Shown: positions 1-64,000 of the stretch, one piece after another
How the letters are laid out: every line of letters begins with the position of its first letter
Position numbering within the stretch: the first letter of the stretch is position 1
Assembly: GCF_002162375.1 (NCBI RefSeq)
Contig: NZ_CP021425.1
Span: 1,237,501 to 1,301,500, forward strand
Direction: 5' to 3'
DNA from: Oleiphilus messinensis
GTDB lineage: Bacteria; Pseudomonadota; Gammaproteobacteria; Pseudomonadales; Oleiphilaceae
DNA length: 64,000 bases
Translations under genes and position numbers: made by a program
Notes under the pieces: model-generated
Seen by the model: the letters and a program-made list of their open reading frames with translations, nothing else
The model's database searches: none
Told to the model about the DNA's origin: nothing

Positions 1-312
1 AATGCTGTAATAGCGGGTCAACGGTTCCGGTGCCGAGGGGACTTCGATTTTCAGGTGCTGGCCTGGCAGCGCGCCGTTCATATGCTGATTCGGGCGTAAT
101 ACGAAGGTTTTTACTGCGTGATTTTCCCGGTGAATGGCAACAATCTGGACTTTCTTCTGGTAGGTCCAAAGGAAGGGATTAACGCGTCTTGTCACCTCAT
201 TCATGGTATTGCTTGTGACGTATTCAATCAGTTCAGTTGGCACAAAACGGGTTGCCAGAGCACTGAAGCTCGAAAAATTTTCCTGGGCCAGGAGTGAACT
301 AAGCTTTCGCAT
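1..312 (-). CDS. Ferredoxin/flavodoxin reductase-like protein, partial (C-terminus outside window)
   Basis: Only the first 104 codons are in the window. Reading the minus strand from the ATG at 312 gives an open frame to base 1 that ends in a T-R-Y-Y-S motif, the FAD-binding RxYS signature of the ferredoxin-NADP reductase fold, after a beta-strand-rich start. The ATG overlaps the stop of the upstream desaturase by 14 bp, so the two are almost certainly co-transcribed and translationally coupled. In Pseudomonas and relatives such a reductase is paired with a membrane desaturase and supplies its electrons; that role is inferred here. A C-terminal 2Fe-2S domain would be expected but cannot be seen. 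Confidence 0.75.
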   Translation of the reverse strand, partial: MRKLSSLLAQENFSSFSALATRFVPTELIEYVTSNTMNEVTRRVNPFLWTYQKKVQIVAIHRENHAVKTFVLRPNQHMNGALPGQHLKIEVPSAPEPLTRYYSI

Positions 313-1504
313 CAGCGGTTCCTCCAATGAGTCCATTAGCAACTGTTCCGTTATGGCCTGCAACGTTTTGTTCATTGCCGCGCGCACCATTCCCACTGCC
401 ATTTGTACCCGGGAATGAATACTTCCAGAATACCCCCATATAATTGCGAATGGCTCGATACCAGGATGGATTCAGTTTGTAATCGATACCGTGCCGCTTG
501 CAGATATCCTTGACTTCGATTGCCATATCCGGATAGCGGTGAGACGGCACATCCGGGTAAAGGTGATGTTCGATTTGATAGTTCAGATGGCCCCATAGTA
601 TGGACATCCGGCGTGAACCTTTGAAGTTTACAGATGAGTCCAGTTGGGTCAGATACCAGTGTCCCTTGTTCTTGACTGCATCTTCCGGTTGCAGGGGTTC
701 AGTCAGGTGTGTTGCCTGAATGGTCAATGCGATCCAGTAATTGTTAAGTGCATCTACAATCAGGTTTGCCAGAAATACTTTCCAGAATGAATAACCGGTG
801 ATCAATGCCATAACCGGGAAAGCAATATATTCTTTGATCCAGACCCGCAGGACAGATTTCCAATGGCGCTTTTGCAGATCTCGTGGGCTTTCGTTTTCCG
901 GGTTTTTATAGGTTGCATATCCCTGATTGCCCAACGGGAAACGCTTTTCCCGAAACTCGTCATTTTTGCCCAGGTTTTGGGAATTGAAATTGTACAGAAT
1001 GACCGGGTAGACAAATAGCAAGTAAATGGGCAGCTGGAAGTAGTGCCATTTATTGTGAGGTGTTTGATCATTAACCCGGAGGAAACCATGATTCAGGTCG
1101 GGGTCTTGCTCGAATACATTGGTGTAGACATGGTGTATGCCGTTGTGTTCTTCCCGCCATGCTTTCTCGTCCACCGGGGCTTTCCAGCGAAAGTTGCGGC
1201 TGTGGAACTGCGGGATATTTTCAAATGAATCATACTGGCCATGCAATACGTTATGACCAATTTCGATGGATTCGATATTTCGGTGTAACCACAGAAAAAA
1301 AACGCCAAGAGTTAACGCAATCGGAGCGGGGGTGAACCAGATTATCCCTCGACCGATGGCTTCAAATATCCGGGAAAAACGGCGCAGTCGCTTGATATAG
1401 CGAACATCTTTCTCTCCCAGGTCATCGATGTGTTTTTGTTTGATCTGATTTAAGTCAGCTTCAAGTGCACCATAATCTATGGTCGGGCTATTCGCATTTG
1501 TCAT
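299..1504 (-). CDS. Membrane fatty acid desaturase
   Basis: This 401-residue integral membrane di-iron enzyme carries the three histidine boxes of the family: HNVLH (His84 and His88), HNGIHH (His120, His124, His125) and QIEHH near residue 310. The last box has Gln in place of the first His, as in the front-end/acyl-lipid desaturase branch (COG3239). Hydrophobic stretches near residues 55-75 and 225-260 flank the boxes as usual. It should insert a double bond into a membrane acyl chain using electrons from the overlapping reductase gene downstream. The regiospecificity cannot be told from sequence. A weak GGAA-type ribosome site precedes the ATG at 1504. Confidence 0.9.
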   Translation of the reverse strand: MTNANSPTIDYGALEADLNQIKQKHIDDLGEKDVRYIKRLRRFSRIFEAIGRGIIWFTPAPIALTLGVFFLWLHRNIESIEIGHNVLHGQYDSFENIPQFHSRNFRWKAPVDEKAWREEHNGIHHVYTNVFEQDPDLNHGFLRVNDQTPHNKWHYFQLPIYLLFVYPVILYNFNSQNLGKNDEFREKRFPLGNQGYATYKNPENESPRDLQKRHWKSVLRVWIKEYIAFPVMALITGYSFWKVFLANLIVDALNNYWIALTIQATHLTEPLQPEDAVKNKGHWYLTQLDSSVNFKGSRRMSILWGHLNYQIEHHLYPDVPSHRYPDMAIEVKDICKRHGIDYKLNPSWYRAIRNYMGVFWKYSFPGTNGSGNGARGNEQNVAGHNGTVANGLIGGTADAKA

Positions 1505-1750
1505 GTGTGATTCCGACTAACAAGTGTCTCTGATCCAGCGGCTTTTCCCCGATGTGGAGCATGTGCCGTAAAATGGCGCACAGTCTACTACAAACCGGGC
1601 AAAATTGCCCTTCGATCTGGCCCAATAACAAGGCATTTTTTGTAAATCTGGATTACTATTTATTAACACTTGCAAGTCGGTATGTGGCACGTTCTTGCAA
1701 CGATTTCAGTCTCATCTGTTGAGGACGAGAGATAATCCCGGCCCCCAGCT

Positions 1751-3028
1751 TCACACCAGATAGTGGAATAGATCTGACTCTTCATTCAAATACTGGTACT
1801 GTAGCTTTTTTTGCCCCATATTTGTCATCAACGCTGACAGGTTGTCCCGATTTAATACCTCAATTCCGATTAGTGCAGGTGCCTGGGCACGGCTGTTCTT
1901 CTTGGTGTAGGCAAAGTGGGTAATATTGTCATCCGGTCCGAGCACCTCCACCACAAATTCCTTCAATGCCCCTGCACGCTGGGGAAAGTTGACAATAAAG
2001 TAGTGCTTAAGCCCCTCGTGCAGCAGGGAGCGTTCCTTTATCTCCTCGGTGCGGGTGATGTCGTTGTTGCCACCGCTCAAAACACAAACGACGGTTTTTC
2101 CCTCAATTTGATCCTTGAGCGATTCCAACGCTGCAATGCTCAGGGCTCCTGCCGGTTCTGCAACAATGGCTTCTTCATTGTAGAGTGAGAGTATTGTGGA
2201 GCAGACTTGTCCTTCCGGAACGGCAATGACTTCGTCCAGCAGTTGTTGACAGACTCTGAATGTATTTTCCCCGACCCGTCTGACTGCTGCGCCATCAACA
2301 AAGGTGTCAATTTCATCCAGTGTGAGATTTTGTCCTGCTTCCAGAGAGGCCTTCATCGCTGCTGCACCACTGGGTTCAACCCCCACGAGCCGGGTTGCTG
2401 GAGACAAGGCCCGGAAGCAGGAGGACACGCCGGATGCCAAACCGCCACCGCCAACAGGCATTACCATCAGATCAATCGGAGTGTCGATATCCTCGAGAAT
2501 TTCGAGTCCAACGGTGCCTTGACCCTCCATCACTTTATGGTCATCAAAAGGGTGAATAAACGCAGCTTCATTTTGTTCGCCGAATAATCGTGCCTGCTGA
2601 TAGGCGTCGTCGAATGTGTCACCAATCAATACAATTTTTACCGATGACTTACCGTAGTTTTCCACTTGCCGCACTTTCTGTTGCGGTGTTGGAACCGGCA
2701 TGAAGATGGTTCCCTGAACACCCAGTTTACGGCACGCATAGGCGACGCCCTGGGCGTGATTGCCCGCACTTGCGCAAACCACCCCACGTGCCAGTTCTGC
2801 ATCAGACAGGCTCCGCATCTTGTTGTAAGCGCCGCGAAGCTTGTATGAACGCACCACCTGCAGGTCTTCCCGTTTGATGTAGATATTTGCGTTGTAGCGC
2901 TCGCTGAGGTTGTGATTTTTCAACAGCGGTGTGCGCACCGCGATATTTTTGAGCCGTTGTGCGGCTTCTTGTATGGCAGTCAGTGTTACGGTGTCATCCT
3001 GCACTGACAGGGCTGGTTCAGCGTTCAT
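1751..3028 (-). CDS. ilvA: Threonine ammonia-lyase (biosynthetic threonine deaminase)
   Basis: This PLP enzyme converts threonine to 2-oxobutanoate, the first step committed to isoleucine. The Schiff-base lysine lies in SYKLRGAY near residue 62. The glycine-rich phosphate-binding loop is the VGGGGL segment near residue 195, and SGGNND near residue 320 closes the catalytic domain. The last 90 or so residues form a single ACT-like regulatory domain. At 425 residues it matches the shorter IlvA class rather than the 514-residue E. coli enzyme with two ACT-like modules. It is preceded by an apparent Ile/Val attenuator (3073-3225), which fits a biosynthetic rather than catabolic role. Confidence 0.92.
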   Translation of the reverse strand: MNAEPALSVQDDTVTLTAIQEAAQRLKNIAVRTPLLKNHNLSERYNANIYIKREDLQVVRSYKLRGAYNKMRSLSDAELARGVVCASAGNHAQGVAYACRKLGVQGTIFMPVPTPQQKVRQVENYGKSSVKIVLIGDTFDDAYQQARLFGEQNEAAFIHPFDDHKVMEGQGTVGLEILEDIDTPIDLMVMPVGGGGLASGVSSCFRALSPATRLVGVEPSGAAAMKASLEAGQNLTLDEIDTFVDGAAVRRVGENTFRVCQQLLDEVIAVPEGQVCSTILSLYNEEAIVAEPAGALSIAALESLKDQIEGKTVVCVLSGGNNDITRTEEIKERSLLHEGLKHYFIVNFPQRAGALKEFVVEVLGPDDNITHFAYTKKNSRAQAPALIGIEVLNRDNLSALMTNMGQKKLQYQYLNEESDLFHYLV

Positions 3029-3072
3029 TGTGGTATCCCGTTTGGTATTCAGCTAGAGCAAAACAATAAGGC

Positions 3073-3103
3073 AAAAAAAAACCCGCCAGCTGGCGGGTTT
3101 TTG
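3073..3103 (-). terminator. Rho-independent terminator of the ilvA attenuator
   Basis: On the minus strand AAAACCCGCC, an AGCT loop and GGCGGGTTTT form a perfect 10-bp stem followed by an unbroken T tract, 45 bp before the ilvA start codon. No complete gene of its own precedes it, only a short Ile/Val-rich reading frame, so it reads as the terminator half of an attenuator. The 5' arm AACCCGCCA can instead pair with TGGTGGGTT at 3126-3134 (nine pairs, one G-T), which would be the antiterminator. Confidence 0.8.
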
Positions 3104-3123
3104 CGAATTCTGAAAGACACAGA

Positions 3124-3201
3124 TTAACCCACCACGCTCCGGGAGATGATGATCATAATAATCTGTTGATCTTTTGCGTAAATATTCATAGGGTTCATCA
3201 T
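3124..3201 (-). CDS. Putative ilvA leader peptide (Ile/Val-rich)
   Basis: A 25-codon frame upstream of ilvA contains Ile-Ile-Met-Ile-Ile-Ile, then Ser-Arg-Ser-Val-Val-Gly and a stop. Regulatory codons are therefore clustered just before the antiterminator sequence, as in ilv leader peptides of enteric bacteria. The two Val codons are part of the antiterminator arm, so a ribosome stalled at the Ile run would leave that arm free and a ribosome reaching the stop would cover it. No good Shine-Dalgarno precedes the first ATG pair. The Met codons at 3189 and 3156 are alternative starts, and translation could be leaderless from the candidate promoter. Function is inferred from layout. Confidence 0.6.
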   Translation of the reverse strand: MMNPMNIYAKDQQIIMIIISRSVVG

Positions 3202-3225
3202 TCAGTATTTTGTGGTTGCTGTCAA
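3197..3225 (-). promoter_or_regulatory. Candidate sigma70 promoter of the ilvA leader
   Basis: A perfect TTGACA (3225-3220, minus strand) is followed after 17 bases by AATGAT (3202-3197), a 4/6 match to the -10 consensus. Predicted initiation near 3190 would start the RNA at or just before the leader ATG at 3189, giving a very short or absent 5' leader. Confidence 0.45.
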
Positions 3226-3307
3226 ATAAGATTTCACGTTCCATGATACGAACGGTGTTTTTTGTGCGCCAGGGCATGCCCTGGGCAGGGTTATTCAGGA
3301 GGAATCG

Positions 3308-4531
3308 GTGTCAAATCGTCAGTATGATCTTGTGATTTTTGGTGCGACCAGTTTTGTCGGGCAAATTCTGTGTCGCTATATGGTGAATTTTCAGGGAGCA
3401 GGCTCCACCGTTAACTGGGCCATTGCCGGTCGCTCTCAGTCCAAACTGGACACATTAAAAAAAGAGTTGGGTACAAAAGCAGAGAATCTACCGGTTATTG
3501 TTGCAGATGCTGCCGATGAGATGGCGTTGAAGGCCATGTGTGATCAGGCTAGAGTGATTATCTCCACCGTGGGCCCCTATGCCTTATATGGCGAACCACT
3601 GGTCAAAGTCTGTGCGGAATCTGGCACAGACTATTGTGATCTCACTGGCGAAGTGCAATGGATCAAGCGTATGCTGGATCGTTATGAAAGCACTGCTCAG
3701 TCTTCAGGTGCACGGATTGTGCATTGCTGCGGGTTTGACTCCATCCCCTCTGACTTGGGGGTGTTTTTTCTTCAGCAGCAGGCCCAAACACAGTTCGGTG
3801 CTGATTGTGTCAACGTTAAAATGCGAGTCAAGGCACTTCGGGGGGAGTTCTCCGGAGGCACGGTTGCCAGTATTATCAATGTGACCAAGGAGGTCGTCGC
3901 GGATCCAGCATTACGTAAAGACCTTGCCAATCCTTATTTGATCTGTCCAGCCGATTCGGGCGCTAAAGTGCGTCAGAAGAATGTAACGCTGGCGACCTAC
4001 GATTCTGATTTTGATGCCTGGAGTGCTCCGTTTGTAATGTCCGCTATCAATACCCGGGTGGTACTGCGTTCCAACGCGCTGAACGGCCAGATTGATGGTT
4101 TTCAATATGATGAGGCAATGCTTACTGGAAAAGGGGCAAAAGGCTGGACAATGGCACAAGGCGTCACTTTGGGGCTCGGCGGTTTTGTCGCGGGAGCAGC
4201 CTTGAAGCCGACACGCTGGTTACTGGAAAAATATGTCGTTCCAGCGCCTGGAGAGGGCCCGAGCCGTGAGTCCCAGGAAAAGGGCTTTTATGATCTTCGT
4301 TTCAAGGGCACGACCCGTGATGGACAATCTCTGCAAGTAAAAGTCACCGGTGACCGGGATCCGGGCTATGGCTCAACGGCGAAAATGCTCGCCCAGGCAG
4401 GGTTGTGTCTGGCTTTTGATTTAAATGGAGGCGAGCGTCAAGGTGGATTCTGGACGCCATCGACGTTGCTTGGCGAAGCCTTGCTCTCGCGTCTGGAGAA
4501 ACATGCGGGCTTAACTTTCGAGCGGGTTTAG
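3308..4531 (+). CDS. Saccharopine dehydrogenase-like NAD(P)-dependent reductase
   Basis: The GTG start at 3308 is chosen because CAGGAGGAAT sits just upstream. The N-terminus has the Rossmann dinucleotide motif FGATSFVG near residues 11-18 and, near residues 85-130, the STVGPY and CDLTGE segments typical of the saccharopine dehydrogenase NADP-binding superfamily. At 407 residues it resembles the trans-acting enoyl reductase branch known from mycobacteria, found widely in bacteria with mostly unknown substrates. It is monocistronic and converges with the unknown exported-protein gene, whose stop lies only a few bases away. The substrate cannot be assigned. Confidence 0.75.
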   Translation: MSNRQYDLVIFGATSFVGQILCRYMVNFQGAGSTVNWAIAGRSQSKLDTLKKELGTKAENLPVIVADAADEMALKAMCDQARVIISTVGPYALYGEPLVKVCAESGTDYCDLTGEVQWIKRMLDRYESTAQSSGARIVHCCGFDSIPSDLGVFFLQQQAQTQFGADCVNVKMRVKALRGEFSGGTVASIINVTKEVVADPALRKDLANPYLICPADSGAKVRQKNVTLATYDSDFDAWSAPFVMSAINTRVVLRSNALNGQIDGFQYDEAMLTGKGAKGWTMAQGVTLGLGGFVAGAALKPTRWLLEKYVVPAPGEGPSRESQEKGFYDLRFKGTTRDGQSLQVKVTGDRDPGYGSTAKMLAQAGLCLAFDLNGGERQGGFWTPSTLLGEALLSRLEKHAGLTFERV

Positions 4532-4535
4532 GGCG

Positions 4536-5921
4536 TTAAAATTCCAGCGTCTCATTTGTTTGCTGGTGGTCTTGTTGCTTAAGGCTGTCTTGCCTTTCAC
4601 TATTCGAGTGATCAGGTGCAGGCGCAGGATTGTGCTCAAACCAATCTTCCGGACCGACTTCGGAGTCGAAGAAATCTTCCAGTTTCGCTTCGTTCTCAGG
4701 CTGTGCTTCAGTATGGTTCAATTTCAGGCGAAGCTGGTTCTGCTGTGCGCTGTAGTCCAGCATCATACGATATCCCGCCGGATAAGGGCCAAAAAAAGAC
4801 GGGGGATCTGAGAACTCGCAGTCTCCCCAACAATAACGAACAGGGTACTTTTTGGCTAGCTCAATCCGTGCTGGTACGGCTTTCAAGTCAAAGGGTTGTG
4901 CGCTGTAGGTTAGATCCAGAGTGGGTGATCCGTATTTACTGAATAACTTGCCAAATATTTTCAATAAATTGTTGGCTGTAAAGCCCGCAGTTTCAAGTTG
5001 GTAGGTAATATCCTGGCAGTTATAGGTGACTCTGGAGGTTTCTCTTTTAGTTGGAAACTCCAGCGTGACCCGGATAGGGTGGTTTTCAATTTGCCTATCC
5101 TGAAATTCTGCCAGAATTCCAGGGTTGCCAGGCGATACTTGCTGTGGGTTTTTGATATGCAGTTCGGGCTTGATCAACCTTACGGCAGGAAAAGACATAC
5201 CCAGCTGAATATCCAGAATATCGTAGCTGGCAATGTTGCCGGGTTCCAGGGGCCGTTTCTGACTTATCGCTGTTCTGGCTTCGGATTCGAGTGACTGCTT
5301 GAGTTGAGCGTATTTTGCGGTACTGTCTCGATAGCCTTTGATCATGTCGTAAATCAGCAGCGCCTGATCCCGAGCAATCGGGTCTCCATATGAGGTTCTG
5401 GCATTTGCATCGGCAAGAATGCAGTCCAGTTTGGCGGTATAGCGCAGAAAATTGGCATAGCTCCACTTATTACGGCGAAGCTTTTCTTTGTCTTTATAGT
5501 CGGCACGTTGAGAACGGTCGGCCAATTCTGTCAGTATCCTGAATACTCTGTCCCGAAACGGGAATTCGGTCAGTGCCTGATCAATGCTTTGGATAAGCGT
5601 CTTTTTCTGAGCGCATACCTGGCCGTATAGTTGATCGATAAATTCATCAGTGGATGCCAGCGTGCCCAGCAATCGCAGATTGAATAAATCAACCGTGGCG
5701 ATATTTTCTTTTTGGAGTGTGGTTTCTGCTTCCTCAATGATTTTTAGTGAGCGAAGGTGTTCGCGATCCGGGCTTGCTGACGCTTTCGCTGCGACGAGAG
5801 TTGGTGGCAGCGTCATCATGGGCAGGAGAATGAGGGGAATGAACAGAAACAACTGCAATTTGGTTCGAACGGGATCTGAGGCGTTCGACTTGCGCTGATG
5901 TAAAAGAAATGTCGTTCTCAT
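4536..5921 (-). CDS. Hypothetical exported protein
   Basis: I do not recognise the family. The frame stays open upstream to 6152, but that extension would overlap the acyltransferase gene at 6046 and lacks a signal-like start. The ATG at 5921 gives a basic stretch, then a hydrophobic segment (about residues 22-45) ending in an AKASA-type cleavage region, as in a Sec signal peptide. The mature part is mostly hydrophilic, with a helical region to about residue 200, then segments containing LGMSF and SKYGSP reminiscent of small periplasmic domains of unknown function. Several cysteines near residue 385 (CWGDC) could form a disulfide. The C-terminal 60 residues are acidic and Gln/Glu-rich. Confidence 0.65.
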   Translation of the reverse strand: MRTTFLLHQRKSNASDPVRTKLQLFLFIPLILLPMMTLPPTLVAAKASASPDREHLRSLKIIEEAETTLQKENIATVDLFNLRLLGTLASTDEFIDQLYGQVCAQKKTLIQSIDQALTEFPFRDRVFRILTELADRSQRADYKDKEKLRRNKWSYANFLRYTAKLDCILADANARTSYGDPIARDQALLIYDMIKGYRDSTAKYAQLKQSLESEARTAISQKRPLEPGNIASYDILDIQLGMSFPAVRLIKPELHIKNPQQVSPGNPGILAEFQDRQIENHPIRVTLEFPTKRETSRVTYNCQDITYQLETAGFTANNLLKIFGKLFSKYGSPTLDLTYSAQPFDLKAVPARIELAKKYPVRYCWGDCEFSDPPSFFGPYPAGYRMMLDYSAQQNQLRLKLNHTEAQPENEAKLEDFFDSEVGPEDWFEHNPAPAPDHSNSERQDSLKQQDHQQTNETLEF

Positions 5922-6045
5922 GGTTTGGCTTCGTGTGAAACACTCTCCTGCCAAAGTATAGCTGATCCTCATGCGAGAATCGTTGAAGTTGGTTATACTG
6001 CTGCTCCTAATGGAAACCCACAGATTGCGTGATTGAGGATAGTGC

Positions 6046-6960
6046 ATGGCGTCGAAATTGAAAGATAAACCCCTTTGGCATCCGTTTCTTTGGCCGACAT
6101 GGATTGTAGTGTTTATTCTATTTTGTCTCTCTTTATTGCCGATGACGACCAAACAGAAGCTCGGAGCAAAAATAGGCCGTTTGGCTTACCGGAAAATGCG
6201 TTCCCGACGTCGAGTAACCGAGAAGAATATTGCCGCCTGTTTTCCGGATTTATCGCTCGCGGAACGGGATGAGCTGGTTGAGGCTGCGTTTATTGCGACG
6301 GGGCGAGGCTTTCTGGAGTCTATCCACGCCTGGTGGCGCGATCTCGACCCCTACATTCGCAACTTGAAAATCACCGGTATTGAAAACCTGGAAGAAGCGA
6401 AACGAAGGGGCAAAGGGGTTTTGTTAATTGGCGGACATTACTCGATTTTTGATTTTGCATTGCCTTTGATTGCCAGTTTACTCGATAAACCCGGCTATGT
6501 TTATCGGCCCAATGATAATCCGGTAATCGAGTACATGATTGAGCGGGGTCGTCGTCGACACTTCGGCATTTCACCGTTCACCAAGTATCAGTTAAAACAA
6601 ATGGCAGAGCACATTGAGAAAGGGGGGGCGGTATGGTACGCATGTGACCAGGACTTCGGCCGTAAAAGTACGTTGTTTGTTCCTTTTTTTGGTGTAGACG
6701 CCGGCTGTATCACGATGCCGAGCCATATCGCGCGAACAACCGGGGCTACTGTAATGTGTGTCAGCCATATCCGGCATCCTGACGGGCAATACGAGATTGG
6801 CTTCTCGCCGGTATTGGATAGCTTTGGTGAGGATGAAGCTGCAGATGCCAAGGCCTGGAATGACTATTTAGAAACGTGGGTCCGAAAATATCCCGACCAG
6901 TATCTCTGGATGCATAAACGATTTAAAACCCGTCCCGAGGGCGCTTCCTCAATTTATTGA
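6046..6960 (+). CDS. Lipid A biosynthesis acyltransferase, LpxL/HtrB family
   Basis: This 304-residue inner-membrane protein has the usual length of the LpxL/LpxM/LpxP family. After a single N-terminal hydrophobic segment (about residues 16-33) it carries the catalytic HX4D motif (His131-Asp136 in GGHYSIFD) and downstream segments with the family pattern, such as the ACDQDFGRK stretch near residue 200. The family transfers a secondary acyl chain from acyl-ACP to Kdo2-lipid IVA on the cytoplasmic face. Which chain and position are used cannot be told. It stands alone, convergent with the dehydrogenase gene. Confidence 0.88.
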   Translation: MASKLKDKPLWHPFLWPTWIVVFILFCLSLLPMTTKQKLGAKIGRLAYRKMRSRRRVTEKNIAACFPDLSLAERDELVEAAFIATGRGFLESIHAWWRDLDPYIRNLKITGIENLEEAKRRGKGVLLIGGHYSIFDFALPLIASLLDKPGYVYRPNDNPVIEYMIERGRRRHFGISPFTKYQLKQMAEHIEKGGAVWYACDQDFGRKSTLFVPFFGVDAGCITMPSHIARTTGATVMCVSHIRHPDGQYEIGFSPVLDSFGEDEAADAKAWNDYLETWVRKYPDQYLWMHKRFKTRPEGASSIY

Positions 6961-6966
6961 GGCATA

Positions 6967-6989
6967 CCGGATTCCAGACAGGAATCCGG
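6967..6989. terminator. Hairpin between convergent genes
   Basis: CCGGATTCC, a five-base AGACA loop and GGAATCCGG form a perfect 9-bp stem seven bases after the acyltransferase stop. There is no long T tract on either side, so termination efficiency is uncertain. It lies between two convergent genes and could serve both. Confidence 0.5.
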
Positions 6990-7016
6990 ATCAATTTCGC
7001 TGGATAGCTCTTCAGC

Positions 7017-7778
7017 TTACTTGGGTTGCAGTCTGACTGCGCTATCCAGGCGGATGGTCTCACCATTCATGATCGAGTTCTCGGCAATGTGTTTGGCGAG
7101 TGCACCAAATTCACTCGGCTTGCCAAGTCGTGACGGGAAGGGAAGTCCGGCTGCAAGTGCATCCTGAATCTCTTGCGGGAAGGATTCCATCATAGGGGTC
7201 TTGAACAGTCCCGGTGCAATGGTATTCACGCGAATCCCAAAGCGGGCCAGTTCCCGTGCTGCCGGCAGGGTCATCGCAACCACGCCGCCTTTGGAGGCAG
7301 AGTAAGCCGCCTGGCCGATCTGACCCTCGAATGCCGCGATGGAGGCGGTATTGATGATTACACCTCGCTCGCCATCTTCATTCGGTGCGCGATGTTGCAT
7401 TTGATCCGCTGCCAGGCGCAGGATGTTGAAACTACCGATCAGATTGACGTTGATGGTTTTGCTGAACAGCGCCAGATCCATGGGGCCTTCTTTACCGAGT
7501 ATCCGGCCAGCCGTACCGATACCGGCGCAGTTGAGCGCGACACCGCACGGGCCGAACTTTTCGAGCGATTGTTGCAGTGCTGCATCGGCACTATCGGCAT
7601 CGGCGACATTGCAGGAAATGGCCAAACCGCCAAGCTCTTCTGCAAGAGCCTGGGCTTTTTCGATTTGCAGGTCAAGTAAGGTGACTTTTGCACCGGCTGC
7701 CGCGAATACGCGGGCCGCACCTTCGCCCAGTCCTGATGCTCCGCCGGTGATAATTACGGGAACGCCCTGTAATTCCAT
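7017..7778 (-). CDS. Short-chain dehydrogenase, 3-hydroxyacyl-CoA dehydrogenase type II-like
   Basis: This classical SDR of 253 residues has TGGASGLG (residues 11-18) for NAD binding, the NCAG segment (83-86), and the catalytic Ser146, Tyr159 and Lys163 in the YSASK pattern. Sequence such as the VNLIGSFN stretch and the long insert with the GVIINTAS segment resembles bacterial homologues of human HSD17B10, which oxidise 3-hydroxyacyl-CoA or 2-methyl-3-hydroxybutyryl-CoA. An AGGAGAAATAG ribosome site precedes the ATG at 7778. No beta-oxidation partners are adjacent, so the substrate class is a family-level inference. Confidence 0.85.
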   Translation of the reverse strand: MELQGVPVIITGGASGLGEGAARVFAAAGAKVTLLDLQIEKAQALAEELGGLAISCNVADADSADAALQQSLEKFGPCGVALNCAGIGTAGRILGKEGPMDLALFSKTINVNLIGSFNILRLAADQMQHRAPNEDGERGVIINTASIAAFEGQIGQAAYSASKGGVVAMTLPAARELARFGIRVNTIAPGLFKTPMMESFPQEIQDALAAGLPFPSRLGKPSEFGALAKHIAENSIMNGETIRLDSAVRLQPK

Positions 7779-7950
7779 TCTATTTCTCCTGAATTTGAGA
7801 ATTTTTGTTATTCACGCCAACTGCGCTTTTCAATTGGGCATTTTGAGTAAACTGGCGATGGAAATGCAATGATTTTCCCGGCCACGAAAATAGGCGAGAA
7901 ACGCCACACTCAGGGGGCGATTGCAGGGGGCCGTCGCGGGGGCTGAGGCC

Positions 7951-9132
7951 CTAGCGCATCAACAGTGCTGCCGGGTGCGTCAGAGCTGGGTGGGTGAACA
8001 AACGGCCTTGTGTTGAGCCATGCGCCATCAGGTAGGCGGGAAGTTGATAACGCACGCGATGCTGGTAGCGGTAGCATCGTAAAGCCTGATGGAGTGTTTT
8101 CGGGTTGGCAGTGCGATTCTTTAGCGGTTTGGCCACGCACTTTGCCAACAGCTCTGCAGAGCTGAATGCCCAACTGCAACCGATACCCGTGAGGGGGTCG
8201 GCACTGAGGTACGCATCACCGATCAACGCCATGCCCTGTATGGTGTAAGGCCGGTACACTGTATCGGTATGCTTGGCAACTATTGGCGCCGTCAGACGTG
8301 TACCCAATGACATGTGCTGTTTGACATGTTGTTCGGCAGTGTGCAGGAACTGTTGTTCGTAAGACTGTTTCGGATTTATGGTTCCTTTGCCGCCGATTTT
8401 ATCCTCGGTCAGGTAGCAACTCACCAACGTTTTCGCACCGTTTGGAAAGGCCGCGATGTAGGTTTGGCCTTTATCGAGCACCCAGATTTTACTGGCATTC
8501 GGCTTTGCCGGTGGTCTATTCTCAAGCTGATTCTCAAGTCGGGTATCCTGGCTATTATAGTAGGCGAACAAGGCAACGCGCCCATTGTAATGGGTGATAC
8601 TTCGAATATTTGCCAGTCTGGCCAGGCTGGATTGCTTGCCATCTGCACCTACAGTCAATGGTGCAGACAACCCCAGGACTTGCTGCTGTTTGTTTTTAAT
8701 ACGAACCCCGGCAATGTCGCCGTGCTCATTCCGAAGGAGTTCATTCAGCGTAAAGCCCTGAAAATAGGACACGCCCGGACTATTGATCGCACGCTCGCGG
8801 ATTAGCGGATCAATCAGTCGACGTTCAATATTTGCCATGCTGTATCGTTTTCGGGGCGGATATTGGAGTCGGGGCCCTGCTGCGATTGCGATGTCCAGAC
8901 GGGTAAGTTGGCCACCGGCTTGGAGCAGCTTTTCCAGAAGCCCCATGGATCGTAAACATTCCACTGCGCCGGGATGAAGCAGATGGCTGCACATTCGCTT
9001 ATAGCTGGCGGGAGATTCCCGTCGTTCCACCAGTGCAATAGATAAGCCCTGATCGGATAGCAGGGTAGCCAGGTGGCAGCCGGCGATGCTGGCACCAATG
9101 ACGATAACGTCGAATTCAAGTGTTGTATTCAT
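7951..9132 (-). CDS. FAD-dependent oxidoreductase (PHBH/geranylgeranyl reductase-like fold)
   Basis: The N-terminal GASIAG motif (residues 13-18) followed by a VERRE acidic end of strand 2 marks the FAD Rossmann fold. The second FAD motif, GDAYLSADPLTGIG, lies near residue 305. This layout is that of flavin monooxygenases and geranylgeranyl reductase or halogenase relatives. The 393-residue protein has no obvious membrane segment or extra domain. There is no operon partner to suggest a substrate: the dehydrogenase lies 172 bp downstream on the same strand. I leave the reaction open. Confidence 0.75.
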   Translation of the reverse strand: MNTTLEFDVIVIGASIAGCHLATLLSDQGLSIALVERRESPASYKRMCSHLLHPGAVECLRSMGLLEKLLQAGGQLTRLDIAIAAGPRLQYPPRKRYSMANIERRLIDPLIRERAINSPGVSYFQGFTLNELLRNEHGDIAGVRIKNKQQQVLGLSAPLTVGADGKQSSLARLANIRSITHYNGRVALFAYYNSQDTRLENQLENRPPAKPNASKIWVLDKGQTYIAAFPNGAKTLVSCYLTEDKIGGKGTINPKQSYEQQFLHTAEQHVKQHMSLGTRLTAPIVAKHTDTVYRPYTIQGMALIGDAYLSADPLTGIGCSWAFSSAELLAKCVAKPLKNRTANPKTLHQALRCYRYQHRVRYQLPAYLMAHGSTQGRLFTHPALTHPAALLMR

Positions 9133-9278
9133 CTTGTTGGGTTAGACCAGGAATCTTGACCCGTATAGAGTAAAGCATAATGTTGACGGTGTAAATATTG
9201 ACAAGCAGGGTCAGCTCGGTCAACTCAAAAGCATGAATCGGTTCACATCTCGTTACGCTGCATTTCACACTTGCCGTT

Positions 9279-9335
9279 TTTAACAAGAATTGCTCCTTTT
9301 TTAACAATGACTAATTTTCGCAAAAGCAGCTTAAT
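9279..9335 (+). promoter_or_regulatory. AraC-type tandem operator and promoter module, copy A
   Basis: Within the 427-bp gene-free stretch 9133-9559, TTTAACAA at 9279 and TTTTAACAATGACT around 9299-9312 are direct repeats whose AACAA cores lie exactly 21 bp (two helical turns) apart. A GCTTAAT hexamer-like -10 follows at 9329-9335, 16 bp after the TGACTA -35-like sequence. A second copy with 30 of the first 34 bases identical lies at 13643. Half-sites 21 bp apart that abut the -35 are typical of class II AraC/XylS-activated promoters. The rest of the gap holds only the roughly 220-base untranslated leader of the next gene. Confidence 0.6.
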
Positions 9336-9559
9336 GCGTTCAGTAGCAATGATTCGGTATTGCGCAAAGCCTCGCTAGGGAAGGGGCTTGAGGAAACAAT
9401 GCTCGGAATCTGATTCCGGTAAAACAAAACACGCTGTTCTGTTTTTATGCATTTTACTCACGCTGACAATCCGAATGTTGTTATTGCTGGAGAGGATCGC
9501 CAATCCGGCGAGCGAATAAATAAAAAACACAAAACGGTATTCCGCAAGGAGAATAAGAG

Positions 9560-10501
9560 ATGAAAGGTCTGAAAAAAGTTGCATTACTGGCTGCAATCAC
9601 CGCAGCATCCTCAGCACAAGCCGAACTGGTCGCAATGGACGACTCTGCATTGAGCGCAACCACCGGTCAGGCGGGTATCACAATTGATATCAACGCTGCA
9701 GAGGTATCCATTGGTGAGATCGCATATCAAGATGAAGGCTTTTTGGCGATTCAGGATTTGGTGTTGACCGGTAGTACTGATGCATTTGGAAGTGGTGCTG
9801 GTGACGGTATTTTGAATAATATTCGAATGGAAATAGATGTAGCCGGTGCTGCGGACTTAACACCAGGTAATCCTACGGATCCTGATAGTTTTCGACTTGG
9901 TAATGACTATCTCGTCCAGGCCGCTGGTATACTAACTGGTAGCCAAATTTCTAATCATAATTATGCGCGCCCAACTATTGGTAACGGCGATTTGGTTATT
10001 TCAATCAAATCAATCAATCTGATCGGTGGCATTCAGACTGTCGATTACGGTTTACAGATTGGTTCTGTTAAGTTGGGTGACTCCAATCAAACGATTGGTC
10101 AAATTGATGGCACCGAGCTCATCTCTGACCTCAATTTGGCCGGTTTCCTCGGTCCTGTGGATATCGTGGTTCATAATAGTGATGACGGTGTAAATATCTC
10201 TGCATATTTCAACGCTGAGGGATCTTTAAACCTTCCATTTATGAACGTATCGACTGAGTTTACCATTCATAATAGCCGTGGTGACACGGTTGTTGCTATT
10301 GGTGCAGTGGATGAAGGTCACTCATTGGCGCATGTTCAGATGAATGTTTCTCGTGGTACTCAAGGTCTTGCGTTTGATTTGCAAAATTTTGAAGCTGATA
10401 TTGACTTGAACAACATCACTATGGGGGCCTCTCCTTCGATCGGTGATTTGTATATTACCGACCTTCACATGACAGCTCAGACGGAAATTTACGGTCACTA
10501 A
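9560..10501 (+). CDS. Secreted DUF6160-like protein
   Basis: The 313-residue product begins with a clear Sec signal peptide (basic start, hydrophobic core, cleavage after AQA near residue 22). The mature start reads ELVAMDDSALSATTGQAGI, the hallmark opening I associate with DUF6160 surface proteins of marine gammaproteobacteria. The rest is rich in Gly, Asn, Asp and short beta-like repeats and has no cysteines, consistent with an extracellular beta-structured protein. AAGGAGAA lies just before the ATG. It follows promoter copy A and is probably controlled by the nearby AraC regulator. The molecular role is unknown. Confidence 0.7.
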   Translation: MKGLKKVALLAAITAASSAQAELVAMDDSALSATTGQAGITIDINAAEVSIGEIAYQDEGFLAIQDLVLTGSTDAFGSGAGDGILNNIRMEIDVAGAADLTPGNPTDPDSFRLGNDYLVQAAGILTGSQISNHNYARPTIGNGDLVISIKSINLIGGIQTVDYGLQIGSVKLGDSNQTIGQIDGTELISDLNLAGFLGPVDIVVHNSDDGVNISAYFNAEGSLNLPFMNVSTEFTIHNSRGDTVVAIGAVDEGHSLAHVQMNVSRGTQGLAFDLQNFEADIDLNNITMGASPSIGDLYITDLHMTAQTEIYGH

Positions 10502-10532
10502 GTTTGACCAAGACGTTGAGCTTGTCCTGAGT

Positions 10533-10562
10533 AAAAAGTCACCCTCGTTGGTGGCTTTTTCA
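10533..10562 (+). terminator. Rho-independent terminator after the DUF6160-like gene
   Basis: AAAAAGTCACC and GGTGGCTTTTT pair over 11 positions with one G-T around a CTCGTT loop, ending in a T run, 31 bases after the stop. Confidence 0.8.
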
Positions 10563-10705
10563 TAAAAAATAACAATGTATATTCAAGTTAGTTGAATCCG
10601 CAGAGACAGTAATTTTTTGTAACAAGTCGCAGGCTAGATTTGCGCGTTGATTGCAGAAGTCTGTATTTTTCTGTTCATTCTAAGTTTTAAACATGGAGTC
10701 AAGAA

Positions 10706-11680
10706 ATGGAATTTAAAAAAATTGCCCACATTTTAGTTGCTTATTCAATTGCTGGTTCCGCCTTCGCGGCGACAGCCACTTTTCACCCCATTTACAGTAT
10801 TGAAAATAATTCAGATTTACCATTTATACCTCCAGAGATCAGTAATTTTGGCCAAATGCCTTTTGGGCAAGCGATTTGGAGTCCTGAAGGTACAACTGAT
10901 TTAAATAGTGCTGCTTTGCAAATATCCGCAGATGGAGAGCGTGTTCTTGTTCGCGAAGGAATAATCGACAACGGGATATTGATCCCATTAGCATTACCTG
11001 AAGATGGTATGAATTTCGTTAGTAATGGAATGTCTGATGACGGGAGTGTGAGAACTGGTGGGAAGCATTCCAATTCATATCAGTTATGGACAGCTGATTC
11101 CGGATACTTACCTCAATATACTGGAAAATATTTGGATCTGAGTGAAAATGGAAGATACATTATCACGAAGTCTGAATTTCTCGACCTTTCAACGGGTATA
11201 ACCACTAATCTTTCAACAGAGTGGGACATTGAGGCTGTTGCAGTTAATTCAGATGGTATTGTAGTTGGTCAGAACGACACAGAAGCCGTTATGTGGAAAA
11301 ATGGGCAAGTTACTGGACTAGGTTTTATTGTGCCGCAAACACGCAGTAAGGCATATGCAATTTCTGAAAATGGTAAAATTGTAGTCGGAAGATCTAATAC
11401 CAATGACCCTGATCCATCGTTGTCGAGAGCTTATAAAAACAATCCTGAGTCCTGGCACATTCAGGAGGCGGTGATTTGGGATGAAGTACATGGTATGCGA
11501 AGTTTGGAAGAGCTGTTGGCAACAGAATACAATGTTGACCTGCAAGGCTGGCGATTGGCAAATGCAACTACCATCTCATCAGATGGATCTCATATCGCAG
11601 GCATAGGTTTGGACGCTGATGGTAATTTGGGTACTTGGATGGTCCGTCTGGTCGATGAATGTTCCGAGCTGAGTTGGTAA
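10706..11680 (+). CDS. Secreted HAF-repeat protein
   Basis: A signal peptide (cleavage around AFA near residue 23) precedes repeated units of the kind AVMWKNGQVTGLG followed by AYAISENGKIVVGRS, which is the HAF repeat pattern of bacterial extracellular proteins that form beta-propeller-like repeats. The C-terminal unit with ISSDGSHIAGIG completes the pattern. No sorting signal or membrane anchor is visible. The gene is noticeably AT-richer than most genes in the window. It has its own 143-bp upstream region after a terminator. The AACAA promoter module found at the two neighbouring exported genes is not evident here; only a lone TTTTTTGTAACAAG occurs near 10610. Confidence 0.65.
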   Translation: MEFKKIAHILVAYSIAGSAFAATATFHPIYSIENNSDLPFIPPEISNFGQMPFGQAIWSPEGTTDLNSAALQISADGERVLVREGIIDNGILIPLALPEDGMNFVSNGMSDDGSVRTGGKHSNSYQLWTADSGYLPQYTGKYLDLSENGRYIITKSEFLDLSTGITTNLSTEWDIEAVAVNSDGIVVGQNDTEAVMWKNGQVTGLGFIVPQTRSKAYAISENGKIVVGRSNTNDPDPSLSRAYKNNPESWHIQEAVIWDEVHGMRSLEELLATEYNVDLQGWRLANATTISSDGSHIAGIGLDADGNLGTWMVRLVDECSELSW

Positions 11681-11859
11681 GTTTAACAATGGTGTGGGGT
11701 GGTCTCTCTATGAGGGCCATCGCCACTTCAATTTTGTGCAGTAAAGATATCACGAGAAGACCAGAAGGCTTTCACTATCGCTCTACAGCATTGATTGTTT
11801 GTTAGTCCTACTTCGAAATCTCTCGTGATATGCCCGTTTTCCCTGAAAGGGAAATTGAA

Positions 11860-12084
11860 TATAGCCGGTGGTTTTAACCACCGGTATGTGGCTCGCAGGG
11901 GGGATTCTCAACCGGTGGTTTTAACCACCGGTATGTGGCTCACAGACGTTTTGATTCTCAACCGGTGGTTTCACCTTCGGTATGTGGCTCGCAGAGGTTT
12001 TGATTCGCAACCGGTGGTTTCACCTTCGGTACGTGGCTCCCAGGTGTTGTGTTCCCCAACCGGTGGTTGAAACCACCGGCTATA
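11860..12084. repeat. Tandem array of palindromic repeats
   Basis: CCGGTGGTT recurs at 11865, 11912, 11962, 12011 and 12060, that is with periods of 47, 50, 49 and 49 bp. Copies 1, 2 and 5 are complete palindromes of the CCGGTGGTT-tt-AACCACCGG type. Copies 3 and 4 have a decayed right arm (CACCTTCGG). A shared linker with TATGTGGCTC and GATTC joins the copies. The ends are mirror images: TATAGCCGGTGGTTT opens the array and its complement closes it at 12084. Small hairpins TTTCCCTGAAAGGGAAA (11838) and CCCCTCCGGGG (12093) flank it. It occupies the gene-free stretch 11681-12145 between two convergent genes and resembles REP/BIME clusters. Confidence 0.8.
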
Positions 12085-12145
12085 GGATTTATCCCCTCCG
12101 GGGAATGTTGGTTTGATTTTCAATTAACACCGTTTTGTCTGGTTA

Positions 12146-13192
12146 TCAAGTCGTCAGATTGTCGTAGTCCCGTTTTTTCGCTTTCCTTCTGATTTCCCCC
12201 GGGGTTTTGCCTGTCCAGCTGCGGTAGGCGCGGGTGAAGCTTGCCTGATCGCCAAAGCCCAGTTTGTACGCAATTTCGTGTAACGGCATGGGAGTGTCCT
12301 GCAGGTACAAGTCTGCGTAGCTTTGTCTGATTTCGTTGCTAATTTCCCGAAATGATGTCCCTTCTTCCGAAAGTTGCTGGCGTAAGTACCGCGAACTCAT
12401 GTTTAATAAAAGCGCACTGCGTTCGATGCTGGCATGGCGCGGTGATTTCATGATGTGTTCGCGAACTTTGGCGGCCAGATTGCTGGCTTTCTCTGAACTG
12501 GATTGAGTCGGGGTTGCGTTTTTCAAATGGTTGCTTTCGGCCAGCGAATAAACCACCTTCAGTTTTTCACATTGTTCTGAATGTTTCACTTGCGGCAGCG
12601 TAACTTGATTGGTTTCTGAACCAAAATGCCATTGCGTGCCTTGTGCAAGCGAGCTCCACTCCGTTGTGTCCAGCGTTGTTTTGAAATCGCAGTCAAAACG
12701 AATGCTGCCGCAAATATTATTCGCGACGGTGTGAATACTCCCCATATAGATTTTGGCCATAAAAGCGCGGGCCGGGCCTATTTCCCAAGTGTCATGCAGG
12801 CGGATGACGACATCACGCCCACTTCTCAGTACTTCCATATCCAGCAGTGGTAAACAGACGCGTATGTGCTTTACCACCGTTTCAATGAGCTGAACTTGAT
12901 CTTCCCGGCTCAACAGCATATAGCCAAAAAGCCCATGGGCACCTAAATCAAGCTGTTGACCGAATTCGAACGCCGCTTTTTCGTCGCTTAGCAGCCACTG
13001 CGCCGTTTCCAAAATCGGAATAACCTGATTCATGGATAAAAAGGCATCGGGGTTTTCCAGCAAGTCCCGGGGAACGGGGCAATGGGCACGGATAACCTCG
13101 GGTGAGATTTGTTTGGATTTCAGGAACTTGAAAAACCGATACGCATACCGTGTGGATATGAGTGGTACGTCATACGTGAGTGCTTCCGGCAT
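12146..13192 (-). CDS. AraC-family transcriptional regulator with arabinose-binding-like N-domain
   Basis: This 348-residue protein has the N-terminal ligand-binding module (AraC_binding-like, PF12625 type, about residues 20-210) seen in OruR/ArgR-like regulators. Its C-terminal double helix-turn-helix (about 245-342) includes LNMSSRYLRQQL and the conserved IAYKLGFGDQASFTRAYRSWTGKTPGEIR signature stretch, split here by description only. It sits between exported-protein genes whose promoters carry 21-bp-spaced direct repeats, the usual binding geometry of this family, so it is the natural candidate activator. The effector is unknown. Confidence 0.88.
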   Translation of the reverse strand: MPEALTYDVPLISTRYAYRFFKFLKSKQISPEVIRAHCPVPRDLLENPDAFLSMNQVIPILETAQWLLSDEKAAFEFGQQLDLGAHGLFGYMLLSREDQVQLIETVVKHIRVCLPLLDMEVLRSGRDVVIRLHDTWEIGPARAFMAKIYMGSIHTVANNICGSIRFDCDFKTTLDTTEWSSLAQGTQWHFGSETNQVTLPQVKHSEQCEKLKVVYSLAESNHLKNATPTQSSSEKASNLAAKVREHIMKSPRHASIERSALLLNMSSRYLRQQLSEEGTSFREISNEIRQSYADLYLQDTPMPLHEIAYKLGFGDQASFTRAYRSWTGKTPGEIRRKAKKRDYDNLTT

Positions 13193-13324
13193 AGCGATTT
13201 ACCTTGGTTGCTCTGTGTTAATTATTGTTTTCTTTAGACTAACAAATGTAAGTCTTGTGTTTTGTGGCCGGTTTTACATTCATGCTTTGATTGCGGTCAC
13301 AGTTTGCAACGGATGAGGGAGGTG

Positions 13325-13361
13325 GTTCCGCTAATGTCAAAACGAGTTCCGGTAATGACAA
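13325..13361. promoter_or_regulatory. 21-bp-period direct repeat upstream of the AraC regulator gene
   Basis: GTTCCGCTAATGTCAA at 13325 and GTTCCGGTAATGACAA at 13346 match at 14 of 16 positions and are spaced exactly 21 bp apart. The pair lies 133 bp upstream of the AraC start codon and 280 bp upstream of copy B of the AACAA module, within the 650-bp gap 13193-13842. Its geometry is that of an AraC-family operator, but its sequence differs from the AACAA module, so it may bind another regulator or be the regulator's own control site. Confidence 0.5.
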
Positions 13362-13642
13362 GCTGAAGTTAGAGTAAAGGCTCTATAAGTTATTGTTTTT
13401 ATGGTTCATTTGTACAAATAAATAGGCGGGATTTGTACCTTTTTTGGGCTTGTTTATCGATGTATTTTGCATGTTTGCTGCACCGTATTCATGCCCTTAG
13501 GGCGTTGATTTGAGGCACACCATACTGTTAGTTAGAACAAAGTGTAACACGTGTTAGTTTGTCACGTTTTGGGTTTGGCTATTTTTGGCAAAAAATTTGA
13601 TGAACCTCTCAAAAACTAGAGGCCGGTTTCACAGCCGCCGGA

Positions 13643-13699
13643 TTTAACAAAAAATGTTCCTTTTTCAACAATGACTCTTTCCTCAAATACCCGCTTAAT
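13643..13699 (+). promoter_or_regulatory. AraC-type tandem operator and promoter module, copy B
   Basis: TTTAACAA at 13643 and TTTCAACAATGACT near 13664-13676 repeat the arrangement of copy A at 9279: the AACAA cores are 21 bp apart, TGACTC forms a -35-like element and GCTTAAT lies at 13693-13699, all at identical spacing. Sequence outside these elements has diverged, which argues for functional conservation rather than recent duplication. It lies 144 bp before the start of the ASH-domain gene. Confidence 0.6.
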
Positions 13700-13842
13700 A
13701 GCCCCCACTGCAGCCCGTTAAGCACATGGCTTGGTCACCAGAGCGTAGCGCAAGTGAATACGTTTTGAATGATGCTGCGGTATCTAATAAGCGCCTGATA
13801 AAAATCAAAAAGAGCATCCGTAAGACACTTAGAGGACTACAC

Positions 13843-15669
13843 ATGAAAACAATAAAATTCAAGATGAATCCGATTCGCTCAGCCATGCTGGGTGCTGCAA
13901 TGATTGCAGCAAACAATGTTGCAATGGCTGCGCCTGTGAGCAAAACACTGGAAATGGTGTGTCCTTTCCCGCTCATTGGTGATCAAACTATCATTGCCCA
14001 GATCAGCGCTGATTTCCCGGAAGAGGTTGTACTGGCGGATAATCCGGTTGTGCCACCCATTTTGATTGACACCATCACGACTGTGCCGGATAAAGCGCGA
14101 CAAGGTCTCGCTTTCGTTGGTGCGACTACGATTACTGGCACCGCGACCAGCATAAATACCATTCATACTGTGTCAGAAGATATTCCAAATATCACAGAGC
14201 TGACAATTGAATCCACCACAGTACCAATGGATGAAACGGGCCCGTTTGATGTGCCAGCGGATGGTATGACGCCTGAAGTTGCGTTCAATGAATCTCACAT
14301 TGGTACCGCTTACATTACTGTAGATGATTTGGTCTTGAACCTCGTCAACCTGAAAGAAGATGGTACGCAAGCACCTGCGCCAATTGGTGAGTTTGAATCT
14401 GACTGCACCATTGTAGAAGGTCAGGATACCACCTTGACCAGCTTCGAAGTGGTGGGTGATATTGTTGTAGAAGACCCTGCAGACATTGATGTTGATGTTG
14501 CTTCGGTGGACTTCGGTACCTTGCAATTGGGTCAAACCGCAACAGAAACTGTTACCATTACCAATACCGGTGATCTGGATCTGGGTATCAATTCCATCTC
14601 TATCGCTGGCGCAGATGCTTCCGCGTTTGTTGAAACCAATGCCTGTACCACCATCGCGGGTGGCGCAAGTTGCGCAGTTGACGTGACTTACACTGCATCT
14701 GAAGAAGGTAGCCAGGCGGCGAACCTGGTTATCGCGTCAACAGATAGCGACGAACCGACTGTTACAGTAGCGCTGACAGGCACCGGACAAGTTGAACTCA
14801 AGCCTGAAATCGAAGTTGTTGGGTCAGTCGATTTCGGTACCATCATTGAAGGCACCACCAAAACAGAAACCATCACCATTGAAAACACGGGCGGAGCAGC
14901 CCTGACCATTTCCAGTGTTGAAGTAACCGGTTCTGAGTTTGTGGAAGTCGGAAGTGATTGTGCGACTGTACCGGCTGGATCAAGCTGTGCTGTTGATGTG
15001 ATGTATGCTGCTGTCTTAGGAGCCAGCACGGGTACTTTGACTATTCTATCCGATGATGAGGACGAAGGTACCACGACAGTTGCCTTGACAGGTGTCGGTG
15101 AGGAAGAGGACATTGAGCCACCTTGCTGTGATATCGAAATCTCTCTGAATGTTGAAGGAGGCTCGTACATTGCTGCTAGCGACGCCACTCTGCCATTACA
15201 GGGTGATATCGTGAGCCTGTTGAACTTGAGCACGGGACTGTTCACGGGTGATTTGTTGCTTGCGCCAACTCAAGGTAAATTTGACATCATTCAGGGCTGG
15301 AGCAAATACCAGGCAACGGCTCACGTCGAGTTTGAATCTGTTGGTATTACCGAAGGTAGCTTGATTGATGGCAAACTTGTCGCGACTTCTCAAGCCTACG
15401 TGAAACTGCCTAAAGTGACCAAAACACTGTTCGGTTTCATTGACTGGCCAATCGGTGGTGGCGCGAACTGTCGTACCAGCGAGCCGGTAACCTTCAATGT
15501 CAGCTCTCCGGATGGCGAGCCCTTCGACCCAATTTTGGGTGGCCGTGTGGTTGGAACTTATGAATTGCCACCACTTGAGAACTGTGGTCTGTTGACCTCC
15601 ATCCTGAACCTCAAAATGGCGGGCCCTGGCAACACAATTGATCTGATAATGACGCCGATTCTGGACTAA
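13843..15669 (+). CDS. Secreted protein with two ASH/choice-of-anchor-D domains, DUF6801-like N-terminus
   Basis: The frame opens at 13726, but the ATG at 13843 is preferred: it has AGAGGA upstream and starts a Sec signal peptide (cleavage after AMA near residue 26). The 608-residue product then has a domain containing VCPFPLIGDQ, as in DUF6801 proteins, then two tandem immunoglobulin-like ASH domains (about 205-310 and 315-415). Each shows the VDFGT, TxTxTITNTG and SCAVDVxY signatures with a disulfide-capable Cys pair. A C-terminal region of about 180 residues with further cysteines follows. Probably extracellular or surface-located; role unknown. It is preceded by promoter copy B. Confidence 0.75.
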   Translation: MKTIKFKMNPIRSAMLGAAMIAANNVAMAAPVSKTLEMVCPFPLIGDQTIIAQISADFPEEVVLADNPVVPPILIDTITTVPDKARQGLAFVGATTITGTATSINTIHTVSEDIPNITELTIESTTVPMDETGPFDVPADGMTPEVAFNESHIGTAYITVDDLVLNLVNLKEDGTQAPAPIGEFESDCTIVEGQDTTLTSFEVVGDIVVEDPADIDVDVASVDFGTLQLGQTATETVTITNTGDLDLGINSISIAGADASAFVETNACTTIAGGASCAVDVTYTASEEGSQAANLVIASTDSDEPTVTVALTGTGQVELKPEIEVVGSVDFGTIIEGTTKTETITIENTGGAALTISSVEVTGSEFVEVGSDCATVPAGSSCAVDVMYAAVLGASTGTLTILSDDEDEGTTTVALTGVGEEEDIEPPCCDIEISLNVEGGSYIAASDATLPLQGDIVSLLNLSTGLFTGDLLLAPTQGKFDIIQGWSKYQATAHVEFESVGITEGSLIDGKLVATSQAYVKLPKVTKTLFGFIDWPIGGGANCRTSEPVTFNVSSPDGEPFDPILGGRVVGTYELPPLENCGLLTSILNLKMAGPGNTIDLIMTPILD

Positions 15670-15740
15670 TTTTCAGATTCGCTTTTCAGCAGTATCCCTG
15701 CGTTAAGCATTAGGCCAGCTATCTCCTGGCTTTACGTTCA

Positions 15741-15769
15741 CGCTTGCCTTCGGGCAAGCGTTTTTTTTT
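15741..15769 (+). terminator. Strong rho-independent terminator
   Basis: CGCTTGCC, TTC and GGGCAAGCG form a stem of eight pairs directly followed by nine T residues, 72 bases after the ASH-protein stop and before the convergent kinase gene. Confidence 0.9.
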
Positions 15770-15796
15770 GGTATATATACTCATTCTATTTCAGCT

Positions 15797-18700
15797 TTAA
15801 TCAATATTGGGAATGGTAAAATAGAACGTAGCACCTGCGTTTTCTTGCCCGATAGCCCAGATTTTACCGCCATGACGCTCAACAATGCGTTTCACGGTCG
15901 AAAGACCAATGCCGGTTCCCTCAAACTGACTTTCCGGGTGAAGGCGTTTAAAGCTTTCGAACAGCTTTTCGGATTGGGTCATATTGAATCCCGCACCGTT
16001 GTCCCTGATAAAAAATACCTGCTCCCCATCTTCGTGCTCGTCCGCCAAGCCAAACTCAATTCGGGCATGTTGTACTTTTCCGGTATATTTCCAGGCATTA
16101 TTGAGCAGGTTCTCAATGGCTGAACGCATCATTCTCTGATCGGCATAAACTGCACAATCCGGGCAAACCTGAGTTGATACATGCCGGTCAGGATCTTGTT
16201 CCTGAAGATCATGTAACGTTCTCGTGACCAACTCACTCAGGTTGAGATGCTCTTTTTTGAGTTCGTTTCGTTGTACTCGAGAGAGGGCCAGCAGGCCATC
16301 AATAATCTGGGTAAGTTTGTCACTGCCTTTAATGATGCGCTCTATAAGGTGTCTGGCCTGGTCGTCCAGTTCAAACTCATGATCTTCCAGTAGAATATTG
16401 GCAAAACCTTTCATGGTGCGCACTGGGGCACGCAAGTCATGGGATACGCTGTGGCTGAATGCGCTCAATTCCTGATTGGCGGCATAGAGTTCCTCATTGG
16501 CAGCAGCAAGTTCCTGAGTGCGTTCCATAACCTTGGCTTCAAGATCCCGGTTGAGTTTGGTGACCTCCGAGAAGAGTGCCGCATTTTCCATGGCGATGGC
16601 GGCCTGGGCTAGCAGGAGCTCTGTGGTATCCAGTCGGGATTGGGTAAAGGCGTTGGTCGTGAGCCGGTTTTCGAGATAGAGCACGCCCTGCAGTTGATCC
16701 CGAAGCAGAATGGGTAAACACAGTACCGATTTTGCATCGCTCCTGTTTGGCGGGACTATTCTGTTTTGATATTCAGATTTCTCGAAGTCATTTATCAACA
16801 TTGCTGTTTTCTGGCGCAGCGTAGCCCAAATCAGGGGGGTCTCGATTGGGTAGGCAAAATCAACTATTGGTTGCGGGGTGAAGGCTTCGTTCCCATCGTG
16901 ATCCAGATCAACCCAGGCGTTTACGCTCATCGTCGTTGAATCATTCTCCTCACCGGACACTCGGATGAGTGCGCCCCGTTGGGCTCCGGCGTTTTCCAAC
17001 AGAATCCCCATTACTTTTGTGATGAGCACATCCAACGACAATTCACTGGCAATTGATCGGGCAGACTGCATGATTGCAATCAGATCGATGCCTTCCTGGG
17101 AAATTCCGCCGCTGTTGAATTCTCCTGACGAACCTTCCTGTTTTTGACGTGTGTTCAGGTTTTGTATTGGTAATAAAAGGTTTTCATAGCGCCGGGCCAA
17201 ATTTTGTACCCTGATTTCACACCCCCACAGCGCAAAAAGTTGTTGTGCTCGCTGTAAAAAGGGTTTTGCGACCAGTTTTCGCCCCAAACTTAACCAATAT
17301 TCGCCGTAGCGCTGATTGGCATAGGCTTCAAATTGAATAAAACCATTTTCTGCTGCATCCGTGATTGCGAGTTCATAGAAATCCATGATCTGCTCGTCAG
17401 GGCAGGTGTTTGTGAGGGACCATTCAGCTTGCAATAAATATAATTTGTGCCGGAAGTTTTCCGGGCAGTATTCGCACAGCTGCTCAAACATTTTGAGCGT
17501 TTTCGAAACGCGCTGATCCATAGCGGATATCGTAATGATTTGCCCGGCTTGAGGTTCACCATCAAGATTCGTTTCCGGAGCGATTGCGTTGTTCGTATTA
17601 ACGGGTTTGACCTTCGTGCGCTGTTTGTGGTGACAGATTATCAACGCACTGAGAAAATCCTGCTCGAGCACCGAGATATAGCCTGCCATGCGTTCCGCGC
17701 TTGTATCCGCAATGTTTATGGCAATCAACGCGGCGTCGATATCGCCTTGCCAGAAGGCCTGTTGCAGTTGTAAGTGATGGATAAAACCCAATAAAGTGGA
17801 ATTCTGGATCAGTTGCCATTCTTTGGCATCAAAGGCGGATTCTGTCAGTAAATTTGCGTTGCCCTGTGCAGATAATATGGTGATCAAACGGGCATAATAG
17901 CTCCCTGCAGAGACTCTCATCTGCAGCTTGTCTTTCAGCAGAAACAGGGTATTGAAGTGCGGTTCCAGCGCGTTGAAGGGCGTACCCTGAGAAAACCGTG
18001 AAATGAGCGAGTTCGAGTAGCCTGCAAAAACGCCGCGGATCAGGTCACCGTACTCATATCCCGTCTGATGCGCGTTCATCAGCACTGAAATGGCTTCCTG
18101 AAGCGGGTGGTAACAGTGCCAGTTCTGCGCTCCCAGGCAATTGTAAATCATGGGGATATCCGGACAGTCAGGGGTGCCATGGCAGATCGCCATGACTTTT
18201 TCTGCGACAGTGCGCGCCTCTTGGTGATCACCACGCCGGGAGAGAAGTACACTGTAAAAAGCCAGTAATACTATCCCGCGAACGGTGATTTGCTCTTGAA
18301 ATGCGATTTGAGCGCCTTTCAGGCAGCAGTAGCGTAGCAGTGATTGTCGCCCCGAAACCTGGGCTGCCACACCGAGTTGGGCAAATAATCGGAATATCAG
18401 ATTTAATCTTGGGTTTTCCTCTTCCCTGCATACGACCAGGTGTTCTATTTTTTTGTTCACAACGGGGCGCACGTCCCGGTACAAACGCTCGATGTACTGG
18501 TCGTCGATCTCGTCAACCCCGGGCACGGTCTGGTCACAATGTCGAAGTCCATCTATACCTTTCTCGAGTAGTTTATCGATCATTTCGAATGTTGATGTGA
18601 GTGCGTTGGTAACGACCGAGCAGCAGACCCGGGCTTTATTGATCCGGTTTGAGGTCATGTGTTCAAGGTCTGTGGCGAGACTGAGTGCTTTCTCCCTTTT

Positions 18701-21337
18701 GCCATTCATGAATAACATATCCAGCTCCATGAGTTGAAGCTGAAACTGTAAGGTTTCAGGTTGGTTTGTTGTGCGGTGCAGCTGCTGATTGCCCGCCTGA
18801 GCATAAGTGAGCGCAGCGGACCAGACACTTGCGTCTTTTGCCAGTAAGCTGGCCTGCATATTTAATTCAGCCAGTTCCAGAAAATCGGGCTCTGAACTCA
18901 GCAGTGACTGTGCCTGATTGAGGTGTTCTACAACTTCGTACAATTGACTGGCTGGGATATCGGTTATTCCCGTTGATTTTTGTGGCCCGGATTTTTTTGT
19001 CATATCGAGCAGAACGCGGCCGATGGCCAGATGCAACTGCAGCTGTTTGGGCTTGGCAATTGATTCGTAAGCCGCTTGCAGCATCCGGTCATGGAGAAAG
19101 CGGCAATGTGGCAGCAAGGGGGATATCTGTGTCTGATAAAGCCGGTTCTCATCATAGTTGAGATCACCTTGTACCTGCTCTGAAATACTGCCCAGGGACC
19201 ATTCACCCCCTTCCTGAAGCAGTAAACCGGCTTTTAGTGCGGGCCAGAGTTCCCGGGTAATGTCGGCGATGGAGCGTTGAGCTAATCGGGCGAGAATGTC
19301 CAGATCAAATCGGCTCCCCAAACAAGACGCCATCTGGAGCAATTCACGGGTGACCTTGGGTAGATGCGTCATTTTGTGCAGCATTAAATCCACAACGTTG
19401 TCGGTCACCACCGTATTCCTGATCGCCTCGAGATCCCAGTCCCAGCGTTGTTTGCGCAAGTTAAAGCGGAGTTCTCCATCGTGGTAAAGGCTACGTAAAA
19501 ACTCATTGATAAAAAATGGATTTCCAGCGGTTTTTCGATAGACCAGGTCGGCTAATGGGCTCACGGTGACCGAACTCAAGTGCAGGGTATCTTCGAGCAT
19601 TTTGACGATATGACCGGGAGGGAGTGGTGCCAGACAGAGCCGGGTGCAGGGATTCTTGTTCTGCTCAATTTGCGTTAAGGTCAGAGTGGTCGGATGGCTC
19701 TGGTCCACTTCGTTGTCACGGTAGGCGACGATAACCATTAACTTGGTGGTGTCATGGTGTTGGGTTCGATTGGGTTGCAATAGCTCTGGCAACAAGCTCA
19801 GCGTGCCGCGGTCTGCCCATTGTAAATCATCGATGAAAAGCACCAGTGGCTGAGCCATCGCAATAAACTGCACCAGTCGACTTACCGTGGTTTTCAACCG
19901 CACTTCACTCTGCACCGGAACCAGCTCAGGTATCTCGGGCAGGTTATCTTCCAGTACATGGCGGAGCTCGCCCATAAACTCGATCATCAGTCGGGCTGTA
20001 TTGCCTAAATGAAGGGTCAGTTTGCGTTTGAGTTGTTCCAGTGCGTTATCACTTTTGGTCAACTGCTGTTGCAACCACTGCTGCAACGCCTGTTTCAGGG
20101 CCGAGTAGGGAATGTTTTTCTGGAATTGGTCAAATTTGCCACTGATAAATAAACCATCGTGTTCTGCAATGGGTTTGTGAATTTCATGTATCAATGCAGA
20201 TTTACCGATACCGGCATTGCCCGTTACGACGAGTAGTTGGGGCGTACCCTCGGTTGCTTCAGTAAACGTGGACAGTAGCCGGCTGATTTCATCCTGTCTG
20301 CCGTAAAGGATCTGGGGTATATGCAAGTGATCCGAGATGTCAGTCTGACCTAACGGGAAGGAGGGGATCACCGATCCTGATTCGAGCGACCGCAAACAAT
20401 TCTCAAGATCATGACGCAAACCCCAGGCGCTTTGATACCGATCTTCGGCATTCTTGGCGAGCAGTTTGTCGATTATCGCGGATACCAATGGCGGCACATC
20501 GTTCCGGATTTTAGTGACGGGGGTGATGGGGCGCGCGATGTGTGCGTATACCCAGCTCATTGCATTGTCCGCCGTGTAAGGCAGTGTGCCGGTCAGCAAT
20601 TGATACAGGATTACACCGAGTGAATAGAAGTCGGTCCGGTAGTCCAGTGCCCGGTTCATGCGTCCGGTTTGTTCCGGCGAGATATAGGCCAGTATGCCTT
20701 CCAGTTTGTCCGGTGCGGCGAGAGACGGCTGCTCCCGTGTCAATAAGGATGCTAGCCCGAAATCGATGATTTGAAGCTGAAAGTCTTTCGCGTTTTCCTG
20801 ATCGGGGGTGACAATGATATTGCCGGGGTGTAAATCTTTGTGGATGACTTGTGCATGGTGTATCTCCCCAAGTCCATCTGCCAGTTGGATCGCCAGTGTC
20901 AGAAACGGAATAACCGGCAGTTGTTTATTTTCAAAGCCGGCTGCATATTGGTGTAGATCAATCCCGTTAATATCCTCCATCGCCATCGTGGGGCCATGGC
21001 CATCATCAATCCAGCGGATGGGCTTAATCACATTGGCATGATTGAATTTGCTCAAAACATCATAGCTGAAAGCAAATCGGGCGAGCTGGTTGTTGTTTAC
21101 CGCATCGACGGTGAGGTGCTTCAAAATTACCGTTTCATGGGTTTTACGATCTTCCGCCCGTACCACGATGGTATTGGCGTTGCTGTAGAGGGTTTTGAGA
21201 ATGTGGTAGTCAGCGATTTGAAGTGCCAAAGGAGGGCTCCGTTCTGATGACCGCTCAGTTGTATTGTTTATAGTTGAGTATAGACATTGGCTGTTCACCT
21301 TCCATTTTTCACTGTGGCCGTTGTGCACTGTTGGCAA
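15797..21337 (-). CDS. Trifunctional Ser/Thr protein kinase, AAA ATPase and sensor histidine kinase
   Basis: The product is 1846 residues from the first possible start. Domains in order are: a eukaryotic-type kinase (about 40-320, with VILKHL, the HKDLHPGN catalytic loop in place of HRD, and DFGLAS); a STAND/AAA-type ATPase with Walker A GNAGIGKS near 370; a long helical TPR-like middle; a GAF domain (about 1390-1560); and a histidine kinase with phospho-acceptor SVSHDLRAP and ATP-binding NAWKYTG, DNGAGF and GTGIGLS. Such proteins occur in cyanobacteria, myxobacteria and some gammaproteobacteria. The open frame begins with TTG at 21337 without a ribosome site; a TTG at 21229 preceded by CGGAG seven bases upstream is a better start. 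No response regulator is adjacent, so the output is unknown. Confidence 0.88.
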   Translation of the reverse strand: MPTVHNGHSEKWKVNSQCLYSTINNTTERSSERSPPLALQIADYHILKTLYSNANTIVVRAEDRKTHETVILKHLTVDAVNNNQLARFAFSYDVLSKFNHANVIKPIRWIDDGHGPTMAMEDINGIDLHQYAAGFENKQLPVIPFLTLAIQLADGLGEIHHAQVIHKDLHPGNIIVTPDQENAKDFQLQIIDFGLASLLTREQPSLAAPDKLEGILAYISPEQTGRMNRALDYRTDFYSLGVILYQLLTGTLPYTADNAMSWVYAHIARPITPVTKIRNDVPPLVSAIIDKLLAKNAEDRYQSAWGLRHDLENCLRSLESGSVIPSFPLGQTDISDHLHIPQILYGRQDEISRLLSTFTEATEGTPQLLVVTGNAGIGKSALIHEIHKPIAEHDGLFISGKFDQFQKNIPYSALKQALQQWLQQQLTKSDNALEQLKRKLTLHLGNTARLMIEFMGELRHVLEDNLPEIPELVPVQSEVRLKTTVSRLVQFIAMAQPLVLFIDDLQWADRGTLSLLPELLQPNRTQHHDTTKLMVIVAYRDNEVDQSHPTTLTLTQIEQNKNPCTRLCLAPLPPGHIVKMLEDTLHLSSVTVSPLADLVYRKTAGNPFFINEFLRSLYHDGELRFNLRKQRWDWDLEAIRNTVVTDNVVDLMLHKMTHLPKVTRELLQMASCLGSRFDLDILARLAQRSIADITRELWPALKAGLLLQEGGEWSLGSISEQVQGDLNYDENRLYQTQISPLLPHCRFLHDRMLQAAYESIAKPKQLQLHLAIGRVLLDMTKKSGPQKSTGITDIPASQLYEVVEHLNQAQSLLSSEPDFLELAELNMQASLLAKDASVWSAALTYAQAGNQQLHRTTNQPETLQFQLQLMELDMLFMNGKREKALSLATDLEHMTSNRINKARVCCSVVTNALTSTFEMIDKLLEKGIDGLRHCDQTVPGVDEIDDQYIERLYRDVRPVVNKKIEHLVVCREEENPRLNLIFRLFAQLGVAAQVSGRQSLLRYCCLKGAQIAFQEQITVRGIVLLAFYSVLLSRRGDHQEARTVAEKVMAICHGTPDCPDIPMIYNCLGAQNWHCYHPLQEAISVLMNAHQTGYEYGDLIRGVFAGYSNSLISRFSQGTPFNALEPHFNTLFLLKDKLQMRVSAGSYYARLITILSAQGNANLLTESAFDAKEWQLIQNSTLLGFIHHLQLQQAFWQGDIDAALIAINIADTSAERMAGYISVLEQDFLSALIICHHKQRTKVKPVNTNNAIAPETNLDGEPQAGQIITISAMDQRVSKTLKMFEQLCEYCPENFRHKLYLLQAEWSLTNTCPDEQIMDFYELAITDAAENGFIQFEAYANQRYGEYWLSLGRKLVAKPFLQRAQQLFALWGCEIRVQNLARRYENLLLPIQNLNTRQKQEGSSGEFNSGGISQEGIDLIAIMQSARSIASELSLDVLITKVMGILLENAGAQRGALIRVSGEENDSTTMSVNAWVDLDHDGNEAFTPQPIVDFAYPIETPLIWATLRQKTAMLINDFEKSEYQNRIVPPNRSDAKSVLCLPILLRDQLQGVLYLENRLTTNAFTQSRLDTTELLLAQAAIAMENAALFSEVTKLNRDLEAKVMERTQELAAANEELYAANQELSAFSHSVSHDLRAPVRTMKGFANILLEDHEFELDDQARHLIERIIKGSDKLTQIIDGLLALSRVQRNELKKEHLNLSELVTRTLHDLQEQDPDRHVSTQVCPDCAVYADQRMMRSAIENLLNNAWKYTGKVQHARIEFGLADEHEDGEQVFFIRDNGAGFNMTQSEKLFESFKRLHPESQFEGTGIGLSTVKRIVERHGGKIWAIGQENAGATFYFTIPNID

Positions 21338-21433
21338 CTGATTTTTTTGTATTAAATTAACGGTTTCTTCAGTTTCGGTTCAGGTTAATAAGGTATAGTA
21401 GACGGAATATCCTGAATACGCTGGAGACACTTC

Positions 21434-22042
21434 ATGATCAATCGAATGCTATCTATGGCACTCCCTATGGCACTCTGCTCTTTAATTCTGGGTGGATGTG
21501 CGACGACGACAAATCTGGATCCGGAGAACGAGGTCCATTACGATGCCAGTTATGATTTCTCGGACAAGAAAAAAATTGTCGAGAAACTGGTTACACCTCT
21601 AATCACGCAAAATAATATCCCGCCTCAATCCGAAAAGCCGATTTTGATCGTTTACCCCATCGTTAACGAGACATCGGAGCACATCAGCACGGGTGGAATA
21701 TCCGATGATATCCGAATGAAATTGCTGAATTCCGGTAAGTTTCGTCTTATCAGTGAAAGACAGCGTGAGAATATCCAGAAAGAAACCCAGTATCAGCAGA
21801 AAGGTTATGTAAATCCGGCTCAACGTATTGCCATGGGCAAGCAGTTGGGGGCGGAATATATGATCAGTGGTACCCTTCGTTCAATTCGTAAAAAAGAGCC
21901 TCGGCAATGGCGCTTGTCGAAGTCAGAACGGATCTACTACAGCCTTGACCTGAGCGTGACGGATCTGGAGACGGGCGAGCTTATCTATGCGGATCAAGCG
22001 GAGATTGCCCGTGAAGCATCTCGACCGTTCATTGGATGGTAA
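21434..22042 (+). CDS. lpoB: Penicillin-binding protein activator LpoB-like lipoprotein
   Basis: The 202-residue protein starts with a lipoprotein signal peptide ending in LGGC (Cys22). The mature part has the LpoB fold signatures: PILIVYPIVNETSEHI, then DDIRMKLLNSGKFRLISE, and GAEYMISGTL before the C-terminal LTVTDLETGE-like segment. LpoB spans the periplasm from the outer membrane and stimulates PBP1b. A TGGAG ribosome site lies before the ATG, and a candidate promoter lies in the short gap shared with the divergent kinase gene. It is followed after 19 bp by a lipoprotein gene of the kind commonly linked to lpoB. Confidence 0.85.
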   Translation: MINRMLSMALPMALCSLILGGCATTTNLDPENEVHYDASYDFSDKKKIVEKLVTPLITQNNIPPQSEKPILIVYPIVNETSEHISTGGISDDIRMKLLNSGKFRLISERQRENIQKETQYQQKGYVNPAQRIAMGKQLGAEYMISGTLRSIRKKEPRQWRLSKSERIYYSLDLSVTDLETGELIYADQAEIAREASRPFIGW

Positions 22043-22061
22043 ACCAAGACGTTATTTTTCC

Positions 22062-23213
22062 ATGATTCCGCTACCCATGCTGCTACCGCGATTGCACCCA
22101 GGAGTACTGTTTGCCATTCTGGCTTTGATACTCTCCGGGTGCTCCAGCCTATCTTTGCAAAAGGCCAGACAACTACACAGTAACGGCCAATGGTTGGCCG
22201 CCGCTGATGCTTTGGAGCAGTGTGAAAGTGAGAGCCGCGATGACCGTTTATTGTGCCTTCTGGACAGCGGCACGGTGCTCTACGATGCTGGAAAGTATCA
22301 GGAGAGTACCCGGGTGTTTTTGGCTGCAGATGCCTTTATCCGGGAGCAGGATTACCTCAGTATAAGCCAGCAAACACTGGCCTCTGTAGTAAACGACTAT
22401 GCGATTGTTTATCAGGGGGAGTATTCTGAGCAGCTCTGGCTCCATACCTATCTGATGATGGGGTTCCTGCAATTGCATGATTACGAAGCAGCGCGGGTCG
22501 AGGCGAAGCGGGCATTGGAGGTGTTGGATGAAAATCCTGACCCTCTGCAACAGGCGAGATACTCCCGTGCTTTAATCGCACTCTGTTTTGAACTCTTCAA
22601 TCAATTCGACGATGCGCGTATTGAGTATGAAAAAATAAAGAACGTCGACCCGGATGTAAGTATTCCATCACCCACAGACTTCACCAAAGAAGGGGAGTTG
22701 GTCTTGCTGCTATCGCTCGGTCAAGGACCCAGAAAGTCGGCTTTGGAATTCGTGGCTCCGCCATCCATCAAGATTTCAATCCCCGAGTATCAGCCTGTTA
22801 CACCTTATCGGGAGCCCGATGTGGTCGTTCTTGAGCACTCAGGTGCGCAGATCTACCCGTTTTCAACCGATACTCTGGCGCTCTCACGGGCGTCGCTTAA
22901 AGCCCGTATGCCCGGTATTATTGCGCGCCAAACGGCTCGTGTGGCTGGCAAGGAATCCCTGGCGGAATCCATCGGTGATCAAAATGAATTGTTGGAGATT
23001 CTGGTGCGCATCCTGTTTTTTGCGACCGAACATGCCGATACTCGTTCCTGGCTAACCCTGCCTGCAGGCTTTCATCTTGTTCGAATTTCGCTATTGCCTG
23101 GTGCCTACGATATCCGTATGAATTTGCCCGGCGCAACGTTCGCTTCAGGCTATTCATTGCCTAATGTCGAGATTCGCGCCGGGGAACGCATCTTCAAATC
23201 CATTCGATTCTAG
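22062..23213 (+). CDS. LpoB-associated lipoprotein, COG3014-like
   Basis: The reading frame extends back to 21987 inside lpoB, but the ATG at 22062 begins a proper lipoprotein signal (hydrophobic core, LSGC lipobox about residue 27). The mature protein has helical TPR-like pairs (about 35-190) that include LWLHTYLMMGFLQLHDYEAARVEA-type repeat sequence, broken here by description, and a C-terminal beta-rich domain. This matches the COG3014 proteins found beside LpoB in Vibrio and other gammaproteobacteria, suggesting a shared role in controlling peptidoglycan synthesis. That role is inferred from context. ATG at 22077 is an alternative start. Confidence 0.7.
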   Translation: MIPLPMLLPRLHPGVLFAILALILSGCSSLSLQKARQLHSNGQWLAAADALEQCESESRDDRLLCLLDSGTVLYDAGKYQESTRVFLAADAFIREQDYLSISQQTLASVVNDYAIVYQGEYSEQLWLHTYLMMGFLQLHDYEAARVEAKRALEVLDENPDPLQQARYSRALIALCFELFNQFDDARIEYEKIKNVDPDVSIPSPTDFTKEGELVLLLSLGQGPRKSALEFVAPPSIKISIPEYQPVTPYREPDVVVLEHSGAQIYPFSTDTLALSRASLKARMPGIIARQTARVAGKESLAESIGDQNELLEILVRILFFATEHADTRSWLTLPAGFHLVRISLLPGAYDIRMNLPGATFASGYSLPNVEIRAGERIFKSIRF

Positions 23214-23215
23214 GG

Positions 23216-24199
23216 TCACACGGGTTCTCGACGGAGTATCGCGCTCATGACTTCTGTGTCGATATTGCCTCCGGTGAGAATAACTCCCACCTTTTGGCCC
23301 TGCAGTTGTGCTTTCTCCTGAAGCGCGGCGGCCAGGGCTGCTGCGCCTGCACCTTCGGCAACATTGTGGGTGCAGGCAAAATAAAGTCGAATGGCCTGGG
23401 CAACTTCTTCGTCTGTCACCGCAACCATGTGATCCACACCTCGTGAATAAATCGCAAAGGCCTCCGGGATCGGGGCGCGCACGGCCATGCCATCTGCGAA
23501 GGTATGTGCTGATTTGGTTTCAATCAATTGGCCCGCTTCAAATGACTGTTTTGCAGCATCTGCTTCAGTCGAAACCACACCAACGATCCGGGTTTTCAAG
23601 TTGAGTATATCCCGGGTTTGTACCAGACCGCATACTCCGGATCCACAGCCTATAGGCACATAGACCACGTCCAGATCCCGGACGGCATTAAATAACTCCA
23701 GTGCGTAGGTGGCAACGCCGACCACAATTTCACTGTGATAGGGGGGAACCATCACCAGATTGGCAGCACTCGCCCGGTTCATGGCTTCCTGTTTGGCTGC
23801 ATCGAAATCTGACCCGTGTTCGATGAGGTTGGCACCAAAGGCCTGCATCGCATCGTTTTTCTCCCGGGCATTCCCATGGGGAACGACAATATGTGCTTCC
23901 AGACCGAAGGCTTTTGCTGCCCGCGCCTGACTTTGGCCATGGTTGCCTCGTGTAGCGGTGATAATGCCTCGACAGTCCGGTTCGGTTTGGCTTAACCAAT
24001 TCATAAAGGTAATACCGCCACGTATTTTAAATGCCCCGGTGGCGGTGTGATTTTCATGTTTTACCCAGAGTGTTGTCCCGAGATACCCGGATAGCTGCGG
24101 CCATTCATATTGGGGAGTAGGTGGCATGTGTTGGTAAACGAGAGCTGCAGCCTGTTTCAGCGTTTCCAGAGAAAATGAAGATGTAGAAAACAAAGACAT
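23216..24199 (-). CDS. Threonine/serine dehydratase-like PLP enzyme
   Basis: A fold-type II PLP enzyme of 327 residues. The Schiff-base lysine is in TGAFKIRGG near residue 61, the phosphate loop is GCGSGVCG near 182, and the C-terminal segment is TGGNID near 312. It lacks the ACT domain of the IlvA at 1751, so it is more like catabolic threonine, serine or hydroxy-amino-acid dehydratases. ATG at 24199 is preferred over the GTG at 24205 because AAGGTGGG is then at a good distance. Its stop is three bases from the stop of the convergent lipoprotein gene. The exact substrate is open. Confidence 0.8.
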   Translation of the reverse strand: MSLFSTSSFSLETLKQAAALVYQHMPPTPQYEWPQLSGYLGTTLWVKHENHTATGAFKIRGGITFMNWLSQTEPDCRGIITATRGNHGQSQARAAKAFGLEAHIVVPHGNAREKNDAMQAFGANLIEHGSDFDAAKQEAMNRASAANLVMVPPYHSEIVVGVATYALELFNAVRDLDVVYVPIGCGSGVCGLVQTRDILNLKTRIVGVVSTEADAAKQSFEAGQLIETKSAHTFADGMAVRAPIPEAFAIYSRGVDHMVAVTDEEVAQAIRLYFACTHNVAEGAGAAALAAALQEKAQLQGQKVGVILTGGNIDTEVMSAILRREPV

Positions 24200-24465
24200 A
24201 GTCACCCACCTTTGAAGAATTAGTTATGTTGAAAGTATAGAAGTAAGTTGTCCGGTTATATCTAACGTTTTTACCTCCGGCAACGGCAGATGGCTCTGGC
24301 AATCCTGATTGTGCCCTCTATACTGAATGAAATCTAATCAATCCGGAGGGTAATCGATCAACTTCAGGCACTCCTGTTCTGCCGACTTGCGGTAACGGCA
24401 ATCCCCGAAAAAAGCAGTATTTAACCTACGAATATGTTTGCTTACTTTACAGGGAATACCATTTA

Positions 24466-25293
24466 ATGAATAAAAATAACGATCTAATCCGCTGTATCCT
24501 GTTTCTCGTTTTTATTTTTTCAAATAGCCAGGTGTCTGCCGGGTCGGTGCAGATTAATGGTATCGAGTTGTATTACGAAATTCATGGTTCCGGTACACCC
24601 TTGGTTCTGCTGCATGGCGGTTACGACGATTCGGACATGTGGCAGGTTGAAACCTGGATTCTCGCCGCACACTATCAGGTAATTGAAATTGATAGCCGTG
24701 GCCACGGACGCAGCACCGATAGTGATGCCCCGATTACCTATGAATTGATGGCGGATGATACGCTCAAACTATTAGATCATTTGAATATTGCCAATGCCCA
24801 TTTTGTAGGATGGAGTGATGGTGCAGTTATCGCCAGCTATATTGCTGCAAATCAGCCTCAACGGGTTAATCAACTGGTGTTGTTTGGTGCGGCTTATCAG
24901 CAGGACGCCTATATAGAGTTGTTTGATTTTGTTTTGTCCAATAAAGGTGTATTTGATCTGTTTGTCGACAATACCTTTGGCCTGAAATACCGTGCAACCA
25001 GTCCTACACCAGGGTACTGGCCGATCTTCAGGGATAAACTGTACACATTGTGGCGTTCTCCCTGCTACTTTGCGGAGGCTGCACAGGGGCACTGTCTGGA
25101 ATCATTGCAGCGCATTTCCGCCCCCACACTGGTTGTGGCCGGGGAGCTGGAGATAATCAAGGCATCCCATACTCAGGCAATTGCGCAGAGTATACCGGGG
25201 GCGTCGTTGAAAACAGTGGCTTTCGCTGGGCATTTTCTACCCAAATTTCGACCTGTTACCTCAGCCAATATTGTGATGAACTTTTTGCATTAA
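24466..25293 (+). CDS. Exported alpha/beta hydrolase
   Basis: An N-terminal signal peptide (cleavage near VSA, residue 25) precedes an alpha/beta-hydrolase fold. The oxyanion strand reads LLHGGYDD, the nucleophile elbow is GWSDG (Ser117) and the catalytic His is in AGHFLPKF near residue 257. The length (275) is that of simple esterases and lactonase-like hydrolases of the family. A disulfide may link the two cysteines near residues 203 and 213. The 266-bp region upstream holds no other gene that I can see. The substrate is unknown; it probably acts in the periplasm or outside the cell. Confidence 0.8.
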   Translation: MNKNNDLIRCILFLVFIFSNSQVSAGSVQINGIELYYEIHGSGTPLVLLHGGYDDSDMWQVETWILAAHYQVIEIDSRGHGRSTDSDAPITYELMADDTLKLLDHLNIANAHFVGWSDGAVIASYIAANQPQRVNQLVLFGAAYQQDAYIELFDFVLSNKGVFDLFVDNTFGLKYRATSPTPGYWPIFRDKLYTLWRSPCYFAEAAQGHCLESLQRISAPTLVVAGELEIIKASHTQAIAQSIPGASLKTVAFAGHFLPKFRPVTSANIVMNFLH

Positions 25294-25417
25294 TTCACAC
25301 TGAACAGCGCTGTGGTCAATACCGCTGGTCGAATGGGCCATTGTCTCTCTGCTCGGGTTCAGGCACAAATAGGTATCAGGCTCATTAAATAAAAACTCAA
25401 AAGCAGAGAGACTCAAG

Positions 25418-26089
25418 ATGCAAAAATATCTGGAAGCCACATCGTTCTTTGATTTTGATAAACCCGCGGTGCAACAGTGGGCTGACAAGCAGCTGCACGA
25501 CTGTGACACGCATCCGGTTGCGATTGCCCAGTGTTTATATCTCGCTTGCCGGGATCAGATTCGCTACAACCCGTATACCGCGAAACGAGACCGCGCAGCA
25601 ATGTCAGCGAGCTATTTGCTGGATTCCGGTGAGTCTTACTGTATTCCTAAAGCCGTGTTATTGGGAGCCGTCGCCCGATACAAGGGCATCCCCTCTCGCC
25701 TTGGCTTTGCCAATGTCAGGAACCATCTGTCGAGCCCTAAATTGATCGAGTGGCTGGGTACCGATGTATTTCACATGCACGGTTACACCGAATTGTACCT
25801 GACGGATCGCTGGGTCAAAGCGACACCGGCATTTGATGCGCGTTTATGCCGTTTTATGAAGGTGGAGCCTTTGCCTTTTGATGGTGTGCATGATTCGGTG
25901 TTTCAGGAATATACAGCTGATGGTTTGGCTCACATGGAATATCTTGCTGACCATGGCCTCTTTGCCGATCTGCCGTTTGACTTTATCTGGAATGATTTGG
26001 AGCGGGCCTATCCTCATTTGTTTTCCGGAAATCAGAACCCGTTGCCACAGCGAAGTCTGGAGTTGGATTTGAGTGATTCCGAGCCTTAA
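25418..26089 (+). CDS. Transglutaminase-like cysteine protease-fold protein
   Basis: The 223-residue cytoplasmic protein carries the transglutaminase-like catalytic triad: Cys75 in GESYCIPKAVLLG, His121 in MHGYTELYL and Asp140 in TPAFD, with the characteristic spacing. Members hydrolyse peptides or amides more often than they crosslink. GCAGAGAGACT provides a modest ribosome site. The stop codon directly abuts the stop of the convergent VanZ-like gene (26089/26090), so there is no room for a terminator between them. Confidence 0.82.
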   Translation: MQKYLEATSFFDFDKPAVQQWADKQLHDCDTHPVAIAQCLYLACRDQIRYNPYTAKRDRAAMSASYLLDSGESYCIPKAVLLGAVARYKGIPSRLGFANVRNHLSSPKLIEWLGTDVFHMHGYTELYLTDRWVKATPAFDARLCRFMKVEPLPFDGVHDSVFQEYTADGLAHMEYLADHGLFADLPFDFIWNDLERAYPHLFSGNQNPLPQRSLELDLSDSEP

Positions 26090-27031
26090 TTATCGGCTCA
26101 GCTCCAGTTTTGAAATGACGAGTGCTTCGAGCGTAGGATTGCCAGCAACAAAAAGCACAATCCGAATAATCTGATCACGCTGCAAAATCCGCCCATTCGG
26201 ACTTTGTAAACCTGCTATACCAATGCATTGATCCCGCGGTGTCGTATTGATATCAATGTAGGCGTGGAACCGGGATGAATAATCCATTGCACCTTGGTCA
26301 TCGATACGGATGTGCAAGCGGGCAGGCGCCGAGCCGCTGGCTTCGATACACAGTTCGCTGTAGTTTTCGAAATTCACGCCCGGATTATTAAACGTTATCC
26401 CGGTCCAGCCACTGACGTTCAGTTGCACCGATAATTGATTTTGACCTGTATTGTTGTTCTTTTCGTTGCTTTTTATCACCGCCAACATTTCATATTTATT
26501 GGCTTCCCAGAGCTGCTGTTCATAAGGTGCTGAAAAATTCGCGAGTATCGGCAGTCGTGATTGCAATTCATGCCAGCGGTGGAGGTGAATCGCTAATGGT
26601 GTGAATGCAAGACCGAACATTACAAAGAAAATGATCAGCTTGTACTGACGTCCGATTCCCGGGTGATGCCAGGTTGCTCCAATCGTGATACCAAAAGCAC
26701 CCAGGATCAAGTCTTCAAAACTCGGAATGCGTCCTGTCTGGCTTTGTACCAGTTCGACTGCAGTGATCATGCCGAGACTGATCAACACACTCAGGCTCTG
26801 GTACAGGTGTTGAGTATGGCGCCACCGTCGTAAAAGGCTTGCGATAAAGTGGTACACCAACCATGCCCCGGGGACATGAAGTAGATTCATTAGCGGAATA
26901 ATCAAATAATTCAACCGGTGCTCCGGTAAAGGGGCAAATGCAAGCGTAGCGGTGATTAACAACAGGGTTACGCTTGATACGTCGTATTTGAGTGATTTAC
27001 CCAGATTTTGCAGTGCGATTGAATTGAACAT
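26090..27031 (-). CDS. VanZ-like membrane protein with C-terminal beta-sandwich domain
   Basis: Four or five hydrophobic helices fill residues 15-175. The segment AVELVQSQTGRIPSFEDLILG carries the Glu-x-x-Gln and Asp residues conserved in VanZ-like proteins (described, not the full run). Residues about 205-313 form a soluble domain with beta-type pattern (WTGITFNNPG, LHIRIDD) resembling carbohydrate-binding or CIA30-like modules. VanZ-like genes are frequent in exopolysaccharide loci, and this one flanks such a locus, though on the opposite strand to its first operon. The function of the fusion is unknown. Confidence 0.65.
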   Translation of the reverse strand: MFNSIALQNLGKSLKYDVSSVTLLLITATLAFAPLPEHRLNYLIIPLMNLLHVPGAWLVYHFIASLLRRWRHTQHLYQSLSVLISLGMITAVELVQSQTGRIPSFEDLILGAFGITIGATWHHPGIGRQYKLIIFFVMFGLAFTPLAIHLHRWHELQSRLPILANFSAPYEQQLWEANKYEMLAVIKSNEKNNNTGQNQLSVQLNVSGWTGITFNNPGVNFENYSELCIEASGSAPARLHIRIDDQGAMDYSSRFHAYIDINTTPRDQCIGIAGLQSPNGRILQRDQIIRIVLFVAGNPTLEALVISKLELSR

Positions 27032-27131
27032 ACCGGTTACTCTGTGCCGAAGATTTCCCGATGGGGTTTGCAGAAATCATTCCCGGTGCCCAGATCCATA
27101 ATGGTGTTCGATTTCTCCTTTTTAAGTTCAC

Positions 27132-27162
27132 TTTTTGCAATTTGAAATGCAAATTGCGAAAT
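27132..27162. promoter_or_regulatory. Candidate activator-binding element of the exopolysaccharide locus, site 1
   Basis: TTTTTGCAATTTG and AAATGCAAATTGCGAAAT form an imperfect palindromic block rich in TTGCAA. The core TGCAAATTGC (27148-27157) recurs exactly at 43075-43084, and a related block lies at 36424. It lies about 77 bp upstream of the predicted initiation from the sigma54 promoter at 27198, a suitable place for an enhancer-binding response regulator. Confidence 0.5.
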
Positions 27163-27197
27163 ACCTCGTTTATGCCTCTGATTCAAGCCATTTCGCT

Positions 27198-27214
27198 CTG
27201 GCCTGAGCTTTGCA
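27198..27214 (+). promoter_or_regulatory. Sigma54 (-24/-12) promoter before the first glycosyltransferase operon
   Basis: CTGGCCTGAGCTTTGCA has GG and GC separated by exactly ten bases and matches the consensus TTGGCACGnnnnTTGCA well at both ends. It precedes the glycosyltransferase at 27278 by 64 bp. The sigma54 activator encoded at 53334 is the likely partner. Confidence 0.65.
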
Positions 27215-27277
27215 ACAGATCAGGTTGGTGGTGAATGAAATCAAAGCTGGGTCAAGTTAGTTGATGAGGGTAAAACG

Positions 27278-28291
27278 ATGACCAAAAAAGCGGTTGTTTT
27301 ATTTTTAGATAGTCGGGGAATGGGGGGAATCGAGACTCATGTGCGAAATCTGGCTGCGGCGCTCTGCCGGAATAATTTTGAAGTTCGCGTGCTGTTGTGG
27401 CGCCGTTACGGGAAACATCCGTTGGAGGCTGAGCTGGGCGGGATGGGTATCACACTGGAGTCGTGTGATGGGCGCATCGGTAAGTTGTTACAGCAACTGA
27501 AATCGGGCGAGCACACACCAGGCGCTAAAACGCCGGTACTTCATAGTCATGGTTACAAAGCAAATTTGATCGGGCGCTTTCTCCGTTTGATTCGGGGGAT
27601 TCATGTTGTCAGTACTTATCATAATGGTGACCTGGGCTCGGGGCGATTGCGGCTCTACACCGCATTGGATTGTATGAGTGGCATATTGTCACGGAACATT
27701 GCTGTCAGTGCGGAGATTCAGGCCCGTATTTGGGGAACCAAAAAACATATTCCCAACTTCGTAACGGTGCCGGAACGCAGTGCGTGGCAGGGTATGAAAC
27801 GTTCAATCGGCTTTGTGGGGCGGCTGGAGCCGGTCAAGCGACCGGACCGGTTTATCCAGCTGGCGCGCCAGCTTCCGAACTGGACCTTTCACCTTTTTGG
27901 CGATGGTGGGATGCGTGCCGAATTAAGTGCCGAAGCGGCACCCAATGTGGTTTTCTGGGGGCAGGTGAACGCTATGGATGCTCACTGGCAGCGCCTGGAT
28001 TTACTCGTTATCTGTTCCGATGCTGAAGGTCTACCCCTGGCAGCTCTGGAGTCAATGTCTGTAGGGGTACCGGTTGTTGCTCGGCCATTAGGCGATTTAC
28101 CTGTCTTGATCGAGCACGGGGTTAACGGGTATCTCGCGGACTCACTGGCTGACTTTGAATCCGTAATTCAACAATGGCAGCGTCTTTCGTTATCTGCAAA
28201 GACACAAATTTCCCGCAGGGCAATAAGCCGGGTGCGGGAGCATTATTCCGAGCAAACCTGTGTTGAGCAAATCAGTGCGCTCTATGCATAG
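27278..28291 (+). CDS. Glycosyltransferase family 4
   Basis: A GT-B glycosyltransferase of 337 residues, shorter than average. It has the N-terminal GGIETHV acceptor-domain motif (residues 17-23), the FVGRLEPVKRPD stretch opening the nucleotide-sugar domain (about 185) and the EGLPLAALESMSVGVPVV signature with its EX7E pattern near 255. GAGGGT precedes the ATG. It is co-transcribed with the REC-GGDEF gene (17-bp gap) and driven by a putative sigma54 promoter. It should add one sugar to the lipid-linked repeat unit in the cytoplasm; donor and linkage unknown. Confidence 0.85.
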   Translation: MTKKAVVLFLDSRGMGGIETHVRNLAAALCRNNFEVRVLLWRRYGKHPLEAELGGMGITLESCDGRIGKLLQQLKSGEHTPGAKTPVLHSHGYKANLIGRFLRLIRGIHVVSTYHNGDLGSGRLRLYTALDCMSGILSRNIAVSAEIQARIWGTKKHIPNFVTVPERSAWQGMKRSIGFVGRLEPVKRPDRFIQLARQLPNWTFHLFGDGGMRAELSAEAAPNVVFWGQVNAMDAHWQRLDLLVICSDAEGLPLAALESMSVGVPVVARPLGDLPVLIEHGVNGYLADSLADFESVIQQWQRLSLSAKTQISRRAISRVREHYSEQTCVEQISALYA

Positions 28292-28308
28292 ATTTATGGA
28301 GGTTTACG

Positions 28309-29328
28309 ATGATTGATCTGTTCCAATGTAGTCCTGAAACCGGCCGAAGTTTATCGGTCGTGACGGAGCGCCCTGATTTTCCGGTATTACTCGTAGATGA
28401 TGATGTCGTGTTCCGGGAATTAGCCTTGTTATTCTTGCAGGAGGAAGGGTACGTTGTTGAGGCCGTTGCGGATGCCTATGAGGCGCAAATCCGGATTCAG
28501 GAAAGGCATTATCCACTGATTCTCTGCGACTGGATGATGCCTGAAATGAATGGTCTCGAGCTCTGCTCGCGCTTGCGGCGTTGTTCCGAGCCTTATCATT
28601 ACATCATTCTCCTAACCAGTAAAAATGATGAGGATGAAATTGTTACCGGACTGAATGCCGGTGCTGATGATTATATTGTGAAAGGCGGTCGTAAATCAGA
28701 ATTACTGGCCCGACTGGATTGTGGTGTTCGAATATTAATTCAGCAGCGCCTGTTGGAACAACAGAAACAGGAAATTTTACAGCAGGCGCAACGGGACCCC
28801 CTCACCGGTGCTTATAATCGCGGCTATTTGACGCAAACACTGGTCTGCGAACTTAAACGTGCCCAACGTTACCAATTGCCCACCAGTGTGCTTCTGGCGG
28901 ATATCGACTTCTTTAAATCGGTCAATGACCGTTACGGTCACCTGGGGGGAGATGAAGCGTTGAAAGCATTTCTACAGGTGTTGTTACAGAACATTCGCGT
29001 GAATATTGACTGGGTGTGTCGATATGGCGGTGAAGAATTTGTGATTGTACTCCCGAACACAGAACACAAGCAGGCATTGTTGGTAGCGGAAAAGTTGAGA
29101 GCTGCGGTGCGGGCGATGACCATTCAGTTCGAAAATACAACAATCCAGCTTACCGCCAGTTTTGGCTTGGCCACTTACCCTGATGATTTAACGTGTAATA
29201 AATCGGATGATGTGTCTTGCGATCAATCCGATCTTGACGAATCACCACTTGATAACCTGTTGAAACTGGCAGACGACCGTCTCTATCGCAGTAAACAAAA
29301 TGGCCGGAATAAAGTTACAGGCCGTTAA
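28309..29328 (+). CDS. Response regulator with diguanylate cyclase output (REC-GGDEF)
   Basis: The REC domain (about 25-140) keeps the acidic pair DDD (30-32), phospho-acceptor Asp74 in CDWMMPEMNG and Lys in IVKGG. A short coiled helix links it to a GGDEF domain (about 165-335) with intact active site GGEEF, DIDFFKSVND metal ligand and DPLTGAYNR start. The position for the inhibitory RxxD site upstream of GGEEF lacks the Arg, so product feedback is doubtful. Being in an exopolysaccharide operon with a sigma54 promoter, it likely makes c-di-GMP when matrix is produced. The cognate kinase may be the hybrid kinase at 48272, but this is a guess. Confidence 0.9.
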   Translation: MIDLFQCSPETGRSLSVVTERPDFPVLLVDDDVVFRELALLFLQEEGYVVEAVADAYEAQIRIQERHYPLILCDWMMPEMNGLELCSRLRRCSEPYHYIILLTSKNDEDEIVTGLNAGADDYIVKGGRKSELLARLDCGVRILIQQRLLEQQKQEILQQAQRDPLTGAYNRGYLTQTLVCELKRAQRYQLPTSVLLADIDFFKSVNDRYGHLGGDEALKAFLQVLLQNIRVNIDWVCRYGGEEFVIVLPNTEHKQALLVAEKLRAAVRAMTIQFENTTIQLTASFGLATYPDDLTCNKSDDVSCDQSDLDESPLDNLLKLADDRLYRSKQNGRNKVTGR

Positions 29329-29332
29329 TCCG

Positions 29333-29359
29333 ACCGGGTGATGTTTTTACACACCCGGT
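29333..29359. terminator. Hairpin between convergent operons
   Basis: ACCGGGTG and CACCCGGT form an 8-bp stem around an 11-base loop containing five T residues. It lies 4 bases after the GGDEF stop and 22 bases from the stop of the convergent glycosyltransferase, so it may end both transcripts. The trailing T tract is weak. Confidence 0.5.
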
Positions 29360-29380
29360 ATTTATTCCCCGATATTCGAG

Positions 29381-30352
29381 CTACTGAGCCTGTTTGTGTC
29401 TGAGCAACTGTTCCGGTAGCATGAGTATCGCTTTTACCATTTCCTTGAAGTAGCGTTCACAAGGCTGTTGCATAAATGCCTTGCACGAGTATAAAAACTT
29501 GCCCCACTGGTTTTGTCTGCTGTCACAGTACTCTGCTTTTGCCACGGAAATACGAGCCTGGGCAATACGTTTTACATGATGATTCTGAGTCGCTGCATGG
29601 TTAACGTGCCGTGCTGTGATGCTCTCCATCGCAGCTATCCGGTTTTTGATATTACTGGACACCGATCCGGAGCGCATCAAATAGAGCATGGTTTTTTCCA
29701 TCGTGAACCCGACATCACCCAGTGCTGCAAGCTTGAGCCATAAATCCCAGTCACTGGCTGATTTTAACGCCGTATCGAAGCCCCCTACAGCCAGGAATGC
29801 ACTTCTTGCCACGAGGGTTGTGGAGGTGCCGACCACATTTTCGCTAAACAGTTGTGCCAGGGCATTTGTCAGTATTTGGTAACCCTGAAGTTCGACGCTC
29901 TCCAACCGGTTGGTTTTTCTGAATAACGGCCAGTAATCAAAGCATCCGATGATGGCATCACCGGTATCTTCTTTGATATGTTCGTAATCGGTAAAACTCA
30001 GCACCACATCCGGATTGTTTTTGTGAAAGCGCATTTGCTGCTCCAGCTTCCCCGGTAACCAGACATCATCCGCATCGAGAAAGGCGAGATAACGTCCCCG
30101 GGCAATTTGCGCCGCTGTGTTTCGTGCGCCTCCTGGACCTAATTTATTTTCATAGAGAACGGTAAGGCATTCCAGTTGTTCTTCTTTCTCGCTCAACCAC
30201 GTTTTTGAGCCATCAGTAGAGCCGTCATCGACAACGATAATTTCGTATTCGTTATAGCTTTGTTGCAAGATACTGTTCAGCCAGGCCTCCAGGTAAGGAA
30301 GGCAATTGAAATTCGGTGTAATAATACTCAGTTCCGGTACAGATTTTGGCAT
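29381..30352 (-). CDS. Glycosyltransferase family 2
   Basis: A GT-A enzyme of 323 residues. It opens with ELSIITPNFNCLPYLEAWL, has VVDDGSTDGSK near residue 40, the DADD metal-binding motif in FLDADDVWLPGK near 95, and the SASDWDLWLKL acceptor segment near 215. It is the last gene of the five-gene minus-strand operon running from 36252, 28 bp after the polymerase gene. It should extend the polysaccharide repeat unit. Confidence 0.88.
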   Translation of the reverse strand: MPKSVPELSIITPNFNCLPYLEAWLNSILQQSYNEYEIIVVDDGSTDGSKTWLSEKEEQLECLTVLYENKLGPGGARNTAAQIARGRYLAFLDADDVWLPGKLEQQMRFHKNNPDVVLSFTDYEHIKEDTGDAIIGCFDYWPLFRKTNRLESVELQGYQILTNALAQLFSENVVGTSTTLVARSAFLAVGGFDTALKSASDWDLWLKLAALGDVGFTMEKTMLYLMRSGSVSSNIKNRIAAMESITARHVNHAATQNHHVKRIAQARISVAKAEYCDSRQNQWGKFLYSCKAFMQQPCERYFKEMVKAILMLPEQLLRHKQAQ

Positions 30353-30380
30353 GGCGCACCTCGTTTTTGTGATTCGATAT

Positions 30381-31820
30381 TTAAGACGGTTCCCGTTTCC
30401 CGCTGATCTGAAAACAGGAGGTTGGTTGAAATTGGGTTGTGTTGTTTTCCGGGGTCTCTGTTTTGGTTCTGCAGTGCGAATCCAGGTAGTAATTTAATCC
30501 GATGGTCAGCGCCATAAGGATATACAGTGGCCAGATAAAACCCTGAGTCAGAAATGTTCCGGAGATGCAAAACCCGGCAAGACCCGACTGCAGGGCGTTG
30601 CCCATAACACATACACTGGGCGGGAGTCCGGGGTTTAACCTGATGCGTTGATTGTTCTTTCGGGTGAATTGAAAAGTGCTGTACACCAAAATGATAAAGA
30701 TGATCAGTCCCAGGAAACCGGATTCGGCGAGCACCTGGAACCACGTACTGTGCACAGCATGATTTTTGCCGTCCCAGTGGGGGCTGTGGAAATAGTAATT
30801 GGCGTAAAAATTATTGATACCCACTCCGGTGAGCGGGTGGTGGGTCGCCATACTGATAGCAGCTTGCCAGGCATAAATTCGACCCATTGCGGATTCATCA
30901 ATACCCTCTTCCGCAGCGCCACCGGACTTGCGCTCGGAAAGGCCCGCCAAGGCACCAAGGATCGCCAGCGCCAGTACCCCGGCCGCGATGACCAGTGCTT
31001 TTCGTTTAGTCGATTGCCAGGCTAACAGTCCCGTGACCGTCGTCATCCCGAGTAGACCGCCACGGCTTTGTGTACATAGAATAGCCCAGGCGATGATGCC
31101 GTAGCCGAGTACTGCAAAAAGCCTCAAGTATCCGGGGCTGCGCTTACTGAACAGCATTCCGGCTGCGAAACTGAGTGGAAACGTGAGCACCAGGGCAAGA
31201 TCATTCGGATCACCAATCATCGAACCGATATTGCGACCGATGGTTACCCGTGTACCCTCCACCAGTCCAATGCCGTTTAACTTGTTGGTGATCGCGATGC
31301 TACCAATGACACAGCCCGCCAGGATGATCAGCATGCTGCAGCGATGGAAGTCTTTGGGGGTTCGGATTAACCAGGCAATCGCACAAACCATGATCGCGAT
31401 CTTTGAAAAGGTGCCAGTGATCGCGCCGATTGCCGCCCCCCGGTCGGTGGCAAAAACTGCACCCAAACAAATCAACAGAAAGAACAGACTGAACAGGGTT
31501 AACAATTTGGACCAGTACAAGCTGATGGTGTTCGCGATGAAAATGTGCCATCCCAACACCGCGAAGGAGGCCAGTGCCAGTAGCTGAGGTATTTTGAAGG
31601 GCATGAGTACCGGAATCGCTTCGTGTATCCGGAAAAATGAAAAAATAATAAACCCCAGACAAACCCAAACCGGATTGCGAAATACTGCAATGGCAATGGG
31701 AACCAGCACGGGTATCGCGATTCCGAACAAGGGATTGGGCAGGGTCGACATGATGCCCCCCAACACAATAGATGCGAACCCGGCGAGACTGACTTGTTGC
31801 AGTTTGATATTCCCCGTCAT
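30381..31820 (-). CDS. O-antigen ligase/Wzy-type polysaccharide polymerase
   Basis: This 479-residue protein has about twelve hydrophobic helices. A large periplasmic loop carries the SRGGLLG motif near residue 230 and HNAVHS-like sequence (GKNHAVHSTWFQVLAESG) near 335, the pattern of the Wzy_C/O-antigen ligase superfamily. Its ATG overlaps the stop of the flippase gene by four bases (ATGA), so expression is coupled. In this locus it is the probable repeat-unit polymerase. A ligase function is less likely as no lipid A-core genes are near. Confidence 0.82.
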   Translation of the reverse strand: MTGNIKLQQVSLAGFASIVLGGIMSTLPNPLFGIAIPVLVPIAIAVFRNPVWVCLGFIIFSFFRIHEAIPVLMPFKIPQLLALASFAVLGWHIFIANTISLYWSKLLTLFSLFFLLICLGAVFATDRGAAIGAITGTFSKIAIMVCAIAWLIRTPKDFHRCSMLIILAGCVIGSIAITNKLNGIGLVEGTRVTIGRNIGSMIGDPNDLALVLTFPLSFAAGMLFSKRSPGYLRLFAVLGYGIIAWAILCTQSRGGLLGMTTVTGLLAWQSTKRKALVIAAGVLALAILGALAGLSERKSGGAAEEGIDESAMGRIYAWQAAISMATHHPLTGVGINNFYANYYFHSPHWDGKNHAVHSTWFQVLAESGFLGLIIFIILVYSTFQFTRKNNQRIRLNPGLPPSVCVMGNALQSGLAGFCISGTFLTQGFIWPLYILMALTIGLNYYLDSHCRTKTETPENNTTQFQPTSCFQISGKREPS

Positions 31821-33289
31821 ATTGGATTTACCGCCATGCGGGGTGAGGGGCCGACCGAAAGCAGCCCGGCTTTATAGATTAAAGCCAGGGTTAGCCCTGC
31901 GGTCAGGCCAACGCTGAACAGTGCGGCAGAAAAGTCCAGCCGGGATGCGAATCCGAGGCCAAGAGCACAGAGCAAGGCACTCCCGAAAATTGTGCCGTAA
32001 CGGTATGGCAGGTGTAGCCGCTTCTGGCTCGCTCGGACAAAGAGAATCGTTCTGCCAAGGTACACCGCAACAAATCCATAGACCAATCCGGGTAGCGAAA
32101 ACAGGTAGATTGCAATACTAAACGTCCCCAATGCGAGTATCGAGGTTACTGCATTGAGTTTGAACACGATGGTTGGGGATGTATTGGTATAGCATCCGGT
32201 ATTCAGCAAGTGTGAGCATTGCTTTAAGGCCATGGCAAAACAGAGCATGGGCAACAGGTTTGCTGCCGGATGGAATTCTGCTGGCAGCCAGAGCTGGACA
32301 ACATGAGGTGTAATCCAGCCAAATATGAGTGCAGACAGGAACGAAAAGCAACAGCCGAGTGAGGCCAGGTTGCCATTGCAGATTCGACCGTTTGCCTGCT
32401 GTAGCAATTCAAATCGTTTCGGAAACCACCACATCGCGAAGGGCTCCAGTGCCAATGGAACCAGTGCAGCAAACTGGATAGCAACAGCGTAAAGAGCGAG
32501 AGATTGAGTATCGGTGAGAGCGGCCAATATCCATTTTTCCGCACCAAATGTCAGGAATACCAGTAAACCTGAAGCGATAATCGGGGTACTGTATTTCAGC
32601 AGTTCGAGTGCGCTTTGTAACCAAAAGCCTTGTGCCGTTTGTGTGGTAGATAAAACTGGCTTGACGATTATTTTTGGTAGAACGAAACGGTTCAGCGCAA
32701 TTACCAGGAACATTGAGGAGAACAGGCCGCTGAGCAGGACTCCGTCAATACCTGCGCCCAATTCCAGCAACACGAATGTGGTTGCCGCCTGGAACGCGGC
32801 TTTGCCTGAGGTGAGCCAGAAAAACAGGCTGGCTTGCTCCTGGAGTCGCAACCAGGCGAGTGGTAGCGCTGTAGCTGCGGTCACGACAAGAACTGCGCTG
32901 GCAAGGAGCCATTGGGTGTCAGTTATGTTTCCGGGCAGCCATTCAGGGGCATAATCCTTTAGCGCAAAGCAAAGCAGAAAGCCCAGTATACAAGCCATGA
33001 TCTGCACTCGATAAGCGACGCCTGCTACCGCTGCTTTTCGTTCTACTGTCTTGCTGCTGCCGACGAAACGATACATCGCCTCTGTGAGACCCAGGCCGAG
33101 TAGTATGCCGCCAACGCTGAGCCAGGTGAGCAGAATATCCAGGCTACCGAATGACTCAGTGCCAAGATAGCCAGTGGTGATGGGCAAGATCAGAAAAGCA
33201 CTGCCTTTCATCACCAGAAGCCCGGCGGCATAGTAGGCAGTCTGCTTTAAAACGCTTTGATTTTCGGTCAATTTCATCGCTAAACCCAT
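31817..33289 (-). CDS. Wzx-type polysaccharide flippase
   Basis: A 490-residue membrane protein with about fourteen hydrophobic helices and the N-terminal pattern of the MOP superfamily (AYYAAGLLVMKGSAFLILP, GYLGTESFGSLD). It should translocate the undecaprenyl-linked repeat unit to the periplasmic face. The ATG at 33289 follows a TTG at 33292; ATG at 33277 is a further option. It lies between a glycosyltransferase and the polymerase in the minus-strand operon. Confidence 0.85.
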   Translation of the reverse strand: MGLAMKLTENQSVLKQTAYYAAGLLVMKGSAFLILPITTGYLGTESFGSLDILLTWLSVGGILLGLGLTEAMYRFVGSSKTVERKAAVAGVAYRVQIMACILGFLLCFALKDYAPEWLPGNITDTQWLLASAVLVVTAATALPLAWLRLQEQASLFFWLTSGKAAFQAATTFVLLELGAGIDGVLLSGLFSSMFLVIALNRFVLPKIIVKPVLSTTQTAQGFWLQSALELLKYSTPIIASGLLVFLTFGAEKWILAALTDTQSLALYAVAIQFAALVPLALEPFAMWWFPKRFELLQQANGRICNGNLASLGCCFSFLSALIFGWITPHVVQLWLPAEFHPAANLLPMLCFAMALKQCSHLLNTGCYTNTSPTIVFKLNAVTSILALGTFSIAIYLFSLPGLVYGFVAVYLGRTILFVRASQKRLHLPYRYGTIFGSALLCALGLGFASRLDFSAALFSVGLTAGLTLALIYKAGLLSVGPSPRMAVNPI

Positions 33290-33337
33290 CAATTTCTGGC
33301 TGTTTTTTTGAGTTAAGGTGTTTAAAAAACGACGTTG

Positions 33338-34522
33338 TTAGATACAGCGTTCAATGGCCCCCGACAGGATTTTGCATTGATGTAATGCGCTGTAGTGGTT
33401 CTCAATCCGGGCTCTGGCCGACTCTGTAAGTTTTTGCCTCTGCGGCTGGGACATCGCCATCATTTTGAGAATGGCCTCCCCCAGTGCGACCTTGTTCCTG
33501 GGCGGGACCAGTATGCCGGTCTCCGTGTTTCCCTGAAGATTCGAGCCGAGGATATCCGGACAACCCATGAACGCCGTGGTAATCACAGGCAGACCGATTG
33601 CCATAGCTTCTTTCAACACCAACGGCCCGGTATCCCGATCGCCGTTGCTGGCTTCGTGAAACGGTGCGAGCAGTGCCACATAGGACGCGCCATAGCGACT
33701 GATCCATTGGCTGTCTTTGGCACCCAGAAACGCAACTGACTCGTGTAGATTTAAACTCAGTTGCAGTTGCTCCAGTTGTGTTTTCATTGCGCCTTCCCCG
33801 ACAATATCCAGTTGAGGGCGCGCTTCCCGGGGTAGACCAGCAAGTGCTTCAAACAAATAAGTCAGGCCCTTTTTTTCAGTCAACCTGCCGATAAAAAGTA
33901 AACGACCATTGTGCTGCTGAGTGGCACGGTAAGGGAATCGGTGAAGTTCGAGACCGCATTGCACCAATTCTGTTGTTCCTGCGTGGTTCAGGCGAAGGAA
34001 ATCCTGTTGCATTTGTTTGCACACGGCGACAGAAAAATTTGCAGCTCGCAATTTCAGTGCAAGATCTGCGGGGGTGGCGTAGATATCAAAACCATGACCA
34101 ACAAATGAAACCGGAATTTTGAGCAACTTTGCCGCGGTAATGGCCGCCGCGGCGGTATGCAGGGCAAAATGTGCATGCAGGTGATTACACCCGGTGCGCT
34201 CGGCAATGTAAGCGATTTTGGCACTGAGTAGCAGGAGCGATTTGGCGGGAATGCTTTTCTGTGCTCGCGCGAAGCTCACGGCATCGGCACATTGCGATAA
34301 CTTTCGGACAAAGCTTGCCATCGCTTTAGCCCGGCCGATGTTTTCCAGGTAGTGGGTCTCACTTGCGATACTCTGGTCATAGGGTTGGGCCGCCGAGTTC
34401 GGCCGAGTGATTGAAATGGGTACGACCTCATGCCCCAGCAAACCCATGGAGCGCATTTCTGTCCCAATGAAGGTCTCTGACAAGACCGGAAATCCGGATA
34501 AAACGTAGCCAATTTTTTTCAT
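33338..34522 (-). CDS. Glycosyltransferase family 4
   Basis: A GT-B enzyme of 394 residues. The ATG at 34522 is chosen since it overlaps the stop of the preceding gene as ATGA and has AGGG upstream; the frame itself extends to 34549. It has the YVLSGFPVLSETFI start typical of the WcaL/exosortase-linked GT4 subgroup, HLHAHFALHTA near 115, FIGRLTEKKG near 220 and the DTGPLVLKEAMAIGLPVI EX7E region near 295. It works with the other transferases of the locus; donor sugar unknown. Confidence 0.87.
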   Translation of the reverse strand: MKKIGYVLSGFPVLSETFIGTEMRSMGLLGHEVVPISITRPNSAAQPYDQSIASETHYLENIGRAKAMASFVRKLSQCADAVSFARAQKSIPAKSLLLLSAKIAYIAERTGCNHLHAHFALHTAAAAITAAKLLKIPVSFVGHGFDIYATPADLALKLRAANFSVAVCKQMQQDFLRLNHAGTTELVQCGLELHRFPYRATQQHNGRLLFIGRLTEKKGLTYLFEALAGLPREARPQLDIVGEGAMKTQLEQLQLSLNLHESVAFLGAKDSQWISRYGASYVALLAPFHEASNGDRDTGPLVLKEAMAIGLPVITTAFMGCPDILGSNLQGNTETGILVPPRNKVALGEAILKMMAMSQPQRQKLTESARARIENHYSALHQCKILSGAIERCI

Positions 34523-36252
34523 GCGATAGCCCTGCTGTTGTCTTTGCAATGAGGGGGCGTTTTATCCAGCAGCGCAAACCACACGGCGCAGAACCCCATA
34601 GTCTGGTGATAATTGGGACTGGCCATTAACGTCTGAGTGGCTTTTACCTGATCCTGCCCGGAGATGCCTAAAAAGCTCAGGGCACTGTGTAAAACACTCG
34701 GGCCGAGAGTCTTCGCCCAGGGGCCATATTCAAACATCGGCAGGTTTGCTTTCCCCCAGCGAGGCGTTAAACCCAGTCGACTGATCAAACCCGGATACCG
34801 GGCTGAGAAACTCAAACCCCGATTCAACGGGGCATTGGTTTTGTCCCAATCGATGCCTGCAAGACGAGGGGATAAGCGATTGATGGCACGCAGGTGAAAT
34901 CCGCTGCCCAAGTGGTATCGAACGGGCAGGTTGATCAGCTGTTTAAGCACATCGCCGTCCAGAAAGGGGTGGCTGCGATCATAGTGTTGATCCAGTGCAA
35001 GCTGGCCGTTCACGACCATGCGGGGTAACCGGTAGCGCAAATAGAACAGGTTGAGACAGTTTGCGACCGAAAGATCCAGGTTAAAACAGTTATCGATTGC
35101 TCGATCCCTTACTGACCCAAGCTGCTCCGCAATACCAGGAAGTGCTGCGACCAACGGTGCTGCTGTTTTGGCATACTCTTCGAAGACATAGCGTCTTCCC
35201 CGGGCATTTAGCTGTTTGCGAAAAGCGGGAATGGCAAGTACAGACATTCCGGGTACCCCGCGGTCAAAATAGAATGCCCGGAAGGTTTCAGCTCCGGTGC
35301 CCGTCAACAGGGTTCGACCAGCGGACTGTTCAAGTAAACTGCGATCCAGTAGCGAATGGGCATGATGCACTGCGAGCTCACCACCACCTAAATCGGCAAT
35401 GCGCTGGATGGTATCCCATGTCAGGTGTCCGCAGGAATTTGAGTCCTTGGTTTGTTGGGATCTGAAGATGGGAAACTTGCAGGATCGGGCAAGTTCATTA
35501 GCAATGCGCACATCTGCACTTTTCGGGTGGCCGTATGATAAACCGATCGCTTTGTTACCAGTACATTGCAAAGCGGCAAGTATGAGCCGTGAATCCAGGC
35601 CACCAGAAAGGGAAATCAAGGGGGCGCTGCTGGCGTTAGCCGACTTTTTTACGGCCTCGACGATCGCGTCCAATGCTGAGTCGAATGAACTGGTTTGATG
35701 TCGAAACAAGTCGTCGCTCGGGGTGGTGCGGGACGTGAGTACACCAAAGGTATTGATACTGATTAGTGTTCCCGGGGCATGATGCTGTGCGCCAGCCAGA
35801 CCACTTTGGTTATCCAGAAGTTGTCCATAAGCGAGTAATTGTCCCAGGGCGTCCGGATTTAACGATAATTCCGTAGCGCCACTTGATCGGATTTGTTGTG
35901 CACTGCTGCCGAGCAAATAGCGCCCTTTTTGCCAGAGCGAGATAATCGGAAACAACCCCAGGCGGTCGAGTGCCGCATCAATGCGGTTGTCAATTTCATG
36001 ATAGACCAGCCAGGAGCGACCAAAATAACTCTTGTAGGTGTTTAGCCGGATGTTTTTAACGATCTGTTGGTCCTGATCCTGTTGTGCTGGATCCCCCCAA
36101 ATATAAATTTTCATATTGGCAATGGCATACGTCCTTGCTGATCCCTCATTTCCCGCAGGGCGTACCTTCCCGATAAACGCCGAGGCTTTTGCTTCCATTC
36201 CCTGTTTAGCCATCCTGGATTGAAATTGAAACTCGAAAAATGCTGTAGCCAT
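34519..36252 (-). CDS. Asparagine synthase-like amidotransferase lacking the N-terminal Cys
   Basis: This 577-residue protein has the two-part asparagine synthase architecture. The C-terminal ATP-pyrophosphatase domain is intact with the PP-loop SGGLDSR near residue 214, so it can probably adenylate a carboxylate. The N-terminal glutaminase half begins Met-Ala-Thr and lacks the nucleophilic Cys at position 2, so it cannot release ammonia from glutamine in the usual way. Members of this superfamily occur in exopolysaccharide loci, where they are thought to modify sugars. GGGGAA is eight bases from the ATG. It leads the minus-strand operon, behind a sigma54 promoter at 36308. Confidence 0.8.
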   Translation of the reverse strand: MATAFFEFQFQSRMAKQGMEAKASAFIGKVRPAGNEGSARTYAIANMKIYIWGDPAQQDQDQQIVKNIRLNTYKSYFGRSWLVYHEIDNRIDAALDRLGLFPIISLWQKGRYLLGSSAQQIRSSGATELSLNPDALGQLLAYGQLLDNQSGLAGAQHHAPGTLISINTFGVLTSRTTPSDDLFRHQTSSFDSALDAIVEAVKKSANASSAPLISLSGGLDSRLILAALQCTGNKAIGLSYGHPKSADVRIANELARSCKFPIFRSQQTKDSNSCGHLTWDTIQRIADLGGGELAVHHAHSLLDRSLLEQSAGRTLLTGTGAETFRAFYFDRGVPGMSVLAIPAFRKQLNARGRRYVFEEYAKTAAPLVAALPGIAEQLGSVRDRAIDNCFNLDLSVANCLNLFYLRYRLPRMVVNGQLALDQHYDRSHPFLDGDVLKQLINLPVRYHLGSGFHLRAINRLSPRLAGIDWDKTNAPLNRGLSFSARYPGLISRLGLTPRWGKANLPMFEYGPWAKTLGPSVLHSALSFLGISGQDQVKATQTLMASPNYHQTMGFCAVWFALLDKTPPHCKDNSRAIA

Positions 36253-36307
36253 AAGATGCTTCCCCAGAGCTGCTGATCGATCAGTTTTTTACCTTACTGA
36301 AGGGCAG

Positions 36308-36324
36308 AGCAGCTTTTGTGCCGA
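36308..36324 (-). promoter_or_regulatory. Sigma54 (-24/-12) promoter of the minus-strand operon
   Basis: On the minus strand TCGGCACAAAAGCTGCT has GGCAC and GC with exactly ten bases between GG and GC. It lies 56 bp before the asparagine-synthase-like gene and so would drive the flippase/polymerase operon. The TTGCAA-rich block at 36424 lies about 137 bp upstream of the predicted start. Confidence 0.65.
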
Positions 36325-36423
36325 TCTTGGTTTGATATTTTTTATTTAATTAAAACAGTTGCTTATAAATTTTCCGTCGCAGGGTGCGCGGGTTTATCAA
36401 GATTGAGGAGGCCGTGATTCCCG

Positions 36424-36444
36424 TTTTGCAAATCATTTCGCAAT
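36424..36444. promoter_or_regulatory. Candidate activator-binding element, site 2 (between divergent operons)
   Basis: TTTTGCAAATC followed by ATTTCGCAAT resembles the blocks at 27132 and 43059 in carrying TTGCAAAT and TTCGCAA units. It lies in the 332-bp gap 36253-36584 between the divergent operons. On the minus side it serves the promoter at 36308. On the plus side only an imperfect GG-N10-GT sequence (TTGGAATGCAATGTGTA at 36508) is visible. A TTTTTAGTCTA block at 36468 recurs at 43108. Confidence 0.45.
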
Positions 36445-36584
36445 CCAAGCGCGCCAATGGTGTGCTGTTTTTAGTCTAAGTGTTTGTAAATAAACATAAT
36501 TGTAGAGTTGGAATGCAATGTGTATTCAGGGAGTAACGGTTTCTGATAATGAATTTAGTCAGTCCTGCAGGGGGAGGGTTCAGT

Positions 36585-37298
36585 ATGAGTGTAGTAAGTG
36601 GTTCGTTGCTGTGGCGTAAATGGATAAAAGAAAGCGATAACGCCATTGCTGGCAGTATTCGAAAAATTTATCGGGGGCTTGTCCAGATCCAGTGTCCCTT
36701 GATTCGTGTGGTTCACCATCCTTTGTATGTTGTACATCTGGCGCTTTCGGCACTGATCAGACAGTGGTGCAATTTCTGGTACTGGACGCCCTTGTTCAAA
36801 TCGCGATTAAACTCCGCACCAAAGGTGCTGCATCTTTACTCCGGTATGCCGCAAGTCATGGGGGCTCTGGAACTTCACATTGATGAGGGGGCTCGAATTT
36901 CAGGGCACTCCAGCTTCTTCGGTCGCTCGGTGAGTGGGCGAATACCGACTCTGACAATAGGGCGAAATGTAGATGTCGGTTGGCAAACCACAATCGCGGT
37001 GGGGACGCGAGTGCAACTGGATAATGATGTTCGCATTGCCGGTAAATGCTATCTCGCCGGGTTTCCAGGCCATCCGATTAATCCGGAACCCCGGCGTCTT
37101 GGCCTTCCGGAAACGGATGACCAGGTCGGTGACATTGTGCTTGAAGAAAATGTCTGGCTGGCCACCGGCGTGACGGTATTGCCGGGAGTTCGAATTGGTC
37201 GCAATTCGATTATCGGTACCAATAGTGTGGTTACCCGGAATATTCCAGCCAATGTTATTGCTGCCGGGTCACCAGCACGAGTCATTCGTCAGATTTGA
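36585..37298 (+). CDS. Hexapeptide-repeat acyltransferase
   Basis: ATG at 36585 is preferred over 36549 because AGGGGGAGGG lies seven bases upstream. The 237-residue product has a hydrophobic, basic N-terminal third (possible membrane-associated helices around 40-70) and a C-terminal left-handed beta-helix. It shows repeated hexapeptides such as LTIGRNVDVG, VWLATGVTVLPGVRIGRNSIIGTNSVV and the closing VIAAGSPARVIR typical of serine/sugar O-acetyltransferases. It probably acetylates a sugar of the polymer or its precursor. It heads the plus-strand operon. Confidence 0.85.
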   Translation: MSVVSGSLLWRKWIKESDNAIAGSIRKIYRGLVQIQCPLIRVVHHPLYVVHLALSALIRQWCNFWYWTPLFKSRLNSAPKVLHLYSGMPQVMGALELHIDEGARISGHSSFFGRSVSGRIPTLTIGRNVDVGWQTTIAVGTRVQLDNDVRIAGKCYLAGFPGHPINPEPRRLGLPETDDQVGDIVLEENVWLATGVTVLPGVRIGRNSIIGTNSVVTRNIPANVIAAGSPARVIRQI

Positions 37299-37332
37299 TT
37301 TGCAGATACTAGTTTACGAGAGGAATTTCAGC

Positions 37333-38559
37333 ATGACCATGCTCGTTGTTTTTGGAGAGGATTGGGGGCGTCATCCAAGCAGTACCCAGCACCTTATCAG
37401 CATCCTGCGTAATGATTACGATGTGCTTTGGGTTAATTCGATTGGTCTGAGACGCCCAAAGTTTCGCTTAGCTGACTTTATTCGTGTTGTGCAGAAAATC
37501 GCATACTCCATGGGAAAACAAGGCCTAAGCAAAGCTTGTACAGTCCGCGGTGAAGATAAACAAAGCGACCACCGAAATCGTTTTACGATTGTTCAACCTC
37601 TGGTGTTGCCATTTTTCAGTGTCGGTATTTGTCGCCTTTTAAACGGTTTGCTCCTGCAACATAGGCTCCGGAAGTATCTACCATCGGAGCAAAAAGTAGT
37701 GCTTTGGTTATCGTTACCTTCCGCAGTGGACGTCGTCGGCAAGTTGGGGGAAAGTCATGTTGTGTATTACTGTGGCGATGATTTTTCCGCATTGGCCGGG
37801 GTGGACCATAACCCCATAAGCAGTATGGAGCAAGAACTCCTGGCGAAAGCCGACACGGTGCTGGTCGCCAGCGAAGCGTTGCGAAAAAAGTTCGCGCCAC
37901 GGTATAGCGTAGTTATTCCCCATGGCGTGGACGTGAGTCTGTTCAAGCCTGGTCTCCGGTTGCCGGAGGATCTACCGAAAGGGAAACCGATTGCAGGCTT
38001 TTACGGTGCCCTGGCCGACTGGATCGACGTTGAGTTACTGACCAAGGTTGCCCGTGACTGCCAGTCGTGGAATTTTGTTTTGATTGGCCCAGTCAGCACA
38101 GACATTGCACCACTTGCTGCCTTGGATAATGTCACGATTTTGGGGGCCAAGCGTCATCAGGATTTACCGGCCTATGTCAGTGGCTGGCAGGTTTCATTGT
38201 TGCCCTTCAGGTCGTGCCCGCAGATAAAGGCCTGTAATCCTCTCAAACTTAGAGAATATCTTGCGGTGGGCAAGCCGGTTATTGCAACTGATTTTCCCGC
38301 ACTGGATGGTTATCGAGACTGTGTGAACATTGTCGACAGCGCTGAATCGTTTGTGACAGCTCTGCGTGAAATCAATGCCCGTGAATATGCACCTGATTGT
38401 GCCCCGCAACATCGAAAAAATGTAATGACCCGTCGAACCCGGGTGCTCTCCGAAAGCTGGCTGATGCGTGCGCATGAGGTTCAGCGGTTGTTACCGGAAT
38501 CCCGTTTGGGTCCAGATCCTGTTGAAACCGGTTCAATGGGGCTGTCTGACCAGGCTTAA
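37333..38559 (+). CDS. Glycosyltransferase (GT1/GT4-like)
   Basis: The frame opens at 37195 inside the previous gene, but ATG at 37333 has GAGAGGAAT upstream and starts with a MTMLVVFGEDWGRHPS beta strand. The 408-residue protein has a GT-B layout: VVYYCGDDFSAL near 145, VIPHGVDVSLFKP near 195, GFYGALADWID near 225 and CNPLKLREYLAVGKPVIATD near 300. The donor-site Glu is in the KLREYLAVGKPV segment. It belongs to the acyltransferase-Wzz operon. Confidence 0.83.
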   Translation: MTMLVVFGEDWGRHPSSTQHLISILRNDYDVLWVNSIGLRRPKFRLADFIRVVQKIAYSMGKQGLSKACTVRGEDKQSDHRNRFTIVQPLVLPFFSVGICRLLNGLLLQHRLRKYLPSEQKVVLWLSLPSAVDVVGKLGESHVVYYCGDDFSALAGVDHNPISSMEQELLAKADTVLVASEALRKKFAPRYSVVIPHGVDVSLFKPGLRLPEDLPKGKPIAGFYGALADWIDVELLTKVARDCQSWNFVLIGPVSTDIAPLAALDNVTILGAKRHQDLPAYVSGWQVSLLPFRSCPQIKACNPLKLREYLAVGKPVIATDFPALDGYRDCVNIVDSAESFVTALREINAREYAPDCAPQHRKNVMTRRTRVLSESWLMRAHEVQRLLPESRLGPDPVETGSMGLSDQA

Positions 38560-38597
38560 TGGCTTTGAGTCTAAGTGGATGAGAAGGAGCTGGAGTG

Positions 38598-40076
38598 ATG
38601 AAAAGTAGCGTGTTTTTAAATCTTTACTTCGCCTTTTGGGCTGCATGGCGGCGGCGTTACCTTATTGTGATCCCCATCATGATCATGCCATTTATTATGT
38701 TGGCTCTGGGGGCGATGACACCCAAGAAATACCAAAGCCACACCACGATGCTGATTCAGGAGACCACGAAGTTGAACCCTTATCTGGCCGACTTTGCGGT
38801 CTCGACACAGTTAAAAGAGCGAATGGCCGCACTCAAAGCGCTGCTGCATAGCCGGCACATGCTTTCTGAAGTGGCGCTGGAATTAGGGGAAATCAAGACT
38901 CGGGATTCAAAGTTGGCGGAGCAGGTGATTAGCCGTTTGTCTGCATCCTTGACCGTGCAACTGATCGGGTCGGATATGATCAAGCTGGTTCTGGTCGCGA
39001 ATAAACCAACACATATGGAAAAAACCCTGTCAGTTGTTTCTGATCACTTTCTGGCCAAGTTGCTGGCCCCGGAGCGATCTTCTATTCGTGCCTCGGAAGT
39101 ATTTCTGGCGACTCAACTTAAAGCCCAACACGAATCATTACTCGCGGCGGAAACGGATCTGGCGATGTTCAAGCGAAAAAATTCCGCCCATTTGCCAGAT
39201 CAGTATAACTACGATGTGCTGCAACTTCGGGATCTGGAGGCCAAGCTGAGGGAAAGAAGTATGGCGCTCTCGGGCGCTCAAGGGCAGCTGAAATCCTTGA
39301 AAACCCAACTGTTAAAAACCAATCCGATGCTGGCATCCATAGAGGAGTCCATTGTTCAGGAAACGGCGAGACTGGCGTTGTTGAGTTCGCGCTATACCGA
39401 TCGCCATAGCAGTATTGTCTCTGTCAAAGCGTCATTGCAGCGACTGGAGCGGGAGCGTGATTCGATTTTGCAAGCGGTTGGAGGACTTTCCACTCAGGAT
39501 ATGGAAAGTCTCTGGCAACTAGCGAGTAACTTGTCAGTCAATGCTTCGGAAACCGCTGTGCGCCCGCTTCTGGTGTCGCAGATGGAGGCGATTGAAAAAG
39601 CAAAATCCACAGAGGGGCAGCTTATTGAAGAAACCCGGCAATTGACTGCGGAAATAACCCAGCTAACCCTCAAGCTGGAGCGTTTTGCGGCGGTAGAGCA
39701 ACAGATGACGGAGCTGGAACGGGATATTCAAACCAAACAAAGTCTCTACGATGACTTATTGAAAAGACATGAAATGGCCAAGGTTACGGAGGCGTTGGGG
39801 CGTTTTGAAGAACAGGACCGGGTGAAAATTATCGACTGGCCTTACACGCCCTATGGGCCGGTCAATTTACCACTTTATCTGTACGGCGTTCTCGGAATTG
39901 TGGCGGGATTGTTTCTGGGGATTGCCTTGTCTTTGGTGAGTGAAATATCGAACACCGCAATCGTCCGTAGAGATGCGGTAGAACGGCTTATTGGTGTGCC
40001 GGTTTTAACACGTATTCCGAAATTGTCCGGTTCACTGAATTGCAGCAGCTTACAAATTGAAGAGGATTACCTATGA
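38598..40076 (+). CDS. Wzz/GNVR-type chain length determinant
   Basis: ATG at 38598 has AAGGAG at eight bases and is preferred to the GTG just before it. The 492-residue protein has a transmembrane helix near residues 20-42, a long periplasmic coiled-coil region (about 150-390) and a second helix near 435-455 followed by a short cytosolic tail without a kinase domain. This is the polysaccharide co-polymerase layout without the fused tyrosine kinase. The separate ATPase at 46690 could be its partner. It controls chain length and export of the polymer. Confidence 0.88.
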   Translation: MKSSVFLNLYFAFWAAWRRRYLIVIPIMIMPFIMLALGAMTPKKYQSHTTMLIQETTKLNPYLADFAVSTQLKERMAALKALLHSRHMLSEVALELGEIKTRDSKLAEQVISRLSASLTVQLIGSDMIKLVLVANKPTHMEKTLSVVSDHFLAKLLAPERSSIRASEVFLATQLKAQHESLLAAETDLAMFKRKNSAHLPDQYNYDVLQLRDLEAKLRERSMALSGAQGQLKSLKTQLLKTNPMLASIEESIVQETARLALLSSRYTDRHSSIVSVKASLQRLERERDSILQAVGGLSTQDMESLWQLASNLSVNASETAVRPLLVSQMEAIEKAKSTEGQLIEETRQLTAEITQLTLKLERFAAVEQQMTELERDIQTKQSLYDDLLKRHEMAKVTEALGRFEEQDRVKIIDWPYTPYGPVNLPLYLYGVLGIVAGLFLGIALSLVSEISNTAIVRRDAVERLIGVPVLTRIPKLSGSLNCSSLQIEEDYL

Positions 40077-41155
40077 AAAAACGACCCGTGCACGTCCAGG
40101 TTGTGCAGCACCTTGCACCTGGTGGAATTGAGACCATGAGCCTTGATTTAAAACAATTTGCCAATGCCGAGGTGGAAGTACATATCGTGAGCCTGGAAGG
40201 TAGCAAAGCTGAGATGATTGCCCGTTGGCCCCGGCTGGCATCGATCTCTGAATCTTTACACTTTTTGGAAAAACCTCAAGGGGTTGCGCCAAAGACAGTC
40301 TGGAGGCTGTTTCGTTTGTTACTGCGGCTGCGTGCGTCTCTGGTTCATACTCACCATATCGGTCCGTTGCTTTACGGCGGTTTTGCCGCCCGCCTTGCCG
40401 GTGTTCAGCAGATCATTCATACCGAACATGATGCCTGGCATCTGGAGAATAACAAGCACCAGCGTTTGATGCGCCATTCTGTCAAGCTCTTCAGACCCAC
40501 GGTAGTGGCGGATGCACAATTAGTCGCTCGAAAATTGGAGGAAAAAGTATCCTGCGCAGCGCCCAGAATTATTCACAATGGTATTAATACCCAGCGCTTT
40601 ATTCCGGGTGACCAACGGCTCGCGCGGAAAGCATTGGCCTTACCCCGTGACAAATGGCTGGTGGGTTGTGCTGCCAGACTGCAGGATGTAAAAGGTCATG
40701 ATGTACTTCTGGATGCCCTGTTTCGCTTACCTCGGCAAGTTCATGTTGTGCTGGCGGGCACGGGGCCCGCTGAATCGGCGTTACGGCAACAGGTTATGGA
40801 TTTGAATCTGTCCGGGCGGGTTCACTTTCTCGGGCACCTTGATGATATGCCGTCTTTTTACCAAGCCCTTGATGTCTTCTGTCTGGCGTCTCATCACGAG
40901 GGTATGCCCTTGTCTCCACTGGAAGCGCAAGCCTGCGGAGCGCCGGTTGTATTGTCTGATGTTGGTGCCTGTTCAGAAACCGTCTGCCCCGCTACCGGAT
41001 TGCTGTTTCCTGCGGGCGACTCCGCTGCACTGGGTCGCGCATTGGAGCGTCAGCGTAAGCAAGCTCCCGGCATTTCACCAAGAGACTTTGTGGTTCGCGC
41101 CCGGGATGTGCGACGGATGATTCGTAATTATCAATCGTTGACGTCAGGCATCTGA
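40073..41155 (+). CDS. Glycosyltransferase family 4
   Basis: A 360-residue GT-B enzyme coupled to Wzz by an ATGA overlap. Diagnostic stretches are HLAPGGIETMSLDL near residue 15, VHTHHIGPLLYG near 95, IHNGINTQRF near 165, CAARLQDVKGHDVLLDAL near 200 and HHEGMPLSPLEAQACGAPVVLSD near 285, which holds the EX7E pair. It acts on the lipid-linked intermediate in the cytoplasm; sugar unknown. Confidence 0.88.
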   Translation: MKKRPVHVQVVQHLAPGGIETMSLDLKQFANAEVEVHIVSLEGSKAEMIARWPRLASISESLHFLEKPQGVAPKTVWRLFRLLLRLRASLVHTHHIGPLLYGGFAARLAGVQQIIHTEHDAWHLENNKHQRLMRHSVKLFRPTVVADAQLVARKLEEKVSCAAPRIIHNGINTQRFIPGDQRLARKALALPRDKWLVGCAARLQDVKGHDVLLDALFRLPRQVHVVLAGTGPAESALRQQVMDLNLSGRVHFLGHLDDMPSFYQALDVFCLASHHEGMPLSPLEAQACGAPVVLSDVGACSETVCPATGLLFPAGDSAALGRALERQRKQAPGISPRDFVVRARDVRRMIRNYQSLTSGI

Positions 41156-41193
41156 ACGTCGGGCGAGCTGTAACTAATTTGTGGGAGGTTGTT

Positions 41194-43014
41194 GTGACAC
41201 TGTTAATTCTCTTTATTACGCTTTTCGCGGGTATGTTAATTCTCTACCACCATCTGGTGTACCCGGTGCTCTTGAAGCTGTTGGCAAAATGGCGGGTGCG
41301 AAACGAACTGTCAGAGCCATCGCGCGAACCGGAATGCACCAGTTTTCCATTTATCACGGTGGTTGTGCCTTGTTATAACGAAGCTGCTGTTATTGCAGAA
41401 AAAATGCGCAATTTTACCTTTCTCGATTATCCTGCGGACCGGTTTTGCGTACGGTTCATCAATGATGGATCTACCGATCAAACTCAGTCTATTTTCCAGA
41501 AAACGATACTCGAGCCCGGATTTACCGGGCTGAATATTACGATGATTCAGCATCGGGACAACCGCGGAAAAGTGGCTCGAATCAATGAGGCTCTGGCAGC
41601 CATTGAAGACGGGCTTGTGGTGTTATCGGATACATCTGCGCTGATTTCCATGGACGCATTTCAGATCATCGCGCAGCGTTTTCAAAACCCCAAAGTCGGG
41701 GTCGTTGCGGGTACCTATCAAATTCTCGTACCGGGTTCTCGGGGTGAATCGGCCTATTGGCAGTATCAAACAAAAATTAAAGCAATGGAGAGTGCATTAG
41801 GTTCTGCTATCGGAGCCCACGGAGCGCTTTACGGGTTTCGCAGAGCGCTGTTTGAGCCTTTGCCTGTCGACACAATTAATGATGATTTCATTTTACCCAT
41901 GGAAATCGTCAAAAAAGGTTACCAGTGTGAGTATGTCAACGATATTGTCGCGGTGGAATTGGAGCAGGCCTCTCTACACCTGGATCAACGGCGTCGAGTG
42001 CGGATATCAATGGGCAACATGCAACAGGCGATTCGCCTCAAGGGGCTGCTCAATCCGCGCCTGGGTGGGGTCGCGTTCAATTTTGCATCGGGTAAGTTTC
42101 TGCGGGCCTGGATGCCTCTGATCTTGCTTGTGTTCTTTACCGGTACGCTGGTCTTGAGTGCCCAGTCCGGCTTTTTTGCCAGCCTGGCGCTGTTGCAAGT
42201 GCTGGCCTACAGCCTGGCAGCGTTGAAGCAGCTTTTACCGAACTTGAAATGGCCTAAACCAATCCAGCTGTTGCATTATCTGGTGAGTGGACATGTCAGT
42301 AATGGTATTGGATCGCTGTATTACTTTTGCAATCGAAAATCAGGTGCGCCCTGGTCCAGAGTAAAAGCGAGTTCGGGCGCTCAGCATTACATTCCTGTGT
42401 CCATTCTGTTCAGTAAACGTTTGGTGGACTTTTGTCTTGCCAGTTTGGGCGTTCTCATAACTTTGCCTGTATGGCTATTGATCGGGTTGGCAATAAAACT
42501 CGAGTCCCGAGGCCCGGTGTTCTTCAGGCAAATGCGTGTTGGCAGGATTCTACCGGATCGAGCAGAGCTCTTTATGATGATTAAATTTCGAACAATGGTT
42601 CAGGATGCGGAAAAAGAAACCGGGGCCGTCTGGGCTCAGGATCGTGATCCCCGCATCACAAGAGTCGGCTGGTTTTTAAGAAAAACGCGGCTCGACGAGC
42701 TTCCCCAGCTACTGAATGTGATTAAAGGCGAAATGTCCTTGATCGGTCCTCGACCTGAACGACCTGGAATTGGCGGGCGACTTGATGCGGCGATTCCCTA
42801 TTATGCAGAACGAACCTGTTTTGTCAGTCCGGGGATTACCGGTTTTGCCCAAGTGCATCAGGGTTATGATACCTGTCTGGATGATGTTAAAAGCAAATTG
42901 CTCTATGACCACGCCTATGCAATTGCCTTGAGCCGGTTCCGTGCCTGGCTTCTCATGGATCTAATGGTCATTTACAAAACGCTGCTGGTTATGGTCTTGG
43001 GTAAAGGTCGATAG
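41194..43014 (+). CDS. Fusion of family 2 glycosyltransferase and initiating sugar-phosphate transferase
   Basis: GTG at 41194 follows GGGAGG at five bases and is preferred to upstream TTG. The 606-residue protein has an N-terminal helix, a GT2 domain (about 50-285, VVPCYNEAAVI, FINDGSTDQTQ, DTSA metal site, QRRRVRISMGN) and more helices. From about residue 405 a complete monotopic phosphoglycosyl transferase domain follows, with KRLVDFCLASLG, KFRTMVQDAE, LRKTRLDELPQLLNVIKGEMSLIGPRPERP and PGITGFAQV. It can thus both place the first sugar phosphate on undecaprenyl phosphate and add a sugar. The position corresponds to the initiating enzyme SypR of the syp system, which I recall as unfused. 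Confidence 0.88.
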   Translation: MTLLILFITLFAGMLILYHHLVYPVLLKLLAKWRVRNELSEPSREPECTSFPFITVVVPCYNEAAVIAEKMRNFTFLDYPADRFCVRFINDGSTDQTQSIFQKTILEPGFTGLNITMIQHRDNRGKVARINEALAAIEDGLVVLSDTSALISMDAFQIIAQRFQNPKVGVVAGTYQILVPGSRGESAYWQYQTKIKAMESALGSAIGAHGALYGFRRALFEPLPVDTINDDFILPMEIVKKGYQCEYVNDIVAVELEQASLHLDQRRRVRISMGNMQQAIRLKGLLNPRLGGVAFNFASGKFLRAWMPLILLVFFTGTLVLSAQSGFFASLALLQVLAYSLAALKQLLPNLKWPKPIQLLHYLVSGHVSNGIGSLYYFCNRKSGAPWSRVKASSGAQHYIPVSILFSKRLVDFCLASLGVLITLPVWLLIGLAIKLESRGPVFFRQMRVGRILPDRAELFMMIKFRTMVQDAEKETGAVWAQDRDPRITRVGWFLRKTRLDELPQLLNVIKGEMSLIGPRPERPGIGGRLDAAIPYYAERTCFVSPGITGFAQVHQGYDTCLDDVKSKLLYDHAYAIALSRFRAWLLMDLMVIYKTLLVMVLGKGR

Positions 43015-43058
43015 ACAGGACGCATTGATTGTTGGAAGCAGGGAGGCTTTCCCGTCTG

Positions 43059-43086
43059 TTCGCAAAATGCGATTTGCAAATTGCAT
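43059..43086. promoter_or_regulatory. Candidate activator-binding element, site 3
   Basis: TTCGCAAAATGCG and ATTTGCAAATTGCAT form a TTGCAA-rich block sharing TGCAAATTGC exactly with site 1 at 27148 and TTTGCAAAT with site 2 at 36425. It lies about 104 bp upstream of the start predicted from the sigma54 promoter at 43149. Confidence 0.5.
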
Positions 43087-43148
43087 CTCACCCTCATAAA
43101 TCACCTCTTTTTAGTCTACTAATGCAATAAAAACAGTGTCTTATAAAT

Positions 43149-43165
43149 TTGGCACGGTAATCGCT
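43149..43165 (+). promoter_or_regulatory. Sigma54 (-24/-12) promoter of the syp-like regulatory/export operon
   Basis: TTGGCACGGTAATCGCT matches the consensus TTGGCACGnnnnTTGCT at every defined position but one, with GG and GC ten bases apart. It is the best of the three sites. It lies 41 bp before the STAS gene and so drives an eight-gene operon that contains the sigma54 activator itself, giving a possible positive loop. Confidence 0.75.
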
Positions 43166-43205
43166 CTGCTTACTTCAGGTTACCTTAACGATTTGGAGAA
43201 GAGTG

Positions 43206-43574
43206 ATGTCCATGAAAGAGCATTCCCTGAACGGATTTAAAGCCATTTCCCTGGCCGGAGATTTTGATGCACATACGGTCGAGCAGACTCGAACGGAGTT
43301 TGCAAATCTGGTTGAGGCAGATTCGGAAAATCTGGTGTTTGATATGGCTGATGTGACGTTCATTGACTCATCCGGGATCGGTGCACTGGTGTTTTTGTTC
43401 AAACGGCTATCGGTGGAAAAAAGGACCATGTGCCTCGTGGGCCTTTCAGGACAACCCGCTCGTTTAATCTCGCTACTTCGTATCGATCAGGTGATCGAAA
43501 CTCACGATTCCATGAGCCATTTTCTGAAGCAGTCAGACAAACAATTCACACAACCGGCAACAGTGGGTTCGTAA
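43206..43574 (+). CDS. STAS-domain anti-sigma-factor-antagonist-like protein, SypA-like
   Basis: This single STAS domain of 122 residues has the phosphorylation loop FIDSSGIGAL with Ser55/Ser56. Ser56 is the residue phosphorylated in V. fischeri SypA, to my knowledge. GGAG lies seven bases before the ATG. It is the first gene of the operon and its expected partner, a protein with both RsbW-like kinase and PP2C phosphatase domains, is encoded at 51717. In the syp system unphosphorylated SypA permits biofilm formation. The same switch is inferred here. Its direct target is unknown. Confidence 0.88.
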   Translation: MSMKEHSLNGFKAISLAGDFDAHTVEQTRTEFANLVEADSENLVFDMADVTFIDSSGIGALVFLFKRLSVEKRTMCLVGLSGQPARLISLLRIDQVIETHDSMSHFLKQSDKQFTQPATVGS

Positions 43575-43605
43575 CGGAAAGCTTGTATACGACGAGGAGG
43601 GCAGG

Positions 43606-44532
43606 ATGAGCAACAAACTCTGCGGCGGGATATTTTTGGTACTGTTGGTGTGCATCTGTGGCGGTTGTTCGAGTTGGCCGGGGGCTATGGGGGGCGGATA
43701 CGGGTCTGAATATATCGGTCTGTCCGAAACCGTTTTTGATCCAAAGGTCGCCTACGCACAAATGCATGTTGTCCGCAAAAAAGAATCATTGGATATGCAA
43801 TTGGACATTCTGCAATTGAAAGGGGCCCAGCGCTGTGTACCAGCTCGCTACCTGAAGTTGCACCATCTGAGTAATCGAATCGCGCAAGAAATTCACGGTC
43901 AGCTGTTTGAAGATGCAAAGCAGGACTTGATCATCATGGAATATGAATTAAAGCGATTGAATTCGGTGTTCCGAAATGTCTCTGAGCGCACCCGGTGCAG
44001 TGAATCGGTAACGCGGCAATCACTGAAAACGCCGACACAGGCCTTTACGGTACTCAGCATCTATTTCGATACTGACTCAGCAGAAGTCAGCTTGCCTTAC
44101 CAATACCAGTTGCGCGCTTTGGCTACATTTCTTGCGGAACAACCGTTAAATCTGACAATTTTGGGCTATGCCGATATTCGCGGGGCCGAGGCGCATAATC
44201 TCGCTTTGGCGCGAGCCCGTGGTGAAGCTGTAATGGGGTATCTCAAAAACGGTACCGACAGGTTTCAAGCTATGAATTTGCAAGTTCTGGGTGAGGCGAC
44301 TGTAACTTCTTTTGAACAGTCCGAATCGGGGCATGCCCGTAATCGCAGAGTGGATATTGTTGTGCAATCTTCAGCGCATCAGGCGGAGGTGGGTCTTGAG
44401 CGAAAACGTCACCACAACCGGTTTGATGAGCTAAAGAATTGGGAACCAGGCCTGCAAGAACAAGGTGCTCAGGCATTTAGAGTTTTTGATGGGCACACTG
44501 GCGACGGGTATGACCTTCAGGAGGCGTTGTGA
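43606..44532 (+). CDS. OmpA-family outer-membrane lipoprotein, SypB-like
   Basis: A 308-residue lipoprotein with lipobox CGGC (Cys21), a helical middle and a C-terminal OmpA-like peptidoglycan-binding domain (about 148-255, IYFDTDSAEVSLPY, GYADIRGAEAHNLALARARGEAV, NRRVDIVV). A 50-residue hydrophilic tail follows. It sits second in the operon, as sypB does in Vibrio. It probably anchors the export complex to the cell wall. Its TGA overlaps the ATG of the export gene by one base. Confidence 0.85.
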   Translation: MSNKLCGGIFLVLLVCICGGCSSWPGAMGGGYGSEYIGLSETVFDPKVAYAQMHVVRKKESLDMQLDILQLKGAQRCVPARYLKLHHLSNRIAQEIHGQLFEDAKQDLIIMEYELKRLNSVFRNVSERTRCSESVTRQSLKTPTQAFTVLSIYFDTDSAEVSLPYQYQLRALATFLAEQPLNLTILGYADIRGAEAHNLALARARGEAVMGYLKNGTDRFQAMNLQVLGEATVTSFEQSESGHARNRRVDIVVQSSAHQAEVGLERKRHHNRFDELKNWEPGLQEQGAQAFRVFDGHTGDGYDLQEAL

Positions 44533-46688
44533 TGAGAGCGATCTTGAACGTGGCGCAGCTACTCTGCGTTTCGCAATTTGCACTGCTGTGGTTTGCGGCA
44601 TTGTTTTTGTGGATTGCAACACCGGTCTTTGCATTGGATGAAGAGAATGACTTTAGTTTGCAACCCGGAGATGTGTTGTATATCGGCTTCCCCGGGGAAG
44701 CTGGGTTTAATCAGGCATTTGTTCTTGACGCCAACGGTAAAATCGACTTGCCGGAGCTGGGGCCATTTAAAATATCAGGGCAGAAGCTGGACGCCGCTGA
44801 AGCAAAAATCAGAAAACTCATGGCTCTGGTATTCAAAGGAACCGAGCGATTAAATGTGAGTTTGAAAGCACGTAATTTGTTGATTCAGGTGTTGGGCTAT
44901 GTCGCTCAGCCAGGACAGGTTACGGCCCCCGCGAGCGCAAATGTTCAATCTGCCATTCAACTGGCCGGTGGATTATTGCCTGGTGCCCAGTTGGACCGGT
45001 TCCAGATTCAGCGCGGAGGACGAACAATCGAGTTTAATTACAAGGACTATCTTGATAGCGGTGATGCCCAAGTCCTGCCTGAGTTGCAATCCCTGGACAT
45101 TCTGTTTATTCCGGCATCTCCCCTGACTGGAAATGTACAGATTGATTTTGATGCTGCCACCCTTTCGGCAACGGGCGATGCAGCGGATGATAAAAAATCT
45201 TTCCGGATTTTTGGTGAGGTGGTCAGTCCTGGTCGTTTTGCGCTCAAAGATGGCTATTCAATCGTGGATGCCATCATGCGTGCGGGCGGGGTGACGCGCT
45301 ATGCGGGGGTAGAGCAGATCAAAATTATTTCGGGCGCCCGGCCAATTACCTTTAATCTCAAGACCTACCTGGAAACCGGAGATGAACGATTAATGCCCCC
45401 GGTACAGCCAGGTACCACCATATTTGTGCCGATTCAGGAAGAGGAAATTAAAACCGGTAGTAATGTCGTTTATATCATGGGGGAGGTGTTTAAGCCCGGG
45501 GCCTACGAGAATAAACCAGAAGCGACGCTACTGGACATTCTTGCCAATGCCGGTGGCCCGACGCGGTTTGCAGAATCCCGGCAAATGCGAATATTGCGTA
45601 GTGATGGCAGCGTCACGCCCTTCGATTTGCAGGCTTATACAGAAGGACTGTCCCAGTCTGTGTTACCGGTTATCCACGCCGGTGATGCGATTTTTATTCC
45701 GGAGAAAACAGACACCAATGAGGCATCGTGGTTAAAGGTACCCCCCTCCCGGGCGATAAAAATCATCGGTCAGGTGTATAACCCGGGCCGATATGAATGG
45801 TCTGATGAAATGTCATTGCTCGACATTATTGCCCATGCCGAAGGACCGACCGCCCGTGCAGATACGGCCAATATTCGAATTATGGGGCCGGATGGCCGGG
45901 GAAATACGGTCTCACAAGTTTTTAATCTCGAACATTTCTTTGACCAGGGCGGAAATATTGCAGATTTGCCGGTGATTCGTGCGGGGTACACCATTGTGGT
46001 TCCGGAATTGCCGCAGGATCCCAGCGACAATAAAGCACAATGGGTTAGACAAAGTCGTGAAAAATCCATCTATATTATGGGGCAGGTGGGTGCGCCAGGT
46101 CGTTATATGTTTAACGACAAATTAACATTTCTGGATATTTTGAGTGCGGCAAATGGACCGACCGCTAATGCTGACTTACACCGTATCAGAATTGTGCATC
46201 GCAATGGATCAGCGGCGCACATGACAGAGTTGAATCTGGCGCTATATTTTCAAACCGGAGATGAAACCTTGCTTCCGATTGTCAAGCCCGGAGACTCAAT
46301 ATTTGTGCCCGAGAAAAACGGGAGTTGGCTGGATCGACCTAAAGAGGAAATGATCCGGGTAATCGGCGCGGTAAATAATCCGGGGCGTTATGAGTTTGAT
46401 GGTGAAATGACGATTCTGGATTTGCTTGCGCAAGCCGGTGGCACAACCGAAGGAGCCTATTTGAACAAACTGGTTGTGGTGAATGCCTCATGTTGTGCCA
46501 GTCGCTCGGTAGCATTTGATCTGGAAGCATTTATGAAAATGCCGGATTTTTCCACCCTACCGGTATTGCGACCGGGCGATACCCTGTTTATTCCGGCCAA
46601 GCAAGACAGTGATTGGCGGATCTTTATGGAAGGCGTAAGCGATGTGTTCAAACTGATTTCAATTGTGGCCATTATCGGAGTACTTTGA
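44532..46688 (+). CDS. Polysaccharide export protein with six SLBB domains, SypC-like
   Basis: ATG at 44532 begins a signal peptide (cleavage after VFA near 34). An N-terminal Poly_export domain (about 38-120, LQPGDVLYIGFPG) is followed by six SLBB repeats at intervals of about 80-100 residues. Each opens with an I-x-GxVxxPGRY-like motif and closes with LPVxxPGDxIFIP. Wza-type exporters usually have one to three such repeats. A hydrophobic C-terminal segment (FKLISIVAIIGVL) ends the 718-residue protein, perhaps the membrane helix. It should form the outer-membrane/periplasmic channel for the polymer. Confidence 0.87.
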   Translation: MRAILNVAQLLCVSQFALLWFAALFLWIATPVFALDEENDFSLQPGDVLYIGFPGEAGFNQAFVLDANGKIDLPELGPFKISGQKLDAAEAKIRKLMALVFKGTERLNVSLKARNLLIQVLGYVAQPGQVTAPASANVQSAIQLAGGLLPGAQLDRFQIQRGGRTIEFNYKDYLDSGDAQVLPELQSLDILFIPASPLTGNVQIDFDAATLSATGDAADDKKSFRIFGEVVSPGRFALKDGYSIVDAIMRAGGVTRYAGVEQIKIISGARPITFNLKTYLETGDERLMPPVQPGTTIFVPIQEEEIKTGSNVVYIMGEVFKPGAYENKPEATLLDILANAGGPTRFAESRQMRILRSDGSVTPFDLQAYTEGLSQSVLPVIHAGDAIFIPEKTDTNEASWLKVPPSRAIKIIGQVYNPGRYEWSDEMSLLDIIAHAEGPTARADTANIRIMGPDGRGNTVSQVFNLEHFFDQGGNIADLPVIRAGYTIVVPELPQDPSDNKAQWVRQSREKSIYIMGQVGAPGRYMFNDKLTFLDILSAANGPTANADLHRIRIVHRNGSAAHMTELNLALYFQTGDETLLPIVKPGDSIFVPEKNGSWLDRPKEEMIRVIGAVNNPGRYEFDGEMTILDLLAQAGGTTEGAYLNKLVVVNASCCASRSVAFDLEAFMKMPDFSTLPVLRPGDTLFIPAKQDSDWRIFMEGVSDVFKLISIVAIIGVL

Positions 46689-46689
46689 T

Positions 46690-47388
46690 ATGCAGGGCAT
46701 TGCTGACTTTATCGAGCTAGAACAGATTTACAGTCAAACACTGGGTAACGGCATTCACTCGCTGGCAGTCTGTGCCGCGAATTCAGGGGAGGGTTGCACT
46801 TCTCTGGCTTGTGCGCTTGCTGAACGGCATCAAAAATCAGGTTATTCCTGTTTATTGGTGGATATGAACCTGTATCGGCCCGCATTTGACCGATATTTTA
46901 ATCTACCCCGAGCGGATTGGAGTCTGGAGGAGCATTCCTCCTCCTCGGCGATGGTGAATCTGGCGCAGGGATACAACGTATTAACCGCTTCAACATTGCC
47001 CGCCATGGACTTCCGCAAGTCGGAATTGGTGAACCGCTTCATCGAAACCTGGCGTCGTAGTTTTGATGCTATAGTCATAGATACTTCACCACTGAATGCC
47101 TTGAATCGAAATAATATTCCAGCGGAACTCATTTGTGGCGCGGCGGATGCGGCGCTACTGGTCGTGCGTTCCAATAAGACAACCGAATCCGAATTGTTAA
47201 CGGCCTATAATCGATTACAGCGATGTAGTGCACGCTTGGCGGGTGTGGTTATGAACGATGCGGAGTGTCCCACCCTTGCCGAGGAGCTGTTGCGGGAAAC
47301 CACGCGTCTGGAGCGGATGCTCCCGAGAATTGCGAGTTGGTTTGCGAACAAAATCAGGTCAAGTCACTTTTTAAATCTGTCCGTTTAG
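46690..47388 (+). CDS. CapB/CpsD-like ATPase of the BY-kinase family with altered Walker A, SypD-like
   Basis: ATG at 46690 has GGAG nine bases upstream. The 232-residue protein has the fold signatures of bacterial tyrosine kinases: a P-loop at NSGEGCTS (residues 31-38), Walker A' LLVDMNLYRPAF near 55 and Walker B AIVIDTSPL near 130. The invariant Walker A Lys is Cys36, and the second half of the A' motif lacks the usual acidic residue pattern. The C-terminus has no tyrosine cluster. It may therefore bind nucleotide weakly or act as a structural partner of Wzz (38598) rather than an autokinase. It occupies the sypD position. Confidence 0.78.
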   Translation: MQGIADFIELEQIYSQTLGNGIHSLAVCAANSGEGCTSLACALAERHQKSGYSCLLVDMNLYRPAFDRYFNLPRADWSLEEHSSSSAMVNLAQGYNVLTASTLPAMDFRKSELVNRFIETWRRSFDAIVIDTSPLNALNRNNIPAELICGAADAALLVVRSNKTTESELLTAYNRLQRCSARLAGVVMNDAECPTLAEELLRETTRLERMLPRIASWFANKIRSSHFLNLSV

Positions 47389-47406
47389 GGGAGGTAAGTC
47401 AAGCGC

Positions 47407-48240
47407 ATGTTACATCCGTTTGCTGTGCTGTCTTTATTTTTGATGGTGGTACTGGTCGGGCTGTCTACCCCACTCAGTGCAGAGCGCCGTATTCAAACCG
47501 TTAATTTTGGTGTGGTTCCCCAACAAAGTGCCCAGAAGTTAGCACTCAAGTGGCAACCGGTGTTCGATGCTCTGCAGGCCAGTAGTGGTATCCAGATACT
47601 GTTCAAAACCGCTCCGGATATCCCTGAGTTCGAGCGTCGCCTCGCTGAAGGTGAATATGACTTGGCGTACATGAATCCCTATCACTTTACCGTATTCAAT
47701 CTTGAGCCGGGTTACCAGGCCATGGTGCGTGCCGCCGACCGGGAAATCAAAGGGATTATCGTCGTTGCCCGGGACAGTTCGATTCAGCAGTTGAGTGATC
47801 TGAGCGGCTTGACGCTGGCTTTTCCTGCTCCTGCCGCGTTCGCAGCCAGCATGTTGCCTCGAGCTTATCTGGCCAACGAAAACATCATGATTGCGACGAA
47901 ATACGTGCAGACCCATGATTCTGTCTATCTCACGGTGGCCCGTGGTTTGTATGCTGCCGGAGGCGGTGTCATGCGAACATTTGCTTCCATGCCGGATAAC
48001 GTCAAGGCACAGCTCCGTATCTTGTGGACGACGCCGGGCTATACGCCACACGCTATCGCGAACCATCCAAGGTTGTCCGGGCAAGTCAGGTTCCGCTTGA
48101 CTCAGGCACTGCTGCACCTGGATCAGACGCCGGAAGGTCGTTTGGCATTGCAGGGCCTGAAGATTAACGGATTTACGCCGGCCGAAGATGCGGATTGGGA
48201 TGATGTGAGAGCATTAAAGATCGGGCTGCTGGGTGGCTAG
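47407..48240 (+). CDS. PhnD-type periplasmic phosphate/phosphonate-like binding protein
   Basis: A signal peptide (cleavage after LSA near residue 26) is followed by a two-lobed PhnD-family domain. It has the NFGVVPQQS opening, the helix with WQPVFDALQASSGI, the YDLAYMNPYHF hinge segment near residue 80 and AFPAPAAFAASM near 140, the usual ligand-binding loop. GGGGAGG lies upstream. No ABC permease or ATPase is nearby, while the next gene, 31 bp on, is a hybrid sensor kinase with a periplasmic domain. The likely role is a ligand-receptor subunit of that sensor. The ligand is unknown. I know of no such gene between sypD and sypF in Vibrio. Confidence 0.83.
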   Translation: MLHPFAVLSLFLMVVLVGLSTPLSAERRIQTVNFGVVPQQSAQKLALKWQPVFDALQASSGIQILFKTAPDIPEFERRLAEGEYDLAYMNPYHFTVFNLEPGYQAMVRAADREIKGIIVVARDSSIQQLSDLSGLTLAFPAPAAFAASMLPRAYLANENIMIATKYVQTHDSVYLTVARGLYAAGGGVMRTFASMPDNVKAQLRILWTTPGYTPHAIANHPRLSGQVRFRLTQALLHLDQTPEGRLALQGLKINGFTPAEDADWDDVRALKIGLLGG

Positions 48241-48271
48241 CCAATAAATCACTTGCAGATAGAGAGCGGAA

Positions 48272-51200
48272 ATGTCTTTTCGATTGAAAACCATTGTGGG
48301 TATAGCGCTGATCGAAGCAATTTTTCTGTTTATTCTGATCGTCAATTCCCTGTCTATTTTACGTCAGTCTCATCACGATCTCATGGCTCAAAGGGCCAAT
48401 ACTCTGGCAAGCCTTTTAGCGTATGCGACAGCCGATGCGGTGCTCTCGACCGATTTGGCAACGCTGGAAAGCATGGTTGCGGATCTGGAGAATAAGCCTG
48501 AAGTACTTTTTGTCAAAGTGTTCGGAAATACGGGCTTACTTGCCGAGGCTAATGGCATGGAAACACCTGCAGAGCGGGATGGTAAAAGCCAGAAAGTCCT
48601 GGAGCTCTATGTCGCAGAGCATCATATCGAGGTTGGTGGCAGAGTATTTGGGCGGGTAGAGTTGGCAATTGATACCAGTGAGGTCAGCAGAATCTGGCAG
48701 GAAGCGAGGGTTGAAAGTGTCCAGATTGCGATCCTGGAAATTGTTTTGGTCGCTTTTGCCTCCATGTTACTGGGTTACTATCTCACCCGAAACTTGCGAC
48801 AGCTCCAGGCGGGGATAAAGCAGATCAATCAGGGCGAGTATATCCAGATCCAGTATTCCGGTGCCGATGATGAAATTGGCCAGACCATAACCGCCTTCAA
48901 TGATCTTTCTGCCGAACTGCAACGCAGCCATGAGGAGAGTCGGACATTCCTGATCGACTCGAAAAGACTGGCCATGGAAGTAAAGCGGCGCGAACAGTGG
49001 TTGCGCTCAATCGTTGATAATATTGCTGATGCCATTGTGGTTTTCGATGCCGGCGGCATCATTCGTTCTTCCAACCATCCTGCCCAGAAAATTTTTGGTT
49101 ACAGTCAAAAGGAATTGCTGGGGCTCGATATCAGTCTATTGATTCTGGATGAACACCAGAGACAACGTATTAGTGATTTTATCGCCTCTGCAGCGGCAAA
49201 CAATGATATCCAATCCCGTACAAAACACTTCGATGAAACAGGTTATCGCCGGGATGGTACGCCTTTTCCGGTCGATATGACCTTAACTGCGGCACGGGTG
49301 GATCAAGAAGATATTTTTATCCTGTTGTTGCGGGATCTTTCCTGGCAGAAGCAGATTGAGCGTCAGGCTGAATTAAGCGAAACGATTAAAAGTGGCATGC
49401 TGGAGTCCAGTCTCAGTGGGGTGATCGCCATTGATCAGGATGATCGGATCATTGAGTTTAATGCTGCGGCGGAAATGATCTTCGGGTATTCGAAAAATGA
49501 TGTGTTGGGACAGCGAATGGCGGAACTGATTATGCCCGAGCAGTTTCGCGAGGCCCATCTCAAGGGGATGCAGCATTATCTCGAAACGGGAACCGGGCCG
49601 GTTCTCCGGCAACGCTTGCAGCTCCGGGCGATTCGAAAGAATAGTATTGAATTTCCGGTCGAACTCGTGATCACACCGATTCATACCCGAGATAATGTCG
49701 TTTTTACCGCAGTGATTGATGATATCACCGAGCGTTTGGAGACTACGGAGAAACTTAAAAAAGCGAAAGAAGAAGCGGATTCTGCCAATCAAGCGAAGTC
49801 ACAATTTCTGGCTTCAATGAGTCATGAAATTCGTACGCCATTAAATATTATTCTGGGGATGTTAGAGCTTTTGAAAAGCAGTTGCCTGGAAAAGCAGCAG
49901 TACGAGCAGATTATTGCCGCCAGCAATGCCGGCCACAACTTGCTTGATATTATCAATGATGTGCTGGATCTGGCCAAAATCGAGGCGGGTAAAATGGAAG
50001 TGAAATATACTCTATTCAATCCTGCCGGTATTGTCGAGTCTACGCTGAGTATGTTCAAGCACCGTGCTGCCAGTAAAGGTTTGCGCCTGTTTTCCAATAT
50101 TTCTGCCCAGATTCCCCCGTCGATATTCAATGATGTGACTTTTTTTCGTCAGGTTTGTATCAATCTCATTGGTAACGCCATTAAATACACTCAGGAGGGC
50201 GGTTTGGTGGTCAGTCTGAGACTGACCTGGTTGAATGACCTTCGGCATTTGGAGTTGCAAGTACGCGATACCGGGCAGGGCATCAGTGCTTCCCAGAAAA
50301 AACGAATTTTTGAAGAGTTTACCCAGCTACACACCCAAAGTGACGGCACGACCGGTACGGGGTTAGGGTTGGTAATCTGTCGGGAGCTGGCGAATTTGAT
50401 GGGAGGGGACATTGCATTCGAGTCTGAGGAGGATCAAGGGTCCGTTTTTTCCTTGCAGATACCGATTGAAGATCGTGCGCTGAATCCAGGCCTGTCTTGC
50501 TGGAATGAAAAAGCGGTATTACTCTGTTCGGATGATCCGCTATGGCTGGAAAATTATCGTGACCAATTGTCCAGTTGGGGAATTCGCGTTTACGCCTGTT
50601 GTTTTAAAGAAAATACAGATTCATTGCCTTCTCTGCAGAGCGTGCTTGCAGAACGAGATAGAACGTGGCTTGCAGTGATCATTGATAGTGAACGGTTTGA
50701 TCGTGAACGTCTGCCCGATGAAATGGGTTTTGATGAACAGATCTCGCTACTGTCTCGAAATAAAATACCCATTCTCTCCACCGGTTCGCTACGCCATTGC
50801 GATGTTGTTTGCACGGCAGAATTGTCAGAGCCGGTTAACCGCTTGTCTTTGATGCAGGGGCTTTTGGCCGCAGATTCCGGTCAGCTGATTGCAACTGTGA
50901 GACCTGCGGTTCAGATGGAAATGAATCCATCCTCTGAGGCTGACAGAGCGCCAGCAGAAATCAAGCGAGCTCCAGCCAGGGCAAGAATTCTCTTGGTTGA
51001 GGATAGTGAGGCCAATCGCATGATTGCTAGTACCTATATGGAAGATGCGGGCTATGAGGTTGTGGAGGTGGAGAATGGCAAAGCCGCTTTGCAAATCGTC
51101 AGGGAGAGGGCATTTGATCTGATTTTAATGGATATGCGTATGCCGCAAATGGGCGGGGTGGAAGCAACTTCGATCATTCGCGCTGAGCACCTGGCTGAAA

Positions 51201-51742
51201 GCACACCGATTCTGGCGCTGACCGCTCATGCCATGACGAGCGAAAAACAACTTTGCCTTGATGCCGGGATGCAGGACTTTCTGACCAAACCCATTGAGCG
51301 CACCGTGTTACTGGAAAAAATAGCCCATTGGCTTAAGTTGGAATTCAGTTGTGGGCCATCAAGTCCGGATAGGGGACGGGCTGGTTCTGCTGAAATCAAT
51401 CATCAGGCCCTTGAGCAGCTCAAGCAGGACACGAGCGAAGCAGCAATGTTGCGCATGTTGTCCATCTTTGACCGGGAAACCCGCAAACGTGTCGATCAGA
51501 TCCAGGCCTTTCTTGCGGCTGGCAACTGGGACGGGTTGGAGACCAGCGTACATGCCTTGAAGAGCAGTGCGCAGACTTTTGGAGCGCAGCAGTTACATCT
51601 AATTGCAAAAGAGACTGAGCAACGGGTTCGTTCGGGGGAGACCGAAGGCATTGGTGCCAAAATTGAGCTGATCACGACCCTGGCCGAGACTTCGCTGGAA
51701 CAGCTGGAGGCCCACTATGGCTATATTCAAGCAGAAAAGTAA
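48272..51742 (+). CDS. Hybrid sensor histidine kinase (TM-HAMP-PAS-PAS-HisKA-HATPase-REC-REC-HPt), SypF-like
   Basis: This 1156-residue inner-membrane sensor has helices near 8-30 and 150-172 around a periplasmic domain of about 120 residues, then HAMP and two PAS domains (about 245-360 and 375-490). The HisKA His is in ASMSHEIRTPLN near 517. An ATPase domain has NAIKYTQ, DTGQGIS and GTGLGLV. A degenerate REC-like segment (about 740-870) lacks the phospho-Asp pattern, a canonical REC has Asp in LILMDMRMPQ near 953, and an HPt has His in SVHALKSSA near 1093. It should pass phosphate to the SypE- and SypG-like regulators encoded next. The two following genes are tightly linked (26-bp overlap, then 75 bp). 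Confidence 0.88.
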   Translation: MSFRLKTIVGIALIEAIFLFILIVNSLSILRQSHHDLMAQRANTLASLLAYATADAVLSTDLATLESMVADLENKPEVLFVKVFGNTGLLAEANGMETPAERDGKSQKVLELYVAEHHIEVGGRVFGRVELAIDTSEVSRIWQEARVESVQIAILEIVLVAFASMLLGYYLTRNLRQLQAGIKQINQGEYIQIQYSGADDEIGQTITAFNDLSAELQRSHEESRTFLIDSKRLAMEVKRREQWLRSIVDNIADAIVVFDAGGIIRSSNHPAQKIFGYSQKELLGLDISLLILDEHQRQRISDFIASAAANNDIQSRTKHFDETGYRRDGTPFPVDMTLTAARVDQEDIFILLLRDLSWQKQIERQAELSETIKSGMLESSLSGVIAIDQDDRIIEFNAAAEMIFGYSKNDVLGQRMAELIMPEQFREAHLKGMQHYLETGTGPVLRQRLQLRAIRKNSIEFPVELVITPIHTRDNVVFTAVIDDITERLETTEKLKKAKEEADSANQAKSQFLASMSHEIRTPLNIILGMLELLKSSCLEKQQYEQIIAASNAGHNLLDIINDVLDLAKIEAGKMEVKYTLFNPAGIVESTLSMFKHRAASKGLRLFSNISAQIPPSIFNDVTFFRQVCINLIGNAIKYTQEGGLVVSLRLTWLNDLRHLELQVRDTGQGISASQKKRIFEEFTQLHTQSDGTTGTGLGLVICRELANLMGGDIAFESEEDQGSVFSLQIPIEDRALNPGLSCWNEKAVLLCSDDPLWLENYRDQLSSWGIRVYACCFKENTDSLPSLQSVLAERDRTWLAVIIDSERFDRERLPDEMGFDEQISLLSRNKIPILSTGSLRHCDVVCTAELSEPVNRLSLMQGLLAADSGQLIATVRPAVQMEMNPSSEADRAPAEIKRAPARARILLVEDSEANRMIASTYMEDAGYEVVEVENGKAALQIVRERAFDLILMDMRMPQMGGVEATSIIRAEHLAESTPILALTAHAMTSEKQLCLDAGMQDFLTKPIERTVLLEKIAHWLKLEFSCGPSSPDRGRAGSAEINHQALEQLKQDTSEAAMLRMLSIFDRETRKRVDQIQAFLAAGNWDGLETSVHALKSSAQTFGAQQLHLIAKETEQRVRSGETEGIGAKIELITTLAETSLEQLEAHYGYIQAEK

Positions 51743-53258
51743 AACGATACTGTCGCCAACTCCGGTCAGCTACGATTTGATTCGAAGTTTGCGAGACCGC
51801 TTGGGTGCGATTTTGAAGCCCTACAAGATCGATGAAATCACGACCGACAATATTCGTCTGACCCTGACGGAATATTTTACCAACGTCTTGAAGCACAGCC
51901 CCGAGGAAACGTCGATTGCGGTTGTCATCCAAACTACACCCCCCAGATTGATCCTGGAAGATTATGGTCTTCCCATCGATGCGTTACTCGAAACGGCTCC
52001 GGATTTGGACGCATTACTTGCGACCGGACAAATGCGCAGTTCTGGTATGGGGCTGAGCCTGATCAAGAGCCTCTGTCCTGATGCGCTTTATCATGTGGCA
52101 GCTGAGCATCCGGCTGAACCCTGTAATCGCCTCTGCATACCATTGCCGGAGATAAATAGACCACGGATCATGATCATTGATGATGACATCACCCAGCTGG
52201 CCGTGCTGGAGAGTTATCTTGCCGAGCATTATCACACAAGCCTGTTTTCCAATCCGGCGGAAGCCTTGAAGAGTTTGCGGCAAACGCCCTTTGATTTGAT
52301 TATTTGCGATATCAATATGCCGGAAATCAATGGTTTTCAGCTGCGGGAACAGGTGCGCTCGATTCGCTCGGCACGGTTGCTGCCTTTCATTTTCCTGACC
52401 GGGGAAACAACGAAGGATCTGTTACGCCAGGCTGCCTTTCTTCGAATTGACGACTTTGTGAGCAAGCCTGTCAATAAGTCCATGCTGGAAAACACCATAG
52501 AGCGGGTGCTTTTGCGGGTTGCTGATTTGCGTGATCAAATTTCTTCGGAGTTCGATGCAGAGGTCACCCATAGTTTATGGAATACGCTGCCGAAAACCTA
52601 TGGCGGATACCAGCTCGATGCAGCTTATCAGGTTGCCGCTCGTGGTGGTGGTGACTTTATTTTCTCAAGTCATCGCGAGCACAGTCTGATCGTCATCCTG
52701 GGGGATGTAATGGGACATGGTGATCAGGGTAAATTTTTTACCTATGCATTAAGCGGTTATTTGCATGGCATGTGTATGGCTTGTGCCAGTGGACAGTCCG
52801 TTACCGAATTGTTATCTCAGCTTTCGGAAGGGGTCAGGACGAGTCAAGTGCTCGGTTCGACCATATTAACCTGCATGGTTATCGAGCTATTTGCAGATGG
52901 CACGATTACGCTGGCTTCCGGAGGACATCCCGCACCTTGGGTCATTTCTGCTGATGGACACTTTCGTGAAGTCGGTGTTGGCGGTATGTTGCCCGGGCTT
53001 TCCGAGGATGCGCAATACGACGCGGTAAGCTTAACGTTAACGCCAGGTGAATCGCTGCTGCTTTACACCGATGGTCTGGTCGAGCAGGGGATGGATATGA
53101 AAACCGACATTGTTAATTCGGAACTGGAAACGATGTTCCGTGAACTGCCTCCACGTCAGGGGGCAACCTGGTTGCTCAATCGCGTGTTAAAAAAGGCGGG
53201 TGCCGCGAGTGATGATATGACACTCATCAGTATCAGTCTGCCGGAAGGGGCGGATTAA
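51717..53258 (+). CDS. HATPase-REC-PP2C switch protein, SypE-like
   Basis: The 513-residue protein has exactly the SypE domain order. Residues about 20-140 are an RsbW-like serine kinase with N-box LTEYFTNVLKHS and GMGLSLIKS. Residues about 148-265 are a REC domain with DDD and phospho-Asp in IICDINMPEING. Residues about 300-508 are a PP2C/SpoIIE phosphatase with GGGDF and GDVMGHGDQG metal motifs and DDMT near the end. It would phosphorylate or dephosphorylate the STAS protein at 43206 according to REC phosphorylation. ATG at 51717 overlaps the sensor-kinase gene by 26 bp and has GGAG upstream. Confidence 0.9.
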   Translation: MAIFKQKSKTILSPTPVSYDLIRSLRDRLGAILKPYKIDEITTDNIRLTLTEYFTNVLKHSPEETSIAVVIQTTPPRLILEDYGLPIDALLETAPDLDALLATGQMRSSGMGLSLIKSLCPDALYHVAAEHPAEPCNRLCIPLPEINRPRIMIIDDDITQLAVLESYLAEHYHTSLFSNPAEALKSLRQTPFDLIICDINMPEINGFQLREQVRSIRSARLLPFIFLTGETTKDLLRQAAFLRIDDFVSKPVNKSMLENTIERVLLRVADLRDQISSEFDAEVTHSLWNTLPKTYGGYQLDAAYQVAARGGGDFIFSSHREHSLIVILGDVMGHGDQGKFFTYALSGYLHGMCMACASGQSVTELLSQLSEGVRTSQVLGSTILTCMVIELFADGTITLASGGHPAPWVISADGHFREVGVGGMLPGLSEDAQYDAVSLTLTPGESLLLYTDGLVEQGMDMKTDIVNSELETMFRELPPRQGATWLLNRVLKKAGAASDDMTLISISLPEGAD

Positions 53259-53333
53259 AGTAGGCAGGTTAAAAAAGTGCGCCAGTTTGGCAAATGCCTC
53301 TAGACTATTAACAAAAGGTTCGGGGAAAAGGGA

Positions 53334-54752
53334 ATGACAATGAAAAAACGAGTACTGTTGGTGGAGGACAGCCAATCCCTGGCTGCAGTCTACCAAAGTT
53401 ACCTGGATGAGAAAGGGTTGTTCATCGCGCATGTGGAAACCGGAAAAGAAGCGATGATCCGGATTCTGCAATCCCCTCCGGATCTTTTGATTCTGGATTT
53501 AAAACTGCCGGATATGAATGGCATGGATGTGTTGCGGCACATTAAAGAAAATGGAGTTCCAACTCAGGTTATTGTGATTACTGCCCATGGCTCGGTCGAT
53601 ATCGCCGTGGATGCGATGCAAAACGGTGCCTTTGATTTTCTGGTCAAGCCATTTGATGGCAAGCGCCTGGTTGTTACGGTGCAAAATGCATTGGAGCACG
53701 GTGCACTGACAAAAGAGGTTGCATCCTACCGTGATACTTTTGCGCGAAATCACTATGAAGGCTTTATCGGTGAAAGTTTACCGATGCAATCTGTGTATCG
53801 CATCATCGATAGTGCAGCACCCAGTAATGCGACTGTATTTATCACCGGAGAAAGTGGAACGGGCAAGGAGGTTTGTGCGGATGCGATTCATCGCCGAAGT
53901 TCCCGCAGCAAGAAGGCCTTTGTGCCATTGAACTGTGGCGCTATTCCCCGGGATTTAATGGAGAGTGAGATTTTCGGTCACGCCAAAGGGGCGTTTACCG
54001 GTGCCCAGAGTAGCCGGGATGGTGCCGCAACGCTGGCGGATGGGGGAACTTTATTTCTGGATGAAATTTGCGAAATGGACCTTGATCTGCAAACCAAGTT
54101 GCTACGCTTTATTCAAACCGGCACATTTCAGAAAGTCGGTGCGAGCAAACTGGAGCATGTCGATGTTCGTTTTATCTGTGCGACGAATCGAGATCCCTGG
54201 GTTGAAGTGCAGGAGGGCCGTTTTAGAGAAGACCTGTACTACCGTTTGCATGTGATACCGATCGAGTTACCTCCACTGCGTGCCCGGGAAACCGACATTA
54301 AATTGATTATGGATCACTTTTTGCGGACTTATAGCCGGGAGGAGGGAAAACTTTTTACTGAATTTTCCGTTAAGGCGACAGAAATGATGATGGATTATGA
54401 CTGGCCCGGAAACGTTCGCCAGTTACAAAATATCGTCCGCAACATTGTCGTGTTAAATAATGCCCCCGTTGTTGATGAGTCCATAATTCCCCCGCCGGTC
54501 AGACCGGTTTCGCCTTCGCCGAGCCGCGCTCAAGCCAAAGCCGGGGCAGTCCCCGTTACCCCTGTTGAAGTTCCGAGGGCCGAGATGCTGAGTAGTGCGG
54601 TTGATGCCATAAAACCGCTATGGCTGATTGAAAAGGAAACCATCGAAAAAGCCATTGCACTTTGCGATGGAAATATACCCAAAGCCGCTGCGTTACTCGA
54701 AGTCAGTGCCTCGACCATCTACCGAAAACGGGAAAAGTGGTTGGATGGTTGA
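53334..54752 (+). CDS. Sigma54-dependent response regulator, SypG-like
   Basis: A 472-residue NtrC-class activator. The REC domain has Asp55 in LILDLKLPDMNG. The AAA+ domain (about 140-380) has Walker A GESGTGKE, the sigma54-contacting GAFTGA loop intact and the DEICEM Walker B. A proline-rich linker (about 383-415) leads to a Fis-type helix-turn-helix ending KAAALLEVSASTIYRKREKW. It is last in the operon and most likely acts at the three -24/-12 promoters of this locus through the TTGCAA-rich elements. ATG at 53340 is an alternative start with better-spaced GGGA. Confidence 0.92.
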   Translation: MTMKKRVLLVEDSQSLAAVYQSYLDEKGLFIAHVETGKEAMIRILQSPPDLLILDLKLPDMNGMDVLRHIKENGVPTQVIVITAHGSVDIAVDAMQNGAFDFLVKPFDGKRLVVTVQNALEHGALTKEVASYRDTFARNHYEGFIGESLPMQSVYRIIDSAAPSNATVFITGESGTGKEVCADAIHRRSSRSKKAFVPLNCGAIPRDLMESEIFGHAKGAFTGAQSSRDGAATLADGGTLFLDEICEMDLDLQTKLLRFIQTGTFQKVGASKLEHVDVRFICATNRDPWVEVQEGRFREDLYYRLHVIPIELPPLRARETDIKLIMDHFLRTYSREEGKLFTEFSVKATEMMMDYDWPGNVRQLQNIVRNIVVLNNAPVVDESIIPPPVRPVSPSPSRAQAKAGAVPVTPVEVPRAEMLSSAVDAIKPLWLIEKETIEKAIALCDGNIPKAAALLEVSASTIYRKREKWLDG

Positions 54753-54800
54753 TGCAGAATTAACTGTTCTCCAAACCCCTCGCAGCCCGAGTTTCAGGCA

Positions 54801-55118
54801 CTACCGAGCTTCATTGCTGTTAAATGGATTCAATAATTGAACACCTGTACTCATGAAGTCTTTTGTGTTTCTGGTGACAAGACATAAATCATAAATTAGG
54901 GCTGTTGCAGCAATTTGTTTGTCAATAGAGTTCTCATAATTTGGCACTCTCAGTCTGCCCCAGACCTGGGCTTCATCAACGGTAAACGGGAGAATATTGT
55001 CACTGTAATCTTCAAGTAGGCGCTCCAACCACTGCTCCAATATTTCAGACTGGCTGATATCGCCCCTGTGTTTTATTAACTCAACTCCACGCCGGAGCTC
55101 ACCGATCGTTATCGAATG
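54801..55118 (-). pseudogene. vapC: VapC/FitB-type PIN-domain toxin, truncated by an insertion element
   Basis: The minus strand encodes the C-terminal two-thirds of a PIN toxin: SITIGELRRGVELIKHRGD, a middle with WGRLRV, and DKQIAATALIYDLCLVTRNTKDF with the conserved acidic residue. The first 40 or so residues with the catalytic LIDTNV segment are missing. The homology stops at 55118, where an IS200/IS605 element begins. The longest start-to-stop part is only 79 residues from a TTG at 55040. The toxin is therefore inactive here. The cognate antitoxin lies on the other side of the element. Confidence 0.75.
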
Positions 55119-55127
55119 AGCGTAAAA

Positions 55128-55148
55128 CCCCGTCCTTTAGGGCAGGGA
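55128..55148. repeat. Left subterminal hairpin of the IS element
   Basis: CCCCGTCCTTTAGGGCAGGGA is the left copy of the end motif; the right copy differs at the G in GGGCGGG. Such hairpins are the TnpA recognition structures in IS200/IS605 elements. Confidence 0.7.
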
Positions 55149-55172
55149 TGTAAGCTCGTCGGCGATAGCCGA

Positions 55173-55586
55173 CTAATGTGGCGTTCTTTGTTGCTGCACA
55201 TATTGTTTGATGATCTCTACGGGTGCGCCACCGCAACTTGCGGCAAAATAGCTTGGACTCCAGAGAGCCGATTTGTAGTAACGATTTGCCACTTCAGGAT
55301 GGTGTCGTTTTAGTTTTCGACTTGATACACCTTTCAGGCTATTTACCAGAGTTGACAGTGCAATTTTTGGTGGATAGTTAATCAGAAGATGTACATGGTC
55401 CGGTTCTCCATTAAATTCAACCAGTTCCGCTTCAAAGTCAGTGCAGACCTTTTCAAATAGACTTTTAAGAACTGGAAACATATAACCTTCGAGCACCCCG
55501 TAACGGTACTTTGTTACGAAGACCAAATGGCAGTGAAGTTTAAAAACGCAGTGCCGGCCTGCTCTATATTCATTTGTTTTACTCAT
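55173..55586 (-). CDS. tnpA: IS200/IS605 TnpA, HUH single-strand transposase (Y1)
   Basis: The protein is full length at 137 residues. The HUH motif is HVH (His64, His66) in EPDHVHLLI and the catalytic tyrosine is Tyr129 in IIKQYVQQQ. It cuts and joins single-stranded DNA at the element's hairpins. It is divergent from tnpB with only 22 bases between start codons. No frameshift is visible, so the element may be active. Confidence 0.93.
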   Translation of the reverse strand: MSKTNEYRAGRHCVFKLHCHLVFVTKYRYGVLEGYMFPVLKSLFEKVCTDFEAELVEFNGEPDHVHLLINYPPKIALSTLVNSLKGVSSRKLKRHHPEVANRYYKSALWSPSYFAASCGGAPVEIIKQYVQQQRTPH

Positions 55587-55608
55587 AGACCAATTGTATA
55601 CTCAATCT

Positions 55609-56667
55609 ATGAAGAAGACAAAAACACTTAAAGTTCGGATAAAAGACAAACATGTAAAGCTGTTGAATCGAATGGCTCGCTCTGTGAACTTTGTCTGGAA
55701 CTACATCAATGAACTGAGTTCCCGTTCGATCAAAGAACGGGGCGTGTTTTTGTCTGCCTATGACATACACCCCTACACCAAAGGGGCGGGGAAAGAATTG
55801 GGATTGCATAGTCAGTCTTTGCAGTGCATCGCTGCTGAGTATGTGACTCGCAGAAAACAGTTTAAGAAGGCAAGGCTCAACTGGCGAAAGTCCGGTGGTG
55901 TGCGTCGCTCCCTTGGCTGGATTCCGGTAAATACCGGACAAGCCAAATGGAAAAATGGGCAGGTATTCCATAACGGGCGTTACTTTTCAGTGTGGGACTC
56001 TTTTGAACTCAACAACTACAAGTTTCGCTCTGCCAGTTTCAGTGAAGACTCAAGAGGCCGTTGGTATTTCAATGTTGTTGTTGATGTTGAGTTTGAAATA
56101 TCTGAAGGAACACAGTCAGTTGGCATAGACCTCGGCTTTAAAGAGTCCGCAACGGACTCAAACGGAAACGTTGTTGCAGGTCGAGAATACCGACTGCTTG
56201 AGCAGAAATTAGGCATTGCCCAAAGAGCCGGTAACCAGAAAAGAGTGAAGGCTATTCACGCTAAAATTAAAAACAGGAGGCAGGATGCCCTGCACAAATA
56301 CAGCCGCAAACTGGTGAATGAGAATGCGGCTATCTTCGTTGGCAACGTATCCAGTCAGGCAATGGTGAAAACCAAAAAAGCCAAATCAGCTTTAGATGCC
56401 GGTTGGGGAATCCTGAAAACCATGTTGGAATACAAGTGCGATCACGCAGGCGTGGTTTTTGAAATCGTCAACGAAGCCTACTCCACCCAGACTTGTTCGT
56501 GCTGCAGGGTAATACCTGATAGTAGTCCGAAAGGTAGGACGGGTCTTGGAATAAGAGAATGGGTCTGTTCAGAGTGCGGAGCTGAACATCAGCGTGACAT
56601 AAACGCTGCCAGGAACATTCTTGCGGTCGGGCATGACCGTCTAGCTGTAGGAATCCCCGTCCTTTAG
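55609..56667 (+). CDS. tnpB: TnpB (IS605 OrfB) RNA-guided nuclease-like protein, RuvC Glu position altered
   Basis: ATG at 55609 is preferred over TTG at 55594. The 352-residue protein has the N-terminal helical/WED part and a RuvC domain with Asp174 in GIDLGFK and Asp330 in RDINAARNIL. A zinc ribbon (Cys296, Cys299, Cys320, Cys323) lies within the RuvC domain. At the place of the second catalytic residue, where canonical TnpB has Glu in a VVVEDL-like strand, this one has Gly245 (IFVGNVSS). Glu289 in VNEAYST is a possible relocated acidic residue. The guide RNA would be expected from the 3' part of the gene and the right end. Confidence 0.9.
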   Translation: MKKTKTLKVRIKDKHVKLLNRMARSVNFVWNYINELSSRSIKERGVFLSAYDIHPYTKGAGKELGLHSQSLQCIAAEYVTRRKQFKKARLNWRKSGGVRRSLGWIPVNTGQAKWKNGQVFHNGRYFSVWDSFELNNYKFRSASFSEDSRGRWYFNVVVDVEFEISEGTQSVGIDLGFKESATDSNGNVVAGREYRLLEQKLGIAQRAGNQKRVKAIHAKIKNRRQDALHKYSRKLVNENAAIFVGNVSSQAMVKTKKAKSALDAGWGILKTMLEYKCDHAGVVFEIVNEAYSTQTCSCCRVIPDSSPKGRTGLGIREWVCSECGAEHQRDINAARNILAVGHDRLAVGIPVL

Positions 56668-56674
56668 GGCGGGA
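56655..56674. repeat. Right subterminal hairpin of the IS element
   Basis: CCCCGTCCTTTAGGGCGGGA can fold as CCCGTCC-TTTA-GGGCGGG with seven pairs including one G-T. It overlaps the 3' end of tnpB and lies ten bases from the right boundary. Confidence 0.7.
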
Positions 56675-56680
56675 AGGATG

Positions 56681-56932
56681 TCAAAACGCTGATAAAGACC
56701 CGAGAGCCTTATCGTCCGACTTATCATCCTGTATTCGTTCAAAATCAGCATCCACCCCAACGTCAGGAATAGCCATCAGTGCCTGCGTAAAGTTCTTCTT
56801 TCGAGGCTTTAGGAGTGCGGTTTCAAGGATTTTACGATGTTCGGCTTCTGCACTAATCCCGTCAGCGCCTGCTTTCGCTTTAAGTGCGCGAACGACCGCT
56901 TCATCAACGTTTCTTACAATCAGGTTAGCCAT
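56681..56932 (-). CDS. FitA/VapB-type ribbon-helix-helix antitoxin, 3' end altered by the IS element
   Basis: ATG at 56932 starts MANLIVRNVDEAVVRALKA, the standard beginning of FitA-like antitoxins, and SAEAEHRKILETALL completes the RHH DNA-binding region. The frame upstream to 56983 has no homology. The C-terminal toxin-binding part is recognisable to about residue 70. The last dozen residues look unrelated and the stop codon is supplied by the TCAA end of the inserted element. The protein may still repress its own promoter. Its toxin is truncated. Confidence 0.8.
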   Translation of the reverse strand: MANLIVRNVDEAVVRALKAKAGADGISAEAEHRKILETALLKPRKKNFTQALMAIPDVGVDADFERIQDDKSDDKALGSLSAF

Positions 56933-56962
56933 TGAGTTCACTCTTATTCCGGTTATGCTTAC

Positions 56963-57004
56963 CAATGATATCATTGCAATCATTATGGTGCTATCAATGA
57001 TTGC
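56963..57004. promoter_or_regulatory. Operator region of the toxin-antitoxin operon
   Basis: A perfect 14-bp palindrome CAATGATATCATTG (56963-56976) abuts a second inverted repeat, GCAATCATT (56976) with AATGATTGC (56996). TGATATCA and TGCTATCA half-sites lie 15 bases apart. The latter octamer is, as I recall, the FitA recognition half-site of Neisseria. The block lies 31 bp upstream of the antitoxin ATG, where autorepression sites of these operons are found. Confidence 0.55.
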
Positions 57005-57016
57005 CGTGCGACTTTT

Positions 57017-57898
57017 TTAGACACGAACCAGCATGGCATCATTGTCTTCGATGGGGTTATCCAGGTTTGCCAGCGCGGCGAGTACTTCATTGATCCAGAA
57101 TTCGGATTTGCTGTCTTTCTGGAAGCAGCCGTAAATTTGCCGGGATATCACCGGTGCCCCTGTGACTTTGTGCAAGCGCGTGCCCAATACATCCTGAACC
57201 ATTCGATAGGGGAGGTAAGCCGTGCCTTGATTGTTCAGGATGAAATCCAGTGCGATTCTTGCCAACGATGTGTGTAATACCGGTGGCTGGGCATCGGGAA
57301 AAAGTTGCGTGAAGCTGACATTGAAAGACAGGCCCCAGTCAACGGCAACAAATTTGCGATTTATTGCGCTTTCGATGCTTTCGTCCTGACGGGTGCTGAC
57401 GAGAATCAAGTCCGTCCGGACGACCGGCACTGACGACAAATCACCAATCTTGGCTGGGTCATACAATAGTGCAAAATCAATGGTTCGCTCCATGAGGTGA
57501 CGCACGAGAATGGCCTGGCTGTGAACCTCTGCCCTGAGCGCCAGATCATCATGGCCTTGATGCAATACATCCAGAACATCCTGCAATAACAAATCCCATA
57601 AACCTGTAGTCGCCCCCATGGTGAATACGTATTGCTGGTCTTGTTTCAGGGAGACATCCTGACGTGCCCGTTCCCAGGCCATTAAAATGGTTTCGGCATG
57701 GCTGATGAGCTTTTCACCAGTGGCCGTGAGTTGCAGATTGTTCCTGTGCCGGGTAAACAAGGGGACACCCAGGGTACTTTCGAGTTGCTTGATACGGGCA
57801 CTCACTGCCGCTTGTGTGAGGTAGAGATTCTCCGCTGCCTTGCCGAAATGTCGGGTGCTGTTAACCTCTAAAAATGTTTTCAGTAATTCGGTATCCAT
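57017..57898 (-). CDS. hdfR: LysR-family transcriptional regulator, HdfR-like
   Basis: The N-terminal helix-turn-helix (MDTELLKTFLEVNSTRHFG, then KAAENLYLTQAAVSARIKQLE, with FTRHRNNLQLTATGEKL) is very close to E. coli HdfR as I remember it. The remaining 200 residues are the LysR effector-binding domain. It is transcribed away from a small exported-protein gene and maoP; in E. coli hdfR and maoP are also divergent neighbours. HdfR represses flhDC in E. coli; the targets here are unknown. Confidence 0.85.
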   Translation of the reverse strand: MDTELLKTFLEVNSTRHFGKAAENLYLTQAAVSARIKQLESTLGVPLFTRHRNNLQLTATGEKLISHAETILMAWERARQDVSLKQDQQYVFTMGATTGLWDLLLQDVLDVLHQGHDDLALRAEVHSQAILVRHLMERTIDFALLYDPAKIGDLSSVPVVRTDLILVSTRQDESIESAINRKFVAVDWGLSFNVSFTQLFPDAQPPVLHTSLARIALDFILNNQGTAYLPYRMVQDVLGTRLHKVTGAPVISRQIYGCFQKDSKSEFWINEVLAALANLDNPIEDNDAMLVRV

Positions 57899-58023
57899 TG
57901 GGACTTCTATTTTAATAAATACAATCTATTTATCAGTAAAATTTTTTGTTGTCACCATTAAATTGTTTCGTTTTCCTGCATTTTTCTTTTATTGGATAAT
58001 CCGCGCGATTTTCCGGAGACGAA

Positions 58024-58326
58024 ATGATGAAAAAAACGATCGGTTCCTTATTTCTTACGTTTTTGGTTTTTGTTGCACCCGTATCGGCTAACTCAGAAGG
58101 TATGGACAGTCCAGAATTGGACGGTTATGAGCCAGCCGAAGCCGCATGTGAAGGTGCCGCTTACGGTGAAAGTGAATCGGCCTGCGGTGACAGTGTAGCC
58201 TCAGGTGCAGACCAGTGTTTTAGCAAGATTGAAAAAGACATTGAACGCATGGTGACCGAAGATCCTAATCAGGAAATTGATGTTGATCAATTGCTTGAGG
58301 AGTGTCTGAGTCAATACGAACAGTAA
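58024..58326 (+). CDS. Small acidic exported protein, unknown
   Basis: The 100-residue product has a Sec signal peptide (cleavage after VSA near residue 22) and a strongly acidic, Glu/Ser/Ala-rich mature part with four cysteines. CGGAGACGAA lies before the ATG pair. I do not recognise a family. It lies between hdfR and maoP, where E. coli has no such gene, and could share the maoP transcript (52-bp gap). Confidence 0.6.
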   Translation: MMKKTIGSLFLTFLVFVAPVSANSEGMDSPELDGYEPAEAACEGAAYGESESACGDSVASGADQCFSKIEKDIERMVTEDPNQEIDVDQLLEECLSQYEQ

Positions 58327-58378
58327 ATGCTGTGATTTTCAGGGCAAGGGTCCGATTCGAAAAGAGGTGCCGGTATTA

Positions 58379-58717
58379 ATGGAACGTTTTGTTACAGCCA
58401 AAAAGTTTTATGACAGCAAAAATTTCCCCCACGGTTTTAATCGCGGCGGTGATTTCTCAAAAGCAGAAGCGGACCTGTTAACCCAGATCGGTGTATACCT
58501 TAGTGAGTTGCACTCGGGCGAGCGCGCCGTGACTGCGCCTGATGAAGAGCGCCTGCTGAAAGTCGTCGAGGGTGAGCTGGATGCCCAGACACCTGTCGAA
58601 AAAGTGTGGGCAAAATACACCCGATTAATCGCAGTGAAAACCCGGCGAGTCAAGTTGAGTGTGATGAACACCGGTACAGGATTCTCGGAAGAACCGATTT
58701 ATGAAGCTGAGCTCTAG
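58379..58717 (+). CDS. maoP: MaoP-like protein (DUF413, Ori macrodomain organisation)
   Basis: ATG at 58379 is chosen; the frame also allows a GTG at 58367. The 112-residue protein follows the DUF413 pattern: FVTAKKFYDSKNFPHGFNRGGDFS, broken here by description, then a VEGELDAQTPVEKVWAKYTRLI core and a C-terminal KLSVMNTG corresponding to the HTLSG segment. In E. coli MaoP with its site maoS shapes the Ori macrodomain. The divergent hdfR neighbour supports the assignment. I could not identify a maoS sequence by eye. Confidence 0.82.
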   Translation: MERFVTAKKFYDSKNFPHGFNRGGDFSKAEADLLTQIGVYLSELHSGERAVTAPDEERLLKVVEGELDAQTPVEKVWAKYTRLIAVKTRRVKLSVMNTGTGFSEEPIYEAEL

Positions 58718-58757
58718 GTGATCTAACACACCTCTCTCCGGAAATTATCGAGACCCC

Positions 58758-59423
58758 ATGGAACTGAGTTTATCCGAGTCGCCGTTATTGGCGACGCATC
58801 ACCCCTGCGTGTTTGAGACCATCAGTCGAGGTTTGTGGCAGCAGGGATATGTCGTATTAGAAAATGCGATACCGCCGTCGGTTTTTGCGACCTTGGAAAA
58901 TAATTTCCTGAAATTAAATGAGAATACTTTTTCCGAAGCGGGTATTGGTCGAGGTCGTGATCATACGGCGAACAACTTTGTGCGCAACGACAAAATTGTC
59001 TGGCTGGAAAATGATTCCGAACTGGCGGATTGGTTCGACTGGATAGATACCCTCAAACAGGAATTGAATCGTCGCCTTTTTCTTGGGTTGTTCGATTTTG
59101 AGTGTCATTACTCAATCTATAAGCCTGGCGACTTTTATAAAACCCATGTTGATGCATTTCGCGGGCGCTCGAACCGGAAGCTGACGATGGTCACCTATTT
59201 TAACCGTGGCTGGCAGCCACAAGATGGTGGCGGGCTTGTGATTTATGGGGCGGATAAGGTCACCAGGATCACTACGGTCTATCCCGAACGGAATACCTTG
59301 GTGTTGTTTCTCAGTGAAGATTTTCCCCACGAAGTGTTAACCACTCATCGAGATCGTTACAGTCTGGCAGGGTGGTTCAGGGTTAACAATTCTACCGCAG
59401 AGCATATCGACCCACCGCTTTGA
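58758..59423 (+). CDS. 2-oxoglutarate/Fe(II) oxygenase, prolyl-4-hydroxylase-like
   Basis: This 221-residue protein has the double-stranded beta-helix ligands: His130 and Asp132 in KTHVDAF, distal His191 in FPHEVL and the 2-oxoglutarate-binding Arg200 in HRDRYSLAGWFR. The YSIYKPGDFY and GWQPQDGGGLVIY stretches are typical of the PKHD/SM-20 group. The substrate could be a protein residue such as proline in a ribosomal or elongation protein, but nothing nearby identifies it. It may be co-transcribed with maoP (40-bp gap). Confidence 0.87.
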   Translation: MELSLSESPLLATHHPCVFETISRGLWQQGYVVLENAIPPSVFATLENNFLKLNENTFSEAGIGRGRDHTANNFVRNDKIVWLENDSELADWFDWIDTLKQELNRRLFLGLFDFECHYSIYKPGDFYKTHVDAFRGRSNRKLTMVTYFNRGWQPQDGGGLVIYGADKVTRITTVYPERNTLVLFLSEDFPHEVLTTHRDRYSLAGWFRVNNSTAEHIDPPL

Positions 59424-59557
59424 TAAATTAATGCCCCGGTTGGTCAATTAAGCGACAGAGTTGTAGGATATCTCGCACATATTTTTCAGCTTTTTCGCAC
59501 ATTGAAATCGATTTTCCTTGTCTATGCTTCAATGAAAGACACGTTAAGGATATCGTT

Positions 59558-59728
59558 ATGTCTCAGTTTCAATGCCCCCATTGTCAATCTCACAGCTGTG
59601 TTGAATGGAAATATTGGGTTCCTGTAAATGAGATCGTTTTGGAAACGTTAACACTGGAGCTCATTTGTATGGGCTGTTTTTCACTGCTCCCGGATCGACG
59701 CCGAAGTGAGGTTGTGGTCGCGGCCTGA
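59558..59728 (+). CDS. Small zinc-ribbon protein
   Basis: This 56-codon gene has AAGGA seven bases before its ATG. The product carries CPHC at residues 6-9 and CMGC near residues 37-40, a four-cysteine zinc-ribbon pattern, with Trp/Tyr-rich strands between. I do not recognise a specific family. It is monocistronic in a 385-bp stretch between the oxygenase and the cytochrome gene. Confidence 0.6.
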   Translation: MSQFQCPHCQSHSCVEWKYWVPVNEIVLETLTLELICMGCFSLLPDRRRSEVVVAA

Positions 59729-59808
59729 CTGGTTTTTTGCTGTATTCAACTTTGATGCTTATACTGAGGCAACGAATAACTCATCCGGGCTGCCCTTAAG
59801 TATCAAAT

Positions 59809-61182
59809 ATGGAACGAAATACCTTCACCACTGTGATTGGCTGGATTGCCGCTGGCCTGTTGGTCTCCAAGTCTGTTATTGCTGATTCTGCAGCAGCTGA
59901 CGCCTCAAATCTGGATATTGAACTGACGCGCTTGATCAAAGCACAAAATATTTCGTCGATTTATTCAGATAAAGGACAAAGTACAGAGAAAGTCGCACTG
60001 GGCAGAGCGCTTTTTTTTGATAAGGTGTTAAGCGGCAGTGGCGATATCGCCTGTGCGACCTGCCACCATCCTAATCTTCATTCCGGAGATGACCTGAGCC
60101 TCTCCATTGGTGTGGGGGGGGATGGACTGGGCTATGAACGTAAACTTGGCAAGGCTCGCCCGCTAATTCCCCGAAATGCACCCGAAATTTTCAATCGGGG
60201 GGCATCACAGTGGCGTACCATGTTCTGGGACGGCCGGGTGGAAATTGCCGCTGATGGCCACCGAATTTCTCCTGCGGATGAAAAGTTACCCGCCGACAAA
60301 CTGGAAAACATCGTGGCCATGCAAGCAATGTTTCCCGTGACCTCGCGGCACGAAATGCGGGGCCGTAAGGGGGATCTTGATGTTTCCGGTCAACCGAATA
60401 CGCTCGCGGCAATAGGGGATACGGACTTCGAAGAAATCTGGGAACGTGTCATGGGTCGGGTGTTGGCGATTCCAGAGTATGTCGCTCTGTTTAAACAGGC
60501 ATACCCTGAACTCGCTACAGATGAATTACATTACGCCCATGCGGCAAATGCTCTGGCTGCATTTCAAACAAAATCTTTTACCTTTGAAGACAGCCCGTGG
60601 GATCGTTATCTGAGGGGGGAGCAGGCGGCTTTGCCAGAGGCGGCAAAACAGGGTGCTATTCTCTTCTATGGCAGCGCTGGTTGCTCATCCTGTCATAGCG
60701 GCGCGTTAATGACAGACCAAAAATTTTATAACTTGCTGGTGCCGCAAATTGGCCCGGGCCACCGTGACAGTTCCGGTTTTGATATTGGCCGGGCTCGAGT
60801 GACAGATCAGAAGAAAGATGCTTTTGCTTTCCGCACGCCGCCTCTGCGCAATGTTGCGATTACCGGACCCTGGATGCATAACGGTTCCTATATGTCGTTA
60901 GAGGCTGTGATCGAGCATCATGCCAAACCTCTGGAGATGCTGCAGGCTTATGATGCTTCGCAACTTGATCCCAGCGTTAAAAAAACGTTTCGCCTGAATA
61001 CTTCGACAATACTCGTTATGTCGCAAACATTTTCCCCCGAGATCAATGTTGTACCTGAATTAAATTCACAGGAAACCGAGCAGTTAATTGCGTTTCTGGA
61101 ATCCTTGACGTCACCATCCACCCAGGATTTGTCGTACCTTGTCCCCCAAACCGTTCCGAGCGGGTTGCCGGTTGATCGTTAA
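59809..61182 (+). CDS. Di-heme cytochrome c peroxidase/MauG-family protein
   Basis: A signal peptide (cleavage near IADSA, residue 25) precedes a 430-residue periplasmic domain with two c-type heme sites: CATCH (Cys82, Cys85, His86) and CSSCH near residue 298. The conserved FRTPPLRNVAITGPWMHNG segment near 345 belongs to the cytochrome c peroxidase/MauG family. Members reduce H2O2 or oxidise protein partners. The next gene, 31 bp away, encodes an exported FG-GAP/ASPIC protein, a pairing that suggests a common extracytoplasmic process. Confidence 0.87.
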   Translation: MERNTFTTVIGWIAAGLLVSKSVIADSAAADASNLDIELTRLIKAQNISSIYSDKGQSTEKVALGRALFFDKVLSGSGDIACATCHHPNLHSGDDLSLSIGVGGDGLGYERKLGKARPLIPRNAPEIFNRGASQWRTMFWDGRVEIAADGHRISPADEKLPADKLENIVAMQAMFPVTSRHEMRGRKGDLDVSGQPNTLAAIGDTDFEEIWERVMGRVLAIPEYVALFKQAYPELATDELHYAHAANALAAFQTKSFTFEDSPWDRYLRGEQAALPEAAKQGAILFYGSAGCSSCHSGALMTDQKFYNLLVPQIGPGHRDSSGFDIGRARVTDQKKDAFAFRTPPLRNVAITGPWMHNGSYMSLEAVIEHHAKPLEMLQAYDASQLDPSVKKTFRLNTSTILVMSQTFSPEINVVPELNSQETEQLIAFLESLTSPSTQDLSYLVPQTVPSGLPVDR

Positions 61183-61213
61183 TTCTGCGTAACCCTCCCT
61201 GTTGGAGATCTAC

Positions 61214-64000
61214 ATGTTTCACACCTTTGTCTGGCGACCTTGCGCCACCTTTGCCAGTAAACATGCGCTTCTGGTTGCGCTCAGCTGTTCTCTTGTCAAT
61301 GTTGGGGTGCCGGTTGCCAGTGCCAGCGCGCGAAATCAGGGGGGCGACGTGTCCCCCCCCATTGCGCCTGACAGTATTCAGGGCACACCGCTGGTCAAAC
61401 CGGAGCGTCAAGGTGAAAAGCTTTTCGCTCGATTGGGTGAAAAGGAGACCGGAATTCGTTTCGCCAACACACTTTCTGTCGAACATCAGCGTAATTTTAC
61501 ATTTAACGGGGCGGGGTTGGCCTCCGGCGATTTCGATGGTGATGGCTTGACGGACTTGTATCTGGTCACTGAAGAAGGCCAAAGCAAGTTGTATCGTAAT
61601 CTGGGCGGGTTTCGTTTTGCCGATGTGACCACCCAGGCCGGGATTAAGCAGGATAAAGCGGGCTTTGCAATTGGCGCCAGCTTTGCGGATATCGATAATG
61701 ATCACGATCTGGATCTGTTTCTGACCAATTGGAATATGCCGAACACGCTGTATCGTAACAACGGAGACGGAACCTTTACGGACATCACTGATACCGCAGG
61801 GGTCGGTTATAACGGCGGCTCAACCACAGCCACGTTCGCAGATTATGACCGTGACGGTGATCTGGACTTTTACGTGGCCACCTATCGACCTGCTGATCTT
61901 GCCGCCGAAATTGGTACACCAAAACTCGAGATGAAAGATGGCCAGATTGTTATTCCCGATAACCTCAAGAGTTCGATCGAGTTATTCGAAACCAAGAAAG
62001 GTTTGAGTGTTCGGCAACTGGGCGAGCCTGATTTACTGTACCGTAATAATGGCGACGGTACCTTTACTGAAGTTGCCAAACAGGCGGGGATCTCCGGCGG
62101 GTATTGGGGACTTTCGGCATCTTTCAGTGATATCGATAATGATGGCTGGCCAGACTTATATGTCACCAATGATTTCTGGTCGCCAGACATGTTTTACCAT
62201 AACAATGGTGATGGCACTTTCACGTTGCTGGATGCGGAACGTGTTCAGCAAACGCCGATGTTTGCGATGGGGATGGACTTTGCGGACATCAACAATGATG
62301 GGCTGACGGACTATTTCGTAGGTGACATGTTGAGTCAGGATGCCACCTTGCGACTGACCCAACACGGCTTGATGGATACCACTTTGCCACCGGATGAGTC
62401 AGCCGCCCAGGTGATGCATAACGGACTTTATCTCAATAATGGTGATGGCTCGTTCAGTGAAATTTCCTGGTTCGCCGGCGTCGCCGCCAGTGAATGGACC
62501 TGGTCGACAAAATTCGCCGATATTGATCTGGACGGCTATGTCGATTTATTGATCAGTAACGGTATGATCGGTGATTTGATGGATAGCGATGTGCTGGCGA
62601 ACATTAATCTCCCCCAGTTCAAAAATGCACCGGCTTATTATGAAAATTACCCCAAGCTGGCCACACCGAATAACGCTTTTCGCAACAATGGTGATTTGAC
62701 CTTTTCCGAAGTCTCGGCACTTTGGGGAATTGATGATGAATCCATTGCCCATGGTGCCACTCTGGCAGATTTGGACAATGACGGGGATCTGGACAAGGTC
62801 GATAATTTCATGAATGAGCCACTGGGTGTTTACCGGAATAACGCCCTGAAGAACCGCATTCTTGTGGAATTGGTCGGGTATCGTTCGAATTCCTTCGGGA
62901 TCGGTGCGCGGGTTACGGTTACCTCTACAAATGGTCAAAAGCAGACCCGGATGATGACAACCTCCGGTGGATATCTCTCCAGCCACGCTCCCGTGTTGGT
63001 TTTCGGCCTGGATGATGCCGAGACGATCAAACAGATCGAGGTCAACTGGCCTTCCGGGCATAGCCAAACCTTCACTGACATTGAACAGAAAGCGTTGCTG
63101 GCCAATCAACGCTATGTAATCGCGGAACCGGACAGCATTCGCACGCCTCCGCCACCTCGACGTTTGCAGGCTGAGAACACCCAATTCGCCGAAGTGGGCG
63201 CAACGGCGGGGTTGACCCACGCCCATATTGAGGCAAATTTTGATGACCGGCAGTATGAAGGCTACGATGATTTTGAAGAGCAGCTTTTGTTGCCTCGCCG
63301 ACTTTCGGCGATTGGGCCAGGGGTCTCCTGGGCCGACATGGATGCCGATGGGGATGATGATCTGTATGTTGCCGGAGCACATGGACAGGCCGGGACAGTC
63401 TATCAAAATCTGGGGGATGGCAGGTTTGACCCGATTTCCAATAATATCGTTCCAGCGGCTTTGGAAGAATTGGCAACCGTCTGGTATGCCAATGGCGCGT
63501 TTGTTTCCAGCTTCAGCCGATACGAAGTTCCAAATGCGCCCATAGCGGCCATTATGGCCAACAATAACGGATTGCAGTTTCAGGCTGATGCTTCTGGTGG
63601 TGCACTGGCTTTAAACGACATGGATGGTGATGGAGACCTCGATATTTTTATCGGGGGCAGAGCAATACCGAACCAATGGCCGTTACCGGCGTCCAGCTAC
63701 ATTTATCGCAATGATGGTGCAACTTACACAAATGTTACCGCAGAAAAAGCACCCGGATTGCTTGAACTGGGCCTGGCAACTGGAGCGATGTGGCTGGATA
63801 TCGATAATGATCAGGACAGTGATTTGCTTATTGCCACAGAATATGGCCCGGTGCGTTTGTTTATAAATGATAAAGGTGCCTTCCGTGATGCTACAAAAAC
63901 CTCAGGACTGCAGAAGTGGCATGGCCTTTGGTCGGGTATTACCGCTGGTGACTTCAACGAAGATGGCTACATGGATTTTGCCGTGGCGAACTGGGGGATG
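61214..64000 (+). CDS. Exported FG-GAP/VCBS repeat protein with ASPIC/UnbV domain (CRTAC1-like), partial
   Basis: ATG at 61214 has GGAG six bases upstream. The frame is open for 929 codons to the window edge. A signal peptide (cleavage near ASA, residue 38) is followed by at least ten calcium-binding DxDxDGxxD-type FG-GAP repeats (DFDGDGLTD, DYDRDGDLD, DIDNDGWPD, DMDGDGDLD and others). They form one beta-propeller set before and another after an ASPIC/UnbV segment (about 555-620, SFGIGARV to VNWPSG). Such proteins are large, extracytoplasmic and of poorly known function. It is probably co-transcribed with the di-heme peroxidase gene. Confidence 0.87.
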   Translation, partial: MFHTFVWRPCATFASKHALLVALSCSLVNVGVPVASASARNQGGDVSPPIAPDSIQGTPLVKPERQGEKLFARLGEKETGIRFANTLSVEHQRNFTFNGAGLASGDFDGDGLTDLYLVTEEGQSKLYRNLGGFRFADVTTQAGIKQDKAGFAIGASFADIDNDHDLDLFLTNWNMPNTLYRNNGDGTFTDITDTAGVGYNGGSTTATFADYDRDGDLDFYVATYRPADLAAEIGTPKLEMKDGQIVIPDNLKSSIELFETKKGLSVRQLGEPDLLYRNNGDGTFTEVAKQAGISGGYWGLSASFSDIDNDGWPDLYVTNDFWSPDMFYHNNGDGTFTLLDAERVQQTPMFAMGMDFADINNDGLTDYFVGDMLSQDATLRLTQHGLMDTTLPPDESAAQVMHNGLYLNNGDGSFSEISWFAGVAASEWTWSTKFADIDLDGYVDLLISNGMIGDLMDSDVLANINLPQFKNAPAYYENYPKLATPNNAFRNNGDLTFSEVSALWGIDDESIAHGATLADLDNDGDLDKVDNFMNEPLGVYRNNALKNRILVELVGYRSNSFGIGARVTVTSTNGQKQTRMMTTSGGYLSSHAPVLVFGLDDAETIKQIEVNWPSGHSQTFTDIEQKALLANQRYVIAEPDSIRTPPPPRRLQAENTQFAEVGATAGLTHAHIEANFDDRQYEGYDDFEEQLLLPRRLSAIGPGVSWADMDADGDDDLYVAGAHGQAGTVYQNLGDGRFDPISNNIVPAALEELATVWYANGAFVSSFSRYEVPNAPIAAIMANNNGLQFQADASGGALALNDMDGDGDLDIFIGGRAIPNQWPLPASSYIYRNDGATYTNVTAEKAPGLLELGLATGAMWLDIDNDQDSDLLIATEYGPVRLFINDKGAFRDATKTSGLQKWHGLWSGITAGDFNEDGYMDFAVANWGM

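Follow-up and report, generated by a model that had tools for sequence, protein, structure and literature searches.

Three predicted sigma54 promoters with LuxO-type tandem dyads in a syp-like polysaccharide locus of Oleiphilus messinensis: a putative regulon of the SypG-like activator

We propose, with a probability of roughly 0.8, that three sites in the genome of Oleiphilus messinensis act as sigma54 promoters within a syp-like polysaccharide locus, each with a two-dyad enhancer bound by the locus's SypG-like activator, and that they drive operons 1, 2 and 3. Co-regulation of the locus by its own activator, as originally predicted, is well supported by comparison, given the match of the element to the LuxO box, its conservation and its association with sypG. 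The three promoters of this biofilm-type cluster share the element, which is kept at orthologous promoters of many related marine bacteria; on the other side, operon 4 stands apart, and element 2 is convincing only through conservation.

The locus and its predicted sigma54 promoters

In the window (the whole 64-kb stretch of DNA that was analysed), STAS, Wza, SypE-like and SypG-like genes stand together with polysaccharide genes, and predicted sigma54 promoters lie upstream of three of the four operons (Table 1); rpoN is present in the genome. All three sigma54 sites are found where the original prediction had placed them, their 16-base cores being scored at the 11 positions of the sigma54 consensus. 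The accompanying claim that these sites precede the "three main operons" holds for those three but omitted operon 4, for which the best sigma54-like sequence, at 36509, reaches only 7/11. Divergent sigma54 promoters at elements 1 and 2 were considered as well and not accepted, the best of them likewise scoring 7/11. The promoter of operon 2 is also described as that of the 34519-36252 operon.

The activator does contain the GAFTGA motif that had been read in it. Its best NCBIfam model is LuxO (NF041946), at 671 bits, below the curated cutoff of 800, and its nearest solved structure is also LuxO; the protein belongs near LuxO.

Table 1. Features of the locus (window coordinates)
Feature	Position	Strand	Evidence or score
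Element 1, in front of operon 1: dyad pair TTGCAATTTGAAA / ATGCAAATTGCGA, 12 bp from start to start	27135..27159	+	tandem 18/20
Sigma54 site of operon 1, core TGGCCTGAGCTTTGCA	27199..27214	+	9/11 consensus positions
Operon 1: glycosyltransferase (27278-28291), REC-GGDEF protein (28309-29328)	27278..29328	+	Pfam; 17-bp gap
Operon 2: AsnB/amidotransferase-like, glycosyltransferase, Wzx-like, Wzy-like, glycosyltransferase	29381..36252	-	Pfam, weak NCBIfam matches; gaps at most 45 bp
Sigma54 site of operon 2, core CGGCACAAAAGCTGCT	36308..36323 (36323-36308)	-	9/11 consensus positions
Element 2, in front of operon 2: weak dyad pair TTGCGAAATGATT / TTGCAAAACGGGA, 12 bp from start to start	36419..36443	-	tandem 15/20
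Operon 4: hexapeptide transferase, glycosyltransferases, Wzz-like, initiating transferase	36549..43014	+	no convincing sigma54 promoter
Element 3, in front of operon 3: dyad pair TCGCAAAATGCGA / TTGCAAATTGCAT, 14 bp from start to start	43060..43086	+	tandem 19/20
Sigma54 site of operon 3, core TGGCACGGTAATCGCT	43150..43165	+	10/11 consensus positions
Operon 3: STAS (SypA-like), OmpA, Wza with three SLBB domains, BY-type kinase, PhnD-type binding protein, hybrid kinase with Hpt, SypE-like, SypG-like	43203..54752	+	Pfam, NCBIfam; gaps at most 75 bp
SypE-like HATPase-REC-PP2C protein	51717..53258	+	Pfam
SypG-like sigma54 activator: REC, AAA+ with GAFTGA, Fis-type HTH; proposed binder of the three elements	53334..54752	+	Pfam, sequence

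Paired dyads and chance expectation

The element was defined as a pair of TYGCA-N3-YGCRA dyads whose starts are separated by 12-14 bp, with a sigma54 site downstream. With +1 inferred about 12 bp after the GC, the centres of elements 1, 2 and 3 fall at about -78, -134 and -103, which agrees with the earlier placement of TTGCAA-rich blocks 77-137 bp upstream of the predicted starts; these blocks are present as described, and TGCAAATTGC is indeed exact in two of the three elements. The blocks by themselves, however, do not withstand the proposed comparison with other intergenic places: TTGCAA, TTCGCAA or TTGCGAA occurs 52 times in the 64-kb window, with 15 occurrences in intergenic segments 50 bp or longer, 6 of them inside the three elements, and lone blocks were discarded as evidence because they are too common. 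The genome's forward strand carries 281 single dyads with at most one mismatch, versus 210 for the reversed control. What is special is the combination of paired dyads with a sigma54 site, with two cases in the window at a tandem score of at least 17/20 and a sigma54 score of at least 9/11 and none in 60 dinucleotide shuffles of 64 kb; element 3 has p=0.002 against 500 shuffles. Of 22 perfect dyads, 4 have a second dyad of at least 7/10 at -12 and 6 have one at +12 (background 1.2% per position), which means that not every site is accompanied by a good second dyad; a peak at ±7 (5 and 8) was ascribed to self-overlap and discarded.

The level of element 2 (tandem 15/20, sigma54 9/11) is reached about 0.9-1.0 times per shuffle and is not significant alone; one further match at this level in the window lies inside a gene (32110-32264). 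Element 2 was accordingly rejected as an independent finding and retained only via conservation. So could the system drive only operons 1 and 3, the match at operon 2 being a leftover or a chance site? A score attained about once per shuffled window would fit such a reading, but the element is kept in place, together with a sigma54 site, before the orthologous AsnB-like gene in two other genera (G007, sigma54 site 8/11; G351, 9/11), and we consider a system confined to operons 1 and 3 unlikely.

Conservation in other genomes

The STAS gene is preceded by both the element and a sigma54 site (p<=0.01) in 26 of the 31 pieces: in 23 of the 24 that have sypG on the piece and in 3 of the 7 that do not. 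Excluded from this count were L130 and L136 (= L026, Zooshikella; Wza not found; no element), L030 (only 28 bp upstream), L032, L252, L255 and L257 (distant STAS), L134 and L142 (STAS off the piece), and L024 and L025 (to judge by length, duplicates of the G44 and L019 contigs). All three window promoters are matched at three orthologous genes in G007, including the gene that follows the operon 1 promoter, and two of the three in G351, where the orthologue of the gene behind the operon 1 promoter lacks the element/sigma54 pair. In G044, the element, with an exact LuxO-box match (TTGCAATTTGCAA), precedes the orthologue of operon 1, and the GG-N10-GC site is absent after it. SypG-like genes are also found on plasmid records of Azospirillum, Aeromonas and Paroceanicella; among the four of seven matching records examined, L185 has a joint site and L182-L184 have no joint element/sigma54 site.

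These counts bear on the question of which protein reads the dyads. The sigma54 promoters could be real and the dyads bound mainly by another regulator, be it a repressor or a different activator of sigma54: at least 10 further sigma54-activator matches exist in the genome, one of them also aligning across the HTH, at 40%, and three pieces (L135, L140 and G775) carry the element and the sigma54 site with no sypG on the same piece. However, the association with sypG is strong (the one exception in the 23/24 count, L132, has sypG and neither element nor sigma54 site), in G775 sypG lies on another contig, and the box is that of LuxO, the nearest named relative of the activator. We therefore deem a different main binder quite improbable and favour the SypG-like protein.

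The genome-wide motif search suggested in the original prediction was run with two element models built only from other genomes, R1 and R2. Element 1 is the top match in the 6.38-Mb genome with R1 (E 0.0012, next unrelated match 0.51) and also with R2 (0.018, next 0.125). The other two rank lower: element 3 comes 11th of 11 rows with R1, because its 14-bp spacing fits the models badly, and element 2 falls, with R2, below a match inside sypG. Across six genomes, 7 of 14 distinct untrained R2 matches lie within polysaccharide loci, the bounds of which were set by the analyst (binomial P ~6e-11). That everything is chance similarity in AT-rich intergenic DNA, as the abundance of single blocks and single dyads might suggest, is already contradicted by the 0/60 shuffles for strict pairs, the recurrence upstream of STAS and the ranking with R1, and has almost no credibility left.

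Relationship to the LuxO and SypG boxes

The element had been thought to look different from that of SypG in Vibrio, which is not borne out: it matches the published LuxO box and, in one family, interchanges with the Vibrio SypG type. In sequence terms, the window element is a tandem LuxO-type box, the dyad TTGCAWWWTGCAA being present in a degenerate form (pyrimidine at position 2, at least one mismatch in each dyad) and exact in related loci. The published SypG motif TTCTCANNNTGMDWN is not matched by the window elements, which are of the TYGCA type. Within one family, nevertheless, the element grades from the TYGCA type into the Vibrio SypG type (TCTCA-N3-TGAGA), with the HTH nearly unchanged, and related loci in the G308 family have the TCTCA type.

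Among loci with the element, half-sites of the TCTCA or TTTCA form are seen in 7 of the 14 with SAAT in the HTH versus 0 of 9 with S[AP]ST, 13 of the 14 SAAT loci coming from one family. The idea of a simple HTH switch from TCGCA to TCTCA is weakened by L241 and L138, which differ in element, yet only by Val/Ile in the compared HTH stretch. It is conceivable, if on balance somewhat doubtful, that the tandem dyad is an old, general recognition element of the LuxO/SypG branch serving polysaccharide loci across Gammaproteobacteria, that the Vibrio LuxO and SypG boxes are its two descendants, and that replacement of Ser by Ala in the HTH (S[AP]ST to SAAT) made the TCTCA form possible.

Proposed mechanism and implications

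The computation shows the sites, how they are paired, that they are conserved and that they go with sypG; for binding, phosphorylation, activation and feedback, we infer the following chain of events. The SypG-like activator would be phosphorylated, most likely via the hybrid kinase of the locus, and would then bind the dyads as an oligomer; DNA looping over roughly 80-135 bp between dyads and promoter would allow its AAA+ domain to open sigma54-RNA polymerase at operons 1, 2 and 3. Because operon 3 includes sypG itself, a positive feedback loop is expected. Co-induction would extend to the REC-GGDEF protein encoded in operon 1, and the STAS protein is probably controlled post-transcription by the SypE-like protein, as in Vibrio fischeri, where SypE acts on SypA (PMC4517449).

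With this scheme, three isolated matches become parts of a regulon that can be tested and whose sites are defined in many genera, and polysaccharide control outside Vibrio is tied to a DNA element that serves the small RNAs of quorum sensing within Vibrio. The series of promoters from TCGCA to TCTCA under a near-identical HTH offers natural material for studying shifts in activator specificity.

Comparison with known systems

The scv locus of Vibrio parahaemolyticus, which has homologues in 28 genera, is likewise under a sigma54 response regulator, ScvE, across Gammaproteobacteria (PMC8941931); as far as that account goes, no enhancer element is described, unlike here, and the word Hahella is absent from its main text. 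In the syp locus of Vibrio (Aliivibrio) fischeri, each operon is likewise preceded by a sigma54 promoter and by sites for the activator that the locus itself encodes, as outlined in PMC10804989, and STAS, SypE-like and SypG-like proteins are common to both systems. The two differ in gene content and operon layout, a PhnD-type protein being encoded within the operon here, and in the motif, which in V. fischeri is TTCTCANNNTGMDWN according to the description in PMC10162802 and here TYGCA-N3-YGCRA.

The closest parallel in the protein, with the score below the LuxO cutoff, is LuxO at the qrr genes, where a dyad, TTGCAWWWTGCAA, is likewise combined with sigma54 and a REC-AAA+-HTH activator in the accounts given by PMC10162802 and PMC11443567. 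The targets of LuxO are small RNAs, whereas those proposed here are polysaccharide operons; no Rfam match was found within the 64-kb window. The V. fluvialis qrr sites are reported in PMC11443567 to lie 14, 17 and 30 bp apart, whereas the dyads here and in relatives are usually 12 bp apart. At qrr1 of V. fischeri, LuxO and SypG have already been reported to use overlapping boxes (PMC10162802), an overlap for which the present comparison suggests a possible origin.

Tandem dyads upstream of three predicted sigma54 promoters

The syp-like polysaccharide locus occupies ~27.1 to 54.8 kb of the window, which corresponds to bases 1237501-1301500 of a single-contig genome of 6.38 Mb. The original prediction held that three sigma54 promoters with TTGCAA-rich upstream blocks subject the locus to co-regulation by its own activator, and all three sigma54 matches lie where it had placed them. 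Lone TTGCAA-rich blocks are common (52 in the window, 15 of them intergenic). Upstream of each sigma54 site there are two 13-bp dyads, T(T/C)GCA-N3-(T/C)GC(A/G)A, with start-to-start spacings of 12, 12 and 14 bp. Two window promoters combine a tandem score of at least 17/20 with at least 9/11 sigma54 consensus positions, a combination that never arose when the window was dinucleotide-shuffled 60 times. At 36.3-36.4 kb, the third promoter has scores of 15/20 and 9/11, which are reached about once per shuffle and on one further occasion in the window, inside a gene.

Features of the locus and its surroundings (positions within the window)
Feature	Position	Strand	Content
Element 1	27135-27159	+	tandem dyads before operon 1
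Element 2	36419-36443	-	tandem dyads before operon 2
Element 3	43060-43086	+	tandem dyads before operon 3
Operon 1	27278-29328	+	
Operon 2	29381-36252	-	
Operon 4	36549-43014	+	chain-length protein, initiating transferase
Operon 3, regulatory end of locus	43203-54752	+	STAS, OmpA, Wza (three SLBB domains), BY-type kinase, PhnD-type binding protein, hybrid kinase with Hpt, HATPase-REC-PP2C (SypE-like), REC-AAA+-Fis activator
PhnD-type binding protein near SypG-like activator	47407-51742		
IS200/IS605-type pair	55173-56667		Y1 transposase and TnpB-like protein, immediately 3' of sypG

The activator contains the GAFTGA loop, and the genome encodes rpoN. The top NCBIfam model for this protein is LuxO (671 bits, below the cutoff of 800), and the nearest solved chain is LuxO 5ep0 (E 7e-149, residues 2-389). 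Ten other genomic regions match it (38-48% identity, E<=1e-60): eight of the alignments stop short of residue 391, another stops at 441, and that of 4057024-4058013 continues to 468 and thus takes in the HTH.

Genome-wide searches

The genome-wide motif search that had been proposed as a check ranks element 1 first under two models. With a model derived from ten elements, all from other genomes (A2/R1), element 1 had an E of 0.0012 and the next unrelated match 0.51; element 3 was the last of 11 matches, and element 2 was absent from the list. Seven other R1 match regions were inspected, none with a sigma54 site of at least 9/11 within 350 bp and six within open reading frames of 90 codons or more. 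With a model of 21 offset-12 elements that excluded those of the window (A4/R2), the E values in this genome were 0.018 for element 1 and 0.125 for the next match. Across six genomes, one of which gave zero matches, 7 of the 14 distinct untrained R2 matches fall within polysaccharide loci (binomial P ~6e-11, with locus limits set by us and the locus taken as ~1% of the genome or less). Four of these seven precede a sigma54 site of 9/11; the joint scan paired none of the three in genome G309 with such a site, and one of these has only an 8/11 site without a frame after it.

Conservation and association with sypG

The whole locus is present in G007, which represents another genus of the same family, and there the element and a sigma54 site precede the same three genes as in the window, namely those for STAS (10/11), an AsnB-like protein (8/11) and the first glycosyltransferase (9/11). 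In G351, from another family, the pair is kept before the STAS and AsnB-like genes and is missing before the glycosyltransferase orthologue. Before that orthologue, G309 has the element with a 9/11 site and L134 has it with a weaker one (8/11); in G044 the dyad at this place is perfect, yet no GG-N10-GC site follows it. A shared central tandem element apparently serves divergent sigma54 promoters in L134, L135, L139, L140, L142, L148, L252, L255, L257 and G007.

When the region upstream of STAS was tested in the same way throughout (500 shuffles per piece), p was <=0.01 in 26 of 31 genome pieces: 23 of the 24 that carry sypG (the single failure is L132; L018-L020 are nearly identical to one another, and the family of G308 contributes 13 of the 24) and 3 of the 7 that do not, among them G775, where a sypG-like gene lies on a different contig. 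In three of the 26, GT replaces GC in the sigma54 site. The motif was first derived from the window, G007, G018, G024, G036 and G044, and its position 3 was widened to G/T after inspection of L138 and L241-L243; the p-values are therefore not all independent. L027, L028, L033 (Moritella), L130 and L136 have STAS and SypE-like genes, with neither sypG on the piece nor the element. In L031 (Pseudoalteromonas, 5650-5990), a 15-bp unit in tandem repeat adjoins the dyad upstream of STAS.

Among ten further loci with SypG-close activators, seven have the element (a perfect dyad or a tandem score of at least 16) with a sigma54 site of at least 9/11, ahead of various genes; L175, L180 and L181 lack the combination. 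In L178 and L179, it precedes the activator's own gene, which suggests autoregulation. The SypE-like gene is infrequent (7/97 relatives, 15/390 genomes at order level and 4/369 at class level, with the window's genome counted each time). Like the window, L172, L174, L254, L252 and G351 (C3:45369-46218) encode a PhnD-type binding protein close to a SypG-like activator; in L172, L174 and G351, the element and sigma54 site immediately precede the PhnD-type gene, and Wza is not on the piece. This protein may be a sensor part that feeds a hybrid kinase.

A possible regulatory circuit

Activators of this family bind upstream dyads and, through ATP hydrolysis via the GAFTGA loop, open the sigma54 polymerase. 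Computationally, the sites, their pairing, spacing and conservation, and the association with sypG are established. In the circuit that we propose, the hybrid kinase of the locus would phosphorylate the SypG-like activator, the location of sypG within operon 3 would provide positive feedback, and the REC-GGDEF protein of operon 1 would be co-induced. Operon 4 does not fit the sigma54 scheme: nothing above 7/11 was found in the sigma54 search, and a search of 36200-36700 for sigma70-like promoters gave zero matches (shuffle average 0.8).

Comparison with known systems

In the literature searched, which did not include the original report on the syp enhancer, reportedly Ray 2013, no account of this enhancer from beyond the Vibrionaceae came to light. 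The loci themselves (syp/scv) have been published from 28 genera, and ScvE is reported to control that of Vibrio parahaemolyticus (PMC8941931). According to PMC10804989, the Vibrio syp locus comprises four operons, all of which have their own sigma54 promoter together with sites for SypG, and PMC4517449 describes how SypE of Vibrio fischeri toggles SypA between phosphorylated and free forms.

The LuxO box is given as TTGCAWWWTGCAA and the SypG box as TTCTCANNNTGMDWN in PMC10162802, according to which they overlap at qrr1 of Vibrio fischeri and are required there by both activators. STAS promoters in the family of G308 contain TCGCAAAATGCGA in L241 and TCTCAAAATGAGA in L138 and L244, and the HTH stretches of these proteins differ solely by Val/Ile. 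Because both forms occur in one family under nearly the same HTH, the LuxO and SypG boxes look like two versions of a single element. Among the loci compared, all from outside Vibrio, TCTCA or TTTCA half-sites are found in 7 of 14 with SAAT-type HTH versus none of 9 with S[AP]ST (Fisher p 0.019, uncorrected for relatedness, with 13 of the 14 SAAT loci from one family). The 'different-looking element' of the original prediction is not supported by the comparison: the window element is of the same type as the LuxO box.
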